Below, piece after piece: positions 1 to 64,000 of a DNA stretch of 64,000 nt. The stretch is from positions 6,661,017 to 6,725,016 of the forward strand of contig SCHM01000004.1 of the NCBI GenBank assembly GCA_004123355.1. The letters are read 5' to 3'. Position numbers and translations under genes: made by a program. The notes under the pieces were generated by a model, which searched no databases, was not told the DNA's origin, and was given only the letters and a program-made list of their open reading frames with translations. The stretch is from Amphirosellinia nigrospora (taxonomy: Eukaryota; Ascomycota; Sordariomycetes; Xylariales; Xylariaceae). Positions within the stretch are counted from its first letter, which is position 1, and each line of letters begins with the position of its first letter.

Positions 1-852
1 AGACTTCTAAGATACTCAAAGACCGAAGGACCATACCTCCAACTACCCCAAACACCAGCCCCCAGGGCTAGCCAGCTTAATAAACCCTTAGTGATGAATA
101 TCCTTCTGACCATTTGAAATGTCGCTTTCTCATTGAGTCTAGGGAAGGGTTCATCAGGCACCTCAGTACCAAGGAACTCACAAAGCGGACCCCAGCCTTG
201 CTCAGGCATGAACTCCAAGACCGGACGACCGCGCTTCCTCGCCTCATCAAGCACCCACTTGCGATGGCCATCATAGACATCCGTGGTCCAGGGTACAGAA
301 GTCCCATACCTGCGATCCAAAAAGCGCATGGCCTCGCAGTTAAGCCTATACCACAGACGATCGGCGCGGAAGAACAAACACGTCACGAAGAACCGCCACG
401 AGAAGAAGAATTCAAACGACTCCTTCACCGATGCAGCCCATAGCGCGGCGCTGCTCCGCTGATTCAGCACGATGGCTGCGTCTGGGTACATGTCCATCAG
501 ATCCGCGGCGAAGAAGATGACGGGGAAGTCGGCCACCGAGGCGTGTCCCGCCATCAGCTCGCGGACCATCTTTTGTCGTTTTTCGCGGTCTGGCTCCCGC
601 GCCGCGTCGAGCATTAGCTGGGCGCGGTCTGCGTGGGGGAGCACGTGGGCCATGTGCATGCAGGGCCCCAAGCCGAGGCGCTCAATTGCCGCTTGCACTG
701 ATAGATGTAGCTGTCAGTAACACCAATACCGTGAAGAATAAGATGGGCTTACTGGAGCTTGTTGCGGCGCGTGGCGGCCCTGCGCATATGACTCTGATTT
801 CGACCGGCTTGGTCTTGTCGACTACTCGGCCGTCTGTGACGAATCGAACCAT
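1..852 (-). CDS. Sulfotransferase-like P-loop protein, 3' end cut by window edge
   Basis: Two exons on the minus strand, 852-753 and 697-1, separated by a 55-bp intron (752-698, GTAAGC...CAG). The start is the ATG at 852-850. The reading stays open to base 1, so the C-terminus lies outside the window; about 265 residues are visible. The N-terminus has a beta strand followed by VICAGPPRAATSSM (residues 21-34), the position of the PAPS-binding P-loop in the fungal Sulfotransfer_4-like family. Further motifs fit that family: LGLGPCMHMAHVL after the loop, DFPVIFFAADL, a VPWTTDVYD segment, then PEQGWGPLCEFLG and VPDEPFPRLN. A hydrophobic stretch near the visible end (LLSWLALGAGVWGSW) may be a C-terminal membrane anchor. 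The usual T-G of the loop (PRTGTSS) reads A-A here, so cofactor binding may be weakened. The family assignment is from recalled motifs; the substrate is unknown. It is divergent from NOP10. Confidence 0.8.
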
Positions 853-1499
853 GTTGGTAGGAAAAGGAGTATACTAAACCTGAGGGTTTTAAGTGGGGAA
901 ATACTAGAAGATGGAAATCCTAGCGTGAAGACGAACTCGAGTGGATGAACACGCGGCATCGCAGAGCAGATTCAAGGATTCACCTCACAGGGAAGATGGA
1001 ACTTATTGCACAGACCAGACCAAGGCTTTAAGTGCTTATTCTTTCTCTGAATGGCATAGTCACCTCGTCCCAGCCGGTCGTCTGAAGCATGGGGCTTACC
1101 AACAATTTCATGTTGCATATTATGAGATTATAGGGTGAGATGAGACCCAATGATATTGAAGTTCTCACAATCATGTAAGTGAGATGGTTGAGAGGTTGAA
1201 TGAGAAACAGCATGTAACGTACCTGTGAGCAGTGTAGCGCGCCCCATTTCGCCCCACTTCAACGTCGAAAAGGGAATAGAGCTAAGCTTCCCCACACATA
1301 GTATTTTCTAGCCAATTATACGACGCATTGATAGCCAACAATGGAAAAATAATTTTGAAGCTCGCTCCAACTCCAACACACCATTCACGATATCCGACCA
1401 CCTGCAACCCACGACCGAACGAGTCCGCCGCCTGATTCAATTGCCCCTCACCGCCAAAGACTTTTATCCCATCGAAACAGAACATACACAACCGACACC
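853..1499. promoter_or_regulatory. Divergent intergenic region between the sulfotransferase-like gene and NOP10
   Basis: This stretch of about 650 bp lies between two genes transcribed away from each other, so it should hold both promoters. I see no coding potential beyond short chance ORFs. A small tandem pair of GCCCC(A) motifs occurs at about 1240-1258, some 250 bp upstream of the NOP10 start. No clear TATA box is visible for NOP10, as is common for housekeeping genes. Confidence 0.4.
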
Positions 1500-1911
1500 A
1501 TGCATCTAATGTACACCCCAGATGAGAGCGGCAAGTCAGTGCTCCCAACTCCCAACCTCCAACCTCGACCTCGAATCGCAACCTCACTCCCGAACAAAAC
1601 ACGATGAGATATCACAGAAAATAAGAGTACTGACCTCTGAAAACAGGCGCATCTACACCCTCAAGAAGGTCCTGAACGGCACCGTCACCAAGTCAGCGCA
1701 CCCGGCGCGCTTCTCGCCCGACGACAAGTGGTCGCGCCAGCGCGTGACGCTGAAGAAGCGGTTCGGGCTTCTGCTGACGCAGCAGAGTAAGCCGATATCC
1801 TCCCATCTCCGCTTGTCCTCGCATTGTTTTCATTTGAGAGGGATACTTGGTGCAAGAGTTGCAGCTAATCGAATACTGTTTGTAGAGAACAAGGTCGCCG
1901 AGACGCAATGA
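1500..1911 (+). CDS. NOP10: H/ACA ribonucleoprotein subunit Nop10
   Basis: Three exons: 1500-1534, 1647-1786 and 1886-1911, with introns of 112 bp (1535-1646) and 99 bp (1787-1885), both GT-AG. The spliced product is 66 residues, close to the 58-64 usual for Nop10. It opens [12 protein letters not shown] and continues RIYTLKKV, then the family signature [19 protein letters not shown] and [12 protein letters not shown]; the last exon adds a short KNKVAETQ tail. Nop10 is a core protein of H/ACA snoRNPs, binding the pseudouridine synthase Cbf5/dyskerin with Nhp2 and Gar1 and acting in rRNA pseudouridylation in the nucleolus. The coding sequence is too split to appear as a long ORF; the splice sites were chosen because they restore the conserved protein exactly. 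It converges on NOB1, another ribosome-biogenesis gene, with 381 bp between the stops. Confidence 0.95.
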
Positions 1912-2292
1912 TGAACCAAATAGCGAACGGGGAGCATTAAGCACATAAAGGCAAATAAAAGACATCGAAATGACCATCCGCCGAAATGGTTGGATCCATC
2001 GATTGGCATAAGTCGAATTAAAAGACAGGCGTTCATGGCGTGCTGGGACAGCAGCGAAAGCTGCTTGGGATATTCATGTACACGATACGTTTGTCCGTTA
2101 CCAACCAACGTCTTCAAGTGACTTGGGCAACAGTGATGGTCGGTCCAAGAGGGGTACAACTCAAGAAATAACTCAAGGAGTCGCGGATTCCGGCGAGATT
2201 CATGGCACCAGATTATACTAGGAGCTGTCGAATAGTAAAACAATAAATCTGGTATCACTCTATTTTTTCTTCATTTTAATCATGCAATATGT
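1912..2292. other. Intergenic region between convergent NOP10 and NOB1
   Basis: A 381-bp tail-to-tail interval between the stop of NOP10 (+) and the stop of NOB1 (-). It should contain both 3' UTRs. An AATAAA-like element (gcaaataaaag, about 1951) follows NOP10 by about 40 bp and may be its polyadenylation signal. No gene is visible. Confidence 0.5.
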
Positions 2293-3669
2293 CTAAAACC
2301 TCTTCTTGGAGTTAATATTCCTGCCGGCACCAACCCGTATCTTGCCAGGGCCAGACTGTCTATGCCCACTTAGGATACTCGGCAAGTAATCATCGTCCAT
2401 GAGATCCCTTTGCTTCGCCCTCTTCTGCTCCGTAGTCTTCCGCTCAAACTCTTTCTGGTCCTCAGCAAAGATCAACTCGCGTCCCCAGCCATTCTTGCCG
2501 CCGCCAGACCCGCGCGCCTTTCCGTTGGCGGAGCCGTGCACGGGCTTGGGCACGCTGTACACGTTCCCGCGGTTATTCCACTGGAAGTTCTTCTTGAGGA
2601 AGATGTTGAAGTTGCCCGCCGCGTCCGTGGCGCAGCTCACGCGCGTCAGCGTCGCCTGTCCGCACCGCGGGCAGAACTGCTTCGACGTGTCTCGCGTGAT
2701 CTGGAAGCAACCGTGGCATCGCAGCACCCACGTCTTGACGCGTGTGATTCGCGCCAGGCCCGAGGATACGAGGTTCAGGTTTATCCGGAGTAGCACGTTT
2801 TGCATTGCGTAATCAGATGTCAGCAGCGCCACTTTGAGGACCCGCTGCATCGGCTGTTCGGGTTGTGCGAGCTGGTCTTTCGCTTGGCGTTTCTTCAGAT
2901 TCGAGGGTGTGATCCAGCCATCATCATCGTCTTCTTCGTCTTCTTGTGTATTGGTATCATCTGTTGTTGTGTTGTCTGCTGCGAAGTCTATAGTGGGTGT
3001 TGCCGACTGCTCTAGGCTTAGAGATTCGAGTGTTTGGGTGATTGTTTCTTGTTGTATGATAGGCTGGTCTTGTTCTGCTGAGGGGTCTGTGGCCTGTGTA
3101 GGGTCCGACGACGGTGCCTCTTCGACATTTTCAGATATTTCCTCGTTCTGTGTTCCTTCTGGTGAGGGCTCGCCTGCGACTTCAGGTGTTTTCGACGCCT
3201 CTACCTTCTCTTTCTCTATTTGTGCGGGAGACTTCCCATTTACGCCCTTTTGACCCGGGGTTTTGCGTAACCGCCAGTCGCCACCGTTCAGTTCACACTC
3301 CAGCTCATAGGCCAGAGCCATGAGGTGGATATCGGGCTTGCTAAGGACTTCGAGGTCGCCGGTGCGACGAGCGAAGTCGGTAACGAACTTGATGCTGGCT
3401 GGCCGTGGTGATCGTAGTTTTAAAAAGGGGAGGAGGGTGGTCTCGACGCGTGACCGTGTAGCAGCATCGCGAATCTCTGATACGACGGATGGGAGGGTGT
3501 AGAGCTCATCTGCTTGAGCGAGAAGCGTGCTCACAGGCGGATCGTTCTTGATGAGGGGTCCTGCGTCGAGGATTAAGGCATGTATCGGCTTGGGAGGTGT
3601 TGTGTCGACAGGTGTGGTTTCGGGCTTGGGTGCGGTCGGCGCATTCTGCGCATCTTCTGTGGTGGCCAT
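2293..3669 (-). CDS. NOB1: 20S pre-rRNA endonuclease Nob1 (PIN domain and zinc ribbon)
   Basis: Intronless, 458 residues, starting at the ATG at 3669-3667 (MATTEDAQ). The frame is open further upstream, but that extension is not Nob1-like, so I chose this Met. The PIN nuclease domain spans about residues 29-130: ALILDAGPLIKN (Asp35), PSVVSEIRD (Glu66), TGD near 105 and KPDIHLMALA (Asp113) are the expected metal-binding acidic positions. A low-complexity acidic linker runs to about residue 250 (QEDEEDDDDGW), followed by ITPSNLKK. The zinc ribbon has CxxC pairs at Cys318/321 and Cys333/336 (CHGC and CPRC), and a basic C-terminus contains the typical DDDYLPSILSG segment. Nob1 cleaves 20S pre-rRNA at site D to make mature 18S rRNA in cytoplasmic pre-40S particles. 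It is divergent from the oxidoreductase at 4744. Confidence 0.96.
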   Translation of the reverse strand: MATTEDAQNAPTAPKPETTPVDTTPPKPIHALILDAGPLIKNDPPVSTLLAQADELYTLPSVVSEIRDAATRSRVETTLLPFLKLRSPRPASIKFVTDFARRTGDLEVLSKPDIHLMALAYELECELNGGDWRLRKTPGQKGVNGKSPAQIEKEKVEASKTPEVAGEPSPEGTQNEEISENVEEAPSSDPTQATDPSAEQDQPIIQQETITQTLESLSLEQSATPTIDFAADNTTTDDTNTQEDEEDDDDGWITPSNLKKRQAKDQLAQPEQPMQRVLKVALLTSDYAMQNVLLRINLNLVSSGLARITRVKTWVLRCHGCFQITRDTSKQFCPRCGQATLTRVSCATDAAGNFNIFLKKNFQWNNRGNVYSVPKPVHGSANGKARGSGGGKNGWGRELIFAEDQKEFERKTTEQKRAKQRDLMDDDYLPSILSGHRQSGPGKIRVGAGRNINSKKRF

Positions 3670-4743
3670 TTTGTTGAAGGGCGTGTTGTCATGTAAGTTG
3701 TGTGGTGTGTGGTATTCAGTAAGATAGACGGCACAGATAATTAACAGCAATACCTTAGGTAGCAGTGGTTCTACACTGTAGCGATGGTGGGGTCCTTTCT
3801 GAATTTCCGATTTGGTGGGGTTGGCTGGATGATGGAAATTGTGGCGGAAAGCTGGGGCAGAAATCAGAAATAAGACTAATCCAAATATGGCGATTTGACC
3901 CACAGTGAACTATCGCATTATCTTTCGCATCTTATCTCCGATTGTTTACTTACCTACCTGTTACCATAGTTTCGTGATATCAACTAGATAACCTCTCAAC
4001 ACTCCGAAAAAAAAAATCTCCTCTTCACGCATATGACCCTCAAATCTAAGCGCTGTAATAAGCCACTGATCGTTTCCAGTCACACGTTATTATTCTCTAC
4101 TATACGTAATATCATGTGATGACCAATGGCAAAGAGCCACCCTCAACAGGGCTCCGCCAAAGCACATAAACCTGCTGAATCGTCTTGTCCGAGCTTGGTA
4201 TGCTCCTTGTGTGACCCTCTCTAGCCGAACATCCTTGTCTGCATTCCTGTCATTTCATGAGCACTTCTAGGCAAATCCTGGTCTCTTGGACCATGCTATC
4301 GGGCTTGAAACCGGGCAGTTGCCCGTTAACTTACGAGAGAGCAGCCGTTGTTGCCCACTTGGCACTGGAACCTGACTAATTCTGCGGACAAGTGTGAATA
4401 GTCGTGTGAAAAAAAGCGAAAATGTCTCGATGTGTCCCCTGATATTGGACAGCGTGGCTAGGCATGTATGAATCCACTCACTAATATACTATAGCTGACT
4501 AGGTACCCACGAGAATGCATCATGCCCACTCAGTGTCTGCTATCCCCCATCAGCTGAACGTGACACGATATGCATATGCGTAGCGAGCTGAATAGTGTCA
4601 TCCCTTACTCCCTTAGGCACTTACTTTGTAGGCTAGGCGCGTAGGTCTATATAATGAGACCGCCATATCATGATGGGGATGGGGGCAAAACATTAGGTTC
4701 AAGTTAGCCTGGTCACCCTAGACAATCTCTCACTACCGTCAAC
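3670..4743. promoter_or_regulatory. Divergent intergenic region, NOB1 and FAD oxidoreductase promoters
   Basis: About 1.07 kb between two genes read in opposite directions. No further gene is visible. A good TATA-like element (ctatataa) lies at 4647-4654, about 90 bp upstream of the oxidoreductase ATG. This is consistent with a regulated accessory gene; no equivalent is seen for NOB1. An A-run of nine occurs near 4007. Confidence 0.45.
4647..4654 (+). promoter_or_regulatory. Candidate TATA box of the FAD oxidoreductase
   Basis: CTATATAA, 90 bp upstream of the ATG at 4744, in otherwise mixed sequence. Position and sequence fit a TATA element; no transcript evidence is available here. Confidence 0.4.
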
Positions 4744-6222
4744 ATGCTGTATTTGAAGTTACTCGTCACGACTCTATGTATAAGCTCGTCGGCGTTCGGT
4801 TTGCTCGACTTGCTCGAAGACCCCACAGCCGCGTGCAAGAATCTGACCTCGTCTCTTGGAACGGGACAGACGGCAGTCAGCCATCTGGACTTGCGATATA
4901 TCGAGAGTCGCAACAGCTACTGGAATCAGAAACTGAAGGATCACGCCCCAGCTTGCGTCGTCTACCCCGAAAGCGCGCAGGATGTCTCCGTCATCCTAAA
5001 AACGATCAAAGCAAGCGGCGCGCGCTTTGCGATCAAGGCGGCTGGGCATAACACCAATGATCTATTCTCATCAGTTGAGGACGGTGTGCTCATAGACTTG
5101 ACCCATATGACCGGCAAGTCGTATGATGACTCCACGACCCTCGCGACTTATGAACCCGGAAGCAGCTGGGGCGAACTATATGGATACTATCTGCAATACG
5201 GTCGAACAGTCGTAGGTGGGCGTATTCACGACGTCGGAACTGGTCTTGCGCTCGGTGGTGGTATGAGCTACCTATCACCGCAATACGGCATGGCCTGCGA
5301 CGGCTTCAGAGAACTTGAAGTCGTCCTACCTAGCGGCGACATCGTCACGGCTTCTAGTACCGAGAACCCTGACCTTTTCTTTGGTCTGCGTGGTGGTGGC
5401 GGGAATGCGTTCGGTCTGGTGACGAAGTACACTGTCCAAAGCCGCGCTATCGGAACCCTCTACGCCGGGAATCTGCTATACGTGCTGGACCACCACGAAC
5501 TCATCCTCAACACAACTCGCGACTTCATCCTCTACAACACCGACCCGAAGGCCGCTGTGTTGATGAATTTCAACGTCTTAACGACACCGGATTTAGAGTT
5601 GGGACTTGACCAAGCCTGCGTCATGTTCCTCGTGTACGATGGCGAAGATCCCGGCGACGCGTTCGCGAACTTCACCGCCATCCCTCATTTGCTGAATACA
5701 CTAGGGCCAAAGACCTACCCGAGGTCGCCAACCTGCTGATTCCGAAACTCGCCATCATCAGCCGCGCCGACAACGTGTTCCGCATCGGCGTGCACCGGGC
5801 CGACGACGACAGCTACCGCACGGCCTTCGACCGGTTCTACGCCTGGGCGCAGGCCAACAAACTCGACTACACCTACATCCACATGGATTACAACCCGGTG
5901 CCGCGAAGCCTGACGGACGCGAGCAAGGCGCAGGGGGCAACGCCATGGAGATGCCCGACGGGCCGTGGTTCTGGGCCGAGTACACTATCACCACGCCGGC
6001 GCTCATCAGCGACGAGAAGTACAACGAGATACAGGCGAGCTTCAGGGATATGGTGGACGGGACCCGAATGCGGAAGGTTTGCCGTTTTTCTTGAATGAGG
6101 CTCACGTGGATCAGGATGCGCTGAAGACCTTCTCGAGCTATGACCGGCTGAAGCAAATTAAGCAGAAGTATGATCCTGATGGATTCTTTGCTAGTAAGAC
6201 GGGAGGGTGGTCTTTTAGTTAA
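4744..6222 (+). CDS. Secreted FAD-linked oxidoreductase (VAO/BBE-like), three one-base frame breaks
   Basis: The ATG at 4744 starts a signal peptide (MLYLKLLVTTLCISSSAFG), so the product is probably secreted. The FAD_binding_4 domain follows: YPESAQDVSVILK near residue 74, AIKAAGHN with His102 at the usual covalent-FAD histidine position, EPGSSWGELY near 137, GTGLALGGGMSYLSPQYG (165-182), LEVVLPSGDIVTAS (191-204) and FGLRGGGGNAFGLVT (213-227). The C-terminus KQKYDPDGFF is typical. The frame breaks three times, near 5704, 5934 and 6050. Each is a -1 shift at a G run (TAGGGCC, CAGGGGGC, ACGGGAC); one extra G at each joins the pieces into about 493 residues, a normal length. No GT-AG intron fits. 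I read these as consensus errors, though true pseudogenization is possible. Members oxidise varied alcohols, sugars and secondary metabolites; the substrate cannot be told here. Confidence 0.85.
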
Positions 6223-7797
6223 TCAAGGTGTGGATTTCGACTTTTCTAATTACTAGTCTACTCGTTGTTCATATGTACCTAGGTATGTTACTTGATAGTT
6301 TGTTCAATACCCATTCAGTGCATACTTCGTCACGTGCTACTCTCCTCTCAACTGTGCGTGATTTAGCGAAGTGTATCTTTCGTGTCCCAGAGAGCCTTGC
6401 CTCGAGCGACGTTCTCTAGCGTAACATCGTGTATCCTCTATTTATTTTTAGGGGTCACCCATCCATTGTGTCAAGCCATACGGTTTGGCCCTCTATGGCA
6501 AGATGCCCCCAATCTACACGGAGACAGATCTCTAGGTAAAAGATGAAGCGTCGTCAAGTCAAGCACTCGAGACTTTCGTGCTAATTAAGGGGCACGGATG
6601 CACGCTGGCTGACTTACACCAGGGCGCGCTAGGGTCGTTTGGTATTGTTTCGTAGTCAATAGTTGTGATCCTATCAAGTTGCGCAGGAATTAGATCCCTC
6701 AGAGGAGACGTATCATCAATGACGTTGATTAAATAACTCTCATAAACTTACCTCACGATAAAACAGTTTTCTCCCGGTAGCCCGATAGAGATCCGTTCCT
6801 AAGCTTGGGTGAAAGATTGTGATCTCCGGATAAAACAAAAGCTGATGCGAGTTACGTCGCTAAATTGAATAGAAAAGTCAGAAGCTGGATGGAGATGTTA
6901 GAGTATTGGAGTTCTTACTCGACTAGTTTCCGAGACACCGCCCCTACCAAGAAGCGCAACGCCCCCAATATCATCTGGTCTTGTAACTAATGTTACCTGC
7001 TTAAAACATTGCGGTCCATTACGGGCTCCTATCTCGTGGAACGAAAGCATTTCTACGCCTACAGGCTACAACAATGAGACGCGCGAGTCTCTTGTGAAAC
7101 TATTCTGTCGCTACTTATGAATGTTGCTCGGAGTATCTCTCCTACGTGAATCGCTAAAAGTAAGCTGTGAGGCTGAATTAGAAGTAGGGCTCTCATGTTG
7201 TCTATTGATGGTGGACTTCAGGCCCAAGTATTTAGTCTTACACTGTTCCTTGCCTATATTCCTCGAAGTATGATGTGTAACTGATCTTGCAACTTTAATT
7301 TGCTTTATAAGCGCGCTTGTCAACGCACTTACATCGTCGTTATGTCTTACTGTCTTCACCCTCCAAACCGCCGTATCAAGCAACCATCAGTCAATAGCAA
7401 CACGCTTATAACGAGTCCAAGTGAAATGAATCGGCCAGTAATAAAAGGTGACGATTTAGCTCCTCCTCGTCAACCATTCACTTCCTTCTGAGTGCAGACA
7501 TAGCTCGGCGGTTTCATGCAGTCCAAATGTCACAAGGGCTCTAATTGAGGGCTTGGAATAGGTTCAATTGAGTAATAACCGACTATGGTGCCAAAGGGGC
7601 CATATAGATCTAGGTTCCTTTTTCCCTCGGGGGGGAATTCGAGTCCTTTTATGCTTAGAATTCTCCTTCCTTTCCTTTCCTTTCCTTTCTTTACGGGACC
7701 GAAAGGTAAGACTCTGTAGCCGGTGAGGCGAGTGTCTCGGTGTTCGAGTTCAGCTCGGTATCTGCTTCTGAGACTCACGATAACCTCGTGCAACTGA
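6223..7797. other. Intergenic region, no confident gene
   Basis: About 1.6 kb of mid-composition sequence between the oxidoreductase stop and the first readable exon of the membrane-protein gene. Only short ORFs without recognisable products occur on either strand. It probably holds the oxidoreductase 3' UTR and the promoter and 5' exon(s) of the next gene, whose start codon I could not locate. Confidence 0.4.
7664..7692. repeat. Pentanucleotide microsatellite (TTTCC)n
   Basis: About four to five tandem CCTTT/TTTCC units in a pyrimidine-only tract, some 200 bp upstream of the membrane-protein exon. It is in non-coding sequence. Confidence 0.8.
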
Positions 7798-9908
7798 CTT
7801 ATCCTCGTACGACTGCCACAGCCTTGTAGGGTAGTATCTTGCGAACTCCGTGTGGGACACTGTGTGGCACTGTATTGCGCACTGACCAGGGTCCGTGTGA
7901 CACCAAAGCATCGACACTCGCTTCATACGCGCCTAGGCACCTTCACTATTGGCGCCAACATCCTCACATTTTCAAGTCTACTTATATCCATAGGCATTGT
8001 TTCTTGGGTGTGGTTTAGTCACGAGAATGATACCCGGTGGCGTCAATTGGTGCTCGAGCAACGTCTTGACACAATTGTTACTCTAAGCTCCATTTTCATA
8101 AGGTTCGGCATGATGACACAGGCAACTACGGTCATTGCAATGCTCGCCGCTTTGACAGTCGAGTCAGCCCATTACGGAGGAATCCGGTTCAGTGAAGTCC
8201 CTACAATGTCAATTGCACGATTTTCTAACACGGGCCCCTTCTCGGCACTTGTACTTTTTGTGAGTACGATCCTTATAAGTGACAAACACGCATTGATACA
8301 TATCTAATGGAAGGAACTCTACTAATCTGGATCCTGAATCCCAGTGGAAAGCATTAAATACGGGGTTTAATTGGCCATTCACAACTATTTTAGTAGTTTG
8401 CTTTACTTCTAGTGTCACGCAATTTACGTCTACTCTTCTCTTAAGAGATCTCAATGAGGGTTCGATTACTAGCCTTTCCCAAAATAGTACGGCTGGTGTT
8501 GGCTTTGGATTCGACACCTGGGTTGCGGAGAATATGGAGCGTTTACTTTACCAAAATCGCAACTACTGGACATCGCCGCCGGCTGGCTTTCCTAGCTTTG
8601 CGGAATGGTCTAAACCACCGAAAGTTGACTCCGACTCGGCTATAATGGACTCAGTGAAAGACACAGGACCCAATTTGCGGGCATTTATGCCCATGCTGCC
8701 GCCAAAAGTCCGAGCTTCTCTGATTGATTATCAGGGCATAGCTGATGTGTTTGATACGCGCGTGTTCTGCTCCCGGCCAACCGCCCACTTTAACAACGAC
8801 GACCAACTGTCTTACGAATTTAGCGGAACGATAGTACATGGAAATCTCACTGATGAAATGAGCCAGTTACTAAGATTGCCTGAGAATCACACGAGCACGT
8901 TCGAGTTTAGTACCGTCAACCTTGGACCTGGCAGTCTTTTGTTTTTGCAACTCGATACTTCTGGTGGCATGTTAAGCAGCTTGGATCCGACAATCAACGC
9001 ATCTCTACTAAACAGTGCTTTTTACAACGATACTTGGCATGCACAGACCTTGGCTTCTTTGCAGCTAAGCAATGGATCTGTAGAATGGCCGGTCGAGCTA
9101 GGCCATGCGTTTTTATTCGTTTCCATGGAATTTTATAACTCAACCAACTCCACTTGGGACAAACAAAAGAATTACGAAGATTACGAACTATTTGGGGTAA
9201 ATCAGACTACGGCGGTGGGGAACGGCGTTTGGCTCGAGTTTCCGAGAGACGATTCCAATGTAAATATTGGGGATTCAACATGACTGTATGCTACGACGCC
9301 TTGTAAGTCAGAATTTTGAGGTAATTATACTTAACAGGGCGATTAGAGGCTTACATAGTATAAAAATGCAGATTCGCCCAAAGGCCTAGAGAGCTTCGTG
9401 TCAAGCATCACCAGAGCTTCCCAATTCAAGCTTCCCGAAGTTCAATCGCCAGCGAGCCCGTAGTAAATTGGAACGCGGCAACTACGAGCTTCGATACTGG
9501 TAATATCTCCAAGCGATATCTTAGGCCCTCTCCGCAACAGGCTTCAGAATACATCTTTCGTTTGGACAAAAACCCGATAGATGATCGCTTGCTTGATATT
9601 CAAAGTAGTTGGAGTCCTTCACAATGGATGCCGTACTTATGGGTAGTTGATACGTATTCAGGTGAGAACAACCTCCACAGCAGGAATCGAATGAACGAGG
9701 AATTAATTCACTAACTCTGCATGCAGCGAGTATTGGATACATCCGCTGGTTCTACAATGTTACTTTAGGTATCGATCTCTCGGGTCTATCCCTAACAAAT
9801 GCTAGCAGCCAGTCTCAAAGCTACTGGCCGCTATTGGAAATGGAAATGTACGATTTTATTTACGGCGCGATATTGGAACCCTTTCCCGAGTTATTCGAAA
9901 TCGCTGCT
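7798..9908 (+). pseudogene. Fungal multi-pass membrane protein, N-terminal part, split by element W
   Basis: Exons read as about 7798-8259, 8345-9302, 9372-9661 and 9727-9908, with GT-AG introns of 85, 69 and 65 bp. Exon 1 has no ATG in its open frame, so the true start lies upstream and is unresolved. Membrane segments are predicted near 7955-8020 (IGANILTFSSLLISIGIVSW), 8110-8160 (TTVIAMLAALTV) and 8360-8420 (FTTILVVCFTSSVTQFTSTL). A large N-glycosylation-rich, probably extracellular region follows (for example NYWTSPPAGFPSFAEW, DTRVFCSRP, GGFNMTVCYDA). The order matches an uncharacterised Pezizomycotina family whose C-terminus is the exon at 60576-61144. A -1 break lies in the GGGG run at 9269-9272; one extra G restores it. 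The coding frame runs open to 9908, where a retrotransposon LTR begins. No function is known to me. Confidence 0.75.
9904..9908 (+). repeat. Target site duplication CTGCT, left copy
   Basis: CTGCT immediately precedes the left LTR of element W (TGTCA...). The same five bases directly follow the right LTR at 60571-60575. A five-base duplication is normal for LTR retrotransposon integration. Confidence 0.93.
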
Positions 9909-10122
9909 TGTCACGGATAAATGGGTCTATGGTGAGCCCTAGGGACTGGGGCTCGCTTTAACTATAGTCCGAGTGATTGTTTATTATATATAGGATTTTA
10001 ATATATTTATCCTAAGTATATAGAACTTTTATTTTAGATTATTTAAATATATTTTATTTAAGCTTTTTTAAAAAGTGCACTAGTTTATTTTTATATTAAA
10101 TTGTATTTATAAATACGTAATA
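9909..10122 (+). repeat. W left (5') LTR
   Basis: 214 bp, starting TGTCA. It aligns end to end with 60356-60570 at a constant offset, apart from one base in a T run. The intact right copy ends TGACA, the inverted complement of TGTCA; the left copy's end reads CGTAATA through transition changes. The first 65 bp or so are of normal composition; the rest is AT-rich. Confidence 0.92.
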
Positions 10123-10135
10123 GTTATAAGCTTAG
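10123..10135 (+). promoter_or_regulatory. W primer binding site for initiator tRNA-Met fragment
   Basis: gttataagcttag lies directly after the left LTR. It matches the complement of bases 61621-61633 of the initiator tRNA-Met gene in this window (GTTATGAGCCCGG) at 9 of 13 positions, and the four differences are all G-to-A or C-to-T, as RIP would produce. Copia-type elements prime from a tRNA-iMet 5' half cut in the anticodon loop, which is the region matched here. Confidence 0.7.
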
Positions 10136-13100
10136 TTCGCTAAAACTAGTATTTTATTTTTTTAAAGCAAAAACTATTAAAGTAAACTTTTATAATTTTA
10201 TTTTATTTTTATAAACTTTATTAAATCGTAAAGCGATTATTTTAAATATTATTTATTTAATCGAAAATATTAATTAAAAAACTATTATTAAAAACGCGTT
10301 TTTTTAAATACCCGTAAACTATTTATATAAATTATTAAGCTATAATTTTACGCTAAAATCCGCAAAATATAAAAACTAATTAATTTAAACAAACTAGATT
10401 TATTTATTAATTAAAATATATATTTAAAGCTTTTATAAAAAAAACTATAATAATTAAACTTAATAAATAATAAAAAAAAATATTAAATAGCTTATAAAGC
10501 TTAGCTAAATATATTTTTTATAATTAAAATATTTATTAAATTAAAACTATTAGTTTTTATAAACAATATAAAATTATTATAAATATTAAAATTAGCTTAA
10601 AAACTTTTTTATAGTTTTAGCTATATAGTTTAGCTAAACTAATAAATATAATATTTTATTTATATAAATATAAAAACCGTACTATTAAATATATTTAATT
10701 TAATAATTATTTAGCTAATCGTATATAAAACGATTAATTTATAAATTTTCGTAAAAGCTATTAAAAACTTTTTAATATTTATAAAATTAGCTTATTAGTT
10801 TTATATATAATAAACTTATAAAAAAGCGCTTAAGCAAGCTATTTTTAAAAAAATTAAACTAAAAAAATAATATATTAAATAATATAAAATATATTTATAA
10901 ATATAAATATTAAATTTATTTAAAGTTTATAAAATATTTATAGCGAAAAACTTTTTAAAAACTATTAAAATAAAAATAATTTTTAATTAAACTTATTAAA
11001 AACTCGTAAAGCTTATAAAAATAAATAATTTAAAAAACTTATAATAACTATAAAATAGTTTAGCAAAGTTTTTAAACTTTAATTTATTAAAAATTATATA
11101 TAATAAATATAATAGCAGTAAAATTTTATAACGCTAAAAAAAAAATCGAACAATTAATTAAAGAATTTATAAAAAAGCTAAAATAAATTTATTAATAAAA
11201 TAAATTAAATAAATACTTTGTTTTTATATTTTAAATATTAATAATATTTATAAATAAACTTTATAAAAATATAAACGTTTTAAAAAATAATTATAAACTT
11301 TACGAATTTTAAAATTAAAATTTTTATTTAATAAAATTTTTAAAATTAAAACTAAATAAAACTACGGGCGCTAAAAAAACTACGCGCTAAAATCGAAAAA
11401 AAAAAGCTAAAAAGTTTAAAACTATATAAACAAACGTTTTATTTATAAAAAATTAAATAATAATAAATAGCTAAAGTTTAATTTAGCTTATATAATAATT
11501 AATAAAACTTTAATAAAGTTTTTTTAATTAATTAAAATTTATATAATATTAAAGTATATTTATTATATATTTTTAAAATATAATATTAAATAATTATAAC
11601 GCTATATATTTAGTTAATAATAAAAATCTTTTAATATAAAGTTTATTAGTGCTTTTTTTAAAAAAAGATTTTATAAATATAAATATTATATTTTTTTTTA
11701 TTTTTAATAAAAATAAAAAATTATTAAAAACGTATTTTCTAGCGTTAAAAAAGCAATATAAAAAATTTAATGTTTAAAAATATAATATTAATAAAAAAGT
11801 TTTATATAAATATAATTTTAAAAGCTCGACTTAAAATATAAAATCTAATACTATAAATATAACTATTTTTTTTATTTTAAAATATTTAGCAAAATATTAT
11901 AATAAAATTTTTATTAAAATATATAATTTAGTTTTTTTTAAATATAGTTTTATTTTTATTTATTTAAATAAATTATTAATAATTAATAATATATTTAAAA
12001 AATTATTATAAATATTGCTAAAATAATCGTTATTATTTTAAAACCTTTTTTAATATATATTTTAAAAGCTTTAATAAAACTTTATAAAAATATTAAAAAG
12101 TTATAATATTTAAAATTAAAATATTTAAAACTAAAATTATTAAAAGCTTTAGTTTATATAGTTTAAAGTATTAAAATTAAAAAAATTAAAAAAATAAACT
12201 ATAAAATATACGTTAAAGCATATATAAAAAGCGTTATTTCGCGTAAACTATTAAAATAACGCGTAGCGTAGCTATTCTAAAAAATTAATTAAAATTTATT
12301 TAATTATTTTAAAAAATATAATAAAATATTTTAGCTATTTAGGATTAAAATAAATATAATAAAATAATTTATATTTTTATTTTAGTATAAAAAACTAAAA
12401 TAATAATATTTATTATATTATATTAGTTTAAGCGCTAAATAATATATTAATATAAGCTTTTTATATATAAAATATATAATAAAAAATTATAATAATCGTT
12501 AATAAAAGCTTTATTAATTTTTAGTATTAAAAAAATAATTATAATATTAATATTAAAGTATTTTAAGCTATATAAAAAAGCCCGTAAGCAAAAAAAAAAA
12601 AAATAAAGCAAAAAATTATATTAAAAGTTTTAAAAATGTTTTAAAAAATAAAACTACTTAAAAAGCTTTAGCTAAAAATAGTTTATAAAATTTTATAGCT
12701 ATATAATAAAAGCTTTTTTAAAGCTTATAATTTTTATTTTTTATAAAAATATTTTTTAACTAGTTTTAATATTATTTCTAATAATATTACTAAAATAATA
12801 ATTAATTAAATAATAAATTTATAGCTAAATTAAAATATAATTTAAATATATAGCTATAAAATATATTTAATAAAAAGAAATAAGCTTATAAGCAAATATA
12901 AGCGAATATATAAAATTAATTTATATATTTATATTAAATATTTAATAAGTTAAATAACTTTTAATTTATATTAAGTATAAATTTTTTAATTAAATAAAAT
13001 AATTATTATATATATATTATATTTAATAAAAAGATTTTTTATAAAAAAAGCAAAAAAAACTAGCTTTTAAAATTAATTAAAAACTATTATAATAATTATT

Positions 13101-15384
13101 ATAAAAAAACTTATACTAGAAAATTTATTAAATATAATTAATATATTTTAAAAAAAGCGTTAATATTTTTAGCGAAATTAAAAATAATCTTATAACTATA
13201 AACTTATTATTTAAAAGTTAATTAAAAAAGTATAAATTAAAAATAAAATCGTTTAAATAGCTTAAAAAATAAATTAAAAAATATTTAAAAGTTTATAAAA
13301 ATTAAACGTTAAAACTTTTAACTTTTTAATAAATATTTAATTTAAAATAATAACTTATTAAAGCAAAAAAACAGTTTAAATTAGCTAATATATTAAAAAA
13401 TAATTTTATAAATATAAAAATAACTTTAAGTATAGCTAAACTAATAAATAATAATTTTCGATCTTTTTATAAAATATATTTAATAGATTTAAAAATAACC
13501 GAAAACGCGCAAAAAAACCTAGCTAAAAACTATATAATAATAAGCAAGTATTCGGCTTAAAATTTAAATATTAATAAAAGTTTTATATAAAAAAAAAATT
13601 TAATCGAAAAATTTAAAAAAAGCCTTTTAATTATAAAATTAAAAGTAAAAAAAAAAAAATAACGCGATTTTTACTGCTTTTATTAAATAAATCTATAAAA
13701 ATTAAAAAATTATTATTTTTAATAATTATAGCAATAATATATTAAAATAAAATAAAACGCTTTAAAGCTATATTTTAATAGCTTAAAATTTATAAAAACG
13801 ATTTTTTTAAGCTATTTTTAAAAATATAAAAAAATTTAGCTAAATATTTATTAAAAAATCGATTTAAAAATAATATTTCTAAAGAAATTGCTAACTTTTA
13901 ATAGTTTAAAATAATAAAACTTATATTATACTATAAAGCTAAATATAACTTATTATTTTTAAAATAAATATTTATATATAAATTTAATAAAAAAAAGTAT
14001 TTAAAAGTATATAAAATATATTTAATAGTTTAAAGAAATTTCTAGTACGAAAATATGTTTTAATTATATATTATTACGTTTATAGCTAAAACGTTTAAAA
14101 TTATAATAGCTATAGTTATATAGTTCGATTTAAAAATAAAATAGTTCGATATTATTAACGCGTTTTTAAACGTTTTTAAAAAAAAAAAGAAATTTATAAT
14201 ATATAAATTATTTAATATTTTAAATAAAAAAATATAATAGCGCTGCTTATAAAAACGCTATATAATTTAAAAAACTTATTATTATTATAATATAATAAAT
14301 TTTTAAACATTTTAAAAAGCTTTAGTTTAATTTTATTACTAAAAAAGCTTTATTTATTTTATTTAAAAAATCGTAAAATATATATATTTTATATAGATAA
14401 TTTTTTATTATATTATAAAAAGTACGAAAAAAAAAGCTAGAAAATAATCGATAAAATTAAAAAAATATATAAACGTAAAGAATAAAAAAATATATTAGTT
14501 TTTAAAAATAAAAATAATTAAAAACCGTAAAACTAAAACGTTTACGCTGCTTTATAATTAATATATTAAAAAATTATATAATATTATAAGCTAAATAATA
14601 ATAGTTAAATTTTAATAATTTTTTTATTATTTAAAAAACTAAAAAAATATTTAAAGCAAACTATTAAAGCTTAAATTAAAGCATTTTAAAAACGCGTAAA
14701 GTTTATTTTATATATTACTATTATAATCTAATTAAATATAGCTTTTATAGCTATTTAATTATTTAAATATTTTATTAATCTAAGCTTAAATTATTTAGCT
14801 ATAGCTAATTAAATAATTAAATATTTATATTATATAAAATATTTAAATATTATTTATAAGCAATATAAACAAAGCGCTTAAGCATTTTTATATTAAAAAA
14901 CGCTTCGTTTAGCGATAATAAAAAAATATAAAAATTATTTTATAAATATATTATTTTTTATTTAGTAAAATAATCGTTTAAAAAGCTATTTAATAAAATA
15001 ATATTTATTTTAATTATTAAAGCTAAAAATATTATAAGCTTAATAAAAATAAAAACTATAATATTAAAAAAGCTTTTTAAAAATATATAGCTAAAGCTTT
15101 ACTAAAAATAAATAATTTATTTAAATAATATTTAAACGATTTATTTAATTATAAAAAAAACAAATAAATTAATATTTAGCTACGCTATATAAATATAAAA
15201 TATATAAATTAAGTAAAAATACTATAAAAGCTTTTTTAAAGTTATATATTTAGCTATAAATTAAATACTAGTTAATAAGCTTATTAAAAACTTATTATAA
15301 ATATAGTTTAAACATTTTTATATATTTATTAATTTATAAATATATATTATATAGTTTATAATAATTAAGCAAACTAATTAATAT
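10136..15384. other. W internal region, left part (decayed)
   Basis: Very AT-rich sequence with no surviving ORF. Remaining C and G sit mostly in AGCT, AAC/GTT and CG-type contexts, with CpA/TpG and CpC/GpG strongly depleted, as expected after saturating RIP. It should contain W's gag-pol, but no motif can be read by eye. Confidence 0.7.
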
Positions 15385-15389
15385 AAAAG
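15385..15389 (+). repeat. X1 target site duplication AAAAG, left copy
   Basis: AAAAG precedes the left X1 LTR. The same five bases follow the right X1 LTR at 40999-41003. Confidence 0.8.
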
Positions 15390-15582
15390 TGTTACATTTT
15401 AATAAAAAGGGTAACTTTTATAAAAGGTCTTTATTATAAAAGTGGAGCTTAGTTTTATAAATTAAATAAAAAAGCTAAAAACTAAATAAATATTTTACTT
15501 TTACTAAAAGCTTTATTTAATATTTATTTTTTTTATTATATAATATAAACTTAATATTATATTATTTTAGTAAAGCTTATTA
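15390..15582 (+). repeat. X1 left LTR
   Basis: Starts TGTTACATTTTAATAA. It shares its whole length with 40805-40998 and, inverted, with 28523-28734 and 37231-37448. The inner end is taken at GCTTATTA, which agrees with the target duplications of both X copies. Confidence 0.85.
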
Positions 15583-18066
15583 AATAGTGCAATAAGTTTA
15601 TAATTTTTATTTTTAAGTTATTTTAGTTTTTTTTTTTTGGCTAGTAGTTTATTTATATAGTTATTTTTAATCGCTTTAACAATATTTAATACTGTTTTAT
15701 AATTTTTATAGTATTTTAAAAATATTTAAACTTTATATTAGCTTATTTTATATCGATTTATATTTTAAGAAAATAAAAAAGCTTAAAAAAGTTTATATTA
15801 ATATTATTTTATATCGATTTATATTTTAATAAAATAATAAAAATATAAAATACTTTAATATTATTTATTTAGAAAAACTATATTATTATTTTATAACTTT
15901 ATATAATTTAAATAAAATAATAGTATTAATTTCCGATAATTTATATTAAATCGACTAGTTTTAGTTTAATATTAACGCTACAATTTTTAATATTACGCCG
16001 ATTTAATTATAGTTAAATATTTATATTTTAATATTATTTTTAAAATAGCTTTATTATTTTAATATTAATTATATTTAATTAAAGCTAATATTTATAATAA
16101 TATATTATTTTTATAATTTTAACTATATTATACTTTAGTTTTTTTATACGTTATTTTATAATTTTTAAAAAAAATTAGTTATTTATTTTTTATTATAATT
16201 TATTATTATTTAATAATTTTAGCAAATTTAATAAAACTATTTATTTATATTATATTTTAAATTATTATATAGTTTATTATTTTTCGGTATAAAAATATAA
16301 ATTATAATAATTAATCGATTTATATATTATAAAATAAATAATTATAAAATTATATATTTATATAATTATTTTATTTTAAAATTTATTTAGATTTTTATAT
16401 TTATTATAGTATATTTAACTACGTTATTTTTAATAAGTTTTTTTAATTAGTTATTTTATAAATTATAACCGGAGTTTATTTAAAATTTAAAGCGGATATT
16501 ATTATTAAAGCTAAATTAAAAAAAATTAATAGTTTATTTTAAAAGCTTAAAAGTTTTATAATTAAATACAAATTTTAGCTTTAGTTAAAAATTTAATACT
16601 AAAACTAATTAAAGCTAGTTTTATATTAATATTATTATTTAAGTTTAATATATTATTATAATAGTTTAAATAATTTATAATAACTTTAATAAAAAAACTT
16701 AATAAAAAATTTATACTATTTTTTACTACGCTTTATTAAGCTATAATATTTAGGCCGGTATTATTAAATTTTAATTTGCTGCTAAAACTATTAATAATAA
16801 CTAAATTTTGTTTATATTTTTAAAATAAAATATTTAAACTTTAATATATTAAAAAAAGCATAAAATATAATTATTTATATTAAATTTTAATATATTTTTT
16901 TATTTAAGCTTGTTTATAATTTTAAAATAATAAATTAAAAATTTATTTAAACAAATAGTTTATAAAATAAAAGTTATTTATTTATTTTTAATAAATTTAA
17001 TAATAATATTTAAATATAAAATTATATTAAAAAAAAGTTTAAATAAATAAATTAATTTAATATTATTATATATTAAATAATAGCTTAAAAAAACTTGTTT
17101 ATTTTATTAATAATATTATTAATATAAACTAAAAAGTTAAAAATATTAAATTAATATTAGCTAAGCTAGCTATAAATTAAAATAAAATAAAAAAAGTTTT
17201 AAAATTAAAAACTAAAAGTTAATTTTTAAGTTAACTTTTAAACTAACGAACTTTAGTTTATTTATATATTAGGCCGGTTTTATAATATAAATATAAACAT
17301 TATTAATAAATATCGCGCGCTTATTATATAAACAATTTAACTAGATATATAAATTACTATTAATAAATACGTTAATTATTTATTATATAACTATAACTAA
17401 TATATTTTTTAGTAAAAACGTTAATAATTAATATTAAAATATATTATTATTAATTAAATAGTTATATAATATAACGATTTAATAATATTATTATAAAAAC
17501 GCCCGTAATATTAAGCTAATAATTTTTAATATATTAATTTTATTTTTAAATAATTATTTTTATTATTTTTATTTATATATTAACCGGTATTTTTATTAAG
17601 CATATATTAATTAAACTTTAAACGTTTTAAGTAATATATATTTTATAATAATTTAATATTTTTAATATATATAGCGCTAATAACTTATATAATATTAATA
17701 ATAAATATATTAAGCCGATTAAAAATATATAATATTAATTTTATATAAATATTTAAAAATTTATATATTTAAACGTAGCTTATATTATTTAAAAAGTACG
17801 TATTTAGTATTTTTATACTTTAAAATATTTTAAAACTTTTATTTAAAAATATCCGATATAAAGTTTTAACGTATAATTTAATTTATAGGTTTAATAGTTA
17901 ATAAAAAACCTTTAATTTTAATTATCCGATTAGTTTAATATGAAAAAGCTAAATAAATTCTTTATATTATATTAATAGTTTAATAAAGCTTAAAAATAAA
18001 TAGTTTTTAATATTTAATATTTAATTATATTTAAAACTTATTATTAAAACGCTTTTATAAAAAATC

Positions 18067-18213
18067 TTAATAATAATAATAATATAGTAATAATAATAAT
18101 AATAATATAATAATAATAATAATAATAATAATATAATAATAATAAATAATAATAATAATAATATAATAATATAATAATAATAATAATAATAATAAAATAA
18201 TAATAATAATAAT
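18067..18213. repeat. Trinucleotide microsatellite (ATA/TAA)n within X1
   Basis: About 147 bp of nearly pure AAT/ATA units with a few interruptions. The matching place in X2 (about 34723-34754, opposite strand) has a much shorter TTA run with a CG interruption, so the array probably expanded, or was homogenised by RIP, in X1. Confidence 0.85.
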
Positions 18214-21200
18214 ATTAATAAACTAAAATAATTAAATAATATTAAATAAACTTTTTATTAATTATACGAACTATATAAACCGCTATATTTATTATATAAC
18301 TTAAAAATCTTAATATAAAACCTTATAAAGTTAAATAAAAGTATAATAAAATTAATATTTAAAAAAAGTTAATTAATATTTTATAGTATAATAAACTAAC
18401 GAAATTAAAAAAAGTAAATATTAATTAGTTTAATTTAAAATAAAATAATTTTAATAATAAAAATATAATAATTTATAATAATAAGCTAATTTTTATAAAT
18501 ATATTTATTTTATAAAATATATTAATTTATTTTTAAAAATAAAAAATTAATAAAAGTTAATAATAAATAATTATTGTTTATATTTTAAACGTTTTTATTA
18601 AAACTAGCTATTATATAATAAAATAATAAACTAAATATTAAAATAAACTAATATATATAAAAAAAATTAACTATAATTATTAATAGTTTTATTAATAAGT
18701 TTGCTATATAAACCTTTTAACATAAAATTATTTAACTAGTTATATTTTAAACTAAAATATTTTATTTATAATAAAATAGTTATAACTATTTTTATTTAGT
18801 AAAAATTATAATATACTTAAATAATAAAAACGCTAAATAAAAATAATATAATTAATATAATATTATAGTTTTTATTTAAATTTATATAGATTTAAATATT
18901 AAATAATTTTATTAATATTTAAGTTTATTATAAAATTAATAAATTATATATTTTAAATTATAAAAATAAAATTAATTTTTTAATAACTATTTATAAAAAT
19001 ACTTTAAAAATAAACTACGTTAAAAATATAATAAATTTAAGCGTAATTTTAAACAAAATAACTAGTTTAATAAACGTAAAAATAATAAAATTAAAACTAT
19101 TAAATTACTAGTTTAAAAAAAAATTATAAATAAAAGTTTAGTTATAATTATAAACATAACTAAAAAAAAATATAAAAAAAACATACTAACTTTATTTAAA
19201 AAAATAATATTAACGTTGTTAATAAAAAAAAAATAATTTTTTTATATTTATTTATTCGATTTATAAATTAAAAAATAATAATAATATATTTATTATAATA
19301 AACTATAATAATATTTATAAATATTATAATAAAATATTAATTTAATATATATAAAAAACTAATATAATATATAATAATATATAACCGATCGAACAAATTA
19401 TATTTTAATTTTTTACGTAAAAAATAAATAAATATAGTTATATTATATTATTTTATTTTTATTATAAAATATATTATTTTATTATTTTAAATTTTATATA
19501 GCTAAAAATTTTATATAGCTATTTAAATAAAATAATATATTTATAATATAAAGAAATATATTTAAAAATAATTAAGCTAAATTAGCTCCGATTTTTTTAA
19601 TAGTTATATAAGCGCTTTTTAAGCTATACGAAATAAATAATAATATAAAAGAATTTTTAATAATTATTTTCGTACTTAAAAGTTAATATTTATATTTAAT
19701 AAAATAATAAAAATATTATTATTTATTTTAATTTTAAAGCAAAATATAATATTATTACGTATAAGCTTTTAAATATTTTAAAATATATAGTTATATATTA
19801 TAAAAATAAAATTAAAAATATTAAAAAAAAAATATAATATAAATATTAAGCTATATTTTTTATTATATTGTAAAAAAAACGCCGATAGTTTTTTATTTTA
19901 ATAAAATTACCGAATTTATATAAATATTTAAAAATAATATTAAGCTTAAAATATTATTAAATAATAATTTCTTTAATTTATAAAAAGCTATAATTAATTA
20001 TAAAATTAATATAATATTTACTAATATAAATAACTATAAAATATTTTTAAAGTATATTTTTTATATAATTATATATATATAAAATAATTTATTTAAAAAT
20101 ATATATTTAAATTTAATATATTATTAAAATATTAATTATTTATATATTTTACTATTTAATTAAGATTTTATTTTTAAACTTTTATATAAAAATAATATAG
20201 TTATTATTATTAAATTTATTATATTATTAATAATAATTATAATTAACTTTTACTAAAAAAAAAAGTAATATTAAAAAATATTTATATTAAATTTATTTTT
20301 AAATAAACTAATATTAATTTTAAACTTATAATATAAAAAAGTTGCTTAAAAACTATAATAATAGCTATAATAATAGCTATAGTTAAAAAATTAAGTTTAA
20401 ATATAAACGTTTTTTAATTAATTAATATTAATTTTACTAATATTAAAATTATTAATATTAAAATATAAATTTTAATTAATTTAAAAGTATTTATTATTTT
20501 AATATTAATAAAAGTTTTTTAATAACTTTTACGTTTAAAATAAATATAACTAAAATATATTTAACTATTTAAAAAAAAATATAATAATATTTAACTAATA
20601 TAGTTAATATTATTAATATATTAAAAAATATAATATATTTTATAAAAAAAAAAGTATTTTTATATTAAATATAATTTATTTTATAGTTAAAAACGCTATA
20701 TAAAATAAAGTTTTAAAAAAAATATTTAATAATAAATAAAAACTTAAAATTTTTAATATTATTTCGATTTTTAGTATTTATAAATTAACTAAAGTTAAAA
20801 AAATAGTTATATTTAATAAATAATTAATTTATATTAAAAATAATTTAAAAGCTATTAATATTTTAAGCTAATTAATAATATATTTAAAATTAAATTAATT
20901 AAAATATTATCGATATATTTATTAATAAATTAATAAAAATATTTTAATAAATAATTAAAAAAATAAAACTAAATAATTATTTATATTATTATTTATTATA
21001 ACTAAAAAATAATTAATATATTTAATAAACTATATAACTAAAATTATATAAAATAAGTTAATAGTTTAATTTTTTTTATATATTTGTTTTTATATATAAA
21101 CTTAAAAAAAAATAATTTTATTTATAACTAATAGTTAATTTACGCGTTTTAAATAAAATAATAGTTTTAAATAATTATTTATTTTTATTATAATTTAAAA

Positions 21201-22469
21201 TTATTAAGTTTATTTATAGTAAACTTTATAAAATAATAATAAATATTATTTTTTTTTTATTAGTTCGGCTTATATTTTAATTATTATAATTTTATAATAA
21301 TTAATTATTAAAAAATTAAATAATTAATAATTATTTTAATAAGTTTTTATAATTTATTAATATTTAAATAATATTTTATAAATAAAAACTTTAATTTTTT
21401 AAAAAATTTTATTATATATTTATTAATAATATTATTATTTTTCGGATATTATTAAAAAGTATTTATTTATTTATATATTTTTTAAAATGTTTTGTTTTTA
21501 TTATATTTTATTATTTTTAAAAAGTTTTATTTATTTATTTTTTTATTAATTTATTAAACTTTTAAATAAACGCTTTTAGTTATTTAATTATTATTAAATA
21601 ATTAACTATTTTTTAAAACTTAAAGTTTTTAAACTAGTTTAAAATATTAAAATAATATTTTAATAATAATAAATTTTTATATAATTTTTTTATATTATAT
21701 ATAATATATAAAACTTTTATAGCGTTAAAAAATAAAATTATTTATAAAAAAACGTAAATTAAATCGTATATTTATAAATAACTTTAAAAAATAATAAGTT
21801 TATTATTAATATATTTATTATAAACTAATTAAAAAAAACAAACTTTTATTTAAAACTATATAAAACTTAATTTAGTATTATTTTTTTTTTTATAATTTAG
21901 CTTAAAATTATTTATATAAATAAATAGATTTTTAAAAAAAAGCTTTAATATTATAGTTTTTTATTTAAATAAAAACTACTAATAAAATTTTAACGTATTT
22001 ATTTAATATTTAAATATTATTAATTATATTTTTAAATTATTATTTATAAATATTAAACTATACTATAAACTTTTTAAATTAAAAGTTATATATATAATAT
22101 AATTATATAAAAAACTATATATTATAATTAAAGCTATATAAAACTTATTATAATATTAACTAATTATTTTATAACTAAAAATATTTTAAATTAAACTAAA
22201 TTTAATATAATATTTATTAATCGGGTTAATAAACGTTTTATTAATATTTATATTATTTATTAATATAAATTATAAATATTATTTATTTAATAAATTAAAT
22301 TTCGTTTTTAATATATTAATTAATTATATATTATGTTTAATTAAATAAATAATAAAAGTTAAATTAAGCGATTAAATAAAAAACTTATTTTAAATTAAAT
22401 TTAATTAACTAAATTTACTATAAAATAGTTTTTAAAGCTATATTTAATAAAATAATAAAAGCTAAAATT

Positions 22470-22474
22470 ATTAT
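22470..22474 (+). repeat. Y1 target site duplication ATTAT, left copy
   Basis: ATTAT flanks Y1 here and at 39213-39217. With one copy removed, the X1 sequence rejoins and matches X2. Confidence 0.8.
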
Positions 22475-22670
22475 TAAGAAAAATATTATAGGTTTAAAGT
22501 TTTATTTAAAGAAAAAAGTTTATTATTAGATTTATTTTATAGATTTAATACTAGATTTTTAATTAGCAGATGCTAGCTATTTATCTAGATATAAGTATTG
22601 TTAAGTAGCTTTTCTTTACGCTCCGCGTAAAAAAACCACTAGCAATATAAACCTTTTAAGGGCTTTATTA
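22475..22670 (-). repeat. Y1 LTR (left in window, 3' LTR of the element)
   Basis: 196 bp, homologous to 39017-39212 and, inverted, to 46359-46561 and 54107-54307. It retains GC-containing islands such as gctccgcgt near 22620. Confidence 0.85.
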
Positions 22671-25600
22671 AAATGCCGGAGTATAAAAAATATTTGCTAA
22701 CTTTAACAACTAATCTATTTAAACTATTTATAAATCTATTTTTATATAGTATTAAATAATACCGTTATTTATTTTATTTTTTATTACTTTATTTATAAAT
22801 ATTAATATATTTATAGCAAAAATATTAATAAAATTATTATTAAAATTAAAACATTAATAACTAATTTATATAGCTTATTATAAAAGCGCTTAACTTTATT
22901 TCCGCTATTTTAACTATAAAATTAAAAATAAATAGTTTTATAAAAAACTTTTTTTTTTAGCAATATAAAATAAAAGCTATACTTAGCTTAATATTTATTA
23001 ATAAGTTTTTATAAATATTAAAAATAATATACTAAATACTAACGGTTATATTATAATTTTATTTTTTATATTTAATTAAATAGTTAAAGTTATTTTTTTC
23101 CGGTTAAAATAATATTTAAATATAACTTCGATTTTATAAATATTATTTTATTATTATTATTAAAATATTAATTAGCTTTAATAATTTAGTAAAAATATTA
23201 TTTGTTTAAAAAATTATTTATTATTTTATATAATTATAATTATACGATTAAAATAACGAAATATATATAATAATGTTTAAAAAAATTTAGTTTATAAGCT
23301 AAATTATTAATTTTATATTTAATAATTTAAAGTTTAATATATTATTATAAATATTTTTTAAAAACTTGCTAAATAAATAATAATTATTATATAAATAAAA
23401 AAAACTTTATTATTTAGTTTAAATTTTATATTTAATTTTATTATTAAAATATTTTTTATTAATAATAATAAAAATTTATAGCTAATTTAATATTTTATTA
23501 TAAATAGTTATATAAAAACTTTATGTTTTTAAAATTATATTATTATTTAGCTTATAAATATATTAAAAAGCTAAAAAGTTTAAATTTAAATAATATTTAT
23601 ATAAAATAAATTATATAACTTATAAAAACATAAAATTAAAATTTTATTATAAATAAAAACTATATTAAACTAGTTCGACTTAAAATATATATAATTATAA
23701 AAGCATATTATAATTTTAATTGTTTAATTTTTTTTTCGGATAAACTATTTTTATAAATATATATAATAGTTATTAATAATTTAATATTTAATGCTTTTTA
23801 TATACTTTTTTAAAAATTAAAAATAAACTTATAATTATAATTAAAAATAATTTTTTAAAATATTTTAATTATTAAAAATAATTATTTAATTAAAACTATT
23901 ATTTAATTTTTAATAATATATTTATATTATTAAAAATTATTAACGTTTATTTAAATATAATAAAAAACTATTATTATATAATTATATATATTAAATTTTT
24001 TTAGCTATTAAAATATTTTATAATTTAATTAAAAATAATAATAAAATAAAATTAATTATAATTATTATATATAATATATTTTTAAGTTTAATTAAATATA
24101 AACTATTTATTAGTTTTTATTATTATAATTAATATTATATTTTAAATAATATTTATAATATTTTTAATATATTATAACTTTTTATAAATCGAATATAGTT
24201 TTAAAGCTTTTATTATATAATTAAATCCGAAATAATATTTTTATTATATATAATATATAATATTTATTTATATTATTATAAAATATAAACTTGTTTAATT
24301 TTTATATTTATTATAAATTAAACCGTTTATAATAAAAAATAAATATTTAGCTTTAAAAAAATAATAATATTTTATTAATATATAGTTTATAAAATTAGTT
24401 TTAATAAAGTTCGTTTAAAATTTTTTTATATTAAAAATTTACTTTATATTTAGTTCGAAATTATATTTAAATATAATATTTATTATTATTTTTATAATAT
24501 ATTTTATTATATTTATATAAAGTTTAATATTATAAGTTTTATAATTGTTTTAATTTATTTTTAGGTTAACTATATTTTATATTATAATAAATTAATTTAA
24601 TATATTTAAAATATAATTAAACGTTTTAATAAATAAAAAATTTAAAAACTATATTATAATAATAACTAATAAATAATAAACTAATTGTTTATTTTATTAA
24701 TAATAAAAATATTTAATAAAGTTTAATTAATAATTTTTTATAGCTAAATAATTTATTAAAACGATTATATAATATTTATTCGAATAAATTATAATATAAA
24801 GCTTTTTTATAGCTTATATAAAATACGCTATTTTTATTTAAAAAAATTATATTTAATTTTAGCTTATAATAAATATTAATTTAAATATATAATTAATTAT
24901 ATTTATATAAAAAATATAAATTCGTTTAATTTTTATTTAAAATTTAGTTTAATATAAAAAACTATAACGTTAAAACTTCGTTTAAAATCTTTATTAATTT
25001 ATAAATATAAAATATAATTTAAATTATAATAATAAAACGTAGTTTTAAAATAAATAACGTGTTAAATAACGTTAAAAAAAACTATTTTAACTAATATAAA
25101 ATTATAATATATAGTTATATATAATATTATAATAATTTAAATTATTATTATTATTTTTTTTTTTAATAATTTTTAATAAATAAAACTATTTTATATTTTT
25201 ATAAAAGCTTAGTTAATTATATATAATAAAAAAAAATTATAAAAAAATTTATTTATAAAAATATTAAAAAGCTTAAAAATTCTTAAAAAATATAAATTAT
25301 TAAATATTTATATATATTCGGTAATAATAAATATTTTAAAATATTATTATAAAATCCGAAAATTTAATAAAAATAATTAATAAAAAACTTTTTAATAATA
25401 TAACGATATTTTTTAATTAAAATAAACTAAAAATAATATTTAAATATTATATATTTTTTAAATATATCGGAAAAAATAATAAATTATTAATAAAATAGCG
25501 AAAAAAAAAATAAAATAAAAAAACTTATTTATATATTTTTAAATATAATTAAAAAAATTATATATTTATTAATATTATATTAAATTATTTTATATTATAA

Positions 25601-28517
25601 AGTTAATAATAATAAATTTATTTTTATAATTAAAATAAACTAAAAATTAATAAAAAAAACTAATTATATTAATATAAATAATATAAGCTTTTTTATAAAA
25701 GTTTTAATTATTTTTTTTATAAAAAAAAAAATAACTATTAAAATAATAATTTTATTAAACTATTATAAATTAATAATTATTTAGTTTTATTTATATTATA
25801 AATTTTTTTTAAATAATAAATATAAAATATATAAAAAATATAGCTTTATTATTTAAATTATATAATTTATTTTATAAAGTTTATTATAAATTTTATTAAA
25901 ATTTTATATTTTTTTAGCTAAAAAAATAAACTTTTATATTTAGCTTTATTTTTTATTAATTATTAATAAAAAAATTTTAACTATTTATTTTAAAAATATT
26001 AATTTTATTTTATTTATTTAAATATTATAAGTTTTAATATATTTTAATAAATTTAGCTATTTTAAAAGTTTTTTTAATATAAATATAAATATTATTATTA
26101 TATATTTTTAAAAAGTTTATAAGTTTTTTAATATTTAAAATAAAATATATTTTTAAAAATTTAAGCTTAAAAAGCTTTTTTAATATTAATATATATAGTT
26201 TTTTTAATAATAATATAATTTTAATGTTTATAATAAAATTATATATTATATTAGTAAAAAAAATATTTAAAAGCTAAATATTAATAATATTAATAGCTAA
26301 AAATAAAATATATTATTTTTTAAAAATTAATAGCATAATTATAGTTTTATTAAATATTATTATAAAAATAATTATAAAATTAACTAATTTATTTATAAAT
26401 ATTAGTTTTATTAATATTATATTAGTTATAATAGTTATAATAATTAACGTTATTTAAATTTAATATTTATAATAAATAAATTTAAAATAATTAAAAATCT
26501 TAAGTTAATTATTTTAGCTTAATATTATTAAATAATTATTATAATAGCTAAAGCTTTTATAGCTAATTTTTATAAATTAATATATATATTATTATTATAA
26601 TTTTTATAAATTTATTTAATTTAATATTTTATTTATTTTAATTAAATATTTATAATATTAAAACTAAAATAATTTTAAAAGTTTTTACGTTTATTATAAT
26701 ATTTATTATATTTTTATATATTATTATAAAATAAAAAATTATAATTAATAAATAATAGCTTATATTTAATTTATAAATATATATTTTTATTATTATAATA
26801 GTTATAATATATATATTAATAATTTTCGTATATATTTATAACTATAATTAAAACTTTAAAATTAATAATAAATTATTAAAGTTATAAAAAATAATAATAT
26901 TTTAAAATAATTAATAATAACTTTATAAAAATAAAAAAATTATTATTAATTAATATATTTAGTTATAGTTTTTTGTTTATAATTAATTTTTTTTTTTTAT
27001 TTTATAATTTTAAGCTATTTATTATTATTAATTTTTCGAATAAAAAACTTAAATTTTATTTAATATATTTTTTACGCGTTTATTTTTAATAATAATTATT
27101 TAACTTTTATATTTTTTTATTATATATTTTAGCGTATTAAAATATTTATTACTAATTATAGTTTTATTTATATTTAAATTAATATATATTTTTATATTTA
27201 ACCGGTTAATAAAATATATATAAATAAAAATATATATAGCTTAAACGTAAAATTTATTATATATATATTACGTTTAATGTTTTAAATATAAATATTTTAA
27301 TTTAAAAATTTTATTAGATTTATTTTATATAAATAATAAATTATCATTAGAAATATTTGCTTTTTAATTAATTTTTTTAGCTAATTTATATTAGTTTAAA
27401 TATTAAAAAAGTTTATTTCGTAAAAATAATATTTAAATATAATATTATATATATATCGCTCGAGAATAATAAATAAAAAATATTAATATATATTATATAT
27501 TTTAATAAATATATAGCTTATATTTTATATATATAAAAAAATATTAAATAATTTATATTTTTATAATATTATAATAAATAAAAGCTAAATTAAATATATA
27601 ATAAAATATTACTATTATAATATTTTTATTAATATTATATTTAGATTTTTTTTTATTTAAACGTATATTATTAGTTTAATATACGCTATAATAATTATTA
27701 TATTTTTTATTATAATATATATAATTATATTATAGTTATAACTATAGTTATAATTATAGTTATAATTATAGCTATAGTTTTAATTATTATTATAACTATT
27801 TACGTTTTTTATTTTATTATTATATTTTTTATTTTTATAAATATTTTTTATTGCTTTTTTATAATAGCTATAATTTTTATTATAATTATTATTATATTAT
27901 TTATTATATTTATTATTAAAATAATAATAACGTTTATAATAAAATTAATATTTATTTTTTAATTAATAACGATTAAATCTTTATAATTATTATATTTAAA
28001 ATATATATTTTAAAAGTTTTTATTATTTTTTTAAATAATTATAAAAGGTTTAACGTTTAAAATTTATATTTTATTTTTTAATTTAATTTATAGTACGTTT
28101 TATTAATTTTTTTATATTTATTTAATATATTTTTTTTTAATAAATAAATATAATTAGTAATTATTTCGGCCTATTAATTATAAATATTTTTATAATATTT
28201 TATTAATTAGAATTATTTTATATTAAAATTTTTTTTTATAAATATATTATAGTTTATATTAAATAAATTAAATAAATATATTTTTATTTTATATTATATT
28301 AAATAAAAAAATTATTTTTAAAAAACTTTTTATAATATATTTAAAGTATATTTTAAAACGTTTTTTTAACTTTTTAAATATTAAGCTTAAGTTTATTTTT
28401 TTAAATATAATAATTAATAAGCTTAATTTTATTATTTTATTATAAAAAAATAAAACTTATAAAAAATAATTAAATAGTTTTAAAATTTAATTATTATTTA
28501 ATAATTTTATTATTAAG

Positions 28518-28522
28518 TTTAT
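28518..28522 (+). repeat. X2 target site duplication TTTAT, left copy
   Basis: TTTAT flanks X2 here and at 37449-37453. Removing X2 and one copy restores Y continuity with Y2. Confidence 0.82.
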
Positions 28523-28734
28523 TAATAAGCTTTATTAAAATAATATATATTAAGTTTATATTAAGTGATAAAAAAAAAAGTAGGTATTAAGTACGGTTTT
28601 TGTTAAAATAAAAGATTTATTTAGTTTTAGCTTTTTTATTTAATTTATAAGACTAGACTTTATTTATTAGTAAGTAAGCTTTATTTTATAGTAAGGACTT
28701 TTTACGGGGTTATTTTTTTTATTAAAGTATAATA
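28523..28734 (-). repeat. X2 LTR (left in window, 3' LTR of the element)
   Basis: 212 bp. Its outer end on the element's strand reads TATTATACTTTAATAA, a transition-altered form of TGTTACACTTTAATAA in the other LTR. Confidence 0.85.
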
Positions 28735-31700
28735 AGTGCTAGTTTTAAAAAAGATTATTATTGTTTTTAATAATTTTAATACTATATTTAAATTAATATA
28801 TAATATTAAGGTATTTATTAATATAAATTTATTATTTTAATTTAATTATTTTTATAGCGAAGTTTATTTTCCGGGGATAATTGCGGGGTTGTTTGTTAGG
28901 CTAAGCTATAGTAGCTGTGGCTTTTTTTTTTTTTTTTTTGATTTTAGGTCTATTATTTGTTCGAGACTAGTATTTTTTAATTAAATTTTTAGAGTTTTTT
29001 AATTATTACTTTGATTTTTATTAGTTGTTTTTATAATTATAGCTTTTTTATTTTATTAAATATTAAAAGCTAGTATAATTATAGTTTAATTAATACTATA
29101 GGATAGTTTTTATTTTAAAAGAATTATTGTTTTTTTTAGAATTAAGTTAATTATTAAGAATTAAATTAAAAGGAGAATTTATTAATAAAAAGGATTTTTA
29201 TTATTTTATTTAGGAAATAAATAAGCAATAAAAATAACGGGTATATTTTAAAAGTTTTAAAAAAATTTAGTTTATAAATAAAATGTTTAATTTAATTTTT
29301 AACTTTTTAAAGATTAATATATTATTAAAAGAATTTTTTAAAAAGTTTATTTAAAAAATAGTAATTATAATATAGTTATAAATATATTTTATTTTTTTTT
29401 TTAAATTTTATTAGTTTATACTTTTAGTTATAATATTATTTAGCTTTTAATAAAGTAAAATTTATAGCTAATTTAGCATTTTTTATAAATATTTACGTAT
29501 AAAATATAAGTTTTTATATTTAATAATATTAATTTTTATTAATATATTATTAGGTTTAAAAAATTAAAAACTAAATAGCTATTTATAAAGCGAAAATTTA
29601 ATAAGATTTAAATAAATATTATTAAGATTTTATTATAAAAATAAAAACAAATTAATTTAATTATTTTTAAAATGCTTAAAATTATAGTACTAAATAATAA
29701 TTTTTATAGTTTAGTTTTTTGTTTAAAAAAACTATTTTTTTAAAAGTAATAAATAATAGTTATAAAAAGCTTAGCTTTTTATATTTTTTATAATTTTTTT
29801 AAAAGGTTAAAATAAATTTACGATTTTAATCCGAAATAATATTAATAAATAATTTTTAATCGTTTAATAATAGCTATATAATTAATATAGCTGCTTAATT
29901 TTTATAATATATTTTTTATTGCTTAAAATAAATAAAGTTTTTTTAAAATAATATATATTATAAGTATTAATATATTATAATAGTTATAACTTTTAATTTG
30001 CTAGGGTATATTTGCTAAAAATTTTAAATAAACTAATAATAAAGTTAAATAAAATAGTTTTTATAAGCTTAGTATTTTTAAAGCGAATAAGCTAATAGTT
30101 ATTATAAGGTTTTTATAATTAATAATATATATTTTATAATTATTATAGTATTTAATATAAGCTATTATTTATATATTTTTAAATAATATAAAGTTTTAAT
30201 TTTTTTAATATATATTATATATTAAAGTAATATTTATTATTATAAGCTATTTATATAAACTTATATATTTATTTATTAAAGATATATAGTTTATATTTAT
30301 TTTTTTGTTTATATTATAAAGTAAATTTTAATAATTATAAATAAATAGCTAGGGCGCAAAATATTTTATTAATAATTTTATTATTTTTATAAATAACGCG
30401 TATAATAGCGATATTTAAGGTTTTATTAGTTAGTAATAATTTTAGCTTTTATTGTTTTATTAAATATAGCTTTAAAATTATTTTTATAGCAGATTTAATT
30501 AACTAAATTTAGTTTAAAATAAGCTTTTTATCCGATTGTTTAATTTAACTATTATTATTTATTTAGTCGAATATAATATAAATTAACTTAGTATATTAAG
30601 AATAAAATTTAATTTATTAAACAAATAATATATTTATAATTTATATTAAAATAAATAAATAAAAATATTAATAAAGCGTTTATTAGCCCGATTAATAATA
30701 TTATATTAAGCTTAGTTTAATTTAAAATATTTTTAGTTATAAAATAATTGGTTAATATTATAATAAAGTTTTGCGCGGTTTTAATTATAATATAGTTTTT
30801 ATATATTTATATTATATATACGATTTTTAATTTAAAAAGTTTATATAGTTTAATATTCGTAAAATAATAATTTAAAAATATAATTAATAATATTTAAATA
30901 TTTAAAATAAATACGCTAGGATTTTATTAGTAGTTTTTTTAAATAAAAACTATAATATTAAAGCTTTTTTTTAAGGATTTATTTATTTATATAAATAATT
31001 ATTAAGCTAGATTATAATAATAAAAAAAAATATAACTATAGATTAAGTTTTATATAGCTTTAAACGAAAGCTTTTTTTTTTCGGTCGGTTTTAATAAATA
31101 GATTAATAATAAGTTTATTATTTTTTAAAGTTATTTATAAATATATAATTTAATTTATATTTTTTTATAAATAATTTTATTTTTTAACGCTATAAAAGTT
31201 TTATATATTATATATAGTATAAAAAAAAGTTATATAAAAATTTATTATTATTAAAGTATTATTTTAACGTTTAAACTAGTTTAAAAACTTTAAGTTTTAA
31301 AAAATAGCTAATTATTTAATAATAGTTAAATAATAAAAGTGTTTATTTAAAAGTTAATAAATTAATAAAAAATAAACGAAAAAAGATTTTTTTAAAAATA
31401 ATAAATATAATAAAAATAAATATTTCGAAAATAATATATAAATAAAATATTTTTAATAATATTTAAAAAAATAATAATATTATTAATAATATATAATAAA
31501 ATTTTTTAAAAAGTTAAAGTTTTTTATTTATAAAACATTATTTAAATATTAATAAATTATAAAATTTATTAAAATAATTATTAATTATTTAATTTTTAAT
31601 AGTTAATTATTATAAAATAATTATAATAGTTTAAATAAATACTAAACTAATAAAAAAAATAATATTTATTATTATTTATAAAGTTTGCTATAAATAAATT

Positions 31701-34700
31701 TAATAATTTTAGATTATAATAAAAATAAATAATTATTTAAAACTATTATTTTTTTAAAATATATAAATTAACTATTAATTATAAATAAAATTATTTTTTT
31801 TTTTAAGTTTATAATAAAAATAAAATATAAAAAAAGTTAAACTATTAATTTATTTTATATAACTTTAATTATATAGCTTATTAAATATAATATTAATTGT
31901 TTTTTTAATTATAAATAAATAATAAATATAAGCGATTATTTAGTTTATTTTTTATTAATTATTTATTAAAAGAATTTTTATTAATTTATTAATAAATATA
32001 TTAATAATTTTTTAATTAGTTTAAATTTTAGGTATATTATTAATTAGTTTAAAAATATTAATAGTTTTTAAATTATTTTTAATATAAATTAATTATTTAC
32101 TAAATATAATTATTTTTTCGATTTTAGTTAATTTATAAATATTAAAAATTAAAGCAATATTAAAAATTTTAAGTTTTTATTTATTATTAAATATTTTTTT
32201 TAAACTTTATTTTATATTATATTTTAACTATAAAAAAATTATATTTAATATAAAAATGCTTTTTTTTTCGTAGGATATATTATATTTTTTTAATATATTA
32301 TAATATTAGTTATATTAGTTAAGATTATTATTATGCTTTTTTTTTAAGCCGTTAAATATGCTTTAGTAATAATTACTTTAAACGTAAAAGTTATCGGGAA
32401 GTTTTTATTAACGTTAAAAATAATAAATATTTTTAAATCGGCTAAGATTTATATTTTAATATTAACGATTTTATTATTAATAAAGTTAATATTTATTAAT
32501 TAGAAAATATTTATATTCGGGCTTAATTTTTTAACTATAGTTATAGCTATAGCTATTATTATAGCTTTTAAATAATTTTTTTATGTTATAAGTTTAAAAT
32601 TAATATTAGTTTGTTTAAAAATAAATTTAACGCGAGTATTTTTTAGTATTATTTTTTTTTTTAGCGAAAGGTTAATTATAACTACTATTAATAATATAAT
32701 ATTTAATAATAAGCTATTTTATTTTTATATAAAAGTTTAAAAGCGAAATTTTAATTAAATAATAAAAATATATAAATAACTAATGCTTTAATAGTATATT
32801 TAAGTTTAAATAATATATTTTTAAATAAAGTTATTTTATATATATATAGTTATATAAAAAAGTATATTTTAAAAAGTATTTTATAGTTATTTATACTAAT
32901 AAATATTATTCGCCGATTTTTATAATTAATTACGGTTTTTATAAGCTAAAGAAATTATTATTTAATAATATTTTAAGCTTAATATTATTTTTAAATATTT
33001 ATATAAATTCGGTAATTATTATTAAAATAAAAAATTATTAGCGTTTTTTTTTATAATATAATAAAAAACGTAGTTTAATGTTTATATTATATTTTTTTTT
33101 TTTAATATTTTTAATTTTATTTTATAACGTATAATAGTATATTTTAAAGTATTTAAAAACTTATACGTAATAATATTTTATTTATTTTAAAATTAAAATA
33201 AATAGTAATATTTTTATTATTTTATTAAATATAAATATTGATTTTTAAATATAAAAATAGTTATTAAAAGGATTTTTTTATATTATTATTTATTTCGTAT
33301 AGCTTAAAAAACGCTTGTATAATTATTAGTAAATTAAGGTTAATTTAGTTTGGTTATTTTTAAGTATATTTTTTTACGTTATAAATATATTATTTTATAT
33401 AAATAGCTATATAAAATTTTTAGCTATATAAAATTTAAAGTAGTAAAATAATATATTTTATAATAAAAATAAAATAACGTAGTAATAAATATATTTGTTT
33501 GTTTTTTTACGTAAAAATTAAAATATAATTTGTTTAATCGGCTATATATTATATATAAGTACATACTAGTTTTATATATATATTAATTAAATATTTATTA
33601 TAATATTTATAAATATTATTATAGTTTATTATAATAAATATATTATTTTATTTTTAATTTATAAATCGAATAAATAAGTATAAAAAAATCGTTTTTATTT
33701 TATTAGCGAGGTTAATATTATTTTTTTTTTTTTAGGTAAAATTAGCGTGTTTTTTTTTATATTTTTTTTTAGTTACGTTTACGGTTATAACTAAACTTTT
33801 GTTTATAACTTTTTTTTTTTAAGCTAGCAGTTTAATATTTTCGATTTTTTGTTTTTATGCTTGTTAAATCGGTTATTTTATTTAAAATTACGCTTAGGTT
33901 TATTATATTTTTAACGTAGTTTATTTTTAGGGTATTTTTTACGAGCGGTTATTAAAAGGATTAGTTTTACTTTTATAATTTAAAATATATAGTTTATTAA
34001 TTTTATAATAAATTTAAGTATAATAAGAATTGTTTAATATTTAAGTTTATAAAGTTTAAATAAAAACTATAATATTATATTAATTGCGGTTATTTTTATT
34101 TAACGTTTTTATTGCTCGAGTATATTATAATTTTTACTAAATAAAAATAATTATAGCTGCTTTATTATAAATAAAATATTTTAGCTTAAAATATAATTAA
34201 TTAAATAATTTTATAGTTTAAAAAGCTTATATAGCGAACTTATTAATAAAGCTATTAATAATTGCGGTTAATTTTTTTTTATATATATTAGTTTGTTTTA
34301 AAGCTATTAGCTTATTATTTTATTATATAACGGCTAGTTTTAATAAAAGTATTTAAAATATAAATAATAATTGTTTATTATTAGTTTTTACTAATTTTTT
34401 ATTTTTAAAAATAAATTAATACGTTTAATAAAATAGAATATATTTATAAAAAGCTTATTATTATAAGTTATTATATTTTTATTATTAAAATTATTTTATC
34501 CTAGGTTAAACTAATTATATTTGTTTTTTTTTAGCTTTACTAGTTTATTATATTATAAAGTATTAATAGATTTTTTTTAAATATTAATTTTATTATATTT
34601 TTATTTGATTTTATAAGGGTTTTATATTAAAAATCTTATAAATTACGCGGTAAATATATTTAAATAGTTTATACGGTTATATAAAGTTTATTTAATATTA

Positions 34701-37230
34701 TTAAGTTATTTTAATTCGCTAGTATTATTATCGTTATTATTATTATTATTGTTAAGATTTTTTATAAGGGCGCTTTAATAAATTTTAAATATAATTAAAT
34801 ATTAAGCGTTAAAAGCTATTTATTTTTAAGTTTTATTAAATTATTAATATAATATAAAAAATTTATTTAGCTTTTTTATATTAAACTATTTAAAAAACTA
34901 AAATTAAAGATTTTTTATTAACTATTAAACTTATAAATTAAACTATATATTAAAGTTTTATATTAACTATTTTTTAAGTAAAAGTTTTAAAATATTAAAA
35001 AGTACTAAAAATACTAAATATATATTTTTTATAAGTTATATAAGCTATATTTAAATATAAAGATTTTTTAAATATTTATATAAAAGTTAATATTTTACGT
35101 TTTTAATTAGCTTAATATATATTATTTTTAGTACTATATAATTGTTATATTATATACTAAAGTTATTAAATTATTATAAAGTATATATTATTTAAAATAT
35201 TTAAAGTCCGATTAATATTATTTAATAGAAATATAATTAATATATAAGTAAAATAATAAAAATAATAATTCGGATATAAAATTAATATATTAAAAGTTAT
35301 TAGTTTAAAATTATTATTATTTTATTATAGTAGTATTGCCGAATTATTTTAATATTACGATTTTTTTATTAACTATAGTACGTTTTAATATTAATTATTA
35401 ATATTATAATTTAAACAGTTTATAAGTTATAATTATATTATTATAGTAATTAATATATTTATAAGCAATATATTATATATTTTATCGAATTTTTTACGTA
35501 ATAACTATATAACGTTTATAAATAATAATTATTTATATATTTTATAAAATATATCCGATATATATATAAACTAAAGTTTATTAGTTTAAAGCTTAATTTT
35601 TAGCTTTCGATTTTATTATTTTTTTTATTAATTGTTTTTATTTATTAGCTAACTTTATTAAAATAGCTTCGATATTTTTAACTTTTTAGTATATATTAGT
35701 AATATATTTAAAAAGCTTAATTATATTTTTTTATAAAGCTAATTAAATAATAAAACTTTTAAAATAATTATTTTATTTTTTAAACTTTTTTAAATATAGT
35801 TTTAAGTTTTTTTATTATTAAACTTTTTAAAAGTAGTTTTTAAATTATTAGATTTTAATTTTAACTAGCTAAATTACGTAGGTTTTTAATTTATTATTTT
35901 AAAATTTCGAACATATTAAAGCTAAAAAAAAATAGCTTAAAAATTAATATAAACAATTATACTTTTATTTTTTTAATATATAAATAATTAAATAATTATA
36001 TCGAAATATAAATAATAATTTTATTATTATAAGAAGTTTTAATAATAAGCTAGGATTTAATAATAATATAAGTTTAAACGCTATAACTTAACGTAGTATA
36101 GCTAAAAATAATATTATTTTTTTTACTTTTTAGCTAAAGCTATTATAAGTCGATTAATAAATAGTTTAATAATATATCAGAATTAAATATATTAATATTA
36201 AACTAGCTTTAATTAACTTAAATATTAAATTTTTTATTAAATTATTTTTATATTTAATTATAAAGTTTTTAGCTTTTAAATTAAGCTATTAATTTTTTTA
36301 AGCTTTATTTTAATAATATAGTATTTATTTTAAATTTTAGATAAGCTTTAAATATAACGCGCGAAATAGCTAACCGGAAAGAATTTATAAAGGATAATAT
36401 AGTTAACTAATATACTATAATTGCTTAAAATAAGCGTAGCTTTTAAATAAAATAATTAAATATTATTTATTATTAGTTATTTTATAAATATATAAATTAA
36501 TTAATATTATAATTTATATTTTTATACTAAAAAGTAAATAAACTATAAATAATTTTTTAAATATAATACGAAATAAATAATTTATTAATACTATTAAAAT
36601 TATTAAAATAATATAATAATTTTTAATAAAAAAAAGAATTTCCGATTATTTTATAAAAAATTTTAAGAATAATTTATTAAATAAATAAAGTATAATAATA
36701 TTAAAGTTATAAAAATAGTATATTATTATAAACGTTAGCTTTAGCTAGATATAATTAGTGTAAAAATAGTAAAGCTATTTTAAAAATAATATTAAAACGT
36801 AAATTTAGCTATAATATAAATTAGCGTTAATATTAAACTAAAAATTAATTAATTTAATATAAATTATTAAAAACTAATATTTTTTATTTTTTTTAAAATA
36901 TATAAAATATTAAAATAATAATATATTTTTTTTAAAATAAATAAATATTAAAGTATTTTAAACTTTTATTATTTTATTAAAATATTAAATCGATATAAAA
37001 TAATATTAAAACGAGCTTTTTTAAGCTTTTTTTATTTTATTAAAATATAAACGGTATAAAATAAAATTAGTATAAAATTTAAACGCTACTATAATACTAT
37101 AAAAGTATTAAAAACAATATATAAATCGCTAGAGCAATTTAAAGGATAATTATATAATAAACTACCGGCCGAAAAAAAATAAAACTAAAATAACTTAAAA
37201 AATAAAAATTATAAAACTTATTATATTATT

Positions 37231-37448
37231 TAATAAGCTTTACTAAAAATAATATAATATTAAGTTTGTATTAAATAATAAAAAAAAAGTAAATATTAAA
37301 TAAAGCTTTTATTAAAAATAAAAAACTTATTTAGTTTTTAGCTTTTTATTTAATCTATAAGACTAGATTTTATTTATTAATAAAATAAGCTTTACTTTGT
37401 AGTGGGAACCCTTTGCGGGGGTTACCCCCCTTATTAAAGTGTAACATT
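37231..37448 (-). repeat. X2 LTR (right in window, 5' LTR of the element)
   Basis: 218 bp, beginning TGTTACACTTTAATAA on the minus strand. It is the least mutated X LTR and retains a GC-rich patch (gggaaccctttgcggggg) at 37402-37420. Confidence 0.87.
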
Positions 37449-37724
37449 TATATATAACTTAAATACGTTAAAAAAATATATATATATTTATATAAATAAT
37501 ATTTTTTTTATTTATAATAATTTTTTTTTTTTTAGGTTATTTTAGTCGGGGTTTAAAACTTTAATATTTTTACGTTTAATTTTATAAATATTTTTATTAT
37601 AATATAATTAAAAACAAAGTTTTATAATAATAATATTTATTATATATTATTATAGCTATTAAAGCTAGCTTTATTGTTTAATAAATCTAAATTATTATTA
37701 AAGTTATTTATTTTATTATTATTA

Positions 37725-37765
<41 letters not shown>

Positions 37766-39016
37766 TATTTTAATTAAAAAATATATTTTTATATTTTTTA
37801 TATTGTTTTAAAGCGATAAAAAGAAATAAAAGCGGAAATATTATTATTACGCTTATTATATTTAAAAATAAAAGCGAAAATATTATTATTGTTTTTTTTT
37901 ATTTATAGCTATATTATTAAAATTAATTATGATATTATAAAAGCTTATTAGTTTAATATAATTAAAAATAAAATATTAATAAAAATATAATATTAATTTT
38001 TTAGAACTTTATAAAAACGCTAAAATTTTAATTTATTTATATAATTAAATTAAATTTATCGTTAATTTGTTTAATATTTTTTATAGCTTTTTTATATTTA
38101 ATTTAATTTAATTTTGCTTAAAATTATTATTTTATTATTATTTTAAAATATATTTATAGTTTCTATATTAAATTTTAAATATTAATTTAGTTTTTTAAAT
38201 AAAAACTTTATAAGTTTTTAATTTATTATTAATTAAGTTTTATTAATATTAATTTTAGCTTTAGTTATTTTTACGTTAATTTTATTTTTTTATTTTGTTT
38301 CGATTTTTTAAATTATATTATTAAATAATTTATAAGCATTTTTAACGGAGCTTATATTAATAATAATAATATTATTTTAACGATTATTATATTAAAAATT
38401 AAAAAAAAATAATTTTAAATAAAAGTTTTTTAATAATAAATTTAATGTTTAATTTAATAAATAATTAAATATGTAAAAAAACTATTATTATTTAAGTTTT
38501 ACGATTTATTATTTTTTTATAACGTTATAAATAATAATTTAAAAATAAAATAAACTATATATAAATAAAAATAAAATAAAATATATAATTTATAATTATA
38601 TTTTAATAATAAAATTAATATATTTATAAACTTTAATAATAAATTAAAACGTTTAAAAACTTTATAATAAAATTAAAATATTTAAAATAATTAATTAATA
38701 AAAATTTATAACGTTTATAATTTTATAATAATTTTAGCTACGTTATAAAACTAATATATTTAAAATATAAAAATTTTACTAAGCTTTTTTTAAAGCTAAA
38801 TAACTAGCTTATTAAAAGCTTTATAAAAAGTATAAAAATAAAAATATAAAAAAATCGACGTTAAAGCGCGATATTTACTTTAATTAATAAATATATAAAA
38901 TTACGCGCTAATTGCTACTAGGAAAATTTATATCTTTAACTTCAAAAAATCTAAAAACAAATAGTTTTTAATATAATTTAATATTTATAATAAAACTATA
39001 TAATAAAGTATTACTT

Positions 39017-39212
39017 TAAAAAAATATTATAAGTTATAAAGTTTTATTTAAAAAAAAAATTTATTATTAGATTTATTTCGTAGATCTAATAATAGATTTT
39101 TAACTAATAATATGCTAGCTATTTATTTAAATATAAATGTTGCTAAATAGTTTCTTTTTATGCTCCGCGCAAAAAAACTACTAGTAATATAAACCTTTTA
39201 AAGGTTTTATTA
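39017..39212 (-). repeat. Y1 LTR (right in window, 5' LTR of the element)
   Basis: 196 bp, paired with 22475-22670. The Y leader immediately inside it (about 38760-39016) lines up, inverted, with Y2 46562-46810. Confidence 0.85.
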
Positions 39213-40804
39213 ATTATTAACTATAATAAAAACTTTAAATATTATTATATTATATATATTATTTATAAAAATAATAAAGTTATTAATAAAATATTTTTAT
39301 ATTTTAGCTATTTATTTATAATTATTAAAAATTTACTTTATAATATAAAAAAAAAAAATATAAACTATATATTTTAATAAACAAATATATAAGTTTATAT
39401 AAATAGTTTATAATAATAAATATTTTTTAATATATAATATATATTAAAAAAATTAAAACTTTATATTATTTATTTAAAAATATATAAAATAATAGTTTAT
39501 ATTAAATATTATAATAAATATAAAATATATATTATTAGTTACGAAAAACCTTATAATAATTATTAGTTTATTTGCTTTAAAAATATTAAGCTTATAAAGA
39601 TTATTTTGTTTAATTTTATTATTAAATTATTTAAAGTTTTTCGGTAAATATACTTTAATAAATTAAAAGTTATAATTATTATAAATATTAATATTTATAA
39701 TATATATTATTTTAAAAAAACTTTATTTATTTTAAATAATAAAAAATATATTATAAAAAATATAAAAAGCTAAGCTTTTATAACTATTATATATTACTTT
39801 TAAAAAAATAGTTTTTTAGAACAAAAAATTAAACTATAAAAATTATTATTTAATATTATAATTTTAAATATTTTAAAAATAATTAAATTAATTTGCTTTT
39901 ATTTTTATAATAAAATTTTAATAATATTTATTTGAATTTTATTAAGTTTTTGCCTTATAAATAGCTATTCGGTTTTTAATTTTTTAAACTTAATAATATA
40001 TTAATAAAAATTAATATTATTAAATATAAAATTTATATTTTATATATAAATATTTATATAAAAATATTAAAATAGTTATAGATTTTATTTTATTAAAAGT
40101 TAAATAATATTATAATTAAAAATATAAGCTAATAAAAATTAAAAAAAAAATAAAGTATATTTATAGCTATATTATAGCTATTATTTATTAAATAAACTTT
40201 TTAAAAAATTCTTTTAATAATATATTAATCTTTAAAAAGTTAAAAATTAAATTAAACGTTTTATTTACGAACTAAATCTTTTTAAAACTTTTAAAATTTA
40301 TTTATTATTTTTATTGTTTATTTATTTTTTAAATAAAATAATAAGGATTTTTTTACTAATAAATTTTTTTTTTTAATTTTTTTTTTAATAATTAACTTAA
40401 TTTTAAAAAAAATAATAATTTTTTAAAATAAAAACTATTTATAATATTAATTAAACTATAGTTATATTAGTTTTTAATATTTAATTAAATAAAAAAGCTA
40501 TAGTTATAAAAATAATTAATAAAAATTAAAATAATAATTAAAAAACTTTAAAAATTTAATTAAAAAATATTAGTTTTAAACAAATAATAAACTTAAGATC
40601 GAAAAAAAAAAAAAAAGCTATAGCTATTATAGTTTAGCTTAGCAAACAACTTTATAGTTATTTTTAAAAAATAAACTTTGCTATAAAAATAGTTAAATTA
40701 AAATAATAAATTTATATTAATAAATACTTTAATATTATATATTAGCTTAAATATAGTACTAAAGTTATTAAAAGTAATAACGGTTTTTTTTTAAAGCTAG
40801 TATT

Positions 40805-40998
40805 TATTATACTTTAATAAAAAAAGTAACCTTTATAAAAAGTCCTTACTATAAAAATAAAGCTTAGTTTTATAAATTAAATAAAAAAGCTAAAAACTAA
40901 GTAAATATTTTACTTTTAATAAAAGCTTTATTTAATATTTGCTTTTTTTTTTATATAATATAAACTTAATATTATATTATTTTTAATAAAGCTTACTA
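40805..40998 (+). repeat. X1 right LTR
   Basis: 194 bp, paired with 15390-15582. It is followed by the AAAAG target duplication at 40999-41003. Confidence 0.85.
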
Positions 40999-41003
40999 AA
41001 AAG

Positions 41004-41823
41004 TTATTTTATTAATTAGTTAAAGCTTTAAAAAAATAACTATATAATTTTAAAAATTATAAAGCTATGCTTTAATTAAACTTATGTTCGTTTAAACTAA
41101 ATTATAATAAATTTATTAAATTTTAAATAATAGTTTAAATTTATTTTTAGTTAATATTAAAACTAAGAAAACTTGCGGGCTAAAAGTAAAAAAAGCTTAT
41201 AAAACAAAAGCGGGAATAATAGTAATAATAAAAATAAAAAAAATATACTAGTAAACTTAGCAATAAAAATCGCTTAAATAACTTAATAATAATATAAAAG
41301 CTATAAACGATTTTTCGCTAATAGTTTATATTAATATAAAAATATTAAATTAATATTTAATAAAGCTTAAATTTATAATAATATTATATTATTATTTATT
41401 TTAAAATAATAATTAAATATATTATTAATAATATAATATAGTTTATTATATTATAATTATATTAATATATTTTAACAAGCTTTTAATAATTTATATAAAA
41501 ACTTATAAAATATAATAAATATATTAAAAATATATTTATAATATTTTATATTATACGCCGAATTATAATAAACGATTAAAAACTACTTATAAAAGCTAAA
41601 ATAAAATATGCTATATATAAAATAATATAATAGCTAGCGCAATTAAAATAATAATAAATAGCGCGCGCATAACGTAACGTTATTAGCTTGTTAAAATTAT
41701 TATTAACAAAAAAAAAAATAATAATAAATTATTATTATTAATATTAATAGCGCGCTAAACGATAATAATAATAATATTTATAATAGTAATAATATTAAAC
41801 GTAAATTAATAGCTTTTTAATAA
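41004..41823. other. W internal region, middle part (decayed)
   Basis: About 820 bp of W sequence between insertions X1 and V. It is AT-rich with no readable gene. A few GC-bearing spots persist (for example cttgcgggc near 41171). Confidence 0.6.
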
Positions 41824-44032
41824 TAGTTATAAATTTATAAGCTTTAATAGTTATGTTTTACTATTAACTAAAATATTTATAATTTTTATTTATAATAACT
41901 GTTATTTATAATAAATATATAACTAAAAGCCTTTTAAGTTAAAGGTAAAAAAGTTTAAGTTTTTAAGATTTATAAGTATATTTAATAAGTTAAAGTTATT
42001 AGCTATATTAGCGTAGTTTTTTAAATAAGTTATTTTTAACGCGTTTATTATTTTGTTTTAATTTATAATAGCTTTTTTTTTACGTAATTACGTTAATAAT
42101 ATTTGTTTGCTTTATTAATAGTAATAATATATACTAAAGCTATATTATTATTTTATAAATAAACTATAAAATTTATTCGATTTTTTCGCTATAATAATAT
42201 ATATTTTAATAAAATAATAATTAATAAACGATATTTAGTTTTTTTTACGGTAATTTTTTATATATTATTATTATAAATAAAGTTATATTTTTTATTTATA
42301 TTTTTTTAAGCTTTTTTAAATATAAGAATATTTTTTTTTAAAAATCGATTTTTTTTTTTTGTTTTTTAATATTTTAAATAAATAATATAATAAAAATTTA
42401 ATAATAACGAAATAAATATATTTTATACGTTTTAAATATAATATATTTAATAACTTTTTTTTAAATATAAAATAAAATAATAATTATTTTTTATTAAATA
42501 AAATAGTTTAATAAATAATTAATATTTTAAATAGTTTATATTATTTTATTAGTTTATTATTTATATATAAAGTTAAAAATAAAATAATAGTTTTTAAAAC
42601 TTAGTTCGTTATTATATTTAATAAACCGCTATTAAAATTATTAATTTAAAATATATTTATAAGCGGTAATTTATATAAAATTATTAATAAAAAACTATTT
42701 AATAGTTATAATAAAATATTATATAATATAGTTTAATTTTATATAATTATATTATATTTTTTTAATAATATTATATAAAGCTTTTATATAATAGTTTTTA
42801 TTAATATAAATTATGTTTTGTTTAATTTTAACAAGTTTATTATTAATAGTTTTATTTATTATATTTTTATAATATATAATTATAATATTAAACGTTAGTT
42901 TTTTCGAAAAAAAAATTTTAGTTATAAAATATAATTTTATAACTTAAAAAATTATTTATAAATAATTTTTTATAGTTTTAAAATATTTATATCGTAAAAC
43001 TAATTATAAAATAATTAATTATATTAAACTATATAATAATAAAATAAACAAAAATAAAATATAATAAATTATTAATTAATATAAATTATTTAATTATTAT
43101 TTAATTATAATATTAATATATATAATAAATTAAATTATTATTTAATAAAAAAATATTTAAAATAATAATAATAATAAAATAAATAAATATTTATATTATA
43201 ATAAAAAGTTAAAACTAAAAATATAGTTAATAGTTAAAGTTTATAAATAAATAAATAATATTTATAAATAAAAAAAAATATACGAAAAAAATAATAAATA
43301 AATAAAAAAAAATAAATATTTATTAATAAGTTATATTTAAAAACGAATAAAAGTTATTTATTATTAAAAAAAATAAACTTAGCTAAAAATAATATTAATA
43401 AGTTTAAATAAATCTTTAAAAAAAACTTTAAAAAATAAAATAAAATATAAATAAAATAAAACTTTAAAATAAAATAAATTAAATAAAGCTTAAATAGTTA
43501 ATTAATAATTAATAATCGGTAATAATAAAGTCGTAAGTTTTAAATTTATATTATTTTTAATATTAAAATATATAAATAATTATAAATAAATAAATAAATA
43601 TTTTTTAAAAAATTATTTAAATTATTAATATTAAATAAAAAATAAAAAACATAAAATATAAAACTTTAAATATTAAGTTATACGTTAAATATAAAAAGTA
43701 AAAAAAAGCTTTAAATAATAAAATAGTTTTTAATTAAAATAAAAGAATTTTTATTTAAAATATAAAGCTAAATAAAAAAATTTTTTATCGATAAAAAAAC
43801 CTTTTTTTTTTAATTATACTTTTTTTATAAAACTTAAGCATTATTATTCGTAATAAATATAGTTATAATAAATAAAAGCAAGCATTAATAATAAATATAG
43901 CTATTTTACGTAAATATTTAAATAATTATTTATACTATAAATTTAAACTCTTTTTTTTTTTTTTTTTTATAGATTTTATATAAATATATATATATTAAAG
44001 CTTTATTTTTTTAAATATATAAAATATAACTA
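41824..44032 (+). repeat. V 5' LTR, interrupted by insert U
   Basis: The first 102 bp (41824-41925) and the remaining 189 bp (43844-44032) together match the intact 294-bp 3' LTR at 59407-59700. The intervening 1.9 kb is absent from the 3' LTR. Confidence 0.75.
41926..43839. mobile_element. Insert U, about 1.9 kb, within the V 5' LTR
   Basis: Sequence present in the 5' LTR of V but absent from its 3' LTR, so it inserted after V or during its decay. A short duplication (ACTA at 41922-41925, ATTA at 43840-43843, differing by one transition) flanks it. Its ends have a weak inverted similarity around TTAAGTT. It is AT-rich with no readable ORF. It could be a decayed DNA transposon or a fragment; the class is unknown. 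Confidence 0.5.
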
Positions 44033-46353
44033 TTTATAAATTATTTATAATATTATAAAATATTAAAACTATTTTTATAATATTTTTAATTAAATTAAAT
44101 AATTAATTTAATTTAAAAATATTAAAATATTTTTTAAAAAAGAATTAAAATAATAAGCGTATATAGCTATATATATAAAACTTTTATTAATATTTTAAAC
44201 TTATTTATTTCGGATATTTAAAGTAATAAATTTTTATAATAAAACTTTAATAAATAATAAAAAATATATTTATTTTAGCTTTTTAAATTATATAAAAACT
44301 ATAATAATAAGCTATAAAAACTAATTATTTCAATTAATTTAATATAATAATTTATAATATTATTATAATTATATATTTAAAAAATAAAAATTTAATATAA
44401 ATATTATTAATTTAATTATATAGTTTAATATTTAATTAATAATTATATAAAATTATAAATAAAAAAAACTAAGCTTAGTTTTTATTTAAATTAATAATAT
44501 ATTATAATAAAATAATTTAGTTTAATTTTAATAAAATATAAATTAAACTAATATAAATAATATATAAAAATTTTATTATTATTTTTAAAAAATAAAAATA
44601 TATTTTTTTTTAATAATTTATTATTATTTTATTATTAATTTATATATATTTATTAAAAATTAAATAAATAAAATAAAATTTATTTAATTAAACAAAAAAA
44701 TAAAATAAAATTATTATTTTTATAATAAAATAAATATTTATAATATATATTATTAATATTTTTTAATTTATAATTAAAAATAATTTTAGTTAATAATAAA
44801 CTAATTAATAAACTATTAATTAATTATTAAATAAACTATAAAAAATAATTAAATAATATAATTATATTTAAAAATTTAAATATTTTAAACTATTAAATAG
44901 TTAATTTATTAAATTATTATAAAATAACTTTTATTTTATTAAATAATAAAAAAAATAGCTAATATATAATTAAAATATTAATATTTATTTTTTATAATAA
45001 TATAATTAAAAATAAACTTAAATTTAAATATAAATTTAAACTATATAAAATTATTTTAAATTTAATATTAATTAATTTTATAATAATATAGTTAAAATAA
45101 TTAATAAAATTTATATTAAAAACTATATAATTAATAATTTTTTTTTATTTTTTATTTAATTATTTTAATATATTTATTAATTTAAAAACTATTTTAAAAT
45201 AAATTTATAATAATTATAATAAAAAAGCTAAAATTAATTTTTAATTATTTAGTTTTAATTAATATATATTAGCTAAATTTTTAAATTTTAAATTATTTTT
45301 ATTTATTTAATTAATAAAACTAAACTTAATAAAACTAAATAAAAAAAAAATTTAAAAATAAACTATTTTTTAATTAATAATTAAAACTATATTAAAATAT
45401 TTAAAAAAAATATTAATTTTAATATTTATATAAAATTATTTTTAAATAATTTATTATTTAATAATAATTAATTATAAATAAAATAAAACTTATAAAAAAA
45501 ATAGAAAAATTTATTATTATAATTTTATTTTTTTTTTTTATTTAAATAATTTTTATTTTATTTTAAAACTAAATAATAATAATAATAATTTTATTTAACT
45601 ATTTAAGCTTAACGTTAATAAAATATAATAATTAATTTTTAATAAATAATATTTTAATTATTATTAATAAAAATATATTTTAAAAAAATATTTTTTAAAA
45701 AATTAAACTTTAATAAATAAAAAACTTAAGTTATTATTATTTTAACTATATATAATATATTAAATATTAAACTAGCTAATATATAAAAAATAAACTTATA
45801 ATAAATATAAAAAAAAAAAAAATTTTAAAAAAATAGCTTTTTTTTAAAAAATATATTTTTAAAAAATATTACTAATTATAAAATAAATTTAATAAAAAAT
45901 ATTTAAATAAAAAGCTTTATTATATATTTATATTTTATATATAATAAACTTTTTTAATTATAAATAATTTTTTTAAAAAATAAAAATAAATATATATATA
46001 AATAAACTAAAAATTTATAAAAAAAATTTTTAAACTATTTAATTTTATTATTATTATAAACTTTTTATTAAAAAAATTATAAAATAAATAATAAAAATAA
46101 AAAAAATATTAATTAAGCTTTTATTATTATTAAAAATATATAAAAATTTTTTAAAAATAAATTTATAATTATTATTAATTTAATTTATAATATAATTTTA
46201 AATAAATATAGTTTAAATATTATAATATTTTATTAAACTATTAATAAAACTATTTAATATTTTTATTTTAATTATTTTAATTATAATATAAAATATTATT
46301 TACTAATAAATAAAATAAATATATAATTATAATATTTAATTTATTAATTTAAT
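44033..46353. other. V internal region, left part (decayed)
   Basis: Extremely AT-rich, with almost no C or G besides AACT/AGTT and AGCT contexts. No gene, RNA or GC island is visible. Confidence 0.6.
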
Positions 46354-46358
46354 ATTAA
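46354..46358 (+). repeat. Y2 target site duplication ATTAA, left copy
   Basis: ATTAA precedes the Y2 5' LTR (TGATAG...). The same five bases follow the 3' LTR at 54308-54312. Confidence 0.85.
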
Positions 46359-46561
46359 TGATAGAGCCCCAAGGGGTCTATATTACCAGTGGCTTCCTTG
46401 CGCGGAATATAAAGGGAAGCCACCTGGCAATACTTATATCTAGATAAACAGCTAGCACACTACTAGTTAGAGAATCTATTATTAGATCTATTACGTAGAT
46501 CTAATAATAAATTCTCTTCTTTTAATTAAGCTTTATTTTATAACTTATAATATTCTTTTTA
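46359..46561 (+). repeat. Y2 5' LTR
   Basis: 203 bp starting TGATAGAGCCCC. It contains a CTATTATTAGATCTA-type palindromic stretch around an AGATCT site near 46470-46510. It pairs with 54107-54307. Confidence 0.9.
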
Positions 46562-48789
46562 AAATAATGCTTTATTATGCAGTTTTATTATAAATATTAA
46601 ACTATACTAAAAACTATTTGTTTTTAGATTTTTTAAGGTTAAAAAATATTAATTTTCCCGGCAGCAATTAGCGCGCGTAATTATATATATCTGTTAATTA
46701 AAGCAAATATTGCGCTTTAGCGTCGATTTATTTTATACCTTTACCTTTGTACTCCCCGCGAAGCCTTTAAATAAACTAGTTATTTAGCTTTAAAAAAAGC
46801 TTAATAAAATATTTCCGTATTTTAAATATACTAGTTTTTGTAGCGTAACTAAAGTTATTATAAAATTGTAAACGTTACGGATTTTTATTAATTAATCGTT
46901 CTGAATATTCTAGTTTTACTATAAAATTTTTAAACGTTTTGGTTCGCCGTTAAAGTTTATAAATATACTAGTTTTACTATTAAAACATAGTTATAAATTA
47001 TATATACTTTATTTTACTCCTATTTGCGCATAGTTTTTTTATTCTTGAGTTATTATTTATAACGTTACGTAAAAACAATAAATCGTAAAACTAGTATAAT
47101 AATAATCTTTTTTATGTACTTAATTATTTACCGAACTAAACGCTAGATTTATTATTAGAAAACTTTTATTTAAAGTTTTTTTTTTTTAATTTTTAGCGTA
47201 GTAACTATTAAAATAAGCATTGTTATTATTAGCATAAGCTCTGTTAAAAACGTTTATAAATCGTCCGATAATATAATTTAAAAAATTAAAACAAAACAAA
47301 AAAATAAAATTAGCGCAAAAATAACCGAAGCTAATACTAATATTAAAGCTTAATTAATAATAATAAATTAAAAACTTACAAAGTTTTCGTTTAAAAAACT
47401 AAACTAGTAGCTAGGATTTAACGCCGAAACTATAAATATATTTTTAAAACAATAGCAAAACAATAATTTTAAGCAAAATCGAATTAAACTAAATATAAAA
47501 AAGCTATAAAAAAATATTAAGCAAATTAACGATAAATTTAACCTAATCGTATAAATAAATTAAAATTTTAACGCTTTTATAAAGTTCTAAAAAAATCGAT
47601 ATTATATTTTATTAATATCCTATTTTTAACCGCATTAGACTAGCAAGTTTTCTATAGTACGGCAATTAACCTTAATAATATAGCTATAAATAAAAAAAAA
47701 ACAATAATAATGCTCCCGCCCTTACTTCTAAATATAATAAGCGTAGCAATAATACCCCCCCCCGCCTTTTTTCGTTGCCCTAAGGGTAATAAAAAAACAT
47801 GGAATAATCTTTTAATTAAAACAAGCAATAATAATAACAATAGTAATAACAATAAAAACAATAATAGCGGAGCGGGCAACCCCGATAACAATCTAAATTA
47901 TTAAACAATAAAGCTAGCTTTAGTAGTTATAGCTATAGCAATAAACGTTATCGTTATAAAACCCCGTTTTTAACTATATTTATAATAAAAAATACTTATA
48001 AAATTAAACGTAAAAACATTAAAGTTTTAAACCCTAACTAAAACAACCTAAAAAATAAAAAAGTCGTTATAAATAAAAAAAATATTTATTAAATACGTAT
48101 ATATTTTCCCGACGTATTTAAGCTATATATAAGCTCGATAATATAAAATTATCGAACAGCAGCTAAATCTTAAAGCTATTTAACTACTTTTTCATAAGTT
48201 TTACCTTTTTATAATAAAACAATAAAGTTAAGCTTATTAATCGTTATATTTAATAAAAAGCAAGCTTAAGCTTAATATTTAAAAAGCTAAAAAAACGTTT
48301 TAAAATGTGCTTTAAATATACTATAAAAAAGTTCTTTAAAAATAACTTTTTTTACTCGATATAGCGCAAAATAAAAACGTATTTACTTAATTTATTTAAT
48401 ATAAGCTATAATATACCCGTAAAAATAAAACTTTAGCGTAAAACAATTCTAACTAGCAAAAATTATAAAAAATATCCGTAACTAATAAGCTAAAATAATC
48501 GTTGATTATATTTATTTACTAAAAAAAAAAAATATTAAACAAATATATAAAAAAGATCGATAAAGCGCGCTATAAATTAGAATAAAAAGCGGAGCATAAG
48601 TTCTTAAACGCTAAACTTTTTTGCGACTATTTAAAAAATAATAATAAAAACCTTTAGAATTTACGTCCTAAATATAATAACTATAAGTATTTTAATTATT
48701 ATCGATTAAAAAATAAATACTGATCCTATTATAAACGTTGTTATTATTTTAATAGTAGGCGTAATAAATAACGCAACAATAATTATAAC

Positions 48790-48995
48790 AAAAATCGCAG
48801 TTATTATAAAAAAAGCAACAAAAAAAGTGCTTATAAGGACAAAGAACATAATAATAAGGATAAAAAACGTAATAGCAGTCGCAATAGCAGTCAAGACTAT
48901 AGCCACAACCGCGACCGCAGCCGCGACTACAGCCGTAACTATAGCAGCAATTATAAGCGTTACTACGATAAAAAACGCAAGCTATTACAGCGTAT
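48790..48995 (+). pseudogene. Y2 gag remnant, Arg/Ser-rich nucleic-acid-binding tail
   Basis: One frame reads a series of RNSSR, SQDYSHNRDRSRDYSRNYSS and YKRYYDKKRK before a stop. Upstream (about 48660-48720) lies a transition-altered stretch with spaced Tyr/Cys codons that may be an eroded CCHC zinc knuckle. This arrangement, at about 2.3 kb into the element, fits a gag C-terminus. The exact gag frame is broken. Confidence 0.5.
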
Positions 48996-50884
48996 ATAAG
49001 CTAATAACGTGCGTTTAAATAAAAGAAAATCTAAATATAATACCGACAAAAGATACTATAATAGTAATATTTCTATATATACTTAGTTTAGCTTTTTTTA
49101 TTATAAATATTATAAAAATATAAATTATCCATATTTTTGTTTTATATATATGGAAATATAAGCTGTATATTCCGTTAAAATATATAGCGCGTATTAATAC
49201 TTTTTACTTATCGCTCCTGAGCGATATATATATAAATATTATACTTAAATACTACTTTTATAAAATAAACTTTTTAATATTTAAGCTAGTACGAATCGGC
49301 TAAAAAAAATATAGTTAAAAAATAAAGTACTTCCGATAATAATTCGTTATCTATATAAAATAAATTAAATAAAATCTTTAAATCGGAAATACTTATATTT
49401 AAAACGCTAAACGCGGACGCGTATAATAAAGCTTTACGCTTAAGCTATATACTTTCGCTTTCGCGCACGCGCTTCGCCAACCGGTTAAAATATAAAAATA
49501 TATGCCGATCTAGGTATAAGCAAGACTATAATTAGCATAAATACTTTAATACGCTAAAGCATATAAAAAAAACACGAAAGCTAAATAATTACCGTTAAAA
49601 CAAGCGTGTAAAAATAACGCGTTAAGCTAAATTTAAGTTCTTTATTCGAAAAATCGACAATAAAAACGGCCTAAAATTATAAAGTACAAAAAAAAGTTAG
49701 GTTATAAACGAAAAACTATAACTAAGTATACTAATTAGTAATAATTTCTTTTATTTTTATAAAGCTATTATTAACTATTTAAAAGCACTATTATTTTCTG
49801 CGATTTTAATAATTTTACTATTAATTTCGAAGTTTTAGTCCGTAGTTGTAAATATAACGAAAAATTATTAGTACGCTATTATAACTATTATAGCTAACGA
49901 AAGCGCGTATTTATAGGTCGAATATAAGCTATTATTTGTTAACTGTAATTTTTATTTTATAGTAGTATATAAAAATATAATAAACATTATAATAAACGTA
50001 AAAACTCTTAAAGTTATCCTGGTTATTAATATTACGAATATTTTAGTTAAAATAAATAAAAGTACTAACTAGAATAAATTTGCAAAAATTGTAATAATAG
50101 TATATATATTAGCTTATAAAAATTAGCTATAAAAACTCTAGCTGTCGTAGCGGTTACTCTAGCTATACTATTAGCTAAAATAGTTAGCTCGGATTTTTAG
50201 CTATTTAAATTTGCTCGTTATTATAATGCCGAATTTAATATAACGCTAATTATTATAGCTACTGCGACTGATATAATGCTAATAGAACTAGTATTTATAA
50301 ATAAATTAGCTAATCTTATAGTTACCTTTATAGTAGCGCTTAGTAAAACTAGCAACTATGCTACCGGTTTACGCAAAAAATAGCATTTTTGCCTTTAGCT
50401 ATTAATACCTCCGATGTTTAGTTTTTAAATATTTTTTATTAACGTAGTAATAATTTATTATAAGCATTAAAACTACGCTGCTACCGGAGGAACTATATAT
50501 ATTAGTACTAGAAAAGCTTTTTAAATTTAAGCTACTGGAAATACATTTTACTTTAAGTATTAAAAAGCCTATAAATTTCTTTAAAAATATAATTAATAAT
50601 ATTTATATTTATACTAAAAAGGCTTTTAAAGTAGCTAAGTTTGTTAAAATTATCGAAGCTTACGATATTTAAATAAATAAAAGCGAGGTTGATATTTTTA
50701 AAATAAAGCAGCTTAAAATTCTTTTTATCGACAATTAATAAAAAATAAAGCTAAATATAAAAGCTTATCTTTTTAGTCGAAAAAATATAGAAATTTTTAA
50801 TAAAACTTATAAAACTTTATAAAATAGGTTGTATAACTTAAATAAATAAAGCTATACTTTTCGCGTACTTTATATTTATTATTT

Positions 50885-51300
50885 AGAAAAAAGTTTACGG
50901 CGTAAATAAAGGCTAAATAGTTGTTAATCTACGACAGCTTAATAAAGTTGCTATCTTTAATAGTTATTTTTTTTTTATAAAGTAAAATAATTAAAAGTTT
51001 TTGTAGAAAGGCTTACGTTATTTACGTTAATGCTATTAGTTTTTTTTATTAATTTCTAGTTTATTTTAACTATAAAGATAGGTTTATTATTATTAGCCCT
51101 TATAGTATAAAATAATCTAACGTAGCATTAATAAAGTATATAAATTCCCTGGTTATGTTTAAAAGTATATAAACAAGTTTTTTGTTTTTACTTTTATTTT
51201 TATTGCTATTTTATCGATAATATTATTTTTTTTAATACGTTCGAAAAGTATATATAGCACTTAAACATTATTTTTAGCTATTTTAGTTAAAAAATATCGC
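50885..51300 (+). pseudogene. Y2 reverse transcriptase remnant (Ty3/gypsy type)
   Basis: In one frame, interrupted by transition-made stops, GVNKG is followed by IVVNLRQLNKVA and, further on, by a segment resembling the gypsy A(I)SFFYQF...RF.IISP core. The catalytic block reads YFIDNIIFFNTFEK (from about 51208), where the usual Asp-Asp is Asp-Asn; a G-to-A change explains this. The motif order is that of gypsy-type RT in ascomycetes. Confidence 0.75.
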
Positions 51301-53689
51301 TATATTACTAAAGAAATCTTTTATTAGTTATTTTTTATTAAACTTTTAAATTTCGTATTAACTTTAAGAATGTTTACTATTATTAAACGCGTATAAACGT
51401 TTAAATAGCTTGTATTTTTTAAGAACTTTTAGGCTTTTAAGCAGTATTTTCGGTATAAATAGATTTTTCCGCAACTTTTTCTTTATTACGTATAATTAGC
51501 CAAGCTTTTATAAAAACGCAAAATAGCTTTATTTGCTAAAGGTCGTTAAAAAAAAAAAGTAGTAAATAATAACCTAGGTTGTCGTAAGTACTACGTACGA
51601 ACTATATATTACGACCTTATACTAGCTAAAATCTTTTTTAACGCTATTTAAAACGCTATTTGTTCCGAAACTACGCTATACTATTATAACCTAGATCGTA
51701 TCCTATATTTATAAGTCGATAGGTATTTCGAACGAAGTTTCGGCGTTATAGTTTTTATATTAAGCTAAACTTCGAGTAAAAACCGGGCAAACTTAACTTT
51801 TTATGTAAGTATAGCTAGTTATATATTTAAATTAATATTTATTGTAAGCTAAAACTAAGTACGCCTTTTTAAACAAGAAATAGCGTATTTTATATAGGCT
51901 ATAAAAAAGCTTCGTATTAATTTACTCAAATAAACACCGTATAGTTGTTTTAATAGATTATTTAGCTACGAAAAATATTGTTAACTAACTTTATTAAATA
52001 TTTCTGTTACTAATAGAGCGAACAATCGGCTTGTTAATTTATTTATATATTTACGTAGTATAGCTTCCAAATATTCTATTTATTAAGACGCCTTAACTAT
52101 ATTCCGGATACGCTAAGTTGGCTTACTATAGTATAAAATGCTATAAACTTAAAGGCAAGTTAAAGCGATATAAGAATTTACCGTACAAACTCCGTATAAA
52201 ATATAGTAAAACATACCGCGGAAATAGTAATAAATAATACGTTTAAACGCGATTTCGAGCTAAAATATAAAGCAGACCTTTGTTATAAAAAATCTTGGAC
52301 GAATTTTATCGGGACTAATTTCGCGAGCTATATAATAACGAGGACGCTATTATTTTTTCTAAAGCCGGCATTTATTTTTTGTCGCAAACAGTTTAATTTA
52401 TAACAACACAAAAAAATCAAGCGACTTTACGTTTTAATACGTATAAACAAATATTATATGCTATATATAACAAAAAACATTATTTCGGAACCACCGTATA
52501 ATAAAAGCCTAAAACTGTATTCGATCTATAAAAAGTCGTAATATATTTAAAAATACTACAAATATTATCTAGAATACAATATTAATCGTAACAATAAACA
52601 AAAACTAATAGTAACTTATATTTAATTAAACTTAAAGATATATTACTAATATAAACAATGCAATTAATTTTATTTTATTACTACTTTTAGTTAAATTATA
52701 AATACCTTATAATAATTAAAAAGCTTTAATACGTATAATTATATATAACGGTTTTTGCTATACGTTTAAACGGACGCTTATAATCTCCGGTAATATAAAA
52801 TATACCGCCAAAAACTAAGCAATAATCTTAATCAAACACTATTTTAAATAATTAAAGTATCCTTAAAAAAATTATCTCCGATCGCAATCGCAAATTTACT
52901 TCCGACTTTTAAAAAAGCATATAAAAACATTAAATACTAAATTATTAATAACTACCGCGTATTACCTACAAAAAAATAATCTGTTTAAAAAAAAAAACCA
53001 AACGATTAAAATTATAATACACTTTATAATTATACATATCCTAAGTCGAACTAGCTTAATATAATCCCCGCTTTATAATAAAACCTTAACTCTACGTTTT
53101 TACAAGCTATATAATCTACCCCGCACGAGCAATTATTTAAGTTCAAGCTTCCTAGCCCCTCAATATACTTACGGCTAAACACATACAACTTCGAAATATA
53201 AAATCTTTACATAACTACTTATAACAAACACTAAATTAGCTATAAATTTCGCCGCTGCTATAGCGAAAAAACATTTTAATAATAAATACTAAGCATTAAA
53301 ATTTAAACTAAATAATAAAGTTTTTTCCGCCTATAAACAATTATTATTACCCGGCAGCCCCAAAAGTACTTATAGCAACGTACTAAACCTTAGGTTATTA
53401 AACACAAATCAGCAACCTAGCCTACGAACTAGATTCCTTACTACTATTATATATACCCTATTATTTCCGTCGTATAGTTATAACCGTGCAAAAACAACAA
53501 AAACCCTTTTAAGCAAACAATACCCCTGCCAAAGCCCGTCGAAACTAACTAGCACTCTAACAATAACAATAAAAAAATATCTACAAAATAAAAATTATAC
53601 TCAACATCGTCCCAACCAAAAAAAAAATAACTTCGACTACTTAATCAAATAAAAAAAATAAGGTCACAAGCACAACCGTTACACTTAGC

Positions 53690-53936
53690 ACACCACCTTC
53701 GCCACTTGCAAAAACTCATCAACAAGTACTAGTCCAGATACAGCCCCCGCCCTGCACTGCCAAAAAAAAAAAAGCAGCCTCCCGCAGAGCTGCCACTTAT
53801 TCTAGACCTGGCAAGCGCCCTTGTAGGAGGCCACGCAAAGTAATTAATGCTCCGGCTCCAGCGCCAACACCAACTCCGGTACCAACTCCTGCCAACCCCC
53901 TACTATTAACGCCACCGCACTTAACGCACCTCTAAA
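53690..53936 (+). other. Near-normal GC island in the 3' part of Y2
   Basis: About 250 bp of nearly ordinary composition, rich in C on the plus strand, within the AT-rich block. One frame reads a basic stretch (AASRRAATYSRPGKRPCRRP) followed by an Ala/Pro/Thr-rich tail ending at a stop near 53936, plausible as the end of the Y polyprotein. It escaped most RIP. Confidence 0.6.
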
Positions 53937-54106
53937 TAAGTTTCCTACTTTCGCCGAAGCTCTAAATTATAACTACCCATAAATAAATAGTAAAAAAAAA
54001 AAACAAATAAAATATTACCTAATACTATATAAAAAAAATTATAATTATAATAGCTTAGCTAAATCGATCTACTAAAGTTAGCAAAGATTTTCTATGCCCC
54101 AGCATT

Positions 54107-54307
54107 TAATAAAGCCCCTAAAAAGTCTATATTACTAATAGCTTCCCTGCACGGAGCGCAAAAAAAACCACCTAATAACACCTATATCTAAATAAACAGC
54201 TAGCACACTACCAGTCAAAAAATCTATTATTAGATCTACTACGTGGATCTAATAATAAATTCTCTTCCTTTAATCAAGCTTACTTTATAACCCATAATAT
54301 TTTCTTA
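54107..54307 (+). repeat. Y2 3' LTR
   Basis: 201 bp; it pairs with 46359-46561. The TG start has become TA, and the differences from the 5' LTR are mostly transitions. It is followed by ATTAA. Confidence 0.88.
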
Positions 54308-54312
54308 ATTAA

Positions 54313-57300
54313 TTAATAAAATATTTATTTTAAAATATAATAATTTAATATAAAAAAACCTCGATAAATAAAATAAATAATATTTAATTAACTTTTATTA
54401 AAATATATTTTAAAAAATATAAATTATATTTTTTATAAAAATATAATTTTATTTTTATTTAAAAATTTAATAAAAAAAATTTATATTATATAAATAAAAT
54501 AATATTAATTAATATAAAAAAAAACTAATAATTAAAATATTTAGCTTAAATATATTATTTTAATATAATAATAAAAAAAACTAAATAAAAATATTTATAT
54601 TATAATATTAATAAAATTAATAAATAATTAAAAAATTAAAAAAAAACCAAAAATAATTTTTAAAAAAAAAAAAAAATTAAAATAAAAACGCGAAAAATAA
54701 TACTTAAAAAATATTAAAACTTAATACGCGTTTTTAATTAAATTAATTTTAATATATTTTATTATATTATTTATAAATAAATTATAAAATAAAATTTTTA
54801 AAAATAAATTTAAAGCCGATTTAAACTATAATTTTTTATATAAAATATTATTTAATAAATTAAAAACTATATAAAAATTTTAATTAAAAACTTATATAAA
54901 AATTTTATTAAATTTAATAATATTATATAATATATTTATTTTATTTATAAAAAAATAAATAATAAGTTTTATTTTTATATAAATTATTATAAACTAAATA
55001 AAATTATAAAAAAAACTAATATTTGTTTTTTTTTATTAAAAAAACCTTAGCTTATATTAATAAAAAAAAATTTTATTTAATTAATAATAATAAATATTTA
55101 ATTATATTTATAAATTATTTAAAAATAAAAATTATATAATATTTTATATAAAATAATAATATATTAATTATTAATATTATTATTTAGTTTTATTAATAAA
55201 CTTTCGATATTTTAATAATATATTAATAATATATTATTTAATTTTTAAATAATTTAAATATATATATAATAACGTTATTATTTATTTAAAAATAAAAAAA
55301 ATATATTATTTATATATATTATAATTAAATAATTAATTTAAACTAAATTATAAATTAATTTAAAAAGTTTAAATTTTTATATTATAAAAACTAAATTTTT
55401 AAATTATATTATTAATATTAAAAAATCTAAATAAACTTTAAAATTAACGTTATATTAAAATAAAAATTTTTTATATTAATTAAAAATATATAATTTTTTT
55501 TTAAAATTTATAATTTTTATTAAAACTTTATTAATATTTAAAGTTATATTATTATATTTTTAAACTAATTAATATAAAAAAATATAAAAAATTATTTTAT
55601 TAATTTAAAAAAGCTTTAATATTTTTTTTTATTAAAATATTTTAATTATAATTTATTAATAAAAATTAAAACTAATTTTTTTAATAGCGTTAGTTTTAAT
55701 ATATTATTATAACTATATAATAAAACTTAATATTTTATAATATATTTTTAAAAATATTTTATAATATTAAATTAAACTATAATATTTATAATAAAAAATT
55801 ATTAATAATTATATTATATTTTAAAAATAAAAACTTAAATTAATTAATAGCTATAATAGATTTTTTTTAATATTTATTAATAATTAAATATTAAAATTTT
55901 TTAGCAAAAAATAATATTTAATTTAAAATAAACTAAATAATTTAACTTTTTTTTAAAATATAATTTTTTAATATTATATTATTTTAAAAAAAATAATATA
56001 TTAACTAACGCTTTATTATAAAAATAAAAAACCTAATAATATAAAAAGCTAAAAAAAAACATAATATTATTTTATAATATTTTAGTTAATAAATAATATA
56101 ATATAATTAATTTTTATATAAATAAAATTATATTAAATAAATTTTATTAAAATATATAATAAATTAAACGTTTTTATAAAATTATAATTAATTAAGCAAA
56201 TTTTTAAAAAAAACTATAAAAATATAAATATAAAAATTTATTATTAATAATAAAAAATAATAAACTAATAAATCTATAAAAACTAAAAAATAAATTAACT
56301 ATATTTTATAAATATTTAATTATTTTTAATTTTTATATTTAAAAATATATTTTATTAAAAAAACATATTATAAAATATTTATTATATATTTTAATAAAAA
56401 TAAAATATATAAATTTATTATTAAATATTATTAATAGTTTAAATTAAATAAAAATTATAATTATTGTTTAAGTTTTATAAAAAAAGTACGATTAAGTAAA
56501 AAAAAGGTTTTTTTATTAATTAAAAAATTTTTTGTTTTTTATATTTTAAATAAAAAATTTTTTATTTAAATTAAGAACTTTTTTGTTTTATTTACTATTA
56601 TATATATTTAGTTTTTAGTATTTATTTTTTATTATACAAATAATTATAAATTTAATAAAATAATTTAAAGTTAAATATTTATATTAAAAATAATAATATA
56701 ATATAAATAAATTATAAAGTTTTATTTTTAATTTTTTTTTATTATAAATTATATTAAATTTAATTTTATATTAAATTTAATTATTTAATAATTATATATT
56801 TTATTAAACTTAATTATTTAATAGTTATACGTTATATTAAACGTAATTATTTAATATTATTTGTTTAATTATATTTATAATTTTTTATTTTTTTATTTTT
56901 TTAATTTAATATTAATTTAAATATTTATTATTTTTAGGTTATAAATTAATATTATTATTATAAACTTTGCTTAAATATAACTTTTATTAAGCTATTTTTT
57001 AAAAAAATTATAGTTATTATAAAATTAGCTATTATATTAATATAATAAATATAGCAGTATTTTTTATATAATATTCGTTTATAATTTTTTTATTTATTTT
57101 TTTATTTTTTATTATAATGTTTTAAACGTAGTTTTTAGGTTTTCGAAAATTTTAAAGCTTTAAATTAATTATAATAAATACGTTTTTTAAATTTTTAAGT
57201 TTTTTTTTTTTAAACGTTTTAACTAACTTATAAAATTTTTTTTAAACTTATTAGTAAGTTTAAGCTTTTTTTAAAAAGTTTTTTTTTTAAACGTTTTAGC

Positions 57301-59406
57301 TAGTTTATAAAGTTTTTTTAAACTTATTAATAAATTTAAACTTTTTTCGAAAAGTTTTTTTTTTTTAAACGTTTTAGCTAATTTATAAAAATTTTTTTAA
57401 ACTTATCGATAAGTTTAAACTTTTTTCGAAAAAAATAAAAATTTAATATATTATAAAAATTAATATATTTTATAATAACGTTATTACTTAAAATATAAAG
57501 TTCATAATTATATTTAAAATTAAAAATAGCTTATAATTATGTTTAAAATTTAAAATAGCAATTTATGCTTATTAAAAAACTTTTTTAATTTTACCCGGGT
57601 TAAAAATCTTTTTAAAAATCTTAATATTATAATAAATTTTTTTTACTTAAAGTAAAAATTAATTATTCGCTATAATATCTAACTTTTTAATTTTATTTTA
57701 TAGCTTAAAATTATAATCTAATTATAAAGCAATAATATAATTTTAGTATATATTATTATTATTAAAATAAATATATAAAAAATATTATATATTAACGTTT
57801 ATATTTATAAATAAATCTATTGCTACTATTAATTAAATAGCCGAATATTTTTATAACGTAATTATATAGTTACGCAAAAAACAAAATACTATAGTTAATA
57901 AATTAAAATAAAATAGCAAATTTTATTATATATAACTTATTAAAAAAAAGCGAACTAGTATAACTAATAACTATAACTTACTTATTAACCTAAATATATA
58001 GTTCTTAAAAACTTAAGCATTTTTGCCCCTAAATTAAAAAGCCTTTAATATATAATAAACTATATAAAATATAAACTTATTAAAATATTTAAAATAAATA
58101 TAAATATAATAATATATTAATTATAATAAACTATTTAAACAAATAAATATAAACTATTTTTATATTATAAAAACCTTTTTAAATTTTTAAAATATTTATA
58201 ACTATAATATTAAACTATAAATTTTAATATATTTTTACTTTTATAAATAAACTATATAAACTAATAAATATAAAATATATACTAATTACTGCAAAATATT
58301 ATAAAACTATAAAATAAATAAAATTATAAATAAATATATTAATTAAAAATTATAACTATATATAAATTATTATTAAAATAATTAATTTAAGCGTATATTT
58401 ATTATAATTATATTTAAACGTTAATTTTTACGTTTTAATAAAATTATTGCTTTATAAAATTAAAATAAGTTTTTTAATATTATTTAATTTTAACTAAAAA
58501 AATCGGACTATAAATAAAAAGCTATAAAAACTTTTTAAAAAAAAAAAAACAATTTAAATAAATATATAAAAAAATAAAAAAAATAGCATAATTTATTAAA
58601 TTAACTAAAAAAACTTATAGTATATTAAAAAATATATAATTAATTAAGGTAATAAAAATTAATATAATTTAATTTTAACGTAAAAAATTATATATTAATT
58701 TTAAAAAAAAAATAATCTTAAAAAATAAATCGTTTATTAAATAAGCTAGATTTTTTTATAATATAATAAAAATTTAAAATATATAAAAAACAAAAATATT
58801 TTTATATTAAACGTTTTTATAATTTAAAAAACATTAAATTATTATATAAACTAATTAAAAAAATATTTTAATAATTTATTATTAGGTTAAAAACAAAAAA
58901 CTTAAAAAAAAAAATAATAAAACTTAAAAGCAAAAAAGAATTTATAATTAAAAAATACGGACTTTTTAATTTTATTATTAAAAGTTATAATACTAAATAA
59001 ACTAAAAAAATTAAAATCTTAATAATATATAATATTTTATAAAAAACTTTAAAAATAATATAAAAGCACTAAAAAATTTTTATAATAAAAACTTTAATTT
59101 AATTAAACTTTTAATAAAATTATAAAAATAGCTAAATAATATAAAATAATAATTTTAATATATTAATTTAAATAATAATAAAGCTATAATATAAAAAAAA
59201 AAAAACGCAAAAAAAAACCGCGTAAATATAAATACTATTAAATAAAAAAACTTTAAACAATATATAAAAAAACTAATATAATAATTTAATAATATAAAAA
59301 CTTTATAAAAACTTATATTAATAAAAACTTAAAGCGATCTTTTTTTCGCTAAAAAGCAGTTATAATTTTAACCCCGGTTAAATTATTTTTTTTTTCGAAA
59401 AAAAAA
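54313..59406. other. V internal region, right part (decayed)
   Basis: About 5.1 kb of AT-rich V sequence with no surviving ORF. It includes a three-copy tandem repeat (57197-57430) and two small GC-containing palindromes (57589-57605 and around 59364-59384). V's pol region should lie here but cannot be recognised. Confidence 0.6.
57197..57430. repeat. Tandem repeat, three units of about 77 bp, each with an internal palindrome
   Basis: Three head-to-tail units begin near 57197, 57275 and 57350. Each has a T run, then AAACGTTTTA, then a self-complementary core; the third unit's core AAACTTATCGATAAGTTT is a perfect 18-base palindrome. The units differ mainly by transitions and T-run length. They lie within V. 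Confidence 0.8.
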
Positions 59407-59700
59407 TAATTATAAATTTATAAGCTTTAATAACTATACTTTATTACTAGCTATAGCACCTATAATCTTTATTTATAATAACTACTACTTAATAAATATA
59501 TAATTACTATTCGTAATAAATATAGTTATAATAAATAAAAGCAAACATTAGTAATAAATATAACTATTTTACGTAAATATTTAAATAGCTATTTATACTA
59601 TAAATTTAAACCTTTTTTTTTTTTTACTTTATTTATAAATTTTATATATAATATATTATATATGCTAAAGCCTTATTTTTTTAAGTATAAAGCGTAACTA
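59407..59700 (+). repeat. V 3' LTR
   Basis: 294 bp beginning TAATTA and ending TAACTA, directly preceded by a purine tract. It is the intact partner of the U-interrupted 5' LTR. Confidence 0.72.
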
Positions 59701-60355
59701 TAGCTAAACAAAATAATAAAAATTATATAAATTATTTAAAAGCGAACTTAAACTAGTATTAACATTAATAGCAATAAATATAATAATAATAATAGTAGTA
59801 ATATTGGTTTTATTTAAGGTTAGCTTATAAAAATAACGATTAATAGCTTTTAACTATTAATTTAAGCGTTAAAATAACGTTATATTTTATAAAAAAAATT
59901 TATTTATAAAAAAAAATTTATATAATTTTTATATTAATATATAAATATACGTTAATATATATTATTAAAAATAACGGGTTAATTTTATTTTATTTATAAA
60001 AATAAAATAATCGCGGGCTAAAAAAAAAAGAAAAAAAAGCAAAAAAGCTTAAAACAATAAATAATATAAACTTACGCGCTTTTTACGTAAATATTAGCTT
60101 ATAGCTTTATTATTTATTAAATAAATAAACAAACGTAATATTATAACTTTTATTAGCGCTTTAATAACTAGTAAAACGAATTAAAAAAATAAAATATTAT
60201 AAAATATACGCTTTTAAAGCATTTAAAATATTTACGCTAATATTTATAACTAAAGTTTACGCTATAATAAATTAATAAAAATATTATTAATATTTTTTTA
60301 TTATATAGTTAATTTATAGCTTCGAAGCTTTAAATAGCTTTAAAACTAAAAAATA
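59701..60355. other. W internal region, right part (decayed)
   Basis: The last piece of W before its right LTR. It is AT-rich with no readable ORF. Confidence 0.6.
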
Positions 60356-60570
60356 TATTATAAATAAATAAGTTTATAATAAGCTTTAAAAACTAAAGCT
60401 TGCTTTAACTATAGTCCGAATAATTGTTTATTATATATAAGATTTTAATATATTTATCCTAAGTATATAGAACTTTTATTTTAAATTATTTAAATATATT
60501 TTACTTAAGCCTTTTTAAAGAATACACTAGTTTACTTCCTATGCTAGATCGTATCCATAAATACATGACA
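60356..60570 (+). repeat. W right (3') LTR
   Basis: 215 bp ending TGACA, the inverted complement of the TGTCA start of the left copy. Its inner part is AT-converted, and its last 55 bp or so are of normal composition, the mirror image of the left copy. Confidence 0.92.
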
Positions 60571-60575
60571 CTGCT
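60571..60575 (+). repeat. Target site duplication CTGCT, right copy
   Basis: Directly follows the right W LTR and matches 9904-9908. Confidence 0.93.
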
Positions 60576-61144
60576 TTATGTCGACAATACCTCGCCATCT
60601 ATAGCCCCGCAACGAGAACCGTGCGTATCTTCATCCGCTACTGAGCAGTATCGTGGACGATATCTTTCAAGCAACGAATTACGATCCTGCAGCGACATGG
60701 CAAGCGTTGATAACCATCGTACTCAGTAACGCCTACTACGACTTCCTGCCCGCATTTTCAAGGAATGCACCGATCACAACGACTAATATCGTTCAACGTC
60801 CTCGTCCTATTTATAAGACGGGCTACACTATCGTAGTAGGAACGGTGCTGTTACAACTACTCGTTTTCATTATGACTCTGTTGCTTTTCTGGAAACGAAC
60901 GCGCTTTTCATATCTTGGCAACGCGTGGCAAACCGTCTCCCAAATCGTATCGGCAGATACTATACCATTGTTACTGCAATCTACTATGGCTCGGGACTCG
61001 GAGATTCAAGCTCATCTAGGTGAGCTCACGATAGATGAGTTCGATGAGAAAGTTGACGGTAACCCCCAACTCATACTGCGCGAGTTTAATGATGATAGAG
61101 TCATCTTACAGCGCTTCGCTTCGAAGGCAATCTCTAAGTTTTAA
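60576..61144 (+). pseudogene. Fungal multi-pass membrane protein, C-terminal part, split by element W
   Basis: This is the continuation of the gene ending at 9908. Joining through one CTGCT keeps the frame (EIAA then LCRQYLAIYS), and one extra C in the CCCC run at 60605-60608 links it to the long frame PRNENRAYLHPLLSSIVDDI and onward to the stop at 61142-61144. The segment holds DDIFQATNYDPA, NAYYDFLPAF, a membrane helix (GTVLLQLLVFIMTLLLFW, near 60843-60896) and a soluble tail beginning WKRTRFSYLGNAWQ. This order is the usual C-terminus of the same uncharacterised fungal family. No promoter or start codon fits this exon alone, so it is a severed exon rather than a separate gene. Confidence 0.8.
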
Positions 61145-61595
61145 CGTGCTCGGAGCAGAAGATTACCCTTGCTTATCCGGGGGTTTTACATTACTTGGCA
61201 GATAGCCTGCCACGTCGTACTTCAAGAGGCCTGGGTTTATAGTTCTGGTAATATTTATTTAGGTTTTCATTTAACTTTTTCTGGTAGTTTAACCGTGTTA
61301 CCTTCACCCAGAAGCTTCCCAGTGAATACGTCTAGCCACTAGACGAGCAGGGGAGAGTGACTACGGCTTATAGAAAAGCTAGTAGAGCGAAACGATCTGC
61401 GCTACAATGGAGGCGAAAAATCCTAATTTCTTTTTGAAAAGATTACGTACACGGAAAACCGATGGGAAGTAAGCTCAGCCTTCTCCTAATATGACTCATC
61501 TTTGCAGAGCCACCTACCTACAAGGCCAAAACCAGGCATAGAAAACTCAACTGCACATATATACTACTCTAGTCTAAGAACAAAAAACAAAGAAA
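61145..61595. other. Intergenic region between membrane-protein exon and tRNA
   Basis: About 450 bp of normal composition. It presumably contains the 3' UTR of the split gene; I see no other gene. Confidence 0.4.
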
Positions 61596-61667
61596 AGCTA
61601 GCTAGCTCAGTGGAAGAGCGCCGGGCTCATAACCCGGAGGTCGATTGATCGAAACAATCGCTAGCTA
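61596..61667 (+). tRNA. Initiator tRNA-Met (CAT)
   Basis: The 72-nt cloverleaf closes: acceptor AGCTAGC/GCTAGCT, D stem GCTC/GAGC, anticodon stem CCGGG/CCCGG with loop CTCATAA (anticodon CAT at 61628-61630), and T stem GATTG/CAATC. The T loop is ATCGAAA rather than TTCGANN, and the anticodon stem has three consecutive G:C pairs. Together with the A:T pair at the acceptor terminus these are hallmarks of eukaryotic initiator tRNA. There is no intron. It charges methionine for start-codon recognition. Its anticodon-arm sequence is complementary to the primer site of element W. Confidence 0.9.
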
Positions 61668-62417
61668 AAAGTTTTGCAAACAATTTTGCCTCATATTTCT
61701 TTTGCATTAACTTAAACCTCTCTCCTTGAATTGCTTGCACTATGCACATAGCTTGCAAGCTCTATCATCTAAAACTCTGAATTTCATATCAGATTTGTAG
61801 TTTTACTTCTTCTTTATTGCCCGCTTGTAATTTTGACAGCTGCAATCCAGCCCCTTTCCCTCGCCCCAATCAGTTCAAGCCCGCATACTCTTATGATTGA
61901 GAGATAATCATTATGATAAAATAGAATGTATCGTAGTACGCATATAGTCATTTGCAAGCAGTCATGTGCTCGACTTAAGTACGTTTTGTCTTTTGATAGT
62001 CCCGTAGTACAGTGCTGTGGTTCTGTTTCGTGATAGAAATGATTTCAAAAACAAGAAAGCTGAAATAAACAGAACCTCAGCAGTGAAGGGCTAGGGGAGA
62101 CAAGTTCGCTTGGACCATACAGACACCTTTCTAAATCATCTTTATTTGAGACCCTAGACATGAGGTACGCAGTAGACACTTATTGCACGCAGGTCTTCAG
62201 AACTACCTTTGTGAATGCTATCTGACTATACACGGGAATCCTATTCGTCTATGTCTCTGTAGCTTGCATAGCTGCATGTCTCGTGATAGTCTTATAGCTT
62301 TATAACTGTCTGGCCTAGAAATTCGTGAAACTAATGATCACGTGTCTTCCCTGTGTAAATGCCGATAGAAGGTATCATAGACGACTACCTAGTCCATTCC
62401 CCTCCAGGGGAGCAGAT
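61668..62417. other. Intergenic region, no gene seen
   Basis: About 750 bp of normal composition between the tRNA and the end of the hydrolase gene. A short AAAAGTTTT after the tRNA includes the T run expected for RNA polymerase III termination. Nothing else is recognisable. Confidence 0.4.
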
Positions 62418-63529
62418 CTAGTGTTTGCTTACGAATTCTCCGATCTGAGCCGCAACGTTCCACGCACTATCCTCGAAGCCAAACACCTCGCCTACCAAGA
62501 AGGTGTCGTGCACCGCGTCTTTCTCGTGATATAGCTCGACGATGTTCCCCTCGATCCCGCGCATCTCTTTCGTGAATTGCATAATCATCTCGTACAGGAA
62601 CTCAGCCGAGGCGGCATTCACGAATATGGGGACGATGGTTCGGAATGGGTTGCCAAGTGGCGTGATGTACGGGTCTGGCACGGTATCAGGCCAGCTATCG
62701 GCGTACGCATGCGCACCCAGCGCGGGAATGACGGTGGGACGTAGTCCGTCCGGACGTTCGGATTGCCTGTAGTGTCATACTCGAAAGGCGCGACCCACGG
62801 CGAGAGCAATAAAGCACACTTCGGCGCAGGGATTTTGAGGTCCGGCCCGAACTCGTCGAGATATCGAAGTAAGGCGGTCGTGAGGTTACCGCCAGCGCTG
62901 TCACCACCCACGACAATCTGTTCTGCCGGGACGTGGAGCTCGTTTAGGAGGAAGAGGTAGCTGGATAGGGCGTCCTGCAGCGCGGCGGGGAATGGATTAA
63001 CGCCCCCATAACCTGATAGCCGGTACTGCACGGAGAAGACGGCGTCCGCGCCTCCCTTCTTAAGCAGCCTCTTGGCGAGCGGTGCGCAGCTGGCGTCCCG
63101 CCCGTCACCTTGGATGAAGGCCCCTCCATGAAAGTAGAGGAAAACAGTCTTCCCCTCCACGTCTGCGCCGGGTGCGGACGGGAACCATGTTCCCCCAATC
63201 GTCTCGGGATGGACGGCCCCGTGTATGAGCGGGCCTTTATAAACGTCCAAATCAGAAGGTTTGACGGTTTGGAACCTGTCGCCCTCTTCGCCCTTTTCTA
63301 AAGTGAGCGTTTCAGTAATACCGATTCGAGACTTGAGATCTAGGAGCGAGTAGAGGAGGCGGGTCATGAAAGTCTGCTTTGCGGTCCATGCCCGATTTGG
63401 CCTAAGGGAGGGGACATAGGCCAGCAAAGAATAGTACGGGAGCCGTGCTATGATTGATGCAGAATAAGTCACCTGTAATAGAAGCCGTAGAGGCTGGTAC
63501 GACAATAGCGGGTGTCTCACGCCGTCCAT
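62418..63529 (-). CDS. HSL-type alpha/beta hydrolase (esterase/lipase), one one-base frame break
   Basis: The start is the ATG at 63529-63527 (MDGVRHPLLSYQP); the frame is open further upstream but has no in-frame ATG there. With one base added the product is 370 residues, typical of fungal alpha/beta-hydrolase-3 proteins. The oxyanion motif is FHGGAF (HGG at 134-136), the nucleophile motif GDSAGG has Ser211, and the catalytic His is probably His341 (AVHDTF). The acid is less certain; Glu310 in NAASAEFLYE sits where Asp is usual. The hydrophobic N-terminus (about 14-40) could anchor it to membrane. The frame breaks at the CCC run 62716-62718: one more C (G on the coding strand) turns RWVRMR into RWGAHAYADSW and runs on to the stop. 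This is likely a consensus error. The substrate is unknown; such enzymes hydrolyse short acyl or aryl esters. Confidence 0.87.
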
Positions 63530-64000
63530 ATTGCTTGAAGGGATGCTCGGATGTGGTGGAATGGGACGCAATGGCCACCACGGTGAAGGTGAATGAATGG
63601 ATTTCCTCTTTTCTTCTAGCACAACATTAGCCTCAGCCACGAGCTGGGCAGTGGGCCCATGCCTGCGCCACCGTGGAGGTACATAAGTAGATTATTATTT
63701 GGTGCACAGCGACGCTGGTTAATATTTTAACTTTTGTTGTGAAATGGTATGATTATATGCAGTTGCAAGTTCAACAATACATCAATTATAAATAGCTGCA
63801 TCGCTCTCAGTTTCGCTACCGGTTGTAGACGCCCGAGTCCATCCCTGTACACTAGTTCCGAATCGAAATGTCGCGCCCCACCCGCACTTTCTGTTGTGTG
63901 TGTGTGTGTTTTTGGGAAACACACTGACAATCGCGTTTTTAAACATTATTAAACAAATAATAATACTAAAAGCAAATATATATATTAAAATAAAGCTCTT
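63530..64000. other. Upstream region of the hydrolase and right window edge
   Basis: Contains the hydrolase promoter. From about 63935 to the end the sequence turns sharply AT-rich (for example attaaacaaataataa), resembling the RIP-affected block, so another AT-rich segment may begin at the window edge. No gene is seen. Confidence 0.4.
63895..63909. repeat. Dinucleotide microsatellite (TG)n
   Basis: Seven TG units plus one T in non-coding sequence. Confidence 0.85.

What the first reader, a model, noticed from the sequence alone, without database searches (positions are those of the whole stretch)
9904..60575. A gene split by a 50.7-kb nest of seven insertions that can be unpacked to base resolution
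The AT-rich block is not amorphous. LTR pairs and target duplications give a consistent hierarchy: W contains X1 and V; X1 contains Y1; Y1 contains X2; V contains U and Y2. Target duplications are CTGCT (W), AAAAG (X1), ATTAT (Y1), TTTAT (X2) and ATTAA (Y2). Removing nested inserts gives X copies of about 8.87 and 8.93 kb and Y copies of about 7.81 and 7.95 kb, and at the Y1 and X2 sites the rejoined sequence matches the uninterrupted sister copy. This yields a relative insertion order: W first, then X1 and V, then Y1 and Y2, with X2 after Y1.
Basis: seen in the sequence. Interest (0 to 1): 0.85.

Follow-up and report, generated by a model that had tools for sequence, protein, structure and literature searches.

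The report
Nested dead transposons splitting a gene
A gene, probably of a fungus, has been cut in two by one jumping element, into which seven further insertions landed, some inside others; the junctions can be read nearly to the base, which makes it a clean but ordinary fossil record of transposon invasion and of the mutation that silenced it.

Summary
The nest is real. Two corrections. First, I find eight insertions, not seven: V's left LTR is itself broken by a 1,918-bp element (U1), and a second element with the same ends (U2) lies inside V, so V runs 41825-59699. Second, nesting gives only a partial order; LTR-pair transversions (0-3 per pair) are too few to refine it. Seven insertions were checked against uninterrupted sister copies: Y1, X2, V, U1 and U2 collapse to the base, X1 to within 2 bp, Y2 less cleanly. 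W has its target duplication and paralogs colinear with the gene halves, but no empty allele. The block carries a strong RIP-type signature (11.6% GC, flanks 48-50%). Such clusters are known, e.g. 78 in Mycosphaerella graminicola (PMC4522978). The less expected result is a by-product: in 12 Y copies of this genome, LTR bases nearest the element's outer edge kept G/C more often than the same bases in the inner LTR (137:33 and 86:18), so mutation seems to fade over about 100 bp toward the end of homology.

The parts
7798..9908 (+). left half of the split host gene (open-frame pieces; the last frame 9720-9908 runs open into the target site)
   Evidence: pieces 7798-8304 and 8297-9280 match paralog L047 (E 9e-10, 2e-17); pieces after 9364 have no significant match; no Pfam family over its cut-off in the pieces scanned
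60571..61144 (+). right half of the split host gene (179-aa open frame 60605-61141)
   Evidence: 30.7% identity over 88 aa to L047, E 2.7e-9; 32% over 59 aa to L048, E 1.1e-6
9904..9908 (.). W target duplication CTGCT, left copy (right copy 60571-60575)
9909..60570 (+). W, base LTR element (net 7168 bp); LTRs 9909-10122 and 60356-60570
   Evidence: 0 transversions in 214 aligned LTR bases
15390..40998 (+). X1, LTR element inside W (net 8866 bp); target duplication AAAAG 15385-15389 / 40999-41003
   Evidence: site uninterrupted in W sisters L035 (flanks overlap by 3 bp in the alignment) and L036 (aligned ends 2 bp apart)
22475..39212 (-). Y1, LTR element inside X1 (net 7809 bp); target duplication ATTAT 22470-22474 / 39213-39217
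   Evidence: site uninterrupted in X2, one 5-bp target copy
28523..37446 (-). X2, LTR element inside Y1 (8924 bp, opposite to X1); target duplication TTTAT 28518-28522 / 37447-37451
   Evidence: site uninterrupted in Y2, one 5-bp target copy
41825..59699 (+). V, LTR element inside W (net 6419 bp, LTR ends AGTTA...TAACT); target duplication ATAAT 41820-41824 / ATAGC 59700-59704
   Evidence: copies in the genome end at the same base; one 5-bp target copy in W sisters L035 and L036; net size
41923..43840 (-). U1, 1918-bp insert inside V's left LTR, without target duplication
   Evidence: 11 genome copies, this one included, cover at least 1,880 of the 1,914 query bases; the empty site is V's own right LTR at 59503/59504
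56465..58048 (+). U2, 1584-bp insert inside V with the same ends as U1, opposite orientation; holds a 3-copy repeat of about 77 bp at 57197-57433
   Evidence: 36 of 40 scored genome matches, this one included, cover at least 1,500 of 1,641 query bases; empty site exact in V copies L004 and L007, two bases shorter in L010; repeat
46359..54307 (+). Y2, LTR element inside V (7949 bp), least mutated of the eight (25.1% GC); target duplication ATTAA 46354-46358 / 54308-54312
   Evidence: V sister L049 has one target copy with the left flank aligned to the base and 9 bases matching on the right by eye, while the best computed match of the right flank lies 81 bp further on

Best explanation
One LTR retrotransposon (W) inserted into a protein-coding gene and destroyed it; the dead element then served as a landing pad for seven more insertions: five LTR elements (X1, Y1, X2, V, Y2) and two small elements without target duplications (U1, U2). 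A RIP-type process (C-to-T on either strand in repeated DNA during the sexual cycle) mutated all of them to 6-25% GC. Shown: the boundaries, the nesting, the partial order, the target duplications, the decay by transitions. Inferred: that RIP is the agent, that Y2 came last, and that mutation fades toward the outer edge of an element because homology to other copies ends there.
For: LTR pairs and target duplications. Sister copies without the insert for 7 of 8 insertions: Y1 and X2, V and X1, U1 and U2, Y2. Gene halves colinear with paralog L047, and pieces of both halves with L048. RIP signature: composite index 0.98-1.10 in the eight elements against -0.28 and -0.06 in the flanks. LTR pairs differ by 17-40 transitions but 0-3 transversions each (V's two parts summed). 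Edge gradient: W p 2.5e-6, X2 0.0012, Y2 0.0041; 12 Y copies, Fisher p 9e-26; ratio shifting across the LTR.
Against: No reverse-transcriptase match inside the window: RVT_1 gave 41 matches in the genome, 0 here, and 4 frame pieces of Y1 and Y2 gave no Pfam family, so the LTR elements rest on structure alone. LTR transversions do not follow nesting (W 0 of 214, X1 2 of 193, X2 3 of 211, Y1 1 of 193, Y2 0 of 186, V 2 of 288). GC does not follow nesting between families (W 12.2%, V inside it 5.6%). The edge gradient is absent in Y1 (p 0.8) and not significant in X1 (0.12) and V (0.052). Published passages say RIP can leak into flanking DNA in Neurospora (PMC7296669), the opposite of fading inside the edge. 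W has no empty allele in the data; V's two target copies differ at two transition sites; the Y2 site in L049 is only partly clean.
Confidence: 0.95

Rival explanations
1. The block is an assembly artefact in which unrelated repeat copies were chained together.
For: Highly AT-rich repeats are hard to assemble; I had no reads.
Against: Five of eight sites collapse onto sister copies to the base (Y1, X2, V, U1, U2), X1 to within 2 bp and Y2 partly, which misassembly would not be expected to produce; the contig is 8.2 Mb.
Confidence: 0.02
2. The two gene pieces flanking W are two separate genes, so no gene was split.
For: The long open frame on the right (60605-61141) is not in the frame in which the left piece runs into the target site; an intron or later decay must be assumed. 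The pieces nearest W on the left have no match in the paralogs.
Against: Left and right pieces match paralog L047 in the same order and orientation within about 1.9 kb, and L048 likewise.
Confidence: 0.07
3. The AT-richness comes from general mutation bias or from the elements having been AT-rich when they moved, not from RIP.
For: The agent cannot be tested from sequence; RIP genes were not looked for.
Against: Depletion of CpA/TpG with TpA excess, LTR pairs that differ almost only by transitions, and flanks of ordinary composition up to the target site.
Confidence: 0.03

Closest known systems
Nested transposon clusters of Mycosphaerella graminicola (PMC4522978, passages read)
   Same: 78 putative nested clusters of 7.5-63 kb; LTR elements as base with target duplications of mostly 5 bp in the part of the table seen; a 47-kb example with a drop in GC
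   Different: Here the inner sites are also checked against uninterrupted sister copies, and two inserts without target duplication are included
Gene disruption by transposon fissures in Pyrenophora teres (PMC5915480, passages read)
   Same: AT-rich transposon blocks interrupt coding genes and spread them apart
   Different: There compared between isolates; here read from one genome
Helitron2-like FoHeli elements of Fusarium oxysporum (PMC5148889, passages read), compared with U1 and U2
   Same: Asymmetric inverted repeat with the 3' arm roughly 20-50 bp inside the end; one FoHeli group also starts with TGC; a 1,929-bp non-autonomous form is described
   Different: U1/U2 end in CTTTAG or mutated forms (CTCTAG in 2 of 15 inspected copies), no Rep/helicase partner was found, and no hairpin beyond chance
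RIP confined to shared homology in Neurospora (PMC4858203, abstract start and passages read)
   Same: C-to-T mutation over the extent of homology with few changes outside
   Different: Here the fading is seen inside the homologous stretch, over about 100 bp from its end

Membership tests
LTR retrotransposon (W, X1, X2, Y1, Y2, V) | direct terminal repeats (here about 190-290 bp) | tested here: met
LTR retrotransposon (W, X1, X2, Y1, Y2, V) | short target duplication of fixed length | tested here: met
   5 bp, identical in 5 of 6 and transition-compatible in V
LTR retrotransposon (W, X1, X2, Y1, Y2, V) | TG...CA ends | tested here: inconclusive
   W TG...CA; X1, X2, Y1, Y2 have TG or TA and CA or TA (RIP-compatible); V AGTTA...TAACT departs
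LTR retrotransposon (W, X1, X2, Y1, Y2, V) | reverse transcriptase and integrase | tested here: inconclusive
   RVT_1 gave 41 matches in the genome, none in the window; 4 frame pieces without Pfam match; integrase not searched genome-wide; heavy mutation makes a miss likely
LTR retrotransposon (W, X1, X2, Y1, Y2, V) | primer-binding site and polypurine tract | not tested
   no call was made for these
Nested transposon cluster | base element whose parts continue around inserts, with its own target duplication | tested here: met
RIP-mutated repeat | C-to-T bias with CpA depletion confined to repeats | tested here: met
RIP-mutated repeat | dependence on the sexual cycle and RID | not testable with these tools
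   no strains or crosses; RID not searched
Helitron / Helitron2 (U1, U2) | insertion without target duplication | tested here: met
   two empty sites, read to the base apart from one ambiguous T; rests on taking the conserved CTA and CA next to the ends of the genome matches as part of the element
Helitron / Helitron2 (U1, U2) | insertion between A and T | tested here: inconclusive
   base before the 5' end: A in 13 of 14 inspected copies, but A 52, T 25, G 7, C 1 of 85 pattern matches in the genome; base after the 3' end T in 15 of 15 inspected copies
Helitron / Helitron2 (U1, U2) | 5' TC (canonical) | tested here: not met
   5' end is TGC or TGT, TAC in one inspected copy
Helitron / Helitron2 (U1, U2) | 3' CTRR (canonical) | tested here: inconclusive
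   CTAG at the 3' end in 2 of 15 inspected copies, TTAG or TTAA in the others
Helitron / Helitron2 (U1, U2) | asymmetric terminal inverted repeat (Helitron2) | tested here: met
   11-12 bp inverted repeat about 30 bp inside the 3' end, by eye, no shuffle control
Helitron / Helitron2 (U1, U2) | 3' hairpin | tested here: not met
   4 of 4 folded ends no better than shuffles, z -0.09 to -0.82
Helitron / Helitron2 (U1, U2) | Rep/helicase protein in the genome | tested here: inconclusive
   PF14214: 0 matches, but no control genome rang either

The most novel reading that the evidence does not exclude
LTR pairs are a built-in assay for RIP: the same roughly 190 bases occur once at the edge of homology and once deep inside it. 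Read this way, RIP in this organism fades over about the last 100 bp of shared homology in most copies of a family, and nested insertions of known order would let one follow that process through time.
Probability: 0.6. Interest if true: 0.5.

Novelty: new member of a known kind. Interest (0 to 1): 0.35.

Why it matters
As a nest it is a clean example, useful as a benchmark for tools that unpack nested, RIP-mutated repeats, and it shows that purine/pyrimidine alignment recovers structure that ordinary alignment blurs. The edge gradient bears on how RIP senses where homology ends, and could be measured in any RIP-active fungus with intact LTR pairs.

Tried and rejected
Dating by LTR transversions: 0-3 per pair, no power to order insertions. 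Ordering by GC across families: rejected, since W (12.2%) is less mutated than V inside it (5.6%). U as a mariner-type element with TA duplication: rejected, the two empty sites show no duplicated TA. V starting at 43840: rejected in favour of 41825. My first ends for U1 and U2 (the ends of the genome matches, as used) were moved by up to 4 bases. Edge test on five W copies (L035-L039): no usable LTR pair was found in the fetched stretches, so nothing was counted. The 12 Y copies tested are the 12 best of 15 scored and include Y2 itself; Y1 is not among them and shows no gradient. Of three V stretches fetched for the Y2 site, one (L049) showed it; L050, L051, L004, L007 and L010 gave nothing clearly above shuffles. 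L037-L039 gave nothing clearly above shuffles at the X1 and V sites, and L034 is the window's own copy. L044 was left out of the U end counts (ends degenerate) and L020 out of the 5' count (end outside the match). In the paralogs the two left pieces nearest W (9364-9711 and 9720-9908) had no significant match, but the 9720-9908 piece was searched in a frame with stops. Naming the organism: not achieved. Paper searches listed no report that I recognised as a RIP gradient inside LTR pairs; I read passages of only a few of the papers, and the library lacks most subscription journals.

Full report
Check of the observation. The window is G000:C6:6661017-6725016 of an unnamed 48.1-Mb genome. The block 9909-60570 has 11.6% GC, the flanks 49.8% and 47.6%. 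Because RIP makes only transitions, I aligned the block to itself in a purine/pyrimidine alphabet, then base by base.

Corrections. The sequence of V's right LTR (59408-59699) matches on the left in two parts, 41825 up to 41922 and 43841 onward, so V begins near 41.8 kb and its left LTR is broken by an insert, U1 (41923-43840). In the genome, 11 copies (this one included) cover at least 1,880 of the 1,914 bases used as query. A second insert, U2 (56465-58048), shares the ends of U1, is inverted and belongs to an abundant group: 36 of the 40 scored matches (this one included) cover at least 1,500 of the 1,641 query bases. Genome copies of V's end stop matching at GTAACT, which sets V at 41825-59699 with flanks ATAAT and ATAGC.

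Uninterrupted sisters. For each inner insertion I placed the left and right flank separately on a sister copy. Y1 in X1: X2 carries the site with exactly one 5-bp target copy; X2 in Y1: Y2 likewise. V in W: L035 and L036, exactly 5 bp each; X1 in W: L035 with a 3-bp overlap, L036 with aligned ends 2 bp apart. U2 in V: L004 and L007 continue across the site with no duplicated or missing base, L010 lacks two bases there. U1: V's own right LTR is the empty site, again without duplication. Y2 in V: in L049 the left flank aligns up to one target copy and 9 bases on the right continue by eye, but the best computed match of the right flank lies 81 bp further on, so this site is only partly clean. W: no empty allele, but pieces of both gene halves match paralog L047 in order, and also L048.

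Order. Nesting gives W before X1 and V; X1 before Y1 before X2; V before U1, U2 and Y2. Within families RIP load agrees: X2 keeps the G/C at 576 of 888 transition differences with X1, Y2 at 1384 of 1499 with Y1. Transversions in LTR pairs are too few to help.

RIP and its edge. The eight elements have a composite RIP index of 0.98-1.10. In W the outer end of each LTR, next to host DNA, kept its G/C while the same bases in the other LTR were mutated: 22 to 0 in favour of the left LTR in the 5' third, 13 to 3 in favour of the right in the 3' third, p 2.5e-6. X2 (0.0012) and Y2 (0.0041) agree; V (0.052), X1 (0.12) and Y1 (0.8) do not reach significance. In 12 Y copies of the genome (one of them Y2 itself; the 12 best of 15 scored) the 5' third favours the left LTR in 11 with one tie, the 3' third the right LTR in 11 with one tie; sums 137:33 and 86:18, Fisher p 9e-26; 10 of 12 single tests below 0.05. 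The ratio shifts across the LTR, crossing near 100 bp. Sites within a copy are not independent, so the p-values are optimistic. Transversions in these pairs: 0 in 10, 1 in 2.

What the U elements are. Inspected copies begin TGCTTAAG or mutated forms and end CTTTAG or mutated forms, with CTCTAG in 2 of 15. There is no target duplication, and an inverted repeat of 11-12 bp sits about 30 bp inside the 3' end. This works like a Helitron2-type element (compare PMC5148889, passages read), but membership is not shown: the 5' end is not TC, no 3' hairpin beyond chance, only a loose preference for A before the 5' end (52 of 85), no helicase found (without a positive control).

Comparison with print. 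Nested clusters of this size and kind are described in Mycosphaerella graminicola (PMC4522978, passages read), and gene disruption by AT-rich blocks in Pyrenophora teres (PMC5915480, passages read). RIP restricted to shared homology, with few changes outside, is described in Neurospora (PMC4858203, passages read); [quoted passage not shown] I did not find the gradient inside LTR pairs in print, which is weak evidence of novelty. That RIP is the agent and that the organism is a fungus follow from the signature and general knowledge, not from a call.

Verdict. A confirmed, nearly fully resolved example of a known kind of structure, with one insertion more than reported and one by-product worth following.

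Noticed in passing
window 9909-9975 and 60505-60570: Outer ends of W's LTRs escaped mutation while the same bases in the other LTR did not; the same tendency holds in 12 Y copies of the genome.
   Followed up: yes
window 41923-43840 and 56465-58048; Two multi-copy small element groups without target duplication that share their ends; Helitron2-like at best.
   Followed up: partly
G000 contigs C9, C10, C11: Of 41 reverse-transcriptase matches 25 lie on C9-C11 (20 on C9), many without stops inside; 5 matches with the same score lie on C1 and C4. C9-C11 may be less touched by RIP.
   Followed up: no
window 61596-61667: tRNA-Met gene just beyond the right half of the split gene.
   Followed up: no
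window 2296-3909 (-), 4708-5736 (+), 62621-63691 (-): Neighbouring genes: NOB1-type PIN/Zn-ribbon protein, FAD-binding oxidoreductase, alpha/beta hydrolase.
   Followed up: no
window 57197-57433: Three-copy tandem repeat of about 77 bp inside U2.
   Followed up: no
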